The translations under genes and the position numbers were made by a program. This document shows positions 1-64,000 of a stretch of 64,000 nt of DNA, in pieces. Each line of letters begins with the position of its first letter. The first letter of the stretch is position 1. The stretch is from assembly GCF_024323335.1 (NCBI RefSeq), contig NC_066584.1:234872994-234936993 (forward strand), in the 5' to 3' direction. This DNA comes from Lathyrus oleraceus (lineage: Eukaryota; Streptophyta; Magnoliopsida; Fabales; Fabaceae). The notes under the pieces are model-generated. The model worked only from the letters and a program-made list of their open reading frames with translations. It was not told the origin of the DNA and searched no databases.

Positions 1-386
1 ATGATAATATCATAGTCACTAACATATTATCTTACCATGAGCGTAAAAGGATGACAGGCTTAATGTGATTGCACTAGAACGAAAAAGAAAGAAAAAGAGG
101 ATGAGTAAGTTAGACTTGAGCATTATAACATGATTCATATTAGTTTGCATAAGAAGGAGACTTATGATCGCATAATTGCGGATTTGTATTCTTACGACAT
201 CCTTAGTGTGCAAGTTAGTACATATCAATACAATTTTAACCAAAGTAGAGTTTGTGGCCCAATATGAGTATTTGAATACAATTGTTTTTCATGAGTCTTG
301 ACATTAGATGCTGCATTTTTCAAAGATTTTTTCATATGTGTAGCAACTTGCTTGAGGACAAGCAAAGGTTTAAGTATGAGGGAGTT
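1..386 (+). mobile_element. 3' internal end of an LTR retrotransposon
   Basis: Non-coding tail of an element whose 3' LTR follows at 387. Just before the LTR lies a string with inverted halves, TTGCTTGAGGACAAGCAA (about 348-365), followed by a purine-rich tract (GTATGAGGGAGTT) that fits a polypurine tract. This arrangement is common at the 3' end of plant Ty3/gypsy-type elements; the exact family is inference. No credible ORF is present. The element's body lies outside the window to the left. Confidence 0.55.
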
Positions 387-1144
387 TGATAACCATGAAA
401 CACATCCCATTTTCAACACGATATATATGCATTTGTATCCGTTTTATACCCATTTTATGTTAGTATGTAGTGTTATGTTGGTATTTTATTTGTGTTGCAG
501 ATATTCTCCAAGTAGAAGTTGACACAAGAGAAAATGAAGCAAAATTGGCCAAAAGTGGAGAAAAGGAAACCTCAACATGAAGCAAGTCAAAGGAGAACGT
601 TTTTAGCTTGTGGCGTTCACCATGGACCCCTTGCCATCCATGTTTCCCATATTGAACTCATGGGGTTTACCATGGACTTCGTGCCCAGAAATTTAACAAC
701 AAAATGACTCGGTCTTCTCCCACTTCTACATATTTTTCTCAATTGATCTCTACACGAACTCAACAACCATTCAGCAGTTGAATCACTATATATAGGCTTG
801 CTTTTTAGGTTTTTACCATCCAAGTTTTCTAGTAAAGTAGGCGGATAAAATCACTCTGTAAAAGTGCTTAGTTGTTCACATCGAGCAATAAGTACACCGT
901 AGCTTTGAGAATTCTGAAGTTTTCTGCTTGTACTTGGATCAATCGATGTTTAAGCTTGTCATTATTTTAATTCCAGAAGTTTTTCGGTTTTCAATTCTTG
1001 CACTACGTTAATTTCAGTATTTATTTTTCTTCTTTAATTTTTCTGCACTTTATTGTTTTGAGTTTTAATATAATAATTGTTGTTTTTATTTGTTCTATTA
1101 ATTTTAATTGCTAGTATTTTGATTTTATGTTTCGCTGAGTATCA
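387..1144 (+). repeat. 3' LTR of the left-edge retroelement (TGATA...TATCA)
   Basis: The block begins TGATAACC directly after the purine tract and ends ...GAGTATCA, giving matching terminal inverted repeats TGATA/TATCA and the TG...CA ends expected of an LTR. The length is 758 bp. No primer binding site follows at 1145, which agrees with this being the 3' copy. The partner LTR is outside the window, so the boundaries rest on the terminal motif only. Confidence 0.6.
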
Positions 1145-1382
<238 letters not shown>

Positions 1383-1501
1383 GGAATTGAATTTGTATGT
1401 ACTATGTTGGAAATATATATATTGCATGCTAGTTGTTGTTACTACTTTGTCTCAGCATCAATATTATGTTTAAGTCTTTAGTTTTCATACATACTAAATA
1501 T

Positions 1502-1506
1502 GACAT
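1502..1506. repeat. Target-site duplication of Ogre-1, left copy (GACAT)
   Basis: GACAT directly precedes the 5' LTR and is repeated directly after the 3' LTR at 19592-19596. A 5-bp duplication is the normal product of Ty3/gypsy integrase. Confidence 0.9.
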
Positions 1507-4500
1507 TGTAACACCTCAAAATTTGCCCTCCTCTCTTGGGATTAGCTTAACATATTGCATATCATTTTGTAGGATATTAGACATTGCATTGCATATCATG
1601 TGGTTACATTGTGCAAATCATCCTTCCAAGTCTTGATCAGAAGATAAAGAGGTGGATATATGCAAGCTGATGGTTTCATTGATTGAATGGATTGGTCATT
1701 AATCATCTAGGGATGTGGGATTCAAATTAGGGTTTCTTGATTTCTCAAGGGGATTGGTCTTCATCTTGGTTGCAATGATACATCATCATCATCATGGTTT
1801 TGATATCACCAAGAGATTCAAGAGATTGATCAGGTACCTTGAGATTAGGGTTTTGACCACTGGTCAACCCTAATCAGTTGTATTGGGTCAATCAGGGCAT
1901 GGCAAGGAGATGGGGTCTATAATGGATATGAGGATAATTTCATGATTATATTGAGCTTATGGAAGCTAGGGTTTCATCCTTGAGCCATTTCATCAGGAGG
2001 TTGAGGCTCAACTTGATCAGTGCATTGCCAAATTCATCTATCAGTTGAAAAAGTCAACTGTGCTTGATTTTATGGATTTGGAGGTGGGAGAGAGTTGGAT
2101 ACACTTCATTCATGTTGAATCAAGTTTCATTTGACATTTCAAACATCAAGAATGAAGAAAATAAAATCAGGAGAAAAGTTGCCAAAGATAGAAAGTGACT
2201 TGTAATGAAAGTTTCCAAAAATGGAAAGTTTTTCACCACAAAATTACATGTCCAAAAATGCTTCAAATGAAATTTTGTTCAACATAAAAGTTGTAGATCT
2301 TGCTCTCACCTTTCCAAAAAGTCCAAGAACTTGAATTTCTCATATATGGTTGACAAGTTATGGTCCAATCATTTTCCAAAAATGCCTAAAATCAGAGTGG
2401 CATAACTTTCACATGGAATGTCCAATTTGGGTGATCTTCCTTTGAGCAAACCCCATTTCACATGTACTTTCATGATGCATGGTCAAAATTCATCAAAAAT
2501 GGTCAAGGCAAAAAGTCATTTTTCAAGTGGATTCTTTTGAATTTTTGGTGTGAACATGTGAATTTGAAATTTACAAGGCCTATGCATATGAAACCACTTC
2601 CAACACACTCCAAATAGCAAATCTGACTTGTTGGAACTGTCATGGTACTGTTACATTGCCAATTTGAAAAGGTCATTTTTGGACTTTCACTTAAAACCAC
2701 ATTAACACTAATTCACTTGGATTTGCTAATTGTAATTAAGAGATGGATTAAGAAGTTGGTATAAAGCCTTAACTGTAACAGAATTGCTAATCATACTCAC
2801 ATTCTCCAAGATTGCAACAAACTTTTTCATCAAAACCTCTCAAATTCTCTCAAAACTTCATCACTTTTTTTCACATTTCTTCATGAATTCTTCATCATTT
2901 TGGTTGGTTCTTCGTGGATCCATGCTCTACATGTAATTATGAGTAACTGTTTTGCAAAATTCGTGGCCAAATCTTCAAGAATTCCAACTGTCCAAAGCTT
3001 GCACAACAATGGCATCTTCATGATTCTTGCACTTGGAGCTGTTTCGAGCCAAGCTGATCACTCTAATCAACTTCCATAGCTTCAGGCTTCATCTGTTTTT
3101 GGTTTTTACACGTGGAAACTCAAAATCACCAGCTGCCATCTCCAAGAGGTTAGGTTTCGAATTTCTCTATTGCTTAAATTGTTAGGTGGTTTTGGTAGGT
3201 CTTTGATCATAGAACATCATGCAACTCGTGGTTTGTGATTTGGTTGAGTGTAGTGAGAGAAATCTTGAATTGAAGTTTTGATGTGCAAACTTAAATCGTT
3301 CGATCCGTGCTGTACAGTTAGAATTAGGTTAAAATAATTGCATATTCATCATGTACATGTTCAGACGGTTCTTTTGATGTATGGATTGTAGCATTTGGTG
3401 AGAAATTGTTCTTGGCCAATTTTCTGGAAATCTGGAGATGTTCATAGTCAAGAACGCGATGAATAGTGCGTTTGATCCATTTTTTCCCTTTCCATTTTGA
3501 ATATGGCGTTTCCCGCTAGCATTATCCAATAGGAACGCGCCATGGCATTAAGTGGAGACGGCGTCGTTTTGGTCATGTTGTTAAGAATTACAACCGTGCC
3601 ATTGTCTTATTAATTCGTTTTATTATTTCATTTCTTTTTCCTTTGTTATTTCATTTTGATGCTTGAACCTAAAAAATTCATAAATGATTCAAAACTTGTC
3701 CATATTTTGTGAGATTTTTTTCACCATGCTCCTTACAATGTGTAGAATTTAATCATGATTTTTGTGATTTTTGTGCACGTGTAAAAAATTAAAATGCCTA
3801 GGGTTTGCTTGGTAGTGTCACATTGGTACATGCTTTGCCATATCTTTCATAAAATGATGATGCTTTCAAAGAAATGGATGAAATTTTTTGTGCATATTCT
3901 GAACACTTTGATGGTGATTTTGATGTAGAGTTTGTGGTTTTTGGATACCTGGATGTTGAGATATGAATTTCTGAATAGAGGTGTGACAATTTGTGTCACA
4001 CCAAGCTTGATGAAGTTCATGATTTTATTTTCCTTGCTTAGGGATGTTGAATTGGGCCAATTTTTTGCATGATTGAGCATATGTATGTTGAGATGACATG
4101 TGAATTTTTATGGATTTATTGATGGCATTTCCTATTTGATTGGAATTTTTCCCTCTGTTTAGTCATTTTGTTGATTGTTTGTGACACATGTTACCATTTG
4201 ATTTGTGAAATTCTGGTCATTGATTGTATGAGTGTGAAATTTGACATGTGGATTGTAGACACATTATAGGTCATTGTGGTTTTGATCCCATTCATTTATC
4301 TTGTTGTGTCACTGTTTTATGATTTATGGAAGTTGATACTTGTTTGGATACCATGTGTTGACTTGCTTGAACTTGTGTGAATTCTTGATTTTCATTGACC
4401 TACTTCCTTTTGTCCAATTGAGCTGAAAATTGGTATGCTACTCATTCAATGTGTTCTGTTTAGACTTGAATTTTTGTGGAATTTATTGAGCTGTTTTGAT

Positions 4501-5715
4501 ATGGATTTGATGTTGATCATTCTGTTTGGTCTTTTGAAGTTGCAAATTGCATGTGTGATACCTTTTTGTGCATGAAATGATGATAATGAATGATATGAGC
4601 ATGGGACCAATTGCATTTGTTTCTAATTTGTTGGAATGTGATTTTGGATAATTTTCACTTGCTGTTTTGAATTTTTCATCTCCTTTGGACCCTAGGCTTG
4701 TCCTAGTGGTCTTGTTTCTCACTTTTGAGTTGTGTTTCAGGTTGAGATGCAAATGCCTTAAGGAGAAAAATGCGAGTTGATTGAATTGAGTTTGGTTGCT
4801 TGTTGTAAGCTAACTTGTGTGTTTTGTAGGATGCTTGGCTCAATTGAGTTGATTGTGCTTTGCACATTGCATTGGTTGACTGTATATATTAACTGTTTGA
4901 CTTTTGCTGTTTGTTTTAACTTTGTGACTTGAATACTGACTGTGCTTGATTGATTCCAGGTACCATAGTCGCTTTAGTTCTTTAAGAACTTGCTGTGCTG
5001 CTGCTTGGTTGTGTAAACCAGTTGAGGTAGACTCTCTTGTCTCCATGTAGTCTGGAAGACCTGGCCTGTTACTTGGCCAGGCAACTGTCTGAAGTCCTCC
5101 TTAAGAGGCGATGTTTGTGATTGTTTAATTTTGTCCCCAAGCAGGTAAAGACCTCTATGAGGCAATTGGCGGAACCCAAGGGATATGCAATCTATCCCCC
5201 GCTATTCTTGTTGAGTCGTCCCTCTGCTCACACCACTGTGTTGATGCATTGGGACATTAACCCAAGATCTTGTACATTTGTACAGTCGAGTCAGAGTCTT
5301 GAGTGTAGAAGGGTTCCTCCATTCTGGACCCACGCTCCTTTGTCTGAAGCTCTCCCTGGCCAGGGATAAGAGCTGTGAAGTCTAATCTTCACTCACCTTT
5401 CATCTGATTCACCCTGACTCTCAATGTCAGGGTTAAGTGCGAATACTACCCTGTACAGTTGACTTGCCTCGGCAGTCCACCCTTGTTTTAGCCTCACTTG
5501 ACTGGATATAGTGTGTGCTATGTGAAATGTTTGCTTTATTTTGATTGATGCTTGCATGCTTGTTCTTCCTGGTTAGGATTAGCTTGCTGTTGTGCAAGTA
5601 GATAGAAACCATAACATAGGGCAATGATGCATGATAACACTAGGCTCGAGTACAGCTCCCTAGTAGTGTGTCTCCCCTTGGTTTCTGGCTAGAATTTCTT
5701 TCCCTTTCAGGGGAA

Positions 5716-5776
5716 CTACGTCGCCCTGATCCTCATACCAGATGAGGTACGTAGGCAGGAGACCGTGCGAGGTCTC
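5716..5776 (+). other. LTR two-hairpin module, copy a
   Basis: The outer stem CTACGT (5716-5721) pairs with ACGTAG (5749-5754). Inside it CCTCAT (5731-5736) pairs with ATGAGG (5742-5747) across loop ACCAG. It is followed by a second hairpin, GAGACC (5759-5764) with GGTCTC (5771-5776), loop GTGCGA. The 3' LTR copy is at 18924-18984 with loop GTACGA and an unchanged stem. Function unknown; see findings. Confidence 0.7.
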
Positions 5777-5868
5777 TCTGGGCACCTTTTTTCTTTTTGT
5801 GTGTGTTTGTTTGACAGTTCCTAGGCTCGAGTTCCCGACTCCCTAGTAGCTTGGTTGTTTGTTTCTTC

Positions 5869-5970
5869 TTGTGTGTCAGGATATGGATGTAAGACCAGCG
5901 ATTGGCTGTCCGTATCCTGAGTGTGTTTGTTTGGTTCGGAAGCCGATGTAAGTCCAGTGGTTGGCATTCA
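5869..5970 (+). repeat. Two spaced copies of a GATGTAAG(A/T)CCAG motif in the LTR
   Basis: Two related units, near 5886 and 5944, share GATGTAAG[A/T]CCAG and a TTGGC end. The first is flanked by AGGATA and TATCCT, which can pair. The same motif is amplified into five 58-bp units in the element 5 LTR (62632-62921). The unit contains GTAAGW, close to a 5' splice-donor consensus. Confidence 0.6.
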
Positions 5971-6023
5971 GGTTCCAAGTTTGCCCGTGTTTGTGTTTGT
6001 TTGTTTGGAGTGCGTGAGCCGAA

Positions 6024-6083
6024 CTACGGCAGCTCTGATTCTCGTTCCAGACGAGATACGTAGGCATAGGACGCGATGTCCTA
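6024..6083 (+). other. LTR two-hairpin module, copy b
   Basis: Outer stem CTACG (6024-6028)/CGTAG (6059-6063). Inner stem TCTCGT (6040-6045)/ACGAGA (6051-6056), loop TCCAG. Second hairpin TAGGAC (6067-6072)/GTCCTA (6078-6083), loop GCGAT. Compared with copy a, both stems have changed on both sides while pairing is kept. The 3' LTR copy is at 19232-19291. Confidence 0.7.
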
Positions 6084-6178
6084 GCGAGCCCTCTCCTCTG
6101 TTACCCCACCTGTGTTATCTTCAGTGTGTGTGTGTGATGTTTGTTTAGCAACCTTTTCTTTCTTTTAGAGCGTGGATC

Positions 6179-6194
6179 CCGTCGAGTACGACGG
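6179..6194 (+). other. AGTA-tetraloop hairpin near the LTR end
   Basis: CCGTCG (6179-6184), loop AGTA, CGACGG (6189-6194). It is followed closely by GGGGTGCTAATACCTTCC, a block conserved in all plus- and minus-oriented Ogre-like LTRs here except element 4. Related hairpins with different stems are at 39207, 33103 (minus) and 63190. Confidence 0.65.
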
Positions 6195-6385
6195 ACGTGA
6201 GGGGTGCTAATACCTTCCCCTTGCGTAACCGACTCCTGTACCCTTTCTCTTTGGTCGCGAGACCATGCTTTTTCTCAGGTTTACTCTGAGCGTTTCCTTT
6301 CCCTCTTTTGGGATAAATAACGCACGGTGGCGGCTCTGTGTTGTTTTGTTTTAGCCCGCCGGTTGTTTTTCGCGGATGCGACAGC

Positions 6386-6403
6386 TGGCGACTCTGCTGG
6401 GGA
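6386..6403 (+). promoter_or_regulatory. Primer binding site (tRNA-Arg type)
   Basis: TGGCGACTCTGCTGGGGA begins 2 bp after the LTR end. Its complement, TCCCCAGCAGAGTCGCCA, ends in CCA as a tRNA 3' end must. tRNA-Arg is the primer described for Ogre elements. The same 18-mer recurs at 39419 (Ogre-2) and 63392 (element 5). Confidence 0.92.
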
Positions 6404-7626
6404 CTATGTAGATGTTGACCTGTGCTGGTCCATCTTCCCTAAGCGAGTCTCTCCTAGCGTTCTAGGATAGTTTAGGTTGCTTGTGTTGCTATTTATTGCA
6501 TTTATTATTCTGATTGTGTATATATTTGCATAAATACTTGCATGCATCATACTATCATGTTGTCGTCCTCTGTGCAGGTGGTTCCTCTGTTTTGGGGTGG
6601 GTGTTCTGAGTGGGGCTAAAACCCAGGCCCGAGTGTACACCTAGGATTAGTGTGGTCTCGCGTTCCTCATTTGCTTTATTAGCATATTGTTGCAACGTGA
6701 CATACCACAAGCCGGACGAGGTTCATTTGATAGTGCCCTTCCTCTGTGGAGTATCCACTTTGGTTGTGTCACTTCATCTGAACTATTGACTCTGGTGACC
6801 GATCATTTCCCAGATCTTTGGTTTAGACGATCTCAGGAGAGCTACAATGGCACACCCGAAAGGGCAAACCCATTGAGTATCTCTGCCCGATTGTCGAGAC
6901 TGTTATCCGCCTTAGGATAACCTGATTAGAATTTACCTGTGAGGGGAGGGTGATTCTTTCAGATGCATGTTCAGATGGTGACTTTGATGGTGACTAATGG
7001 TTCCGTGGATCAGGGTCCTATTTATAAGTCGGATTTATGGCCGTTTATTTCCGAGACGCCGGAGTGTTGTCCGCGTTATTTATCAGTGGGGATCCGTTTA
7101 TTTCAGGATTCCCCGGGCCGATTCAGAGATGGTTATAGGTATCTGCTCAGAGATTGTCTAGTGATGATGGTGATGTATCTTTCAGTTCCGTTTATTTCGG
7201 AACCCTTGAGTTGGATTTGTGGTTGCATGTCCTTCAGATGGTGGTGATCAGTTCAGGGGCTGTAACTCAGTGCAACAGATGTTCAGATGACTTGGAGGAT
7301 GGCAATGCATTGCATTCATACATCTGCATCATTCCCGTTTTGCATTCATCTGCACCTAAACTACGTCTAGCCATATGGGGAGTATTATTGATTGAGAATC
7401 TGGTTGAGAGACATCTTGAAATTCAGAATGTGGATGTCAAAATATTATCTGTCTTGATGAAACCAGGATCAAAAGACAGAAGCTTCCTCGTATGGATAGA
7501 CGTTGCATTCATGCATATTAACCTGTTTGCTGTTTTGCAGGAATCATTGCTCGTGCTCGTAGAACTGTACCTTTGCACTCAACCCGTCCTCACAGATACT
7601 TCACCAGACGCAATACTCCAAGACTG
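6404..7626 (+). other. Ogre-1 leader; ORF1 absent
   Basis: 1.2 kb between PBS and gag ATG. A perfect hairpin TCCTAG-CGTT-CTAGGA lies at 6452-6467. Small frames (6687-6920, 6963-7247, 7154-7627) show no family features. Ogre elements normally carry ORF1 here; Ogre-2 has it (40044-41647) but Ogre-1 has no trace, so it is deleted or never present in this subfamily. TTGCTGTTTTGCAG at about 7529-7542 looks like a 3' splice site, which would place gag in a downstream exon; this is inference. Confidence 0.6.
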
Positions 7627-9270
7627 ATGGATCTCCCAAATACCGATATTCTCGAGCTGAAGGATAAGATGAGCGAACTGATCAACATCATGCAAGGGTT
7701 TGCAGTTGGTCAGAAAGCTTTAGCTGATAAAGTTGAGAAGCTCGAGCGGGCTTCAGCGGAAGACAGTGGTGTAAACCTGGATGGTGTCTCCAACCAGGGG
7801 CTGGGTGGTTCTCGAGATGGTGGCAAGAGAACAACTGTGGGTGTAGTGAATAATGCCGGTGGTTTTGGTGCTGCCACAGGGGGTCAACCTGGTCCGATGG
7901 GTCCTAATATGAAAGACAGTTTGTTCCCACCATTCTTTGGGGTTGATGATGACCGCGAGGAAGACCGAGAAGCTGATCAATTCTCCATGCACAACGAACC
8001 GTTTGGCCCGTATGGTGCCCAACCATAGAACAAGGAGATCCAACTGCTGGCAGAAAAGATCAGAGCTCTTGAAAGCTATGCCACTCCTGGGGTTGTCAAC
8101 ATGTCAAATATGGGGCTAGTCGAGGGGGTTGTGATCCCACAGAAGTTTAAAGCGCCCTCATTTGAGAAATATAATGGAAGTTCCTGCCCAGAAACTCACC
8201 TTCAAGCCTTTGTCCGTAAGATTTCTGCATACACTACAGATCAAAAGCTTTGGATGTACTTCTTCCAAGACAGTCTGTCTGGAGGATCCTTGGAATGGTA
8301 TACCAAGCTGAAATCTTCTGATATCAAGAGCTGGCAAGATCTTGGCGATGCCTTCTTTAAACAGTATCAGTTCAACGCTGATATGGCTCCTAGTCGTACC
8401 CAGCTGCAGGGTATGTCTCAGAAGTCAAGTGAAGGGTTTAAAGAGTATGCGCAAAGGTGGAGGGAGTTGGCTGCCAGAGTGCAACCTCCGTTGGTGGATC
8501 GGGAGATGTCTGATCTATTCATGGGTACCCTGCAGGGGGTTTTTGCTGAAAGAATGGTGGGTTGTCCCGTCACCAGCTTTGCTGACATTGTGGTGGCTGG
8601 GGAGAGAATTGAAAGTTGGCTGAGAATGGGGAAGATCCAGGGTGGTAATGCCTCGTCGTCAGGATCGAAGAAGCCCTTCGGTAACGGCCAAAGGAAGAAT
8701 GAGGTTGAATCAAGTGCTGTGTATGCCCAGAGAGGACACGGTAGGGATCGTTACTACCAGCACACTGCTGCGGTAACCACCCCTGCTGGTAATCAGTCAG
8801 CACGACAGCAACGTCAGCCACCTCAACAGAGAGCCGGGTATCAAGTGAGAGGAAAAGGGATTGATCACCATTTTGACAGGCCACCCGTGACATATGTTGT
8901 TCTGTTTAAGAAGTTGATGGATCTTGGGTTGGTTCAGCCGAGGACGATGGTTCCGTTAAGATCAGATCAGAGGCCTCCTAACTATGATGAGAACGCCCAG
9001 TGTGAATTCCATTCTGGTACACCAGGGCATAACATTGAGGGCTGTAGAGCATTCAAGCATGTTGTCCAGGATTTGGTAGACTCCAAGGCCATCAATTTTG
9101 CACCATCTCCGAATGTTAATGCTAATCCTATGCCGGCACATGGTCAGGCGATGGTGAGTGCAATTGCTGAAGATTCGGATCACGCCTGTGCGGTAGGTGA
9201 AGAAACTGACCGTGGCTGCGAGTTTGATGGGTGGATAAAGTCGTGCGTACCAGGAAGCTGGAGGGCCTAA
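7627..9270 (+). pseudogene. gag: Ogre-1 gag, one in-frame stop
   Basis: Capsid/nucleocapsid polyprotein that packages the element RNA. The ATG at 7627 opens a frame with a short coiled coil (DKMSELINIMQG...), broken by TAG at 8026-8028 and continuing in the same frame to TAA at 9268-9270. The conserved retrotransposon gag core lies after the stop, beginning near QKFKAPSFEKYNG (about 8140), with SLEWYTKL and AFFKQYQFN typical of Ty3/gypsy gag. Near 9000 is a Cys/His knuckle of the form C-x2-H-x5-H-x4-C (CEFHSGTPGHNIEGC), a variant of the usual CCHC. The C-terminus ends without a protease DTG/DSG motif. Apart from the single stop the frame is clean over 540 codons, unlike pol, so gag may have been under selection until recently. 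Confidence 0.88.
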
Positions 9271-9590
9271 CAGATCAGCACTGTCATTCATTCAGAAGAG
9301 TAATGATTTCTGTTTTGATTTTATCTGCATGAAAGCCATACGTGTTGCCCGACACGTACTGGTTCATTGTAAGGGCCACCTCATGTTTCATTTTGCAACA
9401 TTTTGCATCATAAATAAATGGATGTTTTTCAATTAAAAGCGGTGTTCCCTGTTTTTCATTTATTTTTGCAGTTTAAAAACAAATAAAAATGGCAATGTTT
9501 GTTTTCATTTTTCCCTTTCTTTTTTGATTTGTCTCGTTCCGACATCGAAAAAATAATTCTCTGGATCTCGTTGATAACAATTTGGTTACA
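9271..9590 (+). other. AT-rich spacer, intron-like, protease missing
   Basis: 320 bp without ORFs between gag and pol. It contains a pyrimidine-rich run ending TTTATTTTTGCAG (to about 9471), a plausible 3' splice acceptor. A spliced intron between the gag and pol parts is known for Ogre. No protease-coding sequence is seen. Confidence 0.5.
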
Positions 9591-10160
9591 CCTCGTATGA
9601 CTTTGACAATCCGATCTATCATGCCGAAGAAGAAGGCGAAGAAGATTGTGATCTGCTGGAAGATTAACCAGGTTGTTGAAACAAGAGGAGAAGGTGATTC
9701 AGCCGCACGTAGAGCGAGTCAAGATTGTTACTCCAAGCACCGCCGAGGTCAGAAAGAAAGTGAAAATTGGGGCCGCTTTGGAGGCGAGTCGAGAGCCGAA
9801 TGGTAGCACTGTTGAAAGAGCATGTGGATACCTTCGCCTGGTCGTGTCAAGAAATGCCAGGGTCGGATATCAATGTCGTTATAGGCGAGCTACCATGGAG
9901 AGAAGACTGTCCTCTAGAGAAGCAGAACGCCAGTGCTACTTATCAGAGAGCCATGGTGACTTTGTTTCATGATATGATTCATCATGAAATTGAATGCTAT
10001 GTTGGTGACAGGATAGCAAAGTCCCAGACAGAAGAGGGGCATCTGGCAGATCTGGCCAAGCTATTTGACAGGTTGAGATAATTCTGACTGAGGTTGAATT
10101 CGAATAAGTGCACTATCAGAGTGCGGTCCGGTAGGATGTTGGGGTTCATTGTAAGAGAGG
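9591..10160 (+). pseudogene. pol: Ogre-1 pol fragment: pre-RT region and RT with internal deletion
   Basis: Several frames together match the Ogre-2 pol start: KVKIGAALEAS, then LLKEHVDTFAWS and EMPGSD, then REDCP. The sequence then jumps from about CPLEKQ to NASATYQRAM (near 9925). In Ogre-2 roughly 125 residues lie between these points, including the catalytic Asp of FMDG, so the RT core is deleted. The catalytic box reads CYVGD instead of YVDD. A stop follows at 10079-10081, after FDRLR. RT is certainly non-functional. Confidence 0.85.
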
Positions 10161-10180
10161 AATCAAGGTCGATCCTGCTA

Positions 10181-10206
10181 AAAAAAATAAATAAATAAAA
10201 AATAAA

Positions 10207-10239
<33 letters not shown>

Positions 10240-10250
10240 TTAAAAAAAAA
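10181..10250. repeat. A-rich / (AAT)n simple repeat inside RT
   Basis: A run of AAATAAATAA and AAT units interrupts the RT connection region. Recognisable pol sequence resumes at MPEPRTEKEVRG. It is either an insertion or an expanded A-run. Confidence 0.85.
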
Positions 10251-11056
10251 TGCCTGAACCGAGAACAGAAAAAGAGGTTCGTGGTCTATTAGGTAGATTG
10301 AACTACATGTCAAGGTTCACATCTCCTCTAACAGCCACGTGTGAACCTATACTCAAGCTGTTGAAAAAAAGAGATCAAACGGTCAGGTGAAATAATGATT
10401 GCCAAGGGGCATTGAAAAATGAAAGAGTAAGTTGCAGGAACCTCTGATTCAAGGAGCAATTGTTAATCTGGTATTTGACGGCCCTCGAGGGGTCTATGAG
10501 GTGTAATGGGGCAGCATGACGAGTCTTGTCGAAAAGAGCATGCAATTTACCTTAGCAAAAAGTTTGCCGACTGTGAAACAATACAATCACTGTTCGAGAA
10601 AACTTGTACTTTGGCATAGGCTGCTTGCCGACTGAGACAGTATATGCTGGTTCATGCCACTTTGTGGATGTCCAAGACGGATCCGATTGAGTATGTGTTT
10701 AAGAAGCCAACATCGACCGGACGGGTTGTGAGAGTGCAAAAGAATGTTGACTGATTTGTGATACTCTCAGAAAGCAATCAAGGGGTGTATTGTCCGATTA
10801 CGTCGCTCCGCAACCCATTGAGGATTATCAACCGATGAAGATTGAGTTCCCTGATGAGGACATCTCGAGGTGCTCAAATCGAAAGATTGAGAGTAACCGA
10901 TCCCGGAGGAGGGGCCTGACCCTGAATCCGAACGGATTCTGATGTCTGATGGGGTTAGTGTGAAGGAGTTAGTGCTGCTTTGGTTATGCCGAAAGGATCC
11001 CACATTCCTTTTGTTGCCCGGATAATATTTGAATACACCAACAATGGTGGCTGAAT
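10251..11056 (+). pseudogene. pol: Ogre-1 pol fragment: RT thumb and decayed RNase H
   Basis: MPEPRTEKEVRGLLGRLNYMSRF begins the RT connection and runs to LLKKRDQ. Then come frame-broken pieces of the first RNase H (EHAIYLSKKFADCE-like) and the linker (SDYVAPQPIEDYQ, EFPDEDIS). The second RNase H survives only as IPFVARIIFEYTNN and the start of its AEYE box. At about 11060 the sequence jumps into the integrase C-terminal region, removing the rest of RNase H and the integrase zinc finger and core. Multiple stops and frameshifts. Confidence 0.8.
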
Positions 11057-11533
11057 ATGAAGTTGTACCCTGGGTATCGAACTTCGATGCGTGCATCTAC
11101 TGGGGCAACACCTTTCTCGTTGGTATATGGAATGGAAGCGGTGCTACCGGTTGAGGTTCAGATTCCCTCTTTGAGAGTCCTGATGGACGTGAAATTGCAA
11201 GAGGCTGAATGGGTAAGGACCCGGTACGAAGAGTTAAGCCTGATAGAAGAGAAGAGGCTGGCAGCCATTTGTCATGGGCAGTTATACCAGCAGCGGATGA
11301 AGCGTGCTTTTGACAAAAAGGTACGACCTCGGGTGTATCACGTGGGTGATATGGTGCTGAAAAGGATCCTTCCTCCTCAAACCGATCGAAGGGGCAAATG
11401 GACACCCAATTATGAAGGTCCATTCGTGGTCAAGAAGGTTTTCTCTGGCGGAGCCTTGTTGTTAACGACCATGGATGGCGAGGATTTTCCATCCCCTGTG
11501 AATGCGGACGCAGTTAAAAAATACTTCGTATAA
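11057..11533 (+). pseudogene. pol: Ogre-1 integrase C-terminal remnant
   Basis: 158 open codons beginning MKLYPGYRTSMRASTG. It matches Ogre-2 from GYRTSVRTST to the integrase stop, including SLVYGMEAVLPVEV, RRGKWTPNYEGPFVVKK and the terminal VNADAVKKYFV. This is the C-terminal DNA-binding part only; the zinc finger and DDE core are deleted. The frame is intact, probably because the deletion happened to preserve it. Confidence 0.87.
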
Positions 11534-11543
11534 AGAGACCCGC

Positions 11544-11731
11544 TGGACGAAAAGAATAAAATAGTCCAGGCAAAAATGGGCATCCCGGCTAACCAAAAAC
11601 AGAAAGAAAAGGTTCGGTCAAAAATTAGGGATAAAAAGAAAAAATGTACACCCGGCAAGTTGAAAGCCTGAAAAGGCGACTTGGGCAAAAAGGGGTATCC
11701 CGGTGGACTGAAAACCCGAAAGGGCGGTCCA
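11544..11731 (+). repeat. Post-integrase hairpin repeats of Ogre-1
   Basis: Unit 1: TGGAC (11544-11548)/GTCCA (11564-11568) with a degenerate loop. Unit 2: CAAGT (11656-11660)/ACTTG (11679-11683), enclosing TGAAA, then GCCT-GAAA-AGGC, an inner hairpin with a GNRA tetraloop. Unit 3: TGGAC (11704-11708)/GTCCA (11727-11731), enclosing TGAAAA, then CCC-GAAA-GGG. The inner stem also changes on both sides between units 2 and 3. See findings. Confidence 0.75.
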
Positions 11732-11756
11732 GGCAAAAGAGGGATTGAAACGAACA

Positions 11757-12598
11757 ACTGCGTCTAGCATGATCGTTTGCGCTTTGGTTAAAGCATCATG
11801 GATAACACCCGGTAGGGATCAGTTGGAATCGTTTTGTTCAGAAGGCAGAAAGCACGGAGAGTCTGAGGACATATGGGGTGTAACCGAGTTGGAACTCGAT
11901 GAGATCACGGGTTTCACATTGCCATTAGGATAGATTTTTCCTTTTGTGCGCAATTACCTCTTTTCAGGAATTGCTTCCTTTGTATTGCTCAATTTGAGCC
12001 ACACACTTTTCCAATCAATAAAATGCATATTCAGTCAAATAATTTTGTTTTTGTTTTTCATTACCGCTTTGATTGCAAAAACGTCCAATTATTGTGATAA
12101 CGAATCTTGCATTTTAAGACATACAGGTCCCTTCCAAGGCATGCTTATAAGATTGAAACTTGAAATCTTATTCGGAAGGTTGGGTGACCCAAGTGTTGAA
12201 ATCTTGACACGTCTGGGGCACAGTTTTATCTAACGATCTCTTTTGCAGGTATTGTTAGGTATTTTCACTCACTTGCAGGTTGTGATGTGGAAACTTTTGA
12301 CGAAACAATCCCCATGGAGTCCAGTCAGGGACGGATGAATGGAAGAATGGTGAAAGGACGACGGGAGGACGTACGACGATCCTTGGAATTAATCAAGAAG
12401 ACTCTTCAAAAGTCGGAAGATTGGAAAGTCTGTATAAATCCCAGGAGTTCGTTCTCCGTCGATGTACGGAGCGGTTTGGAATACAAGATGATGGAGCAGA
12501 AAAGTCCAGAGGAGTCTGGGAGTTCTCAAAAGTGGAAAGCTGATAGTGGAGTTAGATGGTGAATGCCAAGGGGTCGACGAGTCGACGGGTGTTCAGTA
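11757..12598 (+). other. Ogre-1 3' UTR, unique part
   Basis: No coding or repeat structure that I can support. Short open frames (11745-11933, 11946-12233, 12287-12562) lack recognisable features and lie in a region that is non-coding in other Ogre elements. Confidence 0.6.
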
Positions 12599-12599
12599 C

Positions 12600-13025
12600 C
12601 AGACTGTCCTCCTCCCCAAGCAGAGTCGTGAGGACTAATTCCCCAGCAGATTCATGGTCTGTGGCTTCCCTAGCAGGGTCAGGATGGTTATCCCCAGCAG
12701 GTTTCAGATCGATGCTTCCCCAGTCGCCAGGCCTGAAGGTTGCAGTTTTCCTAGCGGAGGTATCTGTGGGTGGTGGTTTCCCAAGCAGAGTCAGGAGTGT
12801 TGCATCCCCAGCAAGTCAAAGACTGTTGTTTCCCCACAGAGTGCATTGGTGGTTCCTTCCCCAGCGATTCCCCAAGCGGATCGGGGGCAGAGGAGGCTAT
12901 TCCCCAACAAGGTTTGCTTATCCCCAGCAGCAGTACTATTCCCCAGGAGGGTGGAGATCGGAGTGTTAGCAAGTTCCTCAGCAGAGTGTCTCGAGCTCCC
13001 CAGAAGAGTCCCTTGAGGGGGATAC
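12600..13025 (+). repeat. Array of PBS-complementary motifs (TCCCCAGCAGAGTC-like)
   Basis: At least twelve variants of TCCCCAGCAGAGTC at irregular 20-50 bp spacing. Examples are TCCCCAAGCAGAGTCG at 12613-12628 and TTTCCCAAGCAGAGTC at 12777-12792; others read CCCCAGCAGG and CCCCAGCAAGTC. The consensus equals the complement of the element's PBS. Open frames over this stretch on both strands (for example 12556-12969) are by-products. Confidence 0.75.
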
Positions 13026-13186
13026 TTTTTATGCATTCATCATGAAAAAATAGCATAGCATATTGCATAATAAATCGCGTAGCATTTCCATAATTATGGA
13101 GCATTACGCAGAAAAATCAATCATGCATCATTGCAAGCATGAGCTAGTCTCAGACTATGGTCATCGTTTGAGAGGTGGTTCGCCCA

Positions 13187-13510
13187 AAGGTGAAGATGCT
13201 ACTCCAAGGAGTTTGGTATCGTGACAACAATATTCCCCAGTAGTGCGATACTGGAGGAAATTTTCTGTCGGACAGAGATGGGAATGTTGCGCGATCAGCG
13301 CGACTTGAGCCGTGGTTACCATTCGAGAATGGGTTTTGCCGGTCAGTAAAGATGATACTCCAAGGAGTTCAGCATTGTGACGTTAGGTCAATGGTATTCC
13401 CCAGTAGTGCGATACTGGAGGAAGATTTCTATCGTGCGAGATGGAAGTTGGAAGATGTTACTCTGAGGGGTTCAGCATCGTGATTTTGGAGCAACAGTAT
13501 TTCCCAGTCA
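13187..13510 (+). repeat. Degenerate ~165-bp tandem repeat with hairpins
   Basis: Three diverged units share ACTCCAAGGAGT (a 5-bp stem with AA loop) and, in two of them, CCAGTA-GTGCGA-TACTGG (13237-13254 and about 165 bp later). The third unit has lost most pairing. Confidence 0.65.
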
Positions 13511-13536
13511 TCAGTTAATGTCTGGTCGAGTTTTGT

Positions 13537-14037
13537 TCGATGTCCTGTAAACATCATTGTTCGATGTCCTGTAAACATCCTTGTTCGATGTCCTGTAAAC
13601 ATCATAGTTCGATGTCCAGTAAACATCCTTCTTCGATGTCCTGTAAACATCCTTCTTCGATGTCCTGTAAACATCCTTGTTCGATGTCCAATAAACATCC
13701 TTGTTCGATGTCCTGTAAACATCCTTGTCCGATGTCCTGTAAACATCCTTGTTCGATGTCCAGTAAACATCATTGTTCGATGTCCTGTAAACATCCTTGT
13801 TCGATGTCCTGTAAACATCCTTGTTCGATGTCCAGTAAACATCATTGTTCGATGTCCAGTAAACATCCTTGTTCGATGTCCTGTAAACATCCTTGTTCGA
13901 TGTCCTGTAAACATCCTTGTTCGATGTCCTGTAAACATCCTTGTTCGATGTCCTGTAAACATCCTTCTTCGATGTCCTGTAAACATCCTTCTTCGATGTC
14001 CTGTCAACATCATTGATTCGATGTCCAGTAAACGTCG
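13537..14037 (+). repeat. 24-bp tandem array, 21 copies
   Basis: The unit is TCGATGTCCTGTAAACATCC plus TTGT. Each copy has a dyad GATGT-7 nt-ACATC. Variants CCAGTAA and CCAATAA alternate in the loop, and the final copy (ACGTC) has lost a pair. Because 24 is a multiple of 3, both strands stay open and give false repeat proteins. It lies between pol and the 3' LTR, where Ogre-type elements are known to host hypervariable tandem repeats. Confidence 0.95.
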
Positions 14038-14149
14038 AGTTTCTTCCCGGTCATTGGTTAATGTCTGGTCGAAGGTGTACCCTCTGACATGTCGCCATCG
14101 GAGTGGTATTTTGGTGTTATTTCTGACGTTGCCAGCGGTATTATCACAA

Positions 14150-14400
14150 GAAATTGAAAAACGGGGTTCAAATGGAGAAAAGGAGACACAAGGTGTTTTC
14201 TGGAGAGTGGGGTTCACAGTGGCGATCGCAAGTTATCGTCAGGCGACTGGGGTTCAAATGGAGAATGGGGTTCATTATTTGGCAAACAAGATGTCGGGGT
14301 TCAAATGCAGTGATCGGGGACCATTTGCGCAAAGAGAAAAATTTCGGGGTTCAAGAAAACGAAAAAAGAGAAAATTTTGGGGTTCAAGAAAAAAAAACAA
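14150..14400 (+). repeat. GGGGTTCAA-type short repeats
   Basis: Seven or more occurrences of GGGGTTCA(A/C) followed by A/G-rich spacers of 10-40 bp, becoming purine-rich near 14340-14410. Likely another degenerate 3' UTR array. Confidence 0.6.
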
Positions 14401-14680
14401 AAAAGAAATAATAATCCCCAACGGATGTGGTGTTCAGGCCATAGTTATCCCTGTGTTACCATTTATTTTGGTATCCAGGTCGACGTTGCTGTTTCGGTGA
14501 TCAGGCCGACTTTCTCCGTTCCAGACGGATGTTTGCTTCGAGATTGCTTCTTTGCCAATTCTGACCGGCATTGTTAATTATTTCCCATCAGAGTGCAAAT
14601 TGTTCGTCTGTTCTTGGTATTCAATCACTCTTCATCCTGGTCATCTGAAAGCCGAGGCTATTCATATCGACAGGTTCACA

Positions 14681-14700
14681 GTGGATTGAATAGGGGCAGC
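14681..14700 (+). promoter_or_regulatory. Polypurine tract of Ogre-1
   Basis: GATTGAATAGGGGCAGC ends exactly at the 3' LTR. The AATAGGGGCA core recurs before the Ogre-2 3' LTR and, reversed, next to the element 3 and element 4 LTRs. Primer for plus-strand synthesis. Confidence 0.85.
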
Positions 14701-17700
14701 TGTAACACCTCAAAATTTGCCCTCCTCTCTTGGGATTAGCTTAACATATTGCATATCATTTTGTAGGATATTAGACATTGCATTGCATATCATGTGGTTA
14801 CATTGTGCAAATCATCCTTCCAAGTCTTGATCAGAAGATAAAGAGGTGGATATATGCAAGTTGATGGTTTCATTGATTGAATGGATTGGTCATTAATCAT
14901 CTAGGGATGTGGGATTCAAATTAGGGTTACTTGATTTCTCAAGAGGATTGGTCTTCATCTTGGTTGCAATGATACATCATCATCATCATGGTTTTGATAT
15001 CACCAAGAGATTCAAGAGATTGATCAGGTACCTTGAGATTAGGGTTTTGACCACTGGTCAACCCTAATCAGTTGTATTGGGCCAATCAGGGCATGGCAAG
15101 GAGATGGGGTCTATAATGGATATGAGGATAATTTCATGATTATATTGAGCTTATGGAAGCTAGGGTTTCATCCTTGAGCCATTTCATCAGTAGGTTGAGG
15201 CTCAACTTGATCAGTGCATTGCCAAATTCATCTATTAGTTGAAAAAGTCAACTGTGGTCAACTGTGCTTGATTTTATGGATTTGGAGGTGGGAGAGAGTT
15301 GGATACACTTCATTCATGTTGAATCAAGTTTCATTTGACATTTCAAACATCAAGAATGAAGAAAATAAAATCAGGAGAAAAGTTGCCAAAGATAGAAAGT
15401 GACTTGTAATGAAAGTTTCCAAAAATGGAAAGTTTTTCACCACAAAATTACATGTCCAAAAATGCTTCAAATGAAATTTTGTTCAACATGAAAGTTGTAT
15501 ATCTTGCTCTCACCTTTCCAAAAAGTCCAAGAACTTGAATTTCTCATATATGGTTGACAAGTTATGGTCCAATCATTTTCCAAAAATGCCTAAAATCAGA
15601 GTGGCATAACTTTCACATGGAATGTCCAATTTGGGTGATCTTCCTTTGAGCAAACCCCATTTCACATGTACTTTCATGATGCATGGTCAAAATTCATCAA
15701 AAATGGTCAAGGCAAAAAGTCATTTTTCAAGTGGATTCTTTTGAATTTTTGGTGTGAACATGTGAATTTGAAATTTACAAGGCCTATGCATATGAAACCA
15801 CTTCCAACACACTCCAAATAGCAAATCTGACTTGTTGGAACTGTCATGGTACTGTTACATTGCCAATTTGAAAAGGTCATTTTTGGACTTTCACTTAAAA
15901 CCACATTAACACTAATTCACTTGGATTTGCTAATTGTAATTAAGAGATGGATTAAGAAGTTGGTATAAAGCCTTAACTGTAACAGAATTGCTAATCATAC
16001 TCACATTCTCCAAGATTGCAACAAACTTTTTCATCAAAACCTCTCAAATTCTCTCAAAAAAACTTCATCACTTTTTTTCACATTTCTTCATGAATTCTTC
16101 ATCATTTTGGTTGGTTCTTCGTGGATCCATGCTCTACATGTAATTGTGAGTAACTGTTTTGCAAAATTCGTGGCCAAATCTTCAAGAATTCCAACTGTCC
16201 AAAGCTTGCACAACAATGGCATCTTCATGATTCTTGCACTTGGAGCTGTTTCGAGCCAAGCTGATCACTCTAATCAACTTCCATAGCTTCAGGCTTCATC
16301 TGTTTTTGGTTTTTACACGTGGAAACTCAAAGATCACCAGCTGCCATCTCCAAGAGGTTAGGTTTCGAATTTCTCTATTGCTTAAATTGTTAGGTGGTTT
16401 TGGTAGGTCTTTGATCATAGAACATCATGCAACTCGTGGTTTGTGATTTGGTTGAGTGTAGTGAGAGAAATCTTGAATTGAAGTTTTGATGTGCAAACTT
16501 AAATCGTTCGATCCGTGCTGTACAGTTAGAATTAGGTTAAAATAATTGCATATTCATCATGTACATGTTCAGACGGTTCTTTTGATGTATGGATTGTAGC
16601 ATTTGGTGAGAAATTGTTCTTGGCCAATTTTCTGGAAATCTGGAGATGTTCATAGTCAAGAACGCGATGAATAGTGCGTTTGATCCATTTTTTCCCTTTC
16701 CATTTTGAATATGGCGTTTCCCGCTAGCATTATCCAATAGGAACGCGCCATGGCATTAAGTGGAGACGGCGTCGTTTTGGTCATGTTGTTAAGAATTACA
16801 ACCGTGCCATTGTCTTATTAATTCGTTTTATTATTTTATTTCTTTTTCCTTTGTTATTTCATTTTGATGCTTGAACCTAAAAAATTCATAAATGATTCAA
16901 AACTTGTCCAAATTTTGTGATATTTTTTTCACCATGCTCCTTACAATGTGTAGAATTTAATCATGATTTTTGTGATTTTTGTGCACGTGTAAAAAATTAA
17001 AATGCCTAGGGTTTGCTTGGTAGTGTCACATTGGTACATGCTTTGCCATATCTTTCATAAAATGATGATGCTTTCAAAGAAATGGATGAAATTTTTTGTG
17101 CATATTCTGAACACTTTGATGGTGATTTTGATGTAGAGTTTGTGGTTTTTGGATACCTGGATGTTGAGATATGAATTTTTGAATAAAGGTGTGACAATTT
17201 GTGTCACACCAAGCTTGATGAATTTCATGATTTTATTTGCCTTGCTTAGGGATGTTGAATTGAGCCAATTTTTTGCATGATTGAGCATATGTATGTTGAG
17301 ATGACATGTGAATTTTTATGGATTTATTGATGGCATTTCCTATTTGATTGGAATTTTTCCCTCTGTTTGGTCATTTTGTTGATTGTTTGTGACACATGTT
17401 ACCATTTGATTTGTGAAATTCTGGTCATTGATTGTATGAGTGTGAAATTTGACATGTGGATTGTAGATACATTATAGGACATTGTGGTTTTGATCTAATT
17501 TATTTATCTTGTTGTGTCACTGTTTTATGATTTATGGAAGTTGATACTTGTTTGGATACCATGTGTTGACTTGCTTGAACTTGTGTGAATTCTTGATTTT
17601 CATTGACCTACTTCCTTTTGTCCAATTGAGCTGAAAATTGGTATGCTACTCATTGAATGTGTTCTGTTTAGACTTGAATTTTTGTGGAATTTATTGAGCT

Positions 17701-19591
17701 GTTTTGATATGGATTTGATGTTGATCATTCTGTTTGGTCTTTTGAAGTTGCAAATTGCATGTGTGATACCTTTTTGTGCATGAAATGATGATAATGAATG
17801 ATATGAGCATGGGACCAATTGCATTTGTTTCTAATTTGTTGGAATGTGATTTTGGATAATTTTCACTTGCTGTTTTGAATTTTTCATCTCCTTTGGACCC
17901 TAGGCTTGTCCTAGTGGTCTTGTTTCTCACTTTTGAGTTATGTTTCAGGTTGAGATGCAAATGCCTTAAGGAGAAAAATGCGAGTTGATTGAATTGAGTT
18001 TGGTTGCTTGTTGTAAGCTAACTTGTGTGTTTTGTAGGATGCTTGACTCAATTGAGTTGATTGTGCTTTGCACATTGCATTGGTTGACTGTATATATTAA
18101 CTGTTTGACTTTTGCTGTTTGTTTTGACTTTGTGACTTGAATACTGACTGTGCTTGATTGATTCCAGGTACCATAGTCGCTTTAGTTCTTTAAGAACTTG
18201 ATGTGCTGCTGCTTGGTTGTGTAAACCAGTTGAGGTAGACTCTCTTGTCTCCATGTAGTCTGGAAGACCTGGCCTGTTACTTGGCCAGGCAACTGTCTGA
18301 AGTCCTCCTTAAGAGGCGATGTTTGTGATTGTTTAATTTTGTCCCCAAGCAGGTAAAGACCTCTATGAGGCAATTGGCGGAACCCAAGGGATATGCAATC
18401 TATCCCCCGCTATTCTTGTTGAGTCGTCCCTCTGCTCACACCACTGTGTTGATGCATTGGGACATTAACCCAAGATCTTGTACATTTGTACAGTCGAGTC
18501 AGAGTCTTGAGTGTAGAAGGGTTCCTCCATTCTGGACCCACGCTCCTTTGTCTGAAGCTCTCCCTGGCCAGGGATAAGAGCTGTGAAGTCTAATTTTCAC
18601 TCACCTTTCATCTGCTTCACCCTGACTCTCAATGTCAGGGTTAAGAGCGAATACTACCCTGTACAGTTGACTTGCCTCGGCAGTCCACCCTTGTTTTAGC
18701 CTCACTTGACTAGATATAGTGTGTGCTATGTGAAATGTTTGCTTTATTTTGATTGATGCTTGCATGCTTGTTCTTCCTGGTTAGGATTAGCTTGCTGTTG
18801 TGCAAGTAGATAGAAACCATAACATAGGGCAATGATGCATGATAACACTAGGCTCGAGTACAGCTCCCTAGTAGTGTGTCTCCCCTTGGTTTCTGGCTAG
18901 AATTTCTTTCCCTTTCAGGGGAACTACGTCGCCCTGATCCTCATACCAGATGAGGTACGTAGGCAGGAGACCGTACGAGGTCTCTCCGGGCACCTTTTTT
19001 CTTTTTGTGTGTGTTTGTTTGACAGTTGCTAGGCTCGAGTTCCCGACTCCCTAGTAGCTTGGTTGTTTGTTTCTTCTTGTGTGTCAGGATATGGATGTAA
19101 GACCAGCGATTGGCTGTCCGTATCCTGAGTGTGTTTGTTTGGTTCGGAAGCCGATGTAAGTCCAGTGGTTGGCATTCAGGTTCCAAGTTTTCCCGTGTTT
19201 GTGTTTGTTTGTTTGGAGTGCGTGAGCCGAACTACGACAGCTCTGATTCTCGTTCCAGACGAGATACGTAGGCATAGGACGCGATGTCCTAGCGAACCCT
19301 CTCCTCTTTTACCCCACCTGTGTTATCTTCAGTGTGTGTGTGTGATGTTTGTTTAGCAACCTTTTCTTTCTTTTAGAGCGTGGATCCCGTCGAGTACGAC
19401 GGACGTGAGGGGTGCTAATACCTTCCCCTTGCGTAACCGACTCCCGTACCCTTTCTCTTTGGTCGCGAGACCATGCTTTTTCTCAGGTTTACTCTGAGTG
19501 TTTCCTTTCCCTCTTTTGGGATAAATAACGCACGGTGGCGGCTCTGTGTTGTTTTGTTTTAGCCCGCCGGTTGTTTTTCGCGGATGCGACA
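14701..19591 (+). repeat. Ogre-1 3' LTR
   Basis: 4891 bp, same ends as the 5' copy. It differs from it by scattered substitutions and a few small indels (10 bp near 15250, AAAA near 16060). The structural modules recur at 18924-18984 and 19232-19291. Confidence 0.93.
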
Positions 19592-19596
19592 GACAT
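19592..19596. repeat. Target-site duplication of Ogre-1, right copy (GACAT)
   Basis: Identical to 1502-1506. Confidence 0.9.
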
Positions 19597-21450
19597 GAGT
19601 ATTATGAAAAATATGTCCAGCTAAACCGTTTAGAATTCGGAATGTGAGGTTCGTCATTTTGACGGTACTCACATCTAAGGTGGAAACTATTGATTAAAAT
19701 AGGATTCGTTTTGGGATCGATTTTTATACTGTTTTAAATTATAATTATTTACCGTGAAAGTGTAAAGCTTAGAAATATTGGTTCCGTTTCGAAAGAGAGG
19801 AACCCGTATCTTAGATGAAATAATAAAAATCAGATTTTTAAAGTAAATCAAGAGCGACAACAAAGGTTATTTTAAATATCAAAAACAATCATTTTCAAAA
19901 ATAGAGTTTATAGGAATATATGTGTTGCGACATCAGGCATTTGTAAGTTTGAACTATGGCTTTATGTGAGCGACAACCAGTATCACCTTTAAATATGTTT
20001 TTCACCTAAAAAAATGTTCTAGTTAGTTATAAGTTCTTAATTTTCAAAAATATAAGTTTTATACTTTAACAGGATGAACCGCGACAACGACAATATAGAA
20101 TTTAGAATAAAACTCAGTTTCGTCTAGCAAACGCAAACTGTTCATTTAAATTAAGTTTCTTCCTATTAAAGAAAAATATTCTCCCAATTTAATCTAATTA
20201 ACCCGACGACCTCTTATACTCCGATACATTACGATTCCATGTGGGTTCGACGACCTCACATAGCCTTAAATTTACATAGCAACAATAGATATTAGTAAAG
20301 TTCATTATGATTCCATGTGGGTTCGACGACCTCTTATACTCCGATACATTACATGCACTTTCCTAAAACATCTAATAGAAGGAAAAGATAGAACACATCA
20401 ATGAGAACCGCTCACTGATTTCTTAAGAATTCTGACCCAATTATTCCCCTAAGAAATCAGACGGTCATTGACTTCTCAAGAGTCTGACCAAACTGGTCGC
20501 TTGAGGAATACAATCAGAGTTACATAAATAAGTTTTATGTTTACAAAGTTTTCTTCTTGATAATAAGAGTACACAAAATTATAATTAGAGTTTCACACTT
20601 AAGCAAGATATGAAATAGGTAGCTCTAAGTGTTTGCAAATAAAGTTTCTCTTTTCTCTTTTCTTTTATACATAGATGACTTTCTTTAATGGATCTTCTTC
20701 ATTACGAAGTCTTAGATTTGAAGTCGTTTTGTTTTGTAATAATCCACCATCATCCATCTTCATGCCTTATCATGCACTCTTTATGCATCTTCATGCATGC
20801 TCTTAATGTAAATGCTTTTACCTTTTTATATAGGAAGAATAGATCCGTTAGAGGATAAGATTAACGCTTTCTTCGAGGTACACCTTTTATCGTATAGTAG
20901 GTAGGTACATTAGTAAATCTTGGGTAGGTAGAAAAAAAATCTAGCCGTTTGAAGAAGTACTTATTGATTTGACGTTTGATTAGCATAATTTATAATAACT
21001 CTTCACCCATTAAAATACTCTAGAATAATGTCTTTGCATACACGATGAAATGTTCAGAGTTCAAAACCTATTCGAGTATGAGGATATTGATATAAATATT
21101 TATGATGTCCAGACTTCAGAGTCTCTTATATTAGAGTCCATAGTCTCTATATTTAGAGTCTCTCTAGGACCAGAGTTTAGAGGCTTGATATAACATAGTC
21201 TTGCAAAATCATTCTGAAAAGTTCCTTTGCAATAGTGTTGACTTTGATAAACCTGTAGTTTGACTTATCTTACTTCAGCATTTCTTTCAGAGTTTACTCT
21301 TTTACAGATTTGACTATCACTCATAATCTATTTCTTTAGATATTGTAGATTTGTACACTTGAACACACAGTTAGTGTATAAAATTGTTCTTCTACTTTTT
21401 GCTATCATCAAAACTTAAGGTATGTAGATATAAAACCAAACTTGTTCTTA
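19597..21450. other. Unassigned flank with direct and inverted repeats
   Basis: No ORF with family resemblance. CGACGACCTCTTATACTCCG occurs from 20204 and again from 20324, and GATTCCATGTGGGTTCGACG from 20233 and again from 20309, so two direct repeats are interleaved. CTGATTTCTTA (20415-20425) and TAAGAAATCAG (20450-20460) form an 11-bp perfect inverted repeat. The style suggests decayed LTR or leader sequence of another retroelement; this is inference. Confidence 0.45.
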
Positions 21451-21508
21451 CAAAATGAAGGAACTAGAAGCACATTATGTAGTACTAAATTATTGGACAA
21501 GAGACATC

Positions 21509-22505
21509 TCACATGCAATCAACAAGTGTGGATGTTCTAGTAGGAGTAAGAATTTGAAAAAGTTTTGTCATTTTCTTAATGTTTTGCAAAACATATGGTA
21601 AATAAGTAATATGATGTAGTGCACCACTATTAATTATCCATGTATGATTTGCATGTATATTACTGCTCATGGTATCGAGGTGAGGTGCTTGGTTTTTGTG
21701 CAGAATTTGAATTTTGTGATCCTCCATGCTTATTATAATCTCTTCTTTGAGTTCTTATGGATTCCCAATTTGCAGGGTATCCAACAATTTTGAAGCATAT
21801 ATCTTTGACACAACCATTCTTACCACACTGGTCATATTTGAATTTCGAGTAATTGTTCCACTTGGATTTATCATGTTTGGATGAATAAAAGGTTGAACCT
21901 GAATCAGTCTTGATGCATCTTTATGTTTCAGTTGCAAAACATGATTCCTCTCATTATATTTGATTGAAACACATCACAATGGTGGTAAAGAATCAGAGTG
22001 ATGATTGTGCCTTTAATGGCAGTGAATTGGTTATTGTTAAGACCTCCAAGAAACAGATGAACATGTTGATCCTTATCTCTTTTTGTTAAATATTTGGAAG
22101 CTCCATAGTTACACTTTAGTATCGCTAGTAATTCATTAGGTTCTTCAAAAATACTTTTGAATTGAGTGTAGTATTCTGTTACACTCATGTCAGACTCTTT
22201 CTGCATCATAAAAATGATGCGCCATATTTGTGATGCATTTATCTAAGCCAATCATTCTTCAAGATCAATCCATATGCCACAAGGAGTTGAGGCGTGAGAG
22301 ATGTTACCATGCAGGGTTGGATCTATGTCGTTAGTTATCCATGCCATCAACATGGAATCAGCTTTCTCCCAACTTTACAAATCTGCAGAATCCCATGATG
22401 GTTTCTTGATTGAACCATCAACAAAACCTATCTTTATTTTTGCATACAAAGCTATTTTCACGGCTCTAAGCCATGTGAGATAATTTTTCCAATTCAAGGT
22501 TGCAG
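21509..22505 (-). pseudogene. Ty1/copia gag-pol remnant
   Basis: Reading the minus strand from about 22505: NWKNYLTWLRAVKIALYAK, then WITNDIDPTL and GIWIDL, matching the N-terminus of copia gag (UBN2/DUF4219-like region). Next MSVTEYYTQFKSIFEE and LFLGGLNN (21928-22209) continue gag. Further on, CGKNGCVKDICFKIVGYP (near 21800) is a decayed zinc knuckle, and WIINSGALHHIT (near 21620) corresponds to the protease motif normally written DSGAS. Stops and frameshifts separate the pieces. At least three breaks; non-functional. Confidence 0.8.
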
Positions 22506-22521
22506 AAAGAAGCGGTGTTCC

Positions 22522-25005
22522 TGTAACACCCTGAGTTCAATTAATTTTTTTAATTGAATTTTCCTTGTTTTTATTTAATTGCTTAAGTGATTTAAAATAT
22601 TTTTAATTATTTATTTTGGTGATAATATGTGTTATATGACTATTTGGCAATTGCGGGTATTTGGGGGAGATTTATAGAGAGTGGTAGAAATTAACTAGAA
22701 TTTTTAATCAATTTTAAAATAAGTAAAAATATAGAATAATAAACAAAATAAAATAAATAGTGATATTTGAGTGGAAATTAGAGTTTTTAGAAAAATAAGG
22801 AAAATTAGAGATGGAAAGGGTAAAAGTGGAATAACTAAAATAATGGAATTAAGTTTTAATTTAAAAAGAAAAGTGTGAGGGTTTGGGGAGTTTACTGATA
22901 CGTAGAAGTTGCATTGAGAAAAAGAGGCAAGAGGTAAAGTGAGAAAAAAGAAGAACAAGGATTTGGGAAAGAAGATCACCATGCCTAGAGCTTGAGTAAT
23001 TGATGGAAATTCATGTGTGTGTGTGTGTGTGTGTGTCTGTGTGTATGTGAGGGGGGAGGACTACTCTAATATAAGTGTGATTTGCATGAAGGGAAGATAG
23101 AGATCATCACCCTTCTCTAGGTTTTACTCACCATTATTGTACCTTATGAGTTTAATGATGATTGCCTGATCATCCATGTTAACTGCTATGTTTAATATGT
23201 GAATTTGTGCTCTGTTATATGCTGAATATTATGCCTAATATGTTGGTAATAATTCTGAACTTGGTTGTCACCATTGATGTGGTTTGATGTTATGAACATA
23301 ATCTTGAATTTGGGATTAATTGATAAAATTAAATGATAATCGATGAGTATGTGATGACTTGATCCCAATATAATACGTATCTATTATCTTATGTGAAAAT
23401 TTGGGCGATGTGGGTCAAAATCGGAGCTTCGAATGAGATTCCATGGTGAAAATGCGGAAACGACATTCTGCAATAACGTGACGGGTATCACTAGCGTGAC
23501 AACTGTCATGCATCTAGGTTGAGTGATGATCGTTAGCAGGGTGATGGGGAGACCGTCATAGTCTCAATGTAGGATTTCTCCTCCCGGTTGTCACATGGGT
23601 GACAGGTGATGAAGAAAAGGATGACAGGTTGGGTGATGGTCGTCATGAATTCAGGAACCAAATTTTTGAGTGATAGGTCTAGCTTTCATTGTTTTTTTCT
23701 TTTGTGGTCGATGTTCGACTGTTGTTTTAGAGTGTGGGATGAAATTAATTAATTATGGTGGATTATTATGATGAAGAAATAATAATTAAATTAATTTACA
23801 TGATTATAAATGGTGAATTATGATTATGTGTATGAATTGTTATGTTGTGAATACAATTACGTGATGTGAATATAATTGTACGTGTTATGTTAAGGTGTGT
23901 AATTCAGAAATGGGAACTATTGTGAATGTTATATTACATGTTCCTTGTGGTTAGAATTGGAGCCATGAGTGTTGTTGTTGTTTCATTACTTTGTATTTCA
24001 TGCATCATTTTGTGTCAGTGTGTTGAAAGAGGTGAGTCATGGGTTCAAAAGTGAGGACCTGTGATTGTCCGAGGTTTAGAAGTGGAGACCCGAGGTTTAG
24101 AAGTGGGGACCATGTTCAGATGAGGAACCATTGTTGAGTGGAGGAGATCGGTAACAAACCTATGATTTCCAAATTGGTATCATATGCATAGAGTCGAGTT
24201 ATGAGTCACATTGCATACATAGAGGCTATGTGAATTGAATTATTGTGTTATTGTGTAAACTGAATGTGTTTTTTTGATTGTGTAATTTTAACTACCCTTA
24301 CATTCTTTTACACCGTTAATATATTTGAGCATATTCTCACTCCTTTATTTTATATTTTGTGTTACTTTGTACATTAACTAAATTAACAAACTATTGAGAT
24401 ATAAGTGAAAAGTGATATCTAACTTTCAACTTAATTTGGTTATAAAACCTAATCTCTAATACTAACTAACTATTATGTCACTAACTTTTTTACCAAGTTA
24501 AAACATACTTAAGTGGAGTAAATCTAACCAAAGATGACGAAAAATTCAGAGTATTCATACTTTTGAAAAAAACATGGCACTTAAACAAGTTTGATGTTAT
24601 GAAGCGACCTCAATCTATTTAAAAGCAATTTATTTAAGTTGTAAATTCTTAGATATTATAAATATTTATAAAGTTATATTTGACTACAATTTAAATATAA
24701 TACATTTAAAATTCTATGTCGTAACTCAGGTTGCACATCCTCAAGACAGTTTTGAGCATATGGCAATGGTGTAATCAACCGCGCCATGAAACCAAAGATT
24801 TGAGAAATCTTTTAGTCAATATCATCATAAATGAGTGTGATTTTTTCAAGTTTATAAGTATTACTCATTAGTATTGAAATGATATATCCTTTTTGTTATA
24901 AAACAAGTCTGACGAGCAAGATAATATATGTATTCTATATTATCTTTCAAATTTCCTATTTGTAATTGAAGTGCCAGTAAGATTGAAGTGTTATAAACCA
25001 ATACA
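22522..25005. other. Unassigned AT-rich region, possible old LTR
   Basis: TGTAACACCC at 22522 is a common plant LTR start and lies directly against the copia gag N-terminus. A matching end was not found, so an LTR is only possible. It contains (GT)n at 23019-23046 and a short duplication of GAGGTTTAGAAGTGG near 24080-24105. I see no gene. Sequence to 25005 continues across the MULE insertion into 31405 onward. Confidence 0.35.
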
Positions 25006-25014
25006 TTAATTTAT
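25006..25014. repeat. 9-bp target-site duplication of the MULE, left copy
   Basis: TTAATTTAT, repeated exactly at 31396-31404. A 9-bp duplication is characteristic of Mutator-like transposons. Confidence 0.88.
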
Positions 25015-25345
25015 GAAGATTTTTTTTAAATAATCATTTTTTTAAAAAAATTTCAAAAATAACCATAATTTTAAAAAAATTACAAAAATGGCCACTTTTG
25101 TGCCCTAAAGACACATGGGCGCCACCCTAGATGGCGCCTACCCTTTAGTTGGAGGACAAGTCGCCACTAGGAGTGGCGCCTACTCCTTTTTTAAATTTTT
25201 TTGTTTGCTTTTTTTTAAATTTTTTTAAATATGTTTTTAATTATTTTTTAAATTTTTTTAAATCTTTTTTAACTTATTTTAAATTTATTAATTTATATTT
25301 ATTATAAATTATATTAATACATATAGATAAATAATATTATTTACA

Positions 25346-25409
<64 letters not shown>

Positions 25410-25430
25410 TTTTATATATTAATTTATATT
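25015..25430 (+). repeat. MULE left terminal inverted repeat
   Basis: Pairs with 30980-31395. The distal ~180 bp are conserved and include two palindromes: GGCGCCA (25118-25124)/TGGCGCC (25132-25138) and CGCCACT (25162-25168)/AGTGGCG (25172-25178). The proximal part is AT-rich with a (TA)n run at about 25350-25405 that also recurs inverted on the right. The inner limit is approximate. Confidence 0.8.
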
Positions 25431-25516
25431 AATAAACACAATATATTTATATTAAAATAATACACAAGACAAATATTATAAAGTTTAATTAAAATGCATT
25501 GTTAATTTGAGATTTT

Positions 25517-27740
25517 TTACATATTATGCGGTCCCTGGTACGATCCGCACGGGGGAGGTCTAACTACTCGTCTAGACGGCTCACGTGGTGGTGGTGCTTC
25601 CCTATTCCCACCCCTAGTCCTAACGCGTCCCCTTGCCCTTTGCCGTTGTGGTTGGGTCAAAGTTCCTTCAATGCTGTAGGAAAAGCGGGTGCCCTCTGCT
25701 CCCTCAAAGCTTTGTCTCGGTGGGACAAACTGACTCCTGTTGGGTGCTCCCTCGAAATGTGCCCTTTGGTAGTTGAGGGTTGAATCGGGTTGGCTAAAGA
25801 ACAATGTATGTTGTGGTGTGTAGTAGTCTTGTTGGTAATCCTCTTGTATACCTGTGTCGGGGCTAAGTGGAGGACTCGAAGAGCCCGGAACATCGTCGTG
25901 ATGGAAGTGTTGGGATTGGTGTTGGTGGGGGGATTGAGTTTGTAGTAGGTGTTTGGACTGTTGATGGTGGTGGGAATGTTGAGGTTGGTGTTGGTAATCT
26001 TCATGATATTGGGGTTGAGTTTGTGGTATGTAGTGTTGATTTGGTTGGGGGGTGGACATGTGTTGTGGTGGTTGTTGTTGGTAAAACGGTGGTGGTGGTT
26101 GTTGTTGGTAATATGGTGGTGGTTGTTGTTGTTGGTAATATTGTGGTGGTTGTTGTTGTTGGGAATATTGTGGTGGTTGTTGTTGTTGGAAATATGGTTG
26201 TTGCATTCGGGGATCGTCCAAATAGAACGGGTCAGACACAATCATTTCTGGATTTGTATTTGCTCTATACCAATCCACATATTCCCTTGTCGGCTTCATT
26301 TCGTTGGGCGCCACCGGAAATTGTAGAACATAGTGGGCACGCTCTTTCCACATTTTACGGAACTCCTTTGCAAATGCCTTCCAATTTTGGGCATACCACT
26401 GGTGGCTGACTTTTTTAAGATGCCAAGGTTCCAAAGACATTGGGGGGGCTGAGATTTCTTGATGCATTTTGAATTGCAGTTTGACACGGTCACTTTGGTG
26501 CATCTCCACAGTGGTGAACCGCATAATAGCCGTTTTTGCTGTCCAAACAGCTGCATCTTCGGGGTTGGGTTGATGTTCCAATCCCAAATATGGTCTCCAT
26601 ATAAACTGCAAAGAAAAAAATAAATATGTTATTTATTGAGAATACTTGATATTAATAAATTAGTTAGAAGATGAATGATTTAGTGGTAATACATCTTGTG
26701 CTCGGAGACGATCCAAGAGTTGACGATAAAATATTATTTTATTTTTCGGGGTAAGACTGTAATCTAGTCCAGTTGCAATGAACCTAAACAAAAAAAGATA
26801 AATAATATTATTTACAAATATTTATAGAATAAATATACAAAATGAAATAACATCATAAATTTACCTAGTTGCGTAGGGGAAGGAGTAGACGTTAGGATTT
26901 TCGGGGGCTAGCCTCGGCAATCTCCACCACCCCCATGTTTGGAGCAAAAAAGCACATCCAGAAAATGTACAGTGGTCATTTTGTGCATTTTTACACAAAG
27001 AGCTATATAGGAAAGCCAATACAGCAGAACCCCAATTATACGTGCTTTTTCTATCTATGTCCTCGAGCAAACTCAACTACATAAAGTTTATGCTATTTCC
27101 CGTGCCTTCGGGAAATAGCAAGTTCCCAAATAATAACATAATGTAAAACCTTGTTTTTATTATTTTTTCTTGTTCGGACGAATCCTCAGTCAAAATTGTA
27201 GCGTCGTGGTAGAATTGGAGGCTCGATAGTTTAATACCCTAGCCCCTTGCTTTCGCAGATCCCTCACCCTCGACTAGATCTACGCCCAACATTTGAACAC
27301 ATACTTCGTTGGGCTGTTGAACATTTCCAGTCACAGGCTTACCATCTATTCGAAGACCCAAAAGCATGTACACGTCCTCTAGTGTGACGGTACATTCACC
27401 AGTTGATAGGTAAAAAGTGTGTGTCTCTGGTATCCAACGTTCACACAAAGCAAGAATAAATTTCACATCAATTGTGGAATTTACCACATGCATAACATGA
27501 CCGAACCCCGAACGCTCTATGTAAGGTACGCACCATGGGTCTGGATAAGCCATAGGGTGTGAACGTTGACGAAATTTCTTGGGATCCTTTAAAAATAAAC
27601 AATATAAACAATCATTAGATTGGAGTTTTAAAAAATAAATTATAAACATACGAAAGAGGCAATGTTCAAGAAAAACTTATGAATGAGGAAATGTTCGCCC
27701 TAGTGCCTCTGTGTTCTTGGCCCATGGTAAGAAGAGACAT
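25517..27740 (-). pseudogene. MULE-borne plant mobile domain (PMD) gene, interrupted
   Basis: PMD proteins (MAIN/MAIL-like in host genomes) also travel in MULEs; their role there is unclear. Reading the minus strand: ATG at 27740 (MSLLTMGQEHRGTRAN), an intron-like gap ending TTTAAAG, then DPKKFRQRSHPMAYPDPW and the PMD hallmark FYLSTGECTVTLEDVYMLL (about 27370). TAG follows at 27239-27241, the frame continues YIMLLFGNLLFPEGTG, a second in-frame TAG lies near 27075, then LEDIDRKSTYNWGSAVLAF and WGWWRLPRLAPENPN to 26861. A small exon near 26695-26790 reads RFIATGLDYSLTPKNKIIFY. The last exon (26611-25517) follows acceptor TTCTTTGCAG: FIWRPYLGLE, WHLKKVSHQWYAQNWKAF, then a Gln/Pro/Tyr-rich tail and an Arg/Gly-rich C-terminus. 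Two stops plus an uncertain first exon make it a pseudogene. Confidence 0.78.
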
Positions 27741-27929
27741 GATTGCAATGTAGAACGTAGGTTTGTTGATGAAAAGTTTCGTCGGTGTTCTCTGAAAAAA
27801 AGTGTTAGTGGATTATGAAAATTTTCAAGAATGACCTGCTATTTATAACCGTATTCAAATAGTATGAATATGTAAAAACATTGGACACGTGTAACGCATG
27901 CAAAAATTTGACACGTGTAACGCAACAAA

Positions 27930-28315
27930 GTTGGATATGGCATGCGTGAGAATCTTACAGGCTAGGTGGATATGACTTTGATGGATAGGCATGCGTGAGA
28001 ATCTTGCAGGCTAGGTGGATAGGTTAGCATGCATTGGTACAGGTTAGGTTGCACTTGTCTTGTCTAGGGGAAGGCTTGGTGGATGTGTTGCATGCAAAAA
28101 TGTGACACGTCTAACGCATGCATCATAATTGAATCCGTGTATCTAGGCATGCGTGAGAATCTTGCAGGCTAGGTGGATATGACTTTGATGGATAGGCATG
28201 CGTGAGAATCTTGCAGGCTAGGTGGATAGGTTAGCTTGCATTGGTACAGGTTAGGTTGCACTTGTCTTGTCTAGGGGAAGGCTTGGTGGATGTGTTGCAT
28301 GCAAAAATGTGAGTA
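27930..28315. repeat. 207-bp duplication with nested 50-bp units in the divergent promoter region
   Basis: GCATGCGTGAGAATCTTGCA recurs at about 27940, 27989, 28147 and 28196. The larger unit, ending ...GGATGTGTTGCATGCAAAAA, repeats with a 207-bp offset. It separates the PMD gene and the transposase, so it may hold both promoters. Confidence 0.85.
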
Positions 28316-28445
28316 TAAGTATTCACACAAATTTTCACACAGGTATTCACAAAATCTTCACAAAATCTTCACAATATATTCACATATTTCACACATATCT
28401 TCACATATCATGGCATCTTAATCACAATACAAAATCAAAGCTCAC

Positions 28446-30137
28446 ATGAATGGTGAGACTTATGAATGTGATATGTCTGGCTTCCTATTTAGAAATACCG
28501 ATTGCACTCGTTTTTGTCTAAATAGAGGAGCTGACTTCTCTTATCTGAAAAAAAAGATTGAGTCCAAACTTAGACAACCTGTGTCCCAAATTTTTTATCA
28601 ACAACCTTTTTTTTTCTGAAAATAACTCAGTCAGGTTTTATAAGTCATTGATTCAAAATGACATGGAGGCACAAAACATGTTTCATAACCATGAGTATTC
28701 TGGTTACGATTATATAGTGTTGTACATTGTCTTGGAACAATTTCAACCAACTCAGAATATTGAGTCACAGGTTATTGATCCTTTGGTCTTCCGCGCTACC
28801 TGGTTGCACTACATTTGTATTCACCTGGGACGGTTTCTATAATGGAAACCTTGCCGGCACAATCCCCTGACGGAACTCGTCTAGAAGGTAATGGAATATT
28901 CCATAGACTTTTTTGGGCATTCCGTCCCTGCATCATCGGTTTCACATTCTGCAAGCCGCTTATTCAAGTCGATGGAACTTTGCTGTATGGGAAATACAAA
29001 GGATCGTTACTGATGGCGGTCGCACAAGATGGAAATTCTAATATTTTCCCAATAGCCTTTGCATTGGTAGAAGGAGAAACGGCTGCTGCTTGGAGTTTCT
29101 TTCTTAAGAATCTCCGAATGCACGTGACTCCACAAGCTGGCATCTGTGTGATTTCTGACAGGCACGCTTCTATAGACAGTGCATACAATAATCCAGCAAA
29201 TGGTTGGCATGACCCCCCGTCTATGCATGTCTACTGCATCAGGCATATTGCTCAAAATTTTGTGCGGGAGTTCAAAGATAAATTCTTGAAGCAAAATTTG
29301 ATAAACGCGGGGTATGCATTAAACCAACCTGGATTCCAATACTACCGCCTGGAAATAGTGTTGGCAAATTCTGATGCAGGGAGGTGGATCGATAATATTG
29401 ACAGAGCAAAGTGGACTAGGTCATACGACGATGGGGTGAGGTGGGGCCACATGACAACAAATCTTGTGGAATCAATGAACGGCGTCTTTAAGGGCATATG
29501 TAACCTCCCGGTAACTGCTTTGGTGAGTGCGACCTATTTTTGGATGGCAACGTTGTTCGTAACAAGAGGCAAGCGCTGGCATGCAGTGTTACAGACGATT
29601 CAAGTGTATAGTGATGCCTGCATGAAGTTTATGAGGCAGGAATCTGCCAAAGCCAGCAGCCATCGGGTTACGAAATTCGACCGCCATGGCCACACTTTTA
29701 GTGTCAAGGAAACAATTGACCACAACCAGGGGCTGCCCAGACAAGAGTATAGGGTCCTAATACCATACTGTTGGTGCGACTGTAGTCAATTTCAGACCTA
29801 TCGTATGCCTTGTTCCCATGTCATTGCAGCGTGTTCACACACCTACTTCGATGCATTGTCGCTAGTGTCTCCAATCTACAAAGTTTCAACATTGCTAAAT
29901 GTATACGACAATCCCTTTTCGGTGGTAGCATTGGAGGCATATTGGCCAGAGTATGACGGGGAAATTGTTTGGCACAATGATTCGATGCGGCGGAATAAAA
30001 GTGGTCGCCCAAATAGCAGGCGCATTAGAACTGAAATGGACGTCGCAGAGAAAATGCAGAGGAAGTGTAGCATATGTCGACAACTGGGGCATAATAAGAA
30101 CAAATGTCCATATCGTGGATCTAGTTCCACAACATAG
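28446..30137 (+). pseudogene. MURA-type MULE transposase, two frameshifts near the N-terminus
   Basis: Catalyses cut-and-paste transposition. An open frame of 440 codons runs from 28815 to 30137. Catalytic residues in that frame: Asp53 (QVDGTLLYGK), Asp115 (VISDRHASID) and Glu219 (NLVESMNG). A SWIM zinc finger follows (C321-x-C323 ... C333-x-H335 in CDCSQFQTYRMPCSH), then a C-terminal CCHC knuckle (CSICRQLGHNKNKC). The N-terminal part starts at ATG 28446 (MNGETYECDMSG), shifts frame in a T-run near 28610 (continuing FSENNSVRFYKSLIQ), and shifts again near 28815 before YSPGTVSIMETLPA. The catalytic part is uninterrupted and may still be translatable. Confidence 0.87.
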
Positions 30138-30204
30138 TTTTCATATTCATAACTCTGTGTACCAATGCTATTTATCAATAAAGTTTACTTTTTATTCCAA
30201 ATAG

Positions 30205-30358
30205 AAGATGACATTGGAACAACAAACACAAACATCTAACATTAGAACAACAAATACTAAAACAAAAACAAATACTAGAACAAGAACAAGTACTAAAATA
30301 AGAACAAGTACTAGAACAATAACAAATACAAGAACAACAACACAAACAACCATTAAAA
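30205..30358. repeat. AC/A-rich degenerate repeat between convergent ORFs
   Basis: Irregular repetition of AGAACAA(G/C)TACTA-like units between the transposase stop and the next ORF; no coding potential. Confidence 0.7.
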
Positions 30359-30359
30359 T

Positions 30360-30713
30360 CTAGGAAATTACAACAGTTAACACTATGTCATCTGATCCAT
30401 GCATCATTTGGATGCAATCAATATCGCTTTCAACTTCAACCCACCAACATACTGTTTCTCCAGTTTCAAATGAGAACCTTGTTCTAAGCCTCTGAATCCT
30501 TCTGATGACTTCACCAGGTTGATAATATCCCTCTAACCAAGACATCAAGGACCTTTTTAGTTGGTCCAACGAACGGATGTTCCAAAATTTCATCTCCATT
30601 CGGGGTTTGACAAGCGAGAAAATAACATGCCCATCCCTTTTTAAGATTACTGGTTCAGGATCTGGCCGCCTTGATGATGTTCGCTGCCATGATGACGGTC
30701 TGGGGGATGCCAT
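30360..30713 (-). CDS. Small MULE ORF, unknown function (117 aa)
   Basis: Starting at MASPRPSSWQRT (ATG read from 30713), 117 codons with a basic, Ser/Arg-rich N-terminus, a central PRMEMKFWNIRSLDQLKRSL segment and a C-terminal WWVEVESDID stretch. An upstream in-frame Met at 30776 would add 21 hydrophobic residues. I do not recognise the family. Its place inside the MULE, convergent with the transposase, and its clean frame suggest an accessory protein of the element rather than a host gene. Homologues in other MULE copies would decide whether it is real. Confidence 0.5.
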   Translation of the reverse strand: MASPRPSSWQRTSSRRPDPEPVILKRDGHVIFSLVKPRMEMKFWNIRSLDQLKRSLMSWLEGYYQPGEVIRRIQRLRTRFSFETGETVCWWVEVESDIDCIQMMHGSDDIVLTVVIS

Positions 30714-30979
30714 GAACTCAACTTGATAGAGAAAGTGATAGGAAAAAGTGGTGAAGAAAATGCAAGGAAATAACACTTTATTTATAGGAAAAAATCTAGG
30801 TTGTACACCAATGTACTTAACCCTAATTAGTGTCGCACTTGATTAATTAGTCTTAGGGAGAATTAGGTCATAACTACCAAACTCTAATTATAACCGATCA
30901 ATAAGCCCTAATTATAATTGATTAATTAACCCTAACATGATTAACCCTAATTCTCACAAAAATTTATAAATAATATTAT

Positions 30980-31002
30980 TTAGTTATAAATTAAATTAAT
31001 AT

Positions 31003-31067
<65 letters not shown>

Positions 31068-31395
31068 TGTAAATAATATTATTTATATATATGTATTAAT
31101 ATAAATTAATATAATTTATAATAAACATAAATTAATAAATTTAAAATTAGTTAAAAAAGATTTAAAAAAATTAAAAAAATAATTAAAAACATATTAAAAA
31201 AAATTTTAAAAAAAAATAAAAAAGGAGTAGGCGCCACTCCTAGTGGCGACTTGCCCTCCTATTAAAGGGTAGGCGCCATCTAGGGTGGCGCCCATGTGTA
31301 AGTTAGGGCAAAAAAGTGCCCATTTTTGTAATTTTTTTGAAATTATGGTTATTTTTGATTTTTTTTTAAAAAATGATTATTTAAAAAAAATCTTC
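30980..31395 (-). repeat. MULE right terminal inverted repeat
   Basis: Inverted copy of 25015-25430, ending ...AAAAAAAATCTTC. It includes the same two GC-rich palindromes and a (TA)n run at about 31010-31065. The two TIRs differ by a few substitutions (for example GCCCTAAAG versus GCCCTAACTT). Confidence 0.8.
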
Positions 31396-31404
31396 TTAAT
31401 TTAT
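31396..31404. repeat. 9-bp target-site duplication of the MULE, right copy
   Basis: TTAATTTAT, identical to 25006-25014. Confidence 0.88.
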
Positions 31405-31619
31405 CGCTGGAGAATTGTATTTCATTATAAATCATGCTTTTGAAATGGTAAAATCTCGGGTTATCTCCTAAGCCTTTGTAAATTAATTTCACTGCCACAT
31501 TTAAAGCTCAATTGTCAAGCTAGATCAAATCTCCTGTCTTTTCTTTGAGTTCACTCTATTTATTTAATAATGTCTAAAATACCAATAATATCCAAAAGAA
31601 TTAGTCCTCTGACCAGTTA

Positions 31620-31736
31620 TGGCCCCCCGCCTCCTCCATTGCCGCCATTCCCATCATTATCCCAATGTGGGAATCCAGACCCCTTGTCATCAAGTCTAGG
31701 GCTCTTCACTTTGTCTATCGTTCCAGAAAACATTTG
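31620..31736 (-). pseudogene. Glycine-rich exon-like fragment
   Basis: On the minus strand 39 codons read FSGTIDKVKSPRLDDKGSGF, then PHWDNDGNGGNGGGGG, with the composition of a real plant protein. A stop follows the Gly run, and LILLDIIGILDIIK continues after it. It could be a last exon with a frameshift, or a captured fragment. It does not match any transposon ORF seen here. I cannot name the parent gene. The rest of 31405-31960 shows nothing identifiable. Confidence 0.35.
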
Positions 31737-31960
31737 AAAATCATATTGTATATACCAAAGATATGGAACAAATAATAGAATATTTAAAGAATAAAAGATG
31801 ATTAGAAGAAAAATAACATTTAAATGTACATAATTGTTTTAATTTGTATAGGTCTGCGTATTCCCCCGAAATACTAATATCATATATTATTTATTTTAAA
31901 AAAGTTCAAGTCAAGTGCAATTTGTGTTAGATATTTTACATACAAAATAGAATTAGCACA

Positions 31961-32450
31961 TGTTGAATTGTAATTCCTTGTGTCGAAGCAGGTTTCTCGA
32001 CAGAAGCAAGGAAGTGTCGAACCACCTAGTATGTTGAGTTGTGTTAGTGATTCAAAGTGTCGAAGCATGTTGCTTCACACAGTATTTCAACTTATGCATA
32101 TTTATGTAGTGTTAGCTATTTTGGGCTTTAATAGATTTGGCTTTGGCTTAAGGTCCAAGTTAACCTAAATCTATAAATAGAGGGAGTAACCCTTATTCTT
32201 GTAATGAAGTGAATAAAGTATTCATAACATTTATAATTCACAGTATTTTGCAGTTGCAAAGTGAATAAGAAGTTTTCAACAGTTTGTGGGCAGAGAGAAA
32301 CTCTGCAAAATTTAATTTTTTCCTTCATCGTTCTTTACTTTCTTTATTTTTCCATTATTATTCTCTTTTCATTGTTATTGTGCGAGTGATAACAATCTTG
32401 TTCATCAAGATTGATTGAAATTCTCCATAGGTTGTAGGGGATTTCCAACA
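31961..32450 (+). repeat. Copia 5' LTR
   Basis: 490 bp, TGTTGAATTG...TTTCCAACA. TATAAATA at 32172-32179 is a good TATA box, with AATAAA at 32212-32217 downstream. The PBS follows 2 bp after the end. Confidence 0.8.
32172..32179 (+). promoter_or_regulatory. TATA box of the copia LTR
   Basis: TATAAATA, about 280 bp before the LTR end and 40 bp upstream of an AATAAA signal, the normal order for a copia LTR promoter and terminator. Confidence 0.65.
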
Positions 32451-32452
32451 TC

Positions 32453-32465
32453 TGGTATCAGAGCC
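32453..32465 (+). promoter_or_regulatory. Copia primer binding site (initiator tRNA-Met)
   Basis: TGGTATCAGAGCC, the standard plant copia PBS. Confidence 0.9.
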
Positions 32466-32497
32466 TGGTTTAATCGATTCGTGGGAAGAAAATCACC

Positions 32498-32893
32498 ATG
32501 GCAACGAGTCATCCAAACGGGCATTTTTCCAGTAAATCTTATGATTCTCAAGAACAACAATCATGAGAATTAGTGCAAGTAGATAAAGGTTATGTTTTGT
32601 TATCAAGATCTTTGGGATCTTGTGAAGGAAAGAGTAGCAACACTTGCAGAAGATGCGACAGACCAAGAAAAGGTTGCACATAAAGAATTGAAGAATATAG
32701 ATTATAAATCTCTCTTTATAATCCATCAATGTGTCGATGTTGATACCTTTGTAAAAGTTAGTGATGCAGAGTCAACGAAAGAAGCATGAGAAATTCTGGA
32801 GAAATTGTATGGAGGCGCAGAGAAGGTGAAATATGTGAGGTTACAAACTCACAAAAGAACGTATGAATTACTTCAGATGGAAGATAATGAAAG
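32498..32893 (+). pseudogene. Copia gag, truncated and interrupted
   Basis: ATG at 32498 (MATSHPNGHFSSKSYD) stops at TGA near 32564. A shifted frame continues YQDLWDLVKERVATLAEDAT, AHKELKNIDYKSLFIIHQC (32592-32789), then TGA, then EILEKLYGGAEKVKYVRLQ and THKRTYELLQMEDNESV. This is the UBN2-type gag domain of copia elements. It ends at the element 3 insertion. Confidence 0.82.
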
Positions 32894-34788
32894 TGTCGTA
32901 ACCTGAAAAATGGAATGCGAAAAAAAAACAACCGGCGAAGAAAGACAGGAGAGTCGCCACCGTGCGTTATTTATCCCAAAGGAGGGAAAGGAAACGCTCG
33001 AAGTAAACCTGGAAAAAGGAAAGGACAAGACAGGGTCTCGCAACCAAATCTTGGGTTCGGGAGTCGATTATGCGAAGGGAAGGTATTAGCACCCCTACGC
33101 ATCCGTAGTACTCTACGGGATCCACTTTTGTAGTTCTTGTCTAAAGGGTGTGGGTTTATCTAATGTGTTATTTACTAAAAAAAGGGGGTCAAAAGAAAAT
33201 GACTCGCACGGATGTCGCATCCACTGCATACGTATCTCATCTGAATATGAGAATCAGAGTCTTCGTAGCTCGGCTACCTAGGGGTTAAGGGTAATTGTGC
33301 TCGCTAAGACATCGCGTCTTATGCCTACGTATCTCATCTGGAATGAGAATCAGAGCAAGTCGTAGTTCGGCTAACTACGGGGTTATGGATTGGGTTTTGG
33401 ACGAACGACGTTACTACGCAATCTACCGGATGCTCGACCTTTGGAGACTTACTCACCTGTAGTAGAAGGAGTTAACGTGTTCTTAGGAGAAGAAAAATCA
33501 ATGAGTTGGTAGGGTTAGGGATGCTCATGCAAAAGGAGTCCTGGACGAAGGAACCTGTAAAAACAAAATAAACACACAAAAACATTGCCTCCTATCGAGG
33601 TCTTCCAGCTAGGAAAGCAGTAAAATGCGGGAAAAATGTAAAAGGTACCACGCGGATACAGATCCGAAGTAACAACAATTAGAGGAATGGGAAACCCAGG
33701 GATCCTTCCAAGCTAAACACCATCAAAGAAAGCGAGTCAGTACAGGTAATCGGAATAAACCTCCAGGTGGTATCCCACAAATAAAGTGGAACACCAGGCA
33801 AGCTATCCCTGCAAGAGTATGTGAGCCCTCACAAAAACTCAACAAAAGAGTTAGTGAAACACGATAAGCATTTTTTTCATGGATAACAGTATGGTTTCAG
33901 AAACCTCAAACCCTGTGGCATACACTTCAGAAATTAAACGATTAAGCATTCAAGGCATTATTTATACATTCATACATAATTATGAACCCGCAGGAAAAAA
34001 CCTAATGAAATTCATCCATCATACCTCAAACATTCAGAGTATTCAACTTCAAAGCACAAAGGTAATGGGAATAAGGGCAAACCTGATTGGAGAGATCGGT
34101 TGAAATCAAATGGCACGACTGGATTTGCAAACCAATGTTAGGGTTTGCTTGAGCTGAAAATGTGTGAGTCAGAATGAACCTTTCAGAGTTGCCTGGAGGT
34201 TCCTGCAGATTAATTCTCACTCTCTCTGTCTAGGTTTCTCTCCAGGTTTTGTCCATGGTTTTGTTCCAAGGAAACCTCATACTGTTTTGCTTCTCTTCCT
34301 TTTTCTGTCTGTTCTCCCTCTTTTATAACCTGATTTTCATGGCTTTGTGGGCTCAAATGAGAGAGGTCCAAGTCCAAGATTTTTTCTTTTTATTTATTTA
34401 TTTATTATTTATTATTATTATTATTTATTATTATTATTTTTTTTCCGTTTTCGGTTTTTTTTTTCGTTTTTCGTTTTTCGTTTTTTTTTTCGTTTTTCGT
34501 TTTTTTTTCAAAACACGTGGGCTTCGCCTAGCGAGCATGACAACTCATGAACAAACCTTTGCTCCTTCAAGATTAACGTTTTGATTGACGAATAGACCCC
34601 TGTTGGAAGTAACTCAAGTCTTTCCCTTGTGTTGACTGATCATCTAAATAGAACCCACAAAGTGTCCTGGATGATGTTCAAGCTTCTTGGAGCTAATCCC
34701 GATTGACATGATGAAATGCAATGTATCTAATGTTAAATGACCTAAAAATGAATGTGTGAATAAGGAGGGCAAATTTTGGGGTGTTACA
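32894..34788 (-). repeat. Element 3 (minus-strand Ogre-like): 3' LTR
   Basis: Read on the minus strand it starts TGTAACACCCC at 34788 and ends ...CGACA at 32894; 1895 bp. The sense-strand end contains GCGTAGGGGTGCTAATACC and ACGGTGGCGACTC, as in the other Ogre LTRs. Structural copies: AGTA hairpin at 33103-33118 (CCGTAG/CTACGG) and two two-hairpin modules at 33210-33267 and 33305-33365. It was inserted into copia gag after GAAAG (32889-32893). A T-rich simple-sequence stretch lies at 34380-34520. Confidence 0.83.
33210..33365 (-). other. Two LTR two-hairpin modules of element 3
   Basis: Plus-strand coordinates. Module 1: GGAT (33210-33213)/ATCC (33219-33222); TCTCAT (33235-33240)/ATGAGA (33247-33252) inside TACG (33229-33232)/CGTA (33264-33267). 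Module 2: TAAGAC (33305-33310)/GTCTTA (33316-33321); TCTCAT (33332-33337)/ATGAGA (33343-33348) inside CTACG (33325-33329)/CGTAG (33361-33365). The second-hairpin stems differ, and sense loops are GCGAC and GCGAT. Confidence 0.7.
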
Positions 34789-34959
34789 GCTGCCTCTATT
34801 CAGTCATCATCTAACCCGAGCAGGATGAAAGCAAACAGCTTATCAGACAAACAGGGTGAGCTGTGATTGAATACCAAAGACAAACCGAAAATTTGCGCTC
34901 CGAGAACACCACAAAAATGCTGAAATACACCGCGCTTTTTATTTCTCTTCCGATCCTCT

Positions 34960-35900
34960 GGCTGAATCTGAATCAGTCTTCTGACTTAATCTGGAGTTTC
35001 GATCCTCTGGCTGAATCTATACTCAATTTAGTCCTCTGGTTGGATGTTAATTTTGATCCTCGGGCTGGATACGGTTTCAATCTTCTGGCTAGATCTTCTT
35101 CGATCTTCTGGCTAGATCTTCTTCGATCTTCTGGCTAGATCTCCTTTGTTTCGATTCTCTGGCTGAATCTATTTTCTTTGATTCTCTGGATGAATCTACT
35201 TCGATCTTCCGGCTAGATCTGAATTGTTTCGATTCTCTGGCTGAATCTATTTGCTTTGATTCTCTGGCTGAATCTACTTCGATCTTCTGGCTAGATCTGA
35301 ATTGTTTCGATTCTCTGGCTGAATCTATTTCTGGCCTTCGGGCTAGACCTGACTTCGATCTTCTGGCTAAATCTTCTTCGATCTTCTGGCTAGATCTCCT
35401 TTGTTTCGATTCTCTGGTTGAATCTATTTTCTTTGATTCTCTGGCTGAATCTATCTATTTTTCGGTCTTCGGGCTAGACCTGACTTTGATCTTTTGGCTA
35501 GATCTGGATTGTTTTGATGATAAATTCCCATCATCAGGATCTCGCATCTGAGGCATGCGCTGGTTGACTCTCTTTCGAAATCTGCGCCCAATCTTCATGT
35601 TAGATATGCAGCTTCGAGAATATCCCACTTTTGGGCTTCGTACATATTCTTCAGGCTAGAACATGTTATAACGACTCTTCGATTAGACTTTGTTTTTTAA
35701 ATGCGATCCGCGGGCTGGATCCTCTTGTAGGTTGATTTTCTATTGAGCTGTCAATCTATTCCTCCAGCTGGCTTGCTGGGGAAATAACGCTCGTAGTCGA
35801 CTCTCTGGCTGAATCTTCGAAATGACCCTCAGGCTGGATCTCTGGAAAACGATTCTCAGGCTGAATCTTCGAAATGACCCTCATGCTGGGTCACACACAC
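34960..35900 (-). repeat. Variable-stem hairpin array with CTGGCT loop
   Basis: About 30 units on the plus strand of the form stem-T(T/C)(C/T)TGGCT(A/G)-stem. Examples: GATC (35102-35105)/GATC (35115-35118); GATTC (35153-35157)/GAATC (35165-35169); GGTC (35464-35467)/GACC (35477-35480); TGACC (35875-35879)/GGTCA (35889-35893). The spacer between units is 2-15 bp. Confidence 0.82.
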
Positions 35901-36039
35901 TTGATCCTCTAGCCGAATCTCATGACTTTGGTTGTAAAGTAATTTTTCAGTCTGCTTTGAAGAACCTGTTTATCAGCTTATGTGTATGTTTGATATGCAT
36001 GCAAATGCAAATGCAAATATGATGCATGGTGCAAAAGAA

Positions 36040-36540
36040 AAAAGAAATCTGCTTGGGGAAGCAACTCTGGCAGGGAGCGGATTACTGTATCAATCCTTGA
36101 ATGCTTTGTGGGGAACGATCCGTCTGCCGGGACCGGGGAGCCACCGAAAATAAATCGGCCTTTTTTGAAAAGTTGACCTTACTAGGGAAGTATCAACTAT
36201 GGAAACTTTGCTTCGCGAGGCTCTACGAGGAGAGTCTGTGAGGAAAGCACTTCCTGGGGAAATGTCATAGGAATCGACCTTTGCTGGGAATATGGACTTG
36301 CTAATCATCCTCAGGCTAGGGATTAAAACAAATCTGTTAGAAATAATCTGCTGGGGACGAGATGAACACTGGGAACACCACCGTCTTGTCTATTGGGTAT
36401 GCAACTACTTCGCTGTTGCTGGGAAGATACAGTCTGGTACTGACAATTCCGCTGGGGATATACAGTCCGGATACTGTCAACTCTACTGGGGAACCTGCTC
36501 TGCAGAGGAGAGGTTTTGTCAACTGCTTGGGGGTGAGGAT
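36040..36540 (-). repeat. PBS-complementary motif array of element 3
   Basis: Repeated (C)TGCTGGGGA-like strings on the plus strand, for example TCTGCTGGGGA at 36347-36357. In the element's own sense this is TCCCCAGCAGA, the same polarity as in Ogre-1 and Ogre-2. More degenerate than in Ogre-2. Confidence 0.65.
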
Positions 36541-36592
36541 TCATGACTTGGCATCCGGTTCCTGTGACCTGTAACCAAAAAATACACGTATG

Positions 36593-36597
36593 CCCCG
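36593..36597. repeat. Target-site duplication of Ogre-2, left copy (CCCCG)
   Basis: Repeated at 52374-52378. Confidence 0.88.
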
Positions 36598-37279
36598 TGT
36601 CGCACCCCAAAATTTGACTTTGGTTTTGTTGACCACATCTTGATTAATCTTGTTGTCTCGTATTCATCTCAATTTCTTAAACTTCGCGTGACAACTGGTT
36701 TGATTAGGTTTTGTGTGTTTTCGTTGCTTACCGTGTTGTATTTCGTTGTTTTAGCAAAACCTGGCCGATATCGTTGCCTCGTATTTATCTCGCTTATCTC
36801 TGTTGTGCGTGGCATCGCTTCAATTAGGTTTTGTGCGTTTTTATCTATTTAATTGTTTATTTGTCGGTATTTTGACTGTATTTCGAATATATTAGAGTTT
36901 TCGTATTGTCTGATTATTTGTGACTGTGTTTGTCAGCGTTTTTCGTGATGTCGTGTTGATTTTATTATTGCCTAGGGTTGTTTATTTAATTACGTGTTGT
37001 GCCATGTGATTTAATCGAGTCTGTTTGAGTCGTGTTGTTGATTTTACTGGTTTACCAGTTTACTGGTTTATTGGTTTTATCAATTTGTCTGTTTTGCTGT
37101 ACAAATTGTCATCGTTTTTATCGCGTTCGTGTCGCTCGATTTTATCGTATTTTAATCGTGTGTCGTTTAATATTATTTGTGCTTAATATTAATTGTGTTT
37201 AGTTGTTAATTAGTTTATTTAATTAGGATTAATATTATATTAGTTTATTATTATTATTATTATATAATATATTAATTAT

Positions 37280-37640
37280 ATTATTAATTTATGTTAGATA
37301 TTTTTTAGGTTTCTTATTGTTTAAGTAATCTAAATATATATTATTAATTTATATTAGATATTTTTTAGGTTTCTTATTGTTTAAGTAATCTAAATATATA
37401 TTATTAATTTATGTTAGATATTTTTTAGATTTCTTATTGTTTAAGTAATCTAATATATATTATTAATTTATGTTAGATATTTTTTTAGGTTTCTTATTGT
37501 TAAGTAATCTAAATATATATTATAATTTATGTTAGATATTTTTAGGTTTCTTATTGTTTAAGTAATCTAAATATATATTATTAATTTATGTTAGATATTT
37601 TTTAGGTTTCTTATTGTTTAAGTAATCCAAATATATATAT
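37280..37640 (+). repeat. ~60-bp AT-rich tandem array in the Ogre-2 LTR
   Basis: Six units of about 60 bp sharing TTATGTTAGATATTTTTTAG and TTCTTATTGTTTAAGTAATC. The same array is at about 50375-50735 in the 3' LTR. Confidence 0.9.
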
Positions 37641-37942
37641 ATATATATAGATGTGGTTAGTAAGAAAAGAAAGAAAAAGAGGAGGTGGATCAGTAAGGAA
37701 AAAACGTGTGGTGAGAGAAACAGAGAATTGAAAAGAAATTATTCTCCAAAAGCATTACCGTATTTTCACTTGTTCTTCATTTTCGGTAACCCAAAATCGT
37801 CCCGATTATTCACCGAAACACAAAACTGATTTCATATCTTTGAAGTTCGTTGAGTCCAGGTCACAAATATCCAAGGTTCATTTCATTCCGGCGTCGTTTC
37901 ACCGATCAAAAGCGACGTTGAAGTCAGGTACTCACGAAGGCA

Positions 37943-38158
37943 GCCAGCACTGCGTCGGTGACGGTTTCCAGCTTTCGGTCGATCATTTGGACGATCAGAA
38001 GTTCATCTTCTTCACACAAGGTAATATTCTTCACTTATCTCTGATATCGGAGCCAGCACTGTGTCGGTGACGGTTTCCAGCTTTCGGTCGATCATTTGGA
38101 CGATCAGAAGTTCATCCTTTTCACACAAGGTAATATTCTTCACTTATCTCTAAAATCG
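37943..38158 (+). repeat. 108-bp tandem duplication in the Ogre-2 LTR
   Basis: Two copies beginning AGCCAGCACTG(C/T)GTCGGTGA at 37943 and 38051, ending ...CTTATCTCTGA. Also present in the 3' LTR (near 51037 and 51147), so it predates insertion. Confidence 0.88.
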
Positions 38159-38201
38159 GCAAAGTTCCGGCTTGCCGACATGTGTTTTAATATATTATTT
38201 A

Positions 38202-38202
<1 letters not shown>

Positions 38203-38260
<58 letters not shown>

Positions 38261-38354
38261 CTTTTGTCTATTATATATTATTTGTCTAAATGTACATATA
38301 TATTATTTTGTCTACTATATATTTATTGTCTAAAATATATATAATATATATATA

Positions 38355-38393
<39 letters not shown>

Positions 38394-38412
38394 TAATATA
38401 TATATATATATA
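38203..38412. repeat. (TA)n microsatellites
   Basis: Two TA runs in the 5' LTR; the 3' LTR has only one block (51300-51366). This accounts for most of the 137-bp LTR length difference. Confidence 0.95.
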
Positions 38413-39039
38413 CTTTTGTTTACTAAATATTGTTTATCTTTTATTATTATTTTGCATATATATGTTTATTTAAATGTTAGTTAAATTAATTATTTGTTTA
38501 AATGTTTATTTTAATTAATGTTATTTATATCAAATGTTTATTTGTCTAAAGTAAATGTTGATATTGTTTCTTATATTTGTTTATGTTGTTACTACCGTTT
38601 CGTTTCAGTTTCAGCTCGATTAACTCCACTAACTATTCGTAATACTAACTATTCATAGCTAACTGTGTTGTAATAATTTACTTTCTCGCATTTTTTATTT
38701 TCTGTATTGTGTGTTTAATCGTATTGTTCACGTTTTATGTTAAAAAATCGAAAAATCCAAAAAAGAGAAACCCGATGCGATTCCAACGGTCGCCGTTTAA
38801 GAAACCCTTTTCACACACTCACAAGCTTACTCTTGGGCTTCCTTATAATGAGCCCATTTATGTATTGTTTCAGGGTTTAGGCTCATTCAAATCTTTTGCC
38901 AGCTTTGGCTTTTCAGTTTAAAAACATTTTCAAAAGGACGTGTCAGTCTCGAAGCCTCCCGCCTAGGTCGAGCAAGAGATGGCAAGACACGCCAATCTAA
39001 AATCAACAAAACAGACTTTCCCCTTTTCTTTTGGGAGAA

Positions 39040-39101
39040 CTACGTGGATTCTGATTTTTCCATTACGCCTTGGAGATACGTAGGCATGAAGTCTACGACT
39101 T
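39040..39101 (+). other. LTR two-hairpin module of Ogre-2
   Basis: Outer CTACGT (39040-39045) pairs with ACGTAG. Inner TTTCC (39057-39061) pairs with GGAGA (39072-39076) through one T.G wobble. The 3' LTR has TCTCC (52015-52019)/GGAGA with full pairing. Second hairpin AAGTC (39089-39093)/GACTT (39097-39101). Confidence 0.68.
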
Positions 39102-39206
39102 TATCGAGTCCAAAAACAATAAAATCAAGTTCTTTTCTCATCTCCCCAATCAAACGATCAAAGCGAAAAAAGCAAAGCATTCACATAAACATAAGCAAAA
39201 AGGTTC

Positions 39207-39222
39207 CTGTGGAGTACCACAG
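39207..39222 (+). other. AGTA-tetraloop hairpin of the Ogre-2 LTR
   Basis: CTGTGG-AGTA-CCACAG. Same place and loop as 6179-6194 of Ogre-1 but with a changed stem. Confidence 0.68.
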
Positions 39223-39418
39223 ATGTAGAGGGTGCTAATACCTTCCTTTTGCATAACCAACCCCCGAACCCGTAACTCTAAAGGGATTTATCGTTATTTT
39301 TCCCTTCCTCTTTTTGGATAAAATAAAAGACGGTGGCGACTCTTGCATTTAAAATATTTTTCAAACGGGTTAAGTTAAATCAATACTTAATCTCGTGAAA
39401 AATCCCGCCGCGACAGAA

Positions 39419-39436
39419 TGGCGACTCTGCTGGGGA
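39419..39436 (+). promoter_or_regulatory. Ogre-2 primer binding site (tRNA-Arg type)
   Basis: TGGCGACTCTGCTGGGGA, 3 bp after the LTR end; identical to the Ogre-1 PBS. Confidence 0.92.
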
Positions 39437-40043
39437 GTATACATGATTAAACTTATTTGAGGGTTTAGCCTATCTTTGCTTGTTTATATGTTTGCTTTGT
39501 GAATATTTGCTAAATTGTATTGTTTGTAATGTTTGTTATTTTGGGTTTTGGGGGGTACTTGTGATAAATCCTATACCCGGATTTGGGGCACATTTGAGAT
39601 AGGATGGATGATAATTCAGGTTGACTTGATAGGAGACAATCCTTACCGAGTTGACTTGAGCCTTTGTCCGCTTGGTGGAGGCCTCTTTGAGGGTGATAGT
39701 GCTAAACAAGTCATTTGTGAGGCATTGTTGCTTTCGACGGGCCCGTGAAGCCAAGGACCTTAGTTTACCTTTACCCCATCTTGGCCTTACTTAGGATGTG
39801 ATGCGGTGACCACTTCGGACCAAAAGTCTGGTTTGGTTGATACGCGATATCACACTCAAGCGAGATTCTTTTGAGAATAATATTGGAAAGCGAGCAGTTG
39901 CTTAACACGGTATTATCCGAAGAAGGATCCATAACCTTGGGAACTTTTAGAACCCGTTTGGCAGGTGAACCTTAGAACTTATCTTGGGGCTTTGTCCTAA
40001 ACTCCATGCTGGTGATGAACTTTGAGCCTTGTATTGTTTGACC
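39437..40043 (+). other. Ogre-2 leader
   Basis: 600 bp, non-coding. It does not share the TCCTAG hairpin of the Ogre-1 and element 5 leaders. Confidence 0.6.
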
Positions 40044-41647
40044 ATGTGTGTGTTTGTTGCATTCATGCATGACATGCATTCATTCCCATCATTTCAACCT
40101 TTTTCCAAGGAACTTAAAGTGAGGATTGCAAATATTGCAGGAAACATGGATTTTGGACGAAGAAGTGTGAAAAAGTACAATCTCATCAATCCAAAGATAG
40201 ATGAACTAAAGAAACTGGTTTCTTCGATCGCAGATCCTATTGGTTTCAGAGACAGATATGGGGCACTTATATCTTTATTGACGCTTAGGATGGAAGAAGG
40301 GTTATTGCAGACATTAGTACAGTTCTATGATCCAGTCTATCACTGTTTCACATTCCCAGACTATCAACTCATGCCTACATTAGAAGAGTATGCCCAGTTG
40401 CTTCACATCCCAGTTGCTGATACAGTACCTTTCTCTGGTTCAGAAAAGTTACCCGAGCACAGTTCTCTTGCAAAAGTGTTGTACATGAAGAAGTCAGAAT
40501 TCAAGAATAACTTCACCACCAAAGGAGGACTTCCAGGTTTCACTGCCAAGTTCTTAATGGGAAGGTTTCTTATTTTTCCAGTCAAGGTTGTGATATTATT
40601 GTGGAGCATCTGTTCGCCTTGTTGATCTACGGTTTGTTACTATTTCCTAATATTGAAGGTTTTGTGGATTCATATGCTAGACGCATCTTCCTAAGTGGTA
40701 ATCCTGTTCCAACTTTGCTCGGAGACACCTATCATTCCATCCATTACCGTACTTTGAAAGGAGGAGGAACCATAGTCTGCTGTATACCGTTACTCTACAA
40801 ATGGTTTGTCTCTCATCTTCCTAAGTCAGCTACTTTTTGGGATCGCAAGTCAGGACTTCAATGGTCACAGAGGATTATGTCTCTTACCCAGTCAGATATT
40901 GCATGGTATAGTAGAGTTTTAGACGATGTGAAGATCATTGATAGTTGCGGGGAGTTCCCCAATGTGCCCCTCATGGGCACAAAGGGAATCATTTCTTATA
41001 ATCCAGTACTTGCTAGGAGACAACTCGGTTACCCTATGAAGGACAAGCCTCCTAACATTCTTTTAGAAGGTATTTTCTTGAGGGATAACGAGGAGGACCC
41101 TACCATGAAAGAGAGAGTAGTAAGAGCTTGGCATCGTGTTTGTCGCAAAGGGGGACTTGAATTGGGTAAGAAAGATTGTACCTCCTATGAGCCGTACCTC
41201 CAGTGGATCAGAGCCAGAGCTATACAGTTGAAAATGCCATACCCACATCATGATCCTATCAAACCCGCTCCGTTGAAGACCCCCTACCTTCCGCTAGATG
41301 ACAAAGAAGAACTCCAAGCCACCTTGGAGAGGGTCAAGAAAGAGAGAGACGCTTGGAAGGATAAGGCCCAGGTGCTCGAAATGGAAAATGAAGAACTTCA
41401 GAGACAGTTAAAGGAGCAGAGTGGAGAAGATCGTGCAGGTAAACGTCCAAGGGTGCAAGAGGATTTATTTTCCTCAGGCACAACAGATTACTCCCAGATT
41501 CCACAGTCCTCAGGTGCATGGAAAGGTCTTGTAGACAGTTTGGTGAAGGAGAAAGCTTTTATGCAGAAGGCCTATGAAGAAAGAATTGAGAGACTTGAAG
41601 GACAACTCCCACTTGTTTATGCTCGTCCTGATGACACATGTCCTTAA
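40044..41647 (+). pseudogene. Ogre ORF1, PMD-like protein with one frameshift
   Basis: Ogre elements carry an ORF of unknown function before gag. The first ATG in the open frame is 40044; this frame reads to 40625. The second frame (from about 40577 to 41647) continues without loss, so a single shift lies near 40575-40600. The N-terminal part has FTFPDYQLMPTLEEYAQLL; after the shift FALLIYGLLLFP and later WFVSHLP. Both blocks line up with the PMD protein in the MULE of this window (FYLSTGECTVTLEDVYMLL and YIMLLFGNLLFP, then WGWWRLP), in the same order. The C-terminal third is a predicted coiled coil (LERVKKERDAWKDKAQVLEM... and LVKEKAFMQKAYEERIERL) with a basic KRPR patch between. Plausibly a nucleic-acid or chromatin-associated accessory protein; function is unproven. 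Confidence 0.78.
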
Positions 41648-41883
41648 ATGGTTTTCTTGGTTGTATTTTGGGTTGATAATTTTGTTTTGTTATCAAAAAT
41701 GTTTGCAATTCTATCTTTTCCTTCACTTAGAGTTCCTTGGAAAATCATTCATTTTGCATATCCATGCATCACGTGCATACAGGTTGTCTGTCTTGGTCCA
41801 GTCTTCTAACAGTTGCTTCCCGCCAGCAGATCCATTTCAAGCTGACGCATAATTACAACACAAGAGCCAACTACAAAAGAAGA

Positions 41884-42528
41884 ATGGAGATAACAGATAA
41901 CGAGAACCGAGAATTGAAAGCTCAGGTTGACCGCCTTTCTGCTATGGTCGAGACATTGATAGCAAACCAAGCAGCCCAAGCTGCTCAACTTCAAACAGCA
42001 CAAGCTCAGGTTGCCGAAGCACAAGATGCACAGATCCAGGCGCAAGCACAGGTAGCAGAGATGCGCAACCAAATGTTAACCGCCCGTCTACAAGCAGAGG
42101 AAGCCCAGGCTAGGGCTCAAGTTCATAATTCAGGACAGACTTCGGCACAGAATCAACCTAAAATTCAGAATCAGACAACAGCAGCACCCGTCACTACAGT
42201 CATCGCTTCAGAAATCCACGCTGTCCCAGTCACTTCTGTTACCATCACAACATCCCGTCCTTAGGAAATACCCAGGGATCTTAATCAAGATAGATATCAA
42301 CAAGAGTTCGTTCCACCAAATGCTCATGTCTTCACTAATGTGCCTCCCGTTGTTCACTATACTCCTCACCTAGGAGAACCTGTCTATCACGGCCCTACCC
42401 CAAGTGAGGATCCTGGTCTCAATGATAGAATGGATGAATTCCAGGATCAGTTTGCGGAATTACAAAAAGAGATAAAAGCTCTTCGAGGGAAAGACAGAAT
42501 GGCGACAGGAGTAGTTATGAAGAACTGA
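41884..42528 (+). pseudogene. gag: Ogre-2 gag N-terminal remnant
   Basis: The ATG at 41884 begins MEITDNENRELKAQVDRLSA, a coiled coil rich in Ala/Gln (LIANQAAQAAQLQTAQAQ). TAG at 42262-42264 breaks the frame, which continues EIPRDLNQDRYQQEFVPP and DRMDEFQDQFAELQKEIKAL to a stop at 42526-42528. The last block corresponds to the segment of Ogre-1 gag just before the capsid core (IQLLAEKIRALE). The whole capsid core, zinc knuckle and protease expected next are absent. TTGCTTCCCGCCAGCAG just upstream could be a splice acceptor. Confidence 0.75.
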
Positions 42529-42803
42529 ACCGCAGTTGACATCCCACATTGTGTCCACATATCAAAGTAATTAAGCTTTTCAGTTTTCAAAAATCTTCCG
42601 CTTTAGCCCAAAGCGCGAAGCATTAATTTTGTAAAATGGGAACTTTTGTCAAAAACGTACTATCCATGAAAAAGATCTTTTGTGTTCCTATACACTTGTG
42701 TCCTTTTATCTTTTCAGCTTTTTCGGAAAATGGTAACACAAAAAAAAAACCTTAAAAAGAACACGTTTTTGCATGTCATGGTCAGTCCTCTAAAAACAAT
42801 TGT
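42529..42803 (+). other. Spacer at the gag/protease deletion, intron-like
   Basis: Non-coding and AT-rich. TCCTTTTATCTTTTCAG (ending near 42718) and TTGTTTGTACAG (ending about 42811) both look like 3' splice acceptors. The pol frame has no ATG before residue 24, which suits expression by splicing. Confidence 0.5.
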
Positions 42804-45800
42804 TTGTACAGGTTACTTAAACCCGTTGAACACAATGACATCATGCCATCTCCCAACTTTGAACATTCTGTATTCGAAGCTGAAGAGGAAGAGTGGGATG
42901 AGATTCCAGAAGAGGTTACCCGCCAGTTTGAAAATGAAGAAGACACTATTCAGCCATACAAGGAGCCTTTGGAAACAGTCAACTTGGGTTCGGAAGAAAA
43001 TGTGAAAGAAGTCAAAATTGGAGCATTGTTATCCCCACAGGTCAAGGAGCAATTGATCAGCCTGTTGAAAGAGTATGTAGATGTGTTTGCTTGGTCTTAT
43101 CAAGATATGCCTGGTCTCGACACTGACATCGTAGAGCACAAGCTACCTTTGAAGCCAGAATGTCCACCGGTCAAACAGAAATTAAGAAGAACACATCCAG
43201 ATATGGCCGTCAAAATTAAAGAAGAAGTTCTGAAGCAAATAGATGCTGGTTTTCTTGCCACTTCAGTGTATCCAGAGTGGATAGAAAATATTGTGCCAGT
43301 TCCTAAGAAGGACGGGAAGGTACGAATGTGTGTGGACTATCGTGACTTAAATAGAGCAAGCCCAAAGGATGATTTCCCCCTGCCTCACATTGACATGTTG
43401 GTAGACAATACAACAAAGTTTGACATATTCTCTTTCATGGACGGATTCTCCGGGTATAACCAGATCAAAATGGCACCCGAAGACATGGAAAAAACTACAT
43501 TCATAACACCATGGGGAACATTCTGTTATCAAGTGATGCCGTTTGGGTTGAAGAACGCAGGTGCTACTTACCAGCGAGCCATGACAACGCTCTTTCACGA
43601 CATGATGCACAAAGAGATTGAGGTTTATGTGGATGACATGATCGCGAAGTCTCGTTCAGAAGAAGGTCACTTAGTAGATCTATTGAAGCTGTTTCAACGA
43701 TTGAGGAAGTTCTGTCTTCGCCTCAATCCGAACAAATGCACATTTGGCGTCAGGTCAGGTAAACTCTTGGGCTTCATTGTCGGCCAAAAAGGCATTGAAG
43801 TTGATCCAGATAAAGTAAAAGCTATCCAAGAGATGCCCGCACCAAAAACAGAAAGGCAAGTGAGAGGTTTTCTAGGACAATTGAATTACATATCCCGGTT
43901 TATTTCTCACATGACTGCCACTTGTGAACCTATCTTCAAATTGCTGAGAAAGAGTCAGAATTGTGTTTGGACAGAGGATTGTCAGAAAGCATTTGACAGT
44001 ATCAAAGAGTACCTCATGGAGCCTCCTATCTTGTTACCACCTGTTGCTGGAAGACCGTTGGTTATGTATTTGACAGTGCTTGAGAATTCTATGGGCTGTA
44101 TTCTGGGTCAACAAGACGAAACTGGAAAGAAAGAGCATGCCATTTACTACTTAAGCAAGAAATTTACTGACTGTGAATCACGATACTCCTTACTCGAGAA
44201 GACATGTTGTGCATTGGCTTGGGCTGCTAAGAGATTGAGGCAGTATATGTTAAGTCACACCACTTGGTTGATATCCAAAATGGATCCAATCAAGTACATT
44301 TTTGAGAAGCCTGCACTCACTGGTAAGATTGCAAGATGGCAGATGCTGTTATCAGAATACGACATTGAGTATCATACCCAGAAAGTTATCAAGAGCAGTG
44401 TGTTGGCTGAGTACCTTGCTCACCAACCCGTTGAAGATCACGATGATAATGAGGATGAGTTTCCTGATGAAGATGTCATGTTCCTAAAATCCAGAGATTG
44501 TAAAGAGCCACTTCCTGAAGAAGGACCTGAACCAGATTCTCAATGGGGTTTAGTATTTGATGGAGCTTCCAACGTTTATGGACATGGAGTAGGTGCAGTC
44601 ATTATCACTCCAGAAGGTTCTCATATTCCTTTCACGGCAAGAATTTGCTTTGAATGTACAAACAACATTGCTGAATATGAAGCCTGTATCATGGGTCTTG
44701 AAGAAGCCATTGACCTCCGCATCAAAAATCTTACTGTTTATGGTGACTCAGCGTTAGTTATCAATCAGATCAAAGGAGAATGGGAAACACGCCACCCTAG
44801 CTTGATCCCATACAAAGACTATGCAAGAGGATTGTTGACTTTCTTCACCAAGGTTGAATTGCATCACATTCCTCGGGATGAGAATCATATGGCGGATGCT
44901 CTAGCTACGTTGTCTTCAATGTATCAAGTGGGTTTTCCAAACGAGGTACCCAGAATTGTGATCAAGCGACTTGATAGACCAGCACATGTGTTTACAGCTG
45001 AGGCCAGTTTTGATGATAAACCATGGTACCACGATATCAAGCATTTCCTTCAGACTCAGGAGTATCCTCTTGGAGCAACAGAAAAAGATAAAAAGACTTT
45101 GAGAAGATTGTCAGGCAGTTTCTTCCTTAATCAGAATGTGCTCTATAAGAGGAATTATGACATGGTCTTACTCAGATGTGTTGACAAAAAGGAAGCAGAA
45201 ATGTTGATGAAAGAAGTTCACGAAGGGTCCTTTGGTACTCATGCAAACGGCCACTCTATGTCAAGAAAGATGTTGAGAGCTGGTTACTACTAGTTGACCA
45301 TGGAATCAGATTGCTACAAATTTGTAAAGAAGTGTCACAAATGTCAGATCTACGCTGATAAGGTTCATGTACCACCAACCTTTTTGAATGTGATTTCTGC
45401 TCCTTGGCCATTCTCAATGTGGGGCATTGACATGATCGGTATGATTGAACCCAAAGCTTCCAACGGACACCGTTTCATTCTCGTGGCAATTGATTACTTC
45501 ACCAAATGGGTGGAAGCAGCTTCGTATGCAAAGGTGACAAAGCAAGTGGTGGTCAGATTCATCAAAAATAATCTCATTTGCCGATATGGCATTCCAAACA
45601 AGATCATCACTGACAATGGCTCCAATCTGAACAACAAAATGATGGATGAATTATGTGAAAGTTTCAGGATCGAGCATCACAACTCTTCTCCTTACCGTCC
45701 CAAGATGAATGGGGCAGTTGAAGCTGCAAATAAGAATATCAAGAAGATCATTCAAAAGATGGTTGTTACCTACAAAGATTGGCATGAAATGCTGCCTTTT

Positions 45801-46271
45801 GCACTACACGGATATAGAACATCAGTCCGTACTTCAACTAGGGCAACCCCATTTTCACTTGTATACGGTATGGAAGTTGTGTTACCGATAGAGGTTGAAA
45901 TTCCATTAATGAGGATACTAAGGGAAACTCAGTTGTCAGAGGCTGAATGGTGTCAAAGCAGATACGATCAGTTGAATTTGATTGAAGAAAAAAGAATGAC
46001 TGCCTTGTGCCATGGACAGTTATATCAAAAGAGAATGAAGCAGGCATTTGATAGGAAGGTTAAGCCGAGAGAATTCAAAGAGGGTGACCTTGTGCTCAAG
46101 AAGATGATACTATTTCACAATGATTCTAGGGGCAAGTGGACTCCTAACTATGAAGGACCCTATGTTGTCAAGAAAGCCTTCTCAGGCGGTGCTTTAATTC
46201 TTACAAACATGGATGGTGAAGAGCTTCCACGTCCCGTGAATACAGATGCAGTCAAGAAATACTTCGCCTAA
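42804..46271 (+). pseudogene. pol: Ogre-2 pol: RT, two RNase H domains, integrase; one stop
   Basis: First frame 42804-45293 (829 codons, opens with a non-ATG codon). RT: CVDYRDLNRASPKDDFPLP, catalytic Asp213 (FMDG) and YVDD at 275-278. RNase H 1 (about 418-540): the catalytic Asp position reads YLTVLENSMG, so the first acidic residue is missing. RNase H 2 (about 581-710): Asp586 (FDGAS), Glu624 (NIAEYEA), Asp648 (YGDSA), Asp698 (HMADAL), all four acidic residues present; this is the additional RNase H of Tat/Ogre elements. Integrase: the His pair of the zinc finger is at the frame's end, then TAG (45291-45293, where Trp is expected) splits it from the Cys pair CHKC. The second frame (45294-46271) has Asp46 (GIDMIG), Asp107 (TDNGS) and Glu143 (GAVEAANK), spaced DD35E. 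A single substitution disables an otherwise complete pol. Confidence 0.9.
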
Positions 46272-46292
46272 AAAATGAAAAGAACAGCTCGC

Positions 46293-46440
46293 TAAGTTGA
46301 AAACCCGAAAGGGCGACTTAGGCAAAAATGAGCGTCTCGGTGGACTGAAAACCTGAAAGGGCGGTCCAAGCAGAAATTAGAGACATAAAAAACAAAGAGA
46401 ATATTATCCCGGTAGATTGAAAACCCGAAAGGGCAATCTA
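46293..46440 (+). repeat. Post-integrase GAAA-tetraloop hairpins of Ogre-2
   Basis: Three units, 22 bp after the integrase stop. TAAGT (46293-46297)/ACTTA (46316-46320); TGGAC (46341-46345)/GTCCA (46364-46368); TAGAT (46413-46417)/ATCTA (46436-46440). Each encloses TGAAAA, then CC(C/T)-GAAA-GGG, then C(G/A). The outer stems are entirely different but each perfectly paired. Confidence 0.8.
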
Positions 46441-46455
46441 GGCAAAAGTTAGGGA

Positions 46456-46950
46456 TTTCAGGCAAGTAACTGCATAACAGAGATAAGATCATTGAAGTAT
46501 CAGAATATTTTCAACAGTTCTCCAACTTTCTCAAGGCTGCAATACAGGTCAAAAGTGGAAGACAGAATGATGTCATTGTAGTTCAACGTACCCTTTTTCC
46601 ACGAAATTACCATTTTCCAAATTTGTAAAGATCTATGGAATCACGATGTTGGCTGATTACCATCCTATCAAATCAATTTGAGCCTTTCTATATTTCTTGG
46701 CACTCTTAATTTTCATTTCAATTTATGAAAGTTCTTTTACTTTGACAGATATGTTTTGAAACAAAAGTTTTGAATTAAAAACAGTTTTTGAAAAAATATA
46801 AGATTATTTATTTTGATTTGTGGACATCAATAAAAGGATTGAGACATGTGGTCCCAGTAATTCTGAAATCATGTGATTCCAACTAGACATGTTCATATTA
46901 CTATCCTTATATGTATATGATGAAAAAATCTCCACAGGTGTCTTGGCAGT
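46456..46950 (+). other. Ogre-2 3' UTR, unique part
   Basis: AT-rich, no ORF or repeat that I can support. Confidence 0.6.
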
Positions 46951-48030
46951 AATATTTCTCCAGCAGAGGTTGTGATTCTGGATATCCCCAGCTATGCTTC
47001 CTAGTTTTCCTCAAGAGATCATGCAAGAAATATTTCAAGAAGTTTATTCCCTTCACTTGGGGCATGAAGACTCCCCAGTTAATTGATCATGAAGACTCCC
47101 CAGTTAATTGATCATGAAGACTCCCCGGTTAATTGATCATGAAGACTTTGATCCAGGTTTTAAGTTACAGATTTGGCCTATGGGATTACTACAGGTATTT
47201 CCCCAGTAATTTATTAAGGAGGGATCAACAATGTCCCCAGCAGAGGATGAGAAGGAAGATTTGATTTCCCTGAGCAGGAGTAATACAGAGGTCTCCATCC
47301 CTCAGCGAGTGAAGAAAGTTGATATTCAGAAACTACAGGAATCTTCTGTTGTTCTCTGTCCATTCAATAGAAGGATATGTCTCCTCCTCAGTAATGTTTT
47401 GTAGTAAAAGAAGAGTGTGTTATGCATTTTAAGCAAATTCAAGAATTGCAGGATTTCTCTTGAATTCTCATTTATATTCAAAGGTCAGACATCACTGTTC
47501 CCCGGCAGAGTCTCCTAGAGGAAAGATCTCGTAACCAGATATCAGACACCATAATCCCCTGCAGAGTCTTCAGATACAGAAAGTCTCCATGATAATTAAA
47601 GCAAAAAAATCAAGGATAGACTTCCCCTATATTCTTATTCCCTAGAAAGATACCACCTATCCCCAGCGGACTTTATCCCCAGCGGAGTCTTCCAGAAGAA
47701 TAATCCCTTCTGCATTATCAGCAAATTCAAGAATTGCAGGACTTCTCTTACAATATCATCTTATTTCCAGAGGATAACACCTTGTATCCCCAGCGGAGTC
47801 CTCAGAAAGGTCCAATCCTCATATGCCTCACAAATTCAAGAACCACAGGGAATCTCCTGCATTTTTGAAGTAGAAGGCATCTCCATTCTTCTACGGAATC
47901 CTCAGCAGAGACAGACTTTTAAAGAAACCTGGATATGGTGCTCTTGTGCCAATTCCCCAGCAAGTCTTTGTACTACTCCCTAGCGAGTCTCAGTGCAAAT
48001 CTCCAGCAAGTCCTTATGCAGCTGTTAACA
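46951..48030 (+). repeat. PBS-complementary motif array of Ogre-2
   Basis: About fifteen variants of TCCCCAGCAGAGTC. One-mismatch copies: TCCCCGGCAGAGTC (47499-47512), TCCCCTGCAGAGTC (47555-47568), TCCCCAGCGGAGTC (47676-47689 and 47787-47800). A 26-bp unit containing GAAGACTCCCC(A/G)GTTAATTG is tandemly triplicated at about 47065-47145. Confidence 0.78.
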
Positions 48031-48429
48031 TTTTTAGTTATTCCTAGTTTTGTTTGTCCATCATGCATTCATTACTAAATATTCATGCATATCTATGACA
48101 TATCATGCTTGCATTCATATGCACCTTGTTTCCTTGTTTATATTGTGGGTTGAGTCAATCTCTCCATATAGAGTATCCTCATAAGCAGCAAAATACCTTT
48201 TATTGGTCATGTTCCCCACAAAGATCTATGCCTCGTAGAAGATGGTTGTTTCAGTTGTAAATCCTGATGAGTTCATTCCTCTTCAGTTGAAGTCTTGTTT
48301 GACCGTTTCATTCTAGTTCTATCCTAGTTTGAACCTCGTGTCTCCAGATAAAGCTCAGAAATTGCCAGTAAAAGAAGGCAACAATATAGTCTTTGTGACT
48401 CTCATTCAGTAAAACAGACATGACAGATA

Positions 48430-49530
48430 TTGTGTCCAAGTCCTTTATGCCTTCATCTTTGAGTTGGTACCCGTTACAAACTTGAGTTACCTACATCCAT
48501 GAGTGGTAACCTTTGTTATCCCTCGGATAAATTAATTACTATCTCCATCTATGAGTTGATAACATCCTCACAGAAAGTTCCATGGTTCTACCTGCAACTT
48601 TGAGCTGGTAGCGTGCTTTCGTCTTTGAGTTTAGCACAGATTCCTTTTGATTCCACCTTCGTCTTTGAGTTGGTGAAGTACCTGCAACTTTGAGCTGGTA
48701 ATATGCATTCATCTTTGAGTTCGCACATTTTCCTGTGATTCCATCTTCGTCTTTGAGTTGATGGAGTACCTTCATCTATGAGTAGGGTATGTTTGATCCT
48801 TGTTGAACTGATAGTGTGTTTTCATCTTTGAGTCTGCACAGATAACTTCTGATTCCATCTTCGTCTTTGAGTTGATGGAGTACCTTCATCTATGAGTTAG
48901 GTACATTTTGTCCTTCCACCGTCATCTTTGAGTCGGTAATGATAAACATCTCCAGGAAAATATGTTCTAAATTCTTTTAAACACCTTTGTCAATGAATCG
49001 GTGGTTGCCTTCAACTTTGAGTCGGCATTTCTCTGTCTACCTCATCAATGAGTTGGTAGTGTGCATTCAACTGTAAGTCTGCACAATGATCCTTAGATCT
49101 GATTCTTCATCTACACCATCATCAATGAGTTGGAATTTGATTTCCCTAGCAGTGTTATTATCAATCTTTTGAAGCTTGCCTTCAACTTTGAGTTGGCATG
49201 TCCTGTTTACCTCATCAATGAGTGGGTAGTGAGCTGTCAACCATGAGTCAACGCAGTTCGATTCTTATTATGCCCTTGTTATACCTTCATCCTTGAGTTG
49301 GTATTCATCTTTTCTGTTACCTCCATCTTTGAGTTGGTAATGTACTGTCACATCAGTACTCTTGTTATATTGATCTTTTCCCACTTTCATCTATGAGATA
49401 GTGATGTATCGTCATGCATTGAGTCGATATCTCTTTTCCTCCTATTTTCCATCTATGAATAGGTAGTGAATCTTCCCCAGCTGAGTGTTCTCAGTGTTTA
49501 CCTTCATGCATTGAGTCGGTGTATGTCCTT
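48430..49530 (+). repeat. Variable-stem hairpin array with TTTGAGT loop
   Basis: About 30 units, stem - T(T/G)C(A/G)(T/A)CTTTGAGT - stem. Examples: CTACC (48588-48592)/GGTAG (48607-48611); GTGCT (48613-48617)/AGCAC (48633-48637); TCCATC (48740-48745)/GATGGA (48760-48765); TGTG (48815-48818)/CACA (48837-48840); GTACC (48880-48884)/GGTAC (48900-48904); TGCC (49006-49009)/GGCA (49024-49027); TGTGCA (49060-49065)/TGCACA (49080-49085). Confidence 0.88.
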
Positions 49531-49674
49531 CCCCAGTAGAGTTTGCACTCCTGTGTCTCTGTGTCTGTCTGTCTTTTGCATCATGCATACATGCATTTAC
49601 GATCAAATTTTGTGGCGTTTGTCATATTTAATTACCTTACGCCATTCGATAGCCTCCGGCTATCTGGCCTAAGT

Positions 49675-49692
49675 TAATTAAATAGGGGCATC
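49675..49692 (+). promoter_or_regulatory. Ogre-2 polypurine tract
   Basis: TTAATTAAATAGGGGCATC abuts the 3' LTR, same core as in Ogre-1. Confidence 0.85.
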
Positions 49693-51328
49693 TGTCGCAC
49701 CCCAAAATTTGACTTTGGTTTTGTTGACCACATCTTGATTAATCTCGTTGTCTCGTATTCATCTCAATTTCTTAAACTTCGCGTGACAACTAGTTTGATT
49801 AGGTTTTGTGTGTTTTCGTTGCTTACCGTGTTGTATTTCGTTGTTTTAGCAAAACCTGGCCGATATCGTTGCCTCGTATTTATCTCGCTTATCTCTGTTG
49901 TACGTGGCATCGCTTCGATTAGGTTTTGTGCGTTTTTATCTATTTAATTGTTTGTTTGTCGGTATTTTGACTGTATTTCGAATATATTAGAGTTTTCGTA
50001 TTGTCTGATTATTTGCGATTGTGTTTGCCAGCGTTTTTCGTGATGTCGTGTTGATTTTATTATTGCCTAGGGTTGTTTATTTAATTACGTGTTGTGCCAT
50101 GTGATTTAATCGAGTCTGTTTGAGTCGTGTTGTTGATTTTACTGGTTTACCGGTTTACTGGTTTATTGGTTTTATCAATTTGTCTGTTTTGCTGTGCAAA
50201 TTGTCATCGTTTTTATCGCGTTCGTGTCGCTCGATTTTATTGTATTTTAATCGTGTGCCGTTTAATATTATTTATGCTTAATATTAATTGTGTTTAGTTG
50301 TTAATTAGTTTATTTAATTAGGATTAATATTATATTAGTTTATTATTATTATTATTATATAATATATAAATTATATTATTAATTTATGTTAGATATTTTT
50401 TAGGTTTCTTATTGTTTAAGTAATCTAAATATATATTATTAATTTATGTTAGATATTTTTTAGGTTTCTTATTGTTTAAGTAATCTAAATATATATTATT
50501 AATTTATGTTAGATATTTTTTAGATTTCTTATTGTTTAAGTAATCTAAATATATATTATTAATTTATGTTAGATATTTTTTTAGGTTTCTTATTGTTTAA
50601 GTAATCTAAATATATATTATTAATTTATGTTAGATATTTTTTAGGTTTCTTATTGTTTAAGTAATCTAAATATATATTAATAATTTATGTTAGATATTTT
50701 TTAGGTTTCTTATTGTTTAAGTAATCCAAATATATATATATATAGATGTGGTTAGTAAGAAAAGAAAGAAAAAGAGGAGGTGGATCAGTAAGGAAAAAAC
50801 GTGTGGTGAGAGAAACAGAGAATTGAAAAGAAATATTTTTCCAAAAGCATTACCGTATTTTCACTTGTTCTTCATTTTCGGTAACCCAAAATCGTCCCGA
50901 TTATTCACCGAAACACAAAACCGATTTCATATCTTTGAAGTTCGTTGAGTCCAGGTCACAAATATCCAAGGTTCATTTCATTCCGGCGTCGTTTCACCGA
51001 TCAAAAGCGACGTTGAAGTCAGGTACTCACGAAGGCAGCCAGCACTGCGTCGGTGACGGTTTCCAGCTTTCGGTCGATCATTTGGACGATCAGAAGTTCA
51101 TCTTCTTCACACAAGGTAATATTCTTCACTTATCTCTGAAATCGGAGCCAGCACTGCGTCGGTGACGGTTTCCAGCTTTCGGTCGATCATTTGGACGATC
51201 AGAAGTTCATCCTCTTCACACAAGGTAATATTCTTCACTTATCTCTGAAATCGGCAAAGTTTCGGCTTGCCGACATGTGTTTTAATATATTATATTATCT
51301 ATCTATATATATATATATATATAATATA

Positions 51329-51368
<40 letters not shown>

Positions 51369-52373
51369 TTTTGTTTACTAAATATTGTTTATCTTTTATT
51401 ATTATTTTGCATATATGTTTTATTTAAATGTTAGTTAAATTAATTATTTGTTTAAATGTTTATTTTAATTAAATGTTTATTTATATCAAATGTTTATTTT
51501 GTCTAAAGTAAATGTTTATATTGTTTCTTATATTTGTTTATGTTGTTACTAACCGTTTCGTTTCAGTTTCAGCTCGATTAACTCCACTAACTATTCGTAA
51601 TACTAACTATTCATAGCTAACTGTGTTGTAATAATTTACTTTCTCGCATTTTTTATTTTCTGTATTGTGTGTTTAATCATATTGTTCACGTTTTATGTTA
51701 AAAAATCGAAAAATCCAAAAAAGAGAAACCCGATGCGATTCCAACGGTCGTCGTTTAAGAAACCCTTTTCACACACTCACAAGCTTACTCTTGGGCTTCC
51801 TTATAATGAGCCCATTTATGTATTGTTTCAGGGTTTAGGCTCATTCAAATCTTTTGCCAGCTTTGACTTTTCAGTTTAAAAACATTTTCAAAAGGACGTG
51901 TCAGTCTCGAAGCCTCCCGCCTAGGTCGAGCAAGAGATGGCAAGACACGCCAATCTAAAATCAACAAAACAGACTTTCCCCTTTTCTTTTGGGAGAACTA
52001 CGTGGATTCTGATTTCTCCATTACGCCTTGGAGATACGTAGGCATGAAGTCTACGACTTTATCGAGTCCAAAAACAATAAAATCAAGTTCTTTTCTCATC
52101 TCCCCAATCAAACGATCAAAGCGAAAAAAGCAAAGCATTCACATAAACAGAAGCAAAAAGGTTCCTGTGGAGTACCACAGATGTAGAGGGTGTTAATACC
52201 TTCCTTTCGCATAACCAACCCCCGAACCCGTAACTCTAAAGGGATTTATCGTTATTTTTCCCTTCCTCTTTTTGGATAAAATAAAAGACGGTGGCGACTC
52301 TTGCATTTAAAATATTTTTCAAACGGGTTAAGTTCAATCAATACTTAATCTCGTGAAAAATCCCGCCGCGACA
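49693..52373 (+). repeat. Ogre-2 3' LTR
   Basis: 2681 bp. Same ends and internal repeats as the 5' copy; shorter mainly in the TA tract. Scattered substitutions, about 1% by eye. Confidence 0.92.
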
Positions 52374-52378
52374 CCCCG
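52374..52378. repeat. Target-site duplication of Ogre-2, right copy (CCCCG)
   Basis: Identical to 36593-36597. Confidence 0.88.
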
Positions 52379-52954
52379 GGGAATTACTCGGTTTGAATTC
52401 ACCGTCCGGGATTAAGCACATTCAAAGCAATTTTGACTATTTTCCTGCGCAAGTCATCTGCAAAAGCCACCATTACATTTAGATGCAATATGTTTCCTCA
52501 AGAATTCAGACATCTTTTGCAAACAAACTGATAAATGAAAAGTAAAGAGGCTTTTTAACTGAATTATTCGACTTTTGTTGGTTGAAAAATTTGTGCCAGG
52601 AATAGGCGAGTACATCAGGAAGCTGATCCCTGGAAAGAGGAGATCGCTATAAATTGAAAAAGAGAAATTATCCTAATGGCAATATGGAAACGAGGTCCCA
52701 CCGAGTTTCGACTCTGTTACGGCTCATATGTCCTCAAGACGTTCTTCTCATCTTGCTTTCTGAAGTGGGTGATTAGTTGATCTTTTACCTTCGAAGATTG
52801 CCGGATTGAATGAAACGGTGATATAACACAGGTGAACTCAGGTTGGAGTCATTCGCTTATTCCCTAACTTTTGCGTGGACCGCCCTTTTGGGTTTTCGAT
52901 CCACCGGGATACCCTTTTTGCCTGAGCCGCCCTTTTGGGTTTTCGACTCACCGA
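52374..52954 (-). mobile_element. Element 3 3' UTR (second part), ending near its integrase
   Basis: Starts with the second CCCCG copy. On the minus strand the far end (52870-52950) has two post-integrase hairpins: GTGGA/TCCAC (52875-52904) and TGAGT/GCTCA (52923-52950), enclosing GAAAACCCAAAAGGGC. This marks the integrase-proximal end of the UTR. It is cut by element 4 at 52955, so the coding part of element 3 lies outside the window. Confidence 0.75.
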
Positions 52955-53188
52955 TGTCGCACCTCAAAAAAAGAGATAATGCGATCCCTCGTGATGGAAC
53001 ACGGAAAAAATGTTGTTCGAACAGAGTCGCCACCGAACTTTACTCAACGGGAACCTTTTAGTTTGATTTTGCTATTTGACTGTTAATTGACTGTTATTTG
53101 CTTGCTTCGAGTGATTAGAATTGATGATAGATGTGGATGAAGACCTCAGGAGGGGGAAATGGGAGGTTTTTTATTAGTGTGCTCACGA

Positions 53189-53251
53189 AGATACAACAAT
53201 CTCCTGCCTATGTATCCTTATGGTGCAATAAGGAAATCAGAGCATTCATAG
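53189..53251 (-). other. LTR two-hairpin module of element 4 with changed outer stem
   Basis: CTATG (53208-53212) pairs with CATAG (53247-53251), where other elements have CTACG/CGTAG. Inner TCCTTAT (53215-53221)/ATAAGGA (53228-53234). Second hairpin AGAT (53189-53192)/ATCT (53199-53202). Confidence 0.7.
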
Positions 53252-53571
53252 TTCGGGCTACTACGAATATTTGGTGGGTTTTGTTTTGATGAACGACTGT
53301 GTAGGTCGGCGTTCTAACGGCTAAACACTGGCTTGTCTACTCTCGGTGGAGGCTCTAGCACTGGTTTGTTGTGCGCATTAGAAAGGATTGACAGTGTTCT
53401 GTTGAAAGGGTTTTGGTCACGCGGGGATGACAAGTTGATTTGATGTGTTTGGGTGTTTTGGTTTGGTTTCGATCGCGCGAGGCGAGAAGTTAGGTTTAAT
53501 GTTGGAGATGTTTTTGGAGAACGACGAAAGATTGAGCAATGTCGTGTACACCAATCGTCCAATTCTTTCGA

Positions 53572-54174
53572 GGAATAATAAGGCGACCGCCTTCTATTCC
53601 CTTTTCGTTTGAATTATTTTGAAAGTTTGTTTGTGGATGTTGAAAATGCACGGTAGTGAGGCGTACGCCTCCTACTTGCTTATTCAAGGAATAATAAGGC
53701 GTACGCCACTTATTCCTTTATCCAAGTTTATTTAGCATATTTTAGTCGGAAGTCGATAATTTGAGTAATGTGGCGTGCACCAATTATTCAAATAATCAAG
53801 AGATGGCGAGGCGAACGCCTCCCATCTTTTATCATCCGAGGTTTAAATTAAGAAAGACATGTTTAGATGTTTGTATTTGATTTGCAAAGATAGTTTGAAT
53901 TTATTCGATTGTGTTTTAAATTTGATGACGAAAATTCGAGCAATGTGGCGTACGCCAATTATTCGAATAATCGAGAGATAATGAAGCGGATGCTCACTAT
54001 TCTCCTTTTCATTCAAAGATTAATAGAGCTTTTAGAATTTATAATTAATTGGGGGAGTGATTTTAATTTTATGGAGTTTTAGGGTTTTAAATGAATGACA
54101 AAAATCCGAGCAATATGGCGTACGCCAATTATTCGAATAGTCGAGAGATAGTGAAGCGGAAGCTTACTATTCTC
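53572..54174 (-). repeat. Palindrome cluster inside the element 4 LTR
   Basis: Six hairpins. GGAATA..AAGGCG/CGCCTT..TATTCC (53572-53600); GTAG..GAGGCG/CGCCTC..CTAC (53653-53675); GGAATAA..GGCG/CGCC..TTATTCC (53688-53716); AGATGG.GAGGCG/CGCCTC.CCATCT (53801-53827); a weaker one near 53975-54003; GAGA.ATAGT.AAGC/GCTT.ACTAT.TCTC (54143-54174). The core is partly constant, the outer stems differ. Confidence 0.75.
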
Positions 54175-57088
54175 CTTTTCAACCCAATGTTTATGTTTAA
54201 AAGAGAAAATTCTTTTGAAATTGAATGGTTTGGAAAAATGTTTGAATTCGTGTTTATGAACAAAATGAATTTTATTTAGTGTACTATTTCGTCTACTCGA
54301 TTAATCAATAACCAAGTAGGTTTCATTGTAAGGAAGCCCAAGAGTAAGCTATGTGAGGTTGATGGCGATGCTAAGAGCAATCGACTTACAAGGGTGTTTT
54401 TAAAAAATGGACTCGATGTTAAATCAAGAATTGTATGATTTTGTGCTTTTTGAAATTGGTTTGTGTTGTTGATGAATTGATATTGAATAAAATTGAAAAT
54501 GATTTATGAAGTGATGATGACATGAAATAGTTTTTTTTGTTTGAAATAATATGAAGTTTGTGAGAGTGGAAGAAGTTAATCAATTTCTTTTTTAACAAAA
54601 TTAATTTATTAAAATTTGATTAAATTGATTAATTAAATTAATTAAAATTAATTATCAAAATTATTTAATTAAATCAAATAATTAAGCTAGTTAAAATTAA
54701 TTAATAGAAATTAAACTAATTAAAGATTTTAATCAATTAATTAAGTCAAAAGAGAAAGAAAATGGGTATTAACATTGATTTAATCGGTATATGTAGATGA
54801 AGATGTTCTCAGAACCGGTTTGAGCATAAGGACAATATGATTGATGTCCTATGCGAGGTTGTAACGCGGTGAAAATGTACAAATTAGTATATTAGAACTT
54901 GGGCGGCATAACGGCGTCGAATTACCGAATCCATAGATTTTGAGTCCAACCACGTAAGTCCAACAACAACGTCGACATACCTAACTCTAATGAACAAACT
55001 CACTTCTTTGGAATATCATAAAAAAAGAAACAATTGATATTCTGAGTCGAGCAATTAACTCAATACACAAAAACACATGCCAATGGACTTAAATCCCAAC
55101 CTATAATTCTAGACATAATCTCAGCACGAAGCAAACATGGTAGCATAAATAAATCCAAAGGTGCATGAATGATTAGGAGACCAATCAAAACATCCTTTTA
55201 TATCAATAACCCCATCCAATATACAACAACCCCATCATTTAGTAAAAAGAAAACTTTCACCTAGTGGTAAAAATAATAAACGAACAGCCATTCAATCTTT
55301 TGTAAATGAAATTCCTAGACAATGCCTTGCTTTCTTCACAAATTTCACTAAACTCTTCATCCATAAAAATGCAGTCAAATTTAAACAGCAGTGACATCAA
55401 TCAGCAATTTATAACAGTCCAGGATATTCAAAACCTACTAAGTGTAAACTTAAACAATTAACATCAGGACCATTTCGGAAACGATTTAAACCCAAAGCCA
55501 TGATAAACAAAACCGAAAACAAAAACAGCCAAATGAAATATATTACAATCTCAGGTAATACCGAAAAAAAAGCTGCGTAAAAGAAGAATTACATGTTTGA
55601 TTTGGCTATGAAAGTCGTGTACGCGGCTGCTTATTGTGGGATGCTGAAACGTGGTGTCACACGTTGTTCACGGATGCGTCAAAAGTGTCACGCGATGGAG
55701 TGACTCGTGAGATGTTGAGAGGCGGTTGAGAGACAACGGCGATGATAGCAAGGTTGGTCGGTTGAGATAGATCTATGTGATGTTGGGGTAGGTTTTGGCA
55801 AGGAGTTGTACGGTGACGATGAGTGAAAGGAAAAAAGGGTTGGGTTTCGTCGGAGGTTGAAGGATGATGAAGATGAACGGAGAGGTGAATCGCGATTCAC
55901 GGTGGGGTTTTTCGGTGGCGAATGAAGATGTGGGTTTGACGGCGAAGGGTGGTTTAGTGGCGGTGGTCGATTTGCATGGTGAGAGAGATGGGGTTGTTGG
56001 TGAAGTGGTTTTGTTGGATGAAGGTTAACGGTGAAAATGAAGAGGGTTAAGGGATTGTGAGGTCGCGTGAGGAATTTTGTGAAGGTTGTGCGGTGGTTAA
56101 ACGGTTTTCGGTGGCGGATGTTGGTGGTAGGTGAATCGGAAGATGAAGGATGAGGAAGATGAAGGTGGAGTCTGAAGGGTTCATGGATCTAGTCTTGGGT
56201 TTTGAAGGGTGACGATGAAGAAGACGATGGAGGTTGGAAGCGGAGGCTGAGGATAGCGGAGTGAATTTTTTGTGTGGAGGGTTTTTTGAGAGAATGGTGA
56301 GCGAGCATTTTTATGAGAGCGTGAAGAGGGATTTGTGAATGAATGATGAGAGCAGAGAGAGAGTCTGAGAGTGGGTAGTGTGAGAATGTGAGCTGTTGTG
56401 AGTGGAGAGTGAGTGGCGTGAGAGATGGGTGAGGGAAGAGAGGGATTTGAGAGATTCTGAGAGATTTTGGTGATGGACGCGTGGTCTCCAGTGAGGACGT
56501 TTGAGAGAGTTTTTATTTTCTTTTTGTTTTTTAGTGATAGATCCGTTGGTGGTAATGGTAACCATTTTCAAGGAATCCAATGCCATTTTAATCCCATATT
56601 ATTATTCTGAAAAGCAATATTGTTACTCATTTTTGATAAAAAAAAATAAAAAAATAAGATTACCACAAATAAAAACTTTAATTATTTAATTTGATATTTT
56701 GAATAAATAAATAAAATGACCTGATTAAAAAAATAGAAATTGGATATAAACTTACTTGAAAAATTAAATCGGACACACTAAAATAATCAGCACCAAATAT
56801 ACTTATTGAAAAAATACATCGTTTCTTCAAATTCTGAAATAAATTTTGCACCAGTTAAAAGGCTCAGACAGGTCAAAATATAACCGAAACAGTCATTGCT
56901 GATTTTGCCTGTTCTTGAGGAATGATTCAACTGATTGGTCTGTATTCTCAATAAATTTATCCTGACTGATATTCTAGGCATTATTCATGATGCAATGTAT
57001 GTCATACTATGCATATGATGCAAAAAATAAAAAATGAAATCATTTCTATGCAAATTTGAATATGCCCGGACAAAATTGGGGTATGACA

Positions 57089-57106
57089 GCTGCCCCTATT
57101 TAATTA
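57089..57106 (-). promoter_or_regulatory. Element 4 polypurine tract
   Basis: Sense TTAAATAGGGGCAGC adjoining the LTR start, the Ogre core motif again. Confidence 0.83.
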
Positions 57107-59012
57107 TCTTGAACTAGAAAGTAAGAATGACAACGGTCTTCATACATTCATGGTGGAAGGTAATTAAATACGAAAATACTCAAATTTTGTCCTTTGGGAT
57201 GCAATGGAGAAATGCGGACGGAAAATGCAATGGATTCTAACAGCACCAAGGTGATAAGGGTAGAATGTCAAATCAATGTCAACCCTCGAGTCGACATTCA
57301 AGTCTTGCAAAGTTCGTTTCTGATGTGAGAGCGGAAACCGAACGGGTTCTCTGGAACCAAAAGAATGACAGTAAAATTAATTACCATCACCAAAAGGATG
57401 ATAGGAATTCACCATGATTGTCAGGATCGTCATCACCAAAAGGATGATGGATAAACTAAAATTCAAAAGTAGTCATCACCAAAAGGATGATGGTTACAGT
57501 TGCTATAACAAAGATCGCCATCACCAAAAGGATGACGGTAAGATCAATTCAAAAAATTCCAATACCAAAAGGATGATGTTCGTCACCAAAAGGATGATGT
57601 TTATTCTGATAAAGTTTCCCATTACTGAGAGTATAGTATCAAGGCTATCACCAAAAGGATGATAGTTGACTCATCAATTTCAAGGATCACCCTCACCAAA
57701 AGGGTGAAGGTATAGTCACACAACGAACTTGTTATCACCAAAAGGATGATAATAAGTTGAACTGTAAATATCACTAACACCAAAAGGATGACAGTAAGAT
57801 CAAACCAACCGAACTTGTTATCACCAAAAGGATGATAATAAGGACAGAACTTCAAAACTTGTTATTACCAAAAGGATGATAATAAGCTGAAACAGACTCA
57901 ATGATTGCCATCACCAAAAGGATGAGGGTAAGATCAAAACAAAACTTGTTATCACCAAAAGGATGATAATGAGCCCATAACTCAAATGGTTACCGTCACC
58001 AAAAGGATGAAGGTAAGACCAATCAACAAAACTTGTTATCACCAAAAGGATGATAATAAGTCAATAGTCACCATCACCAAAAGGATGAAGGTACTACAAA
58101 CAACAGAACTCGTTATCACCAAAAGGATGATAATGAATCCACAATCACCATCACCAAAAGGATCAAGGTGAGATCATAACTTCAAAACTTGTTACCACCA
58201 AAAGGATGATAATAAGTTATAATAACTTCAAATATTGCTGATACCAAAAGGATGACAGTGGGAATGGACTTTCCAAATGTCACCATCATCAAAAGGATGA
58301 TAGCTTAAACCAAACTTCATAGTCTCTATCACCAAAAGGATGATATTTAGATTGAACTGGACGTCATCACCAAAAGGATGATGATTGAACCAAAATGACA
58401 AGGATCCTTATCACCATAAGGATCGCCAACACCAAAAGGATGACGGTAGGCTGTAATAATTGTAGAGGTCGCCTATTCACCAAAAGGATGAAGGTTGGAC
58501 CAAAACTCCAAGGATCTTCGACATCAAAAGGATGACAGTAAGATCACAAATGTCAAGGATTTACCATTACCAAAAAGATAACGGTGATCGTAAACAGGAC
58601 GATGATCAATATTGTTCCTCAATGGACTTTCACCAAAAGGATGATAGTGAGAAAAATATTGGAAATATAAGGCTACTGTCAAAGTTCAGTAAACCCGATT
58701 TGTTGGGTAATGTTGGAACATTGCTGGGTAAGATTTGCTCAGGGTATCGACAACAAAAGGTTGCATAACAAATATTCTCTGGGGAGATGTAGTTTTTGTC
58801 AACAAAAGGTTACATGAAACAACTCGTTGACGGACGCTCAACGCAAAACCAGGTAAGTGTTTGGAGAAACAATGTTTTGATTTAGCTGAGGATAATGTCT
58901 CATCAACAAAAGGTTGAAGGAGGTAACCCAATGGGGAACGCCCAAAAGTAGGGTAGGAACTCACTCAGAGAAAGTGACAGCGACTCGATTGAGGGTTGGC
59001 CTGGATGCCTAC
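57107..59012 (-). mobile_element. Element 4 3' UTR
   Basis: Non-coding; contains the CCAAAAGG hairpin array and a smaller CAAC-AAAAG-GTTG set (58745-58925). It is ended by the element 5 insertion at 59013. Confidence 0.75.
57380..58660 (-). repeat. Variable-stem hairpin array with CCAAAAGG loop
   Basis: About 35 units of stem-CACCAAAAGGATG-stem on the plus strand. CTATCA (57645-57650)/TGATAG (57660-57665); TTATCA (57732-57737)/TGATAA (57747-57752); TCATCA (58364-58369)/TGATGA (58379-58384); ACC.TTA/TAA.GGT near 58563-58585. Other copies have one mismatch (CCATCA/TGACGG). Confidence 0.85.
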
Positions 59013-62000
59013 TGTAGCACCTCAAATTTGCACCTCCCATTTGTATATACATTTCATGTTTAGGTCATTAACATTGCATTATCATTTGCATAGTCCATCA
59101 TGTCATCAGGCAAGACTGGTCAGGAGATTCAACTGTGCAAGACAACAAGAGTATTCTCCATGAGATCAAATCCCTAGGGTTGGTGCAATGAGTTCACATG
59201 ATTCAAGGATCATTTTGAAGTGATTTGGCCTAGTGTTGAAGGCTCAGAATTCATCAGTCCATGTGCAAATCATCTGAGACCCTGAAAAGTCAACAGAAGT
59301 CAACTATGGATTTGGAGGTGGGAAGTAGTTAGAGATGCCTCATTCATGTTCATACAAGTCTCATTTGACATTTCAAACATCAACATTGAAGGATTTGAAG
59401 TCAGGTCAAGACTTTCCAAAAATAGCAGGTGACCTGTAATTTGAACTTTCCAAAAATGGAAAGGTTTTGGACCAACTTCAACTCAAGATTACATCATCAA
59501 GAAAGCTTCAAATGAAATTTTGTCCAACATGAAAGTTGAAGATCTTTCTCTCCCATTTCCAAAAAGTCCAAGATCATGAATTTCTCATGTGTGGTTGAGG
59601 AGTTATGGTCCAATAATGGCAAAGTGTGGTTCAAACTTCAAATGAGCATAACTTTCAAACCAAAACTCCAAATTGAGTGGTTCTTTTTGCACTTTGATCC
59701 TTGTGACATGTATTTTTCAAGCATACTATCACTTGGCATGAAATCTTATTGCATAGGCATGTGCTCACTTATGAAGATTTTGGGAAGAAATTGCATAAAC
59801 TCATTTTTGTGTAACATATGCATACCAAACCAATTTCAATATGTGCATGAACTCTCTTTTTGGCATTTTGGGCTAGAACATGCACTGTTCACGTGCATGG
59901 AGGTGCATGAAGTAGAAATTGCATTTTTGCACTTACACCTTCAAACTCACTAATCACATTTGCATTTGCCCTAAACATTTCTTAAACATGATTAACATGA
60001 GGTATATATGCTTAATCATAACTATTTTGCTCAGAATTAACATTTCAAATCTAGAATCACCAAAATCTCCAAATTTCTCTCTCATTTTTTTTCCAAAATT
60101 CTTCAAACTTAAACACATTTCATTGCTCAATTCATCATCATGAAGCATAATTGAGCATATTTGGACAAGAATTCAGAAGAAATCGTGGCACATTGAGCTA
60201 GAGTAGAAGCTTGAAGCATCCATGGTAGTTGGAGATTCAGCTGGTTTCGTGCATCCTTGAGCCTCACATTGACCATCATTCATCTCAAGAAGCATATTGG
60301 AAGAGATCTGAGCATTGCCAAGCCTTGGAAGCAAGTGAATCCAATTCTGTTCATCAAGAGGTTGGTTTTTCGACCTCTTTAATTCTCCATTTCCTTATGC
60401 TAGTTGAATAGATCGTGGTTTGGTGATAATTCTGGAACAAATTTGAAGTGATTTGGTGCTGTTTTGAGCAAGTTACATGCATTTCAATTTTGGATAATGA
60501 TTCTTGATTCCTTCGATCCGTGTTCATCTTGATGTTTTAGCATGAATTAGTCATTGATCTTTGATGTGCATAGCGTGGTGAGTTGATTGGTGTAGGTTTT
60601 AGCAATTTCTGGAATATTTTTTTGAAATCTGGAAAAGTTGGATGAAGATCTTCATGATCTTCATCGTGTTCTTCATGATGTTCATACTGTTTTCCAGGTT
60701 ACCTACGGATTCATCCACGAGTTCATATGGATTACCTGCGGATTTTTAAATCCATGCATGAGCGCGCGTTAGGGTTTAAGTGTCTAAACGTTGTCGTTTT
60801 GAGTTAGGCGCGTTTCTGGATTCAAATGTGGTGATCGTTCGAATCCGGTTGAAAACATTTTCCATTTGCCTTGTATTTTCTCATATGTTCCTTCATATTT
60901 GCCATGCTTGCTCCATTTCATTTTTTCATTTCTTTCTCCACTTCAAAAATTCATTTAAAATTGAAAACTCATCCAAGTTCATCCCAATTTTTTGCATTGT
61001 GATCCTTATCCTGTCTATTATTTTTTGGTCATTAATTTCAAAATTGTGCTTGGCTGGATTTTTTTTGGTGCTAGAATGTTTGAGTACATGTCCATATTTG
61101 ACCTTGCCTTGGTTATCATGTTGTGAAATTCTGGTCTTTGATCCAATGGATGTGAAAATTTGCATGCTATAACTAAAAACATTGCTTGACATTTTGGTGT
61201 TGATTTGGTATTTTTATCAATTGTCAATTCTGTTTTATGAATGTGCTAAGTTGGTGTGACAATTTGTGTCACACCTTGTGATGTTCAACTTGAATGATGT
61301 GTTTGCCATGCCAAATGATATCTTATGCTCCTGATTTTTTGTGTGATGCATGTTATAGATGTTGTGATTGCTCATGAATTTTTTTGGAATTATTTGAATC
61401 ATTTCTGATTTAATTGAGATTTTTCATTCTGGTTGGTCACATTTGAGCTTTAAAATTGCCTTGAACTTCAATTGATCATGAAATGCTTTTGGTTAATGAT
61501 ATTGATATGAGACCTTTTGGAATGTTTCAAGATGTGATTGAAGTTGATTCATGTGAAATTTCAAGTTCTGTTTTGAATGTTTGACCTACGTTTGACCCTA
61601 GGCTTTGACCTAGTGGTTTGGACTCACTGTTTGGATTGTGGATTTCAGGTTAAGATGCACAGTGCCATGATTGGAGTGGCTCACTCATTTGAGTTGATTA
61701 GTTGATTGATGTTGGATAATATTGAGTTGTTTTGTATGTTTTTAGAACAAGTTCCATTGAGCTTGTGCCTTACACATTGTTGCCTAATGCTTTGTCTGTC
61801 TGTGTACTATTGCCTGATGATTGTTGTCTGTCTGTTTGTTTGAATTGTGTACTGATTAGTTTAGATTTTTCACAGGTACCTAAGTTGCTTTGAGTTCTTT
61901 TGAAATTGCTTTTTCTTTACTTGGTTGCTTAACCACTGAGGTATAATTTCCCTGACTTCATGTAGTCTGGAAGACCTGTCCTGTTATGTGGGCAGGCACC

Positions 62001-62530
62001 TGTCTGAAGCCCTCCTTAAGAGGCAATACTTGTGTTTGTTTATCTTTGTGCCAAGCAGGTAAAGACCTCTTAAGAGGCAATTGGAAGATAAAAGGGATGT
62101 GCAATCCATCCCCTGCTATTCAGTTGTGTCATTCACCCTGCTCACACCATTGTGTTGATGCATTGTGGATAATAGCCCAAGATCTTTGTTGTGTCAGTCA
62201 TCTGTGGAGAAGAGTTCCTACATTCTGAACTCCCACACTTTCATTTGTCTGAAGCTCTCCCAGGCCAGGGATAGGAGTTGTGACGTCTTACCCTCACTTC
62301 CCATTTCATGAGCCTCATTGTTTGCATATAGTGTGTGTGCTTGCTTTTTGTGCTTGTATGTGTTTGCCTGTGCTGTTTAGGATAGCTTGCTTCCTGTGCA
62401 AGTTAGATAGAAACCTTAACATAGGGATCGTATGAATGATAACTTCTAGGCTCGAGTCGTAGTCTCCCTAGTAGTTTGTGTCTCCCTTTGTATCTGGTTA
62501 GGTTAGAAGTTCTTTCCCTGTTAAGGGGAA

Positions 62531-62589
62531 CTACGTCGCCCTGATCCTCATACCAGATGAGGTACGTAGGTAGGAGATGAGCTGATCTC
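62531..62589 (+). other. LTR two-hairpin module, element 5 copy a
   Basis: CTACGT (62531-62536)/ACGTAG (62564-62569); CCTCAT (62546-62551)/ATGAGG (62557-62562); GAGAT (62574-62578)/ATCTC (62585-62589). Confidence 0.7.
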
Positions 62590-62631
62590 TCCAGGCGCCC
62601 TTTTTCTTTTTCAACCCCTTTGTGTGTGTTT

Positions 62632-62921
62632 GGAGTCTGACGTAAGTCCAGCGATTGGCAGTTGGTTTCCTGTGTCTTGTTTGCTTGTTGGAGTCTGACG
62701 TAAGTCCAGCGATTGGCAGTTGGTTTCCTGTGTCTTGTTTGCTTGTTGGAGTCTGACGTAAGTCCAACGATTGGCAGTTGGTTTCCTGTGTGTGTTTGTT
62801 GGTTCGGAGTCTGATGTAAGTCCAGCGATTGGGATTCGGTTTCCATGTTTGCCTGTTTGTGTTGGAGTCTGACGTAAGTCCAGCGATTGGCAGTCGGTTT
62901 CCTGTTTGTGTTGTGTTTTGT
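62632..62921 (+). repeat. 58-bp tandem array, 5 copies, with GACGTAAGTCC
   Basis: Units start GGAGTCTGACGTAAGTCCAG at 62632, 62690, 62748, 62806 and 62864. Each contains GTAAGT and CCA-GCGAT-TGG. Copies 4 and 5 are more diverged. Open frames on the minus strand here follow from the repetition. Confidence 0.92.
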
Positions 62922-62940
62922 TTGGCGTGCGTTAGCCGAG

Positions 62941-63004
62941 CTACGAGTGCTCTGATTCTTCCTCCAGTCAAAGAAGATACGTATGCATAGGATCCGACAT
63001 CCTA
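62941..63004 (+). other. LTR two-hairpin module, element 5 copy b
   Basis: Outer TACG/CGTA; inner TTCTT (62956-62960)/AAGAA (62971-62975); second hairpin TAGGAT (62988-62993)/ATCCTA (62999-63004), loop CCGAC. Confidence 0.66.
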
Positions 63005-63030
63005 GCGAGCACGTTTTCCCTTGTCCCGAA

Positions 63031-63090
63031 CTACGTCGACTCTGATGTCTGTGCCTGACAGACTACGTAGGCCCAGGATGCGATATCCTG
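63031..63090 (+). other. LTR two-hairpin module, element 5 copy c
   Basis: CTACGT (63031-63036)/ACGTAG (63065-63070); GTCTGT (63047-63052)/ACAGAC (63058-63063); CAGGAT (63074-63079)/ATCCTG (63085-63090), loop GCGAT. Confidence 0.7.
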
Positions 63091-63391
63091 CCGAGTTAGT
63101 TTCTTTTATCTTTCTGTGTCTCCTTCCAGCCTTGTGCGGTGTTTGAGCAGTTTTTAGCAACCTTTCTTCTATTCTTTTGTGCGTGGATCCCGTCGAGTAT
63201 GACAGATGCGTAGGGGTGCTAATACCTTCCCTTCGCGTAACCGACTCCCGATCCCATCTTTCTCTGGTCGCGGGACCATGTTATTTCCAGGTTTACTTCG
63301 AGCGTTTCCTTTCCCTCCTTTGGGATAAATAACGCACGGTGGCGGCTCTGTTGTTTTGTTTTCCCGCCGTTTTTTCGCGTAATGCGGCAGC

Positions 63392-63409
63392 TGGCGACTC
63401 TGCTGGGGA
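63392..63409 (+). promoter_or_regulatory. Element 5 primer binding site (tRNA-Arg type)
   Basis: TGGCGACTCTGCTGGGGA, identical to those of Ogre-1 and Ogre-2. Confidence 0.92.
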
Positions 63410-64000
63410 TAATTAAGAGAAGTTGACCTCTTGCTGGTCCATCTTCCCTAAGCGAGTCTCTCCTAGCGCTCTCTAGGATAGGGTTTGGTTGCTTTTGCTG
63501 TTTCATTTATTGCATTCATTTTGTTTATTGTTTGCATTTATGTTTGCATTTATGTTTGCATTCATCATATATTCATTTGTGCTGGCTGTGCTGTGTTTGT
63601 CTCTCTGTTGGGGTGGGAGCTACATGAGGTAAAAGGCCCAATACCCAGGCTATGAGTGAAATCTAGGACACCTAGGAATAGAGTGATTCTTGGGAAGCGG
63701 GTGGTATTGCGCCACTTAGCGGAACTTGGTATCACGAGCAGTTCAGACTCTGATGGGGTATTATCGTTACATACTTCGGGTGTGTATATGATGATATTCT
63801 ATGAAAGGATTATTTATGCTGCGTTTCTCTCGACCTTACCCTGGCCTAGATGACACCCGTGATTGGGGAGGGAATGATCACTATTACAGGTACCGTTGGT
63901 GACTGGTTGGTGACTCTTGGGTCCTGTTGGTGACTTGGTTCTACATATTGGGTCTCAGATGATTTTTTGGGTCTCAGATGATTTTTGGGTCCGAATTCAA
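63410..64000 (+). other. Element 5 leader
   Basis: Similar to the Ogre-1 leader (TGCTGGTCCATCTTCCCTAA, then GCGAGTCTCTCCTAGCG). Hairpin TCCTAG-CGCTCT-CTAGGA at 63461-63478. No gene. Confidence 0.7.

Follow-up and report, generated by a model that had tools for sequence, protein, structure and literature searches.

A predicted pseudoknot module with covarying helices near the ends of Ogre-type LTRs in Lathyrus oleraceus

Elements and module copies in the window

Ogre-type elements make up a large share of some legume genomes. In this work, we have analysed a window of 64,000 nucleotides (the whole stretch of DNA under study) on the forward strand of Lathyrus oleraceus (GCF_024323335.1, NC_066584.1:234,872,994-234,936,993), which carries several Ogre-type LTRs. 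In element 3, the one element tested in this respect, an ORF at 42756-45290 matches RVT_3 (PF13456, E = 7e-22) after the reverse transcriptase and RNase H, and we take RVT_3 to stand for the archaeal-type RNase H (aRH). A second RNase H, a mark of the Tat clade, is present in this element; PMC6317226 defines the Tat clade of Ty3/gypsy by aRH. Elements of the Ogre/Tat lineage also have an additional ORF ahead of gag. Before the reverse transcriptase, overlapping ORFs of element 3 (40026-41644) match DUF7745 (E = 9e-38 and 6e-90); gag was unmatched there, and a gag match (PF03732) was obtained in element 1.

Towards their ends, the Ogre-type LTRs of the window each hold one to three copies of a module of about 70 bases. 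Nine copies are distinct, and there are 12 in total when the second LTRs of elements 1 and 3 are counted. Its helices are called P1 to P4 and are described below. Element 1 bears E1a (5716-5784, plus strand; P1 CTACG/CGTAG, P2 GCCC/GGGC, P3 CCTCAT/ATGAGG, P4 GGAGACC/GGTCTCT) and E1b (6024-6090, plus; P1 CTACG/CGTAG, P2 GCTC/GAGC, P3 TCTCGT/ACGAGA, P4 TAGGACG/TGTCCTA) in its 5' LTR, with near-identical covariance-model matches in the 3' LTR at 18924-18992 and 19232-19298 (both plus). On the minus strand are E2a (33298-33365; P2 TGCTC/GAGCA, P3 TCTCAT/ATGAGA, P4 TAAGACG/TGTCTTA) and E2b (33201-33268; P2 GACTC/GAGTC, P3 TCTCAT/ATGAGA, P4 GTGGATG/CATCCGT). The 5' LTR of element 3 contains one copy (39040-39110, plus; P2 GATTC/GAGTC, P3 TTTCCA/TGGAGA, P4 TGAAGTC/GACTTTA), repeated nearly identically in its 3' LTR (51998-52068, plus; P3 TCTCCA/TGGAGA). 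E5 (53180-53251, minus) has a compensated P1, CTATG/CATAG, together with P2 TGCTC/GAGCA, P3 TCCTTAT/ATAAGGA and P4 GGAGAT/ATCTTC. The three remaining copies, all on the plus strand, are the partly decayed E4a (62531-62597), in which P2 reads GCCC/AGGC with one pair lost, E4b (62941-63011; P2 TGCTC/GAGCA, P3 TCTTC/GAAGA, P4 TAGGAT/ATCCTA) and E4c (63031-63097; P2 GACTC/GAGTT, P3 GTCTGT/ACAGAC, P4 CAGGATG/TATCCTG).

The nine copies in five diverged LTRs had been reported in an earlier note on this DNA, and every one was found in its place. A covariance model built from these nine, which match by construction, finds all 12 copies at E < 1e-21; the next-best match in the window has E = 5e-4, and below it matches are at chance level. 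That match (23193-23255, minus) and another weak one, L032 (E = 0.06), were dropped because they lack LTR context. For the heptamer CGTAGGC the window has 8 occurrences where 1.39 would be expected, and none of 100 shuffles reached that count. Two stems needed adjustment: E4b does have the inner stem claimed for it, in the homologous register TCTTC/GAAGA and not as TTCTT/AAGAA, and the TCTCC given for E3 is what the 3' LTR copy reads, whereas the 5' LTR copy has TTTCC/GGAGA with a U.G pair. The covarying outer stem CTATG/CATAG, which the note had assigned to its element 4, is present in our E5 (53251-53180, minus).

Four helices, two of them crossing

The earlier note had described a plan of an outer stem, an inner hairpin and a second hairpin. 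Its three stems are real, and the plan is incomplete, since it missed a fourth helix, P2, which RNAalifold detected on the nine copies without being asked for it. P2 joins the 4-5 bases that precede TGAT to the GAGC-like end that follows the second hairpin. The module thus begins with the P1 5' arm (CTACG), 1-3 bases, the P2 5' arm (GCTC-like), TGAT and the hairpin P3, and continues with TA, the P1 3' arm (CGTAG), GCA, the hairpin P4, two bases and the P2 3' arm (GAGC-like). Because P2 crosses the outer stem P1, the sequence predicts an H-type pseudoknot whose long loops each hold a hairpin.

From the P1 5' arm to TGAT there are 6-8 bases in 43 of 47 matched copies. Among 33 further copies sampled, TGAT between P2 and P3 is exact in 31 and TA between P3 and P1' is found in all; the bases that lead into P4 hardly vary (GCA in 26, GCC in 6, GTA in 1), and the base just before P2', in a joint two bases long, is C in 32 (and in 7 of the 9 window copies). 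The GA directly upstream of P1 is kept in 33 of 33. P1 measures 5 bp and P3 5-7 bp. Folding energies from a model that omits the pseudoknot lie slightly below those of shuffles (mean z -1.0, with 4 of 33 copies under -2).

Could P1 and P2 be alternative conformations, a switch, instead of helices that co-exist in a pseudoknot? Covariation is unable to prove that the two form together, and when minimum-energy folds are computed without pseudoknots, P2 appears in 14 of 33 copies and P1 in 6. Against this stand the absence of any base common to P1 and P2 and the 1-4 linker bases beside the 4-5 bp P2, a length that can span a helix of 4-5 bp in known H-type pseudoknots. We consider a switch quite unlikely.

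Our covariation analyses support the four helices. In a plain MAFFT alignment of the nine copies, 95.1% of the helix cells pair, compared with 77.9% in shuffles (none of 500 reached the observed value) and with 30-50% in slid controls, and 16 of the 23 pairs show changes on both sides. A larger set of 33 copies was collected from 200 kb of the same genome, to which every module copy analysed belongs, using a model that lacked P2. In these copies P2 is paired in 96.7% of cells, and all five of its pairs have changed on both sides, in 9, 9, 7, 8 and 6 cells. The best distinct stacks among 1953 and 1830 in this set are P3, P4, P2 and then P1, and the stack scores of all four helices are above the maximum of 100 tree-aware null alignments. 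With the nine copies, P2, P3 and P4 exceed 200 nulls of each of two kinds, and P1 alone does not; its outermost pair is C.T in two of the nine (E2b and E4b). In per-pair tree-aware tests, E < 0.05 is reached at 1 of 3486 and 3 of 2346 column pairs, all within the structure and none of them in P2; no column pair outside the four helices reaches it, in a test to which a helix of one or two near-invariant pairs is invisible, such as the P1.1 that HDV-like ribozymes form between L3 and the strand following P1. The conserved RNA structure proposed in the earlier note therefore holds at the level of helices in a larger alignment with tree-aware nulls, and at the level of single pairs three pass.

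Mismatches point to the strand that folds. G.U outnumbers A.C by 50 to 11 (p = 5e-7), and by 12 to 3 in the nine window copies, an excess which indicates that the sense RNA is the folding strand. Inverted repeats might also persist with no selection on RNA, through template switching of the reverse transcriptase that copies LTR elements, since a single step can make the arms of a hairpin match again, or as DNA palindromes bound by a factor. This would predict no excess of G.U, whereas 50 versus 11 is seen; P2 could hardly be corrected in this way, since both hairpins and an arm of the helix that it crosses lie between its arms, and the linkers TGAT, TA and GCA are kept as sequence. We regard such an origin as highly improbable.

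Genome-wide counts give the same picture for P2. Matching arms are frequent (GACTC..GAGTC 10,937; TGCTC..GAGCA 26,090), whereas the crossed combinations number 37 and 19. The fifth pair of P1 is changed on both sides in 25,616 copies, compared with 16 for a reversed-pattern control, and among the 100 double-change places listed (from the start of contig C1, with few subfamilies) all are T-A or A-T. Single mutants of P1 show no preference for G.U (A.C 2,358, G.U 1,716), which fits the decay of dead copies. Extrapolation from density suggests that the genome holds hundreds of thousands of module copies, about half a million.

Position in the LTR and possible function

The module lies upstream of the LTR-end motif at 17 of 20 motif-anchored ends; one of the three ends without it is a weak motif match at 29752. 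An LTR-end motif or a copy of GGTGGCGACTCT is found within 1300 nt downstream of 44 of 49 copies. The statement that every LTR bears one to three copies is true of the window and too narrow beyond it, since LTRs elsewhere in the genome have up to 4 and those three ends have none. The last copy precedes the LTR-end motif by 176-227 nt, and at ends with a matched primer binding site (PBS) this site begins 364-424 nt downstream of where that copy starts. The PBS of element 1 is at 6386-6402 (365 nt past that start), that of element 3 at 39419-39435 (382 nt) and that of element 4 at 63392-63408 (364 nt), all on the plus strand. After these three LTRs stands TGGCGACTCTGCTGGGG, which presumably fits tRNA-Arg, the PBS type of the Ogre/Tat lineage.

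TATA-like consensus matches occur 0.8-5.4 kb upstream of the LTR-end motif at 14 of the 20 ends scanned, several of them being AT microsatellites, and the other six ends have none. In element 2 the LTR end lies about 1.4 kb downstream of the candidate, TTATAAAAGAGGGAGA. The scan revealed no site common to the LTRs, and TTATAAAAGAGGGAGA is not among the matches listed for L021, whose LTR end resembles that of element 2. The narrow spacing to the PBS and the upstream TATA-like matches make it plausible that transcripts carry the 5' LTR copy within their R/U5 leader. With transcription starts well upstream and poly(A) sites near ATAAATAAC, the modules would fall in R.

We propose, with a probability of roughly 0.4, that the module is a pseudoknot in the sense RNA which Gag and the reverse-transcription machinery of the same element may use as a recognition site, a tentative reading drawn from sequence and from analogy with Ty1. 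The 5' LTR copy would be transcribed into the R/U5 leader of the genomic RNA, Gag (with reverse transcriptase) would bind its pseudoknot, and the full-length RNA so bound would be selected, packaged and made ready for copying from a tRNA primer, as proposed for the Ty1 5' pseudoknot. Several copies per LTR could give higher avidity and redundancy. In Ty1, the stems of the pseudoknot serve as primary contacts of Gag in vitro (PMC8396678), and the pseudoknot is required for efficient reverse transcription, as the title of Huang 2013 cited in PMC11381356 has it. The Ty1 structure would share with the module its closeness to the primer site and to the 5' end of the RNA of an LTR retrotransposon, and differs in being one long-range knot, whereas the knot predicted for the Ogre module is local and compact, has two hairpins inserted and is placed in the LTR in 1-4 copies.

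A position in the LTR would also put the module on element transcripts, where the pseudoknot might act in nuclear export or stability by letting unspliced, intron-containing Ogre RNA leave the nucleus. Ogre RNA has been reported with an intron, and the transport elements of simple retroviruses and of MusD/IAP are structured, partly pseudoknotted cis elements of unspliced retroelement RNA, that of MusD being pseudoknotted (PMC12786077); LTR elements must export unspliced RNA (PMC10309623). The narrow spacing between module and PBS would be unneeded for export, and we consider this role unlikely. We give equally low odds to an element acting in translation or at RNA ends within a long structured leader, possibly also at the RNA 3' end. 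Such a role could consist in initiation that is internal or independent of the cap, or in stopping exonucleases. The long leader predicted from the TATA-like matches, the pyrimidine-rich flanks of several copies and their tandem arrangement would agree with it; the matches behind that leader are consensus hits, with the microsatellites and empty ends noted above. A dimer formed by domain swapping, in which copies would exchange P1 arms, was considered and is weakened by P1 arms that can differ within one LTR (CTACG and CTACT in L005, L006 and L007).

Relation to known structured RNAs

HDV-like ribozymes have the strand order P1-P2-P3-P1'-P4-P2', and their P1 usually starts with G. By covariation the module is a nested pseudoknot of this same order, which raises the question of whether it is a self-cleaving RNA. 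HDV-like ribozymes, for instance those of R2 elements (PMC4908430 and PMC3774820), are double pseudoknots, and the helix order is common to both. Their catalytic C sits in J4/2, and the conserved C before P2' in the two-base joint of the module may be its counterpart. The near-invariant joining bases before P4 would be compatible with such a core. In HDV-like ribozymes P1 has 6-7 bp, and P2 stacks on P3 (PMC4908430); in the module TGAT splits P2 from P3, TA splits P3 from P1', P3 is long and P1 has 5 bp and starts with C. The would-be cut place just upstream of P1 is occupied by the conserved GA, and the Rfam search of two LTR ends returned no HDV hit at E values up to 5. Self-cleavage is improbable on this evidence, and a catalytic, HDV-like role of the module appears unlikely.

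Other retroelement RNAs are also comparable in part. The Ty3 leader, in the same Ty3/gypsy superfamily, has a structured 5' end with roles in priming, dimerisation and packaging, and predicted pseudoknots; these lie in GAG and POL, and the sections of PMC11381356 consulted report no LTR module of the Ogre plan. Retrozymes, plant LTR elements with hammerhead ribozymes (PMC4918200), likewise carry structured RNA; they are non-autonomous, with three-way-junction hammerheads, whereas the Ogre module is a predicted pseudoknot of elements coding for Gag and Pol pieces. Rfam 15 gave no match in the window and three weak ones in two LTR ends (E 1.1-4.5, far under the gathering score). The earlier note knew of no description of the module, and we found none in Rfam or in the literature searched; nor did these sources name a structured cis-acting RNA signal of Ogre elements. 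A search of prokaryote and virus collections with reverse-transcriptase pieces gave no relative. Scans for the module itself were empty in one case each; the others gave a single Streptococcus match in apparent coding DNA among prokaryote contigs and three phage-like matches without other module features among viral contigs, all taken as chance.

It is conceivable, if doubtful, that the module represents a new RNA class, with the HDV helix order around a different core, tandem in Ogre/Tat LTRs in about half a million copies, and serving as a molecular label, or even as a catalyst, by which element RNA is distinguished from cell RNA. Should the extrapolated copy number be right, it would be a very numerous structured RNA motif, and unannotated structured RNA might arise from it wherever LTRs are transcribed. 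A strongly covarying pseudoknot, predicted at 17 of 20 LTR ends examined, is a defined object for structure probing, Gag-binding work and studies of RNA selection by plant LTR elements, and with the covariance model decayed Ogre LTRs can be located and their orientation read.

Downstream of the module there is a companion covarying element, the hairpin H5, with an AGTA loop. It reads CCGTCG-AGTA-CGACGG in element 1 (6179-6194, plus; 3' LTR copy at 19387-19402), CCGTAG-AGTA-CTACGG in E2 (33103-33118, minus), CTGTGG-AGTA-CCACAG in E3 (39207-39222, plus; 3' LTR copy at 52165-52180) and, with one pair lost, CCGTCG-AGTA-TGACAG in E4 (63190-63205, plus).

A pseudoknot predicted in the LTR module

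Our sequence comparison, all of it within one genome, shows by covariation a conserved fold for the module of about 70 bases near the end of the Ogre-type LTRs, predicted as an H-type pseudoknot with a hairpin in each long loop. The earlier note had proposed an outer stem (P1, CTACG/CGTAG), an inner hairpin (P3) and a second hairpin (P4); all three were borne out, but this plan was incomplete, since RNAalifold, run on the unedited MAFFT alignment of the nine distinct copies extracted from the window and segmented by hand, returned instead of P1 a further helix, P2, in which the bases directly 5' of TGAT pair with bases 3' of the second hairpin. P1 and P2 cross each other in this alignment, and the order is P1a CTACG, 1–3 nt, P2a, TGAT, the P3 hairpin, TA, P1b CGTAG, GCA, the P4 hairpin, 2 nt and P2b. 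The P2 types in the window are GCTC/GAGC, GACTC/GAGTC, GATTC/GAGTC, GACTC/GAGTT and GCCC/GGGC. Watson-Crick pairs fill 187 of the 207 filled cells of the hand alignment (12 G.T, 3 A.C, 5 other; 9 gapped cells). P3 was hand-adjusted in two copies for this count, for the pair-by-pair test and for the tree-aware null on the nine; the RNAalifold run and the shuffle test used no such adjustment.

In the MAFFT alignment of the nine copies, 95.1% of the cells of the four helices were paired against a shuffled mean of 77.9% (none of 500 shuffles as high), 41 cells were changed on both sides against 13.1 in shuffles, and pairing in slid control versions of the helices was 30–50%; further pair types were not unusually numerous (87 of 500 shuffles as high). 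When the same substitutions were redrawn on the tree (two variants, 200 alignments each), no stack scored above 2 (4 bp) or −1 (5 bp), while the nine copies gave 13 and 14 for P4, 12 and 14 for P3, and 5 and 3 for P2; the P1 stack alone was not significant with nine copies (1 and −3). Pair by pair, one of 3486 column pairs, in P3, had E < 0.05, and the six best of them all belong to the proposed structure.

Covariation beyond the window

A covariance model of P1, P3 and P4, with P2 left out, was searched against 20 ten-kb stretches of the assembly (3.795 Gb; seven contigs of 464–653 Mb, the window being C6:234872994-234936993), 18 at round-number positions on these contigs and two near the window. 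It matched 33 copies, all with E < 1e-6, in 12 of the stretches. P2, which had no part in this retrieval, was paired in 96.7% of its cells, and each of its five pairs had changes on both sides (in 9, 9, 7, 8 and 6 cells; the outermost pair is gapped in 14 rows); its new types were AACTC/GAGTT, GTTC/GAAC and GTTT/AAAC. New P1 types were CTACT/AGTAG and CTACA/TGTAG; counts for P1, P3 and P4 are biased towards the structure in this alignment because it was fitted to these helices.

That the covarying stems mark a conserved RNA structure, as the earlier note had claimed, held in this larger alignment, where the stacks of all four helices exceeded the tree-aware null maximum: among 1830 5-bp stacks the best distinct ones were P3 (35), P4 (32), P2 (29) and P1 (−14) against −19 in 100 alignments, and among 1953 4-bp stacks P1 reached −2 against −3. 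Three of 2346 column pairs had E < 0.05, all structural (two in P3, one in P4); taken singly, four of the five P2 pairs had E of 1.5–2.7, or 0.014–0.027 when the count is restricted to the 23 pairs specified in advance. The excess of G.T over A.C (50 vs 11, p = 5e-7) shows that the strand predicted to fold is the element-sense RNA. Four more copies, one truncated, came from another ten stretches of four kb each; a fifth match (E 0.06) was dropped.

Genome-wide pattern counts are lower bounds for large families. Matching P2 arms were found in at least 10,937 (GACTC..GAGTC) and at least 26,090 (TGCTC..GAGCA) places, crossed combinations in 37 and 19, and reversed-pattern controls in none; as the copies are clonal and the arms differ by two letters, these counts speak for linkage of matching arms more than for independent events. 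The fifth P1 pair is changed on both sides in at least 25,616 copies (control, 16), which among the 100 matches listed, all of them from the beginning of a single contig, were T-A or A-T. P1 pair counts were at least 7,336 A-U, 2,358 A.C and 1,716 G.U; the listed single mutants, spread over many families, show no G.U preference, and they may reflect decay of dead copies. Copy number extrapolates from 24 copies in 18 spread stretches to about 506,000 per genome (324,000–753,000 by Poisson, clustering ignored).

Place in the LTR

The window holds several large Ty3/gypsy elements, which we take to be Ogre elements, as in the earlier note. LTR pairs are 98.9% identical in element 1 and 97.0 and 97.7% (two pieces) in element 3. 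Element 1 encodes a gag piece, and element 3 a putative extra ORF matching DUF7745 as well as RT, two RNase H domains and integrase, a content in line with the definition of the Tat clade in PMC6317226. An array of a 24-base unit, with several frames open, lies ahead of the element 1 3' LTR (13437-14132), and each element 3 LTR has a set of 60-base tandem repeats (37181-37698 and 50276-50797).

The PBS-like TGGCGACTCTGCTGGGG follows three LTRs. Elements 1–4 share the motif GGGTGCTAATACCTTCC, which hardly varies between their LTR ends (6202-6218, 19410-19426, 33094-33078(-), 39230-39246, 52188-52204, 63214-63230) and which recurs in sampled loci. Searched with up to 3 mismatches and counted where 1000 upstream bases were present, this motif gave 20 matches, of which 17 are preceded by one to four modules; the last module starts 176–227 bases 5' of the motif. 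Window 29752 (a weak match), L020 8878 and L023 4676(-) have no module upstream. Downstream of the last module there usually follow, in this order, a companion hairpin (H5), GGGTGCTAATACCTTCC, a ATAAATAAC-like signal, GGTGGCGACTCT, the LTR end and the PBS. The PBS, where matched, begins 364–424 bases 3' of the last module start, in keeping with the place shortly before LTR end and PBS given in the earlier note. A GGGTGCTAATACCTTCC motif or GGTGGCGACTCT copy lies within 1300 bases downstream of 44 of 49 module copies; two of the other five are cut by the stretch end.

H5 (6179-6194, 33118-33103(-), 39207-39222, 63190-63205, and sampled loci) has a 6-bp stem and an AGTA loop (AATA once), the loop lying 155–210 bases 3' of the last module start. 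It covaries: taking the best candidate per copy, all six pairs formed in 28 of 39 copies with a candidate, among which eight different stems occur; the remaining cases are partly lost or lie upstream beyond the reach of the 260-base search, and in element 5 the hairpin is largely lost. All five elements carry GGTGGCGACTCT within the LTR end (6326-6337, 19534-19545, 32961-32950(-), 39332-39343, 52290-52301, 53034-53023(-), 63338-63349); it starts 54–87 bases ahead of the PBS in those three that have a matched PBS, and within it TGGCGACTCT (TGGCGGCTCT in elements 1 and 4) repeats the first ten PBS bases. As a candidate second site of tRNA complementarity, present at both ends of the RNA, it would resemble the bipartite Ty3 PBS (PMC11381356). 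TATA-like matches occur upstream at 14 of 20 LTR ends, several in microsatellites, and the 5' module copy is likely to be transcribed.

Possible role, related RNAs and further motifs

The module has the marks of a cis-acting signal used in replication of the element itself: it is a compact pseudoknot kept in the sense RNA, narrowly spaced from the PBS, repeated, and accompanied across the sampled DNA by a single type of LTR end. We favour the hypothesis that the pseudoknot would be a site in the leader of the element RNA that Gag/RT recognise, since the Ty1 5' pseudoknot is the nearest tested case; from this comparison we infer possible roles connected with Gag, packaging and priming. The Ty1 pseudoknot is reportedly, by the title of Huang 2013, required for efficient reverse transcription. 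According to PMC8396678, Gag has its primary sites in vitro on these stems, and point mutations in them were without effect on packaging.

No Rfam family matches within the window. HDV-like ribozymes have a helix order equal to that of the module, and a C stands directly 5' of P2b in 32 of 33 sampled and 7 of 9 window copies. Unlike them, the module has its P2/P3/P1 stack broken by TGAT and TA, its P1 begins with C, and the GA 5' of P1 is invariant (33 of 33). With these differences, and with no match of the Rfam HDV models in two LTR ends, membership was not assigned; the HDV-like core is described in PMC4908430 and PMC3774820. No published description of the module was found in a search made without Neumann 2003, Macas and Neumann 2007 and Steinbauerova 2008.

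In elements 1 and 4, tandem units seen by eye precede the last modules (about 5877-5990 and 62628-62910). They carry GATGTAAGTCCAGCGATTGGC flanked by longer inverted ends, GGATATGG..CCGTATCC and GGAGTCTG..TTGGTTTCC, and offer another candidate hairpin, whose CGA loop resembles that of many P4 hairpins. A module sub-type, GAGCTACG..CGTATGC, is common to 33268-33201(-) and 62941-63011, so that the base 5' of P1 and the last P1 base change together in two elements, as they do in five of six GAG-flanked sampled copies; one GAA-flanked copy (L012:4477) likewise has T.
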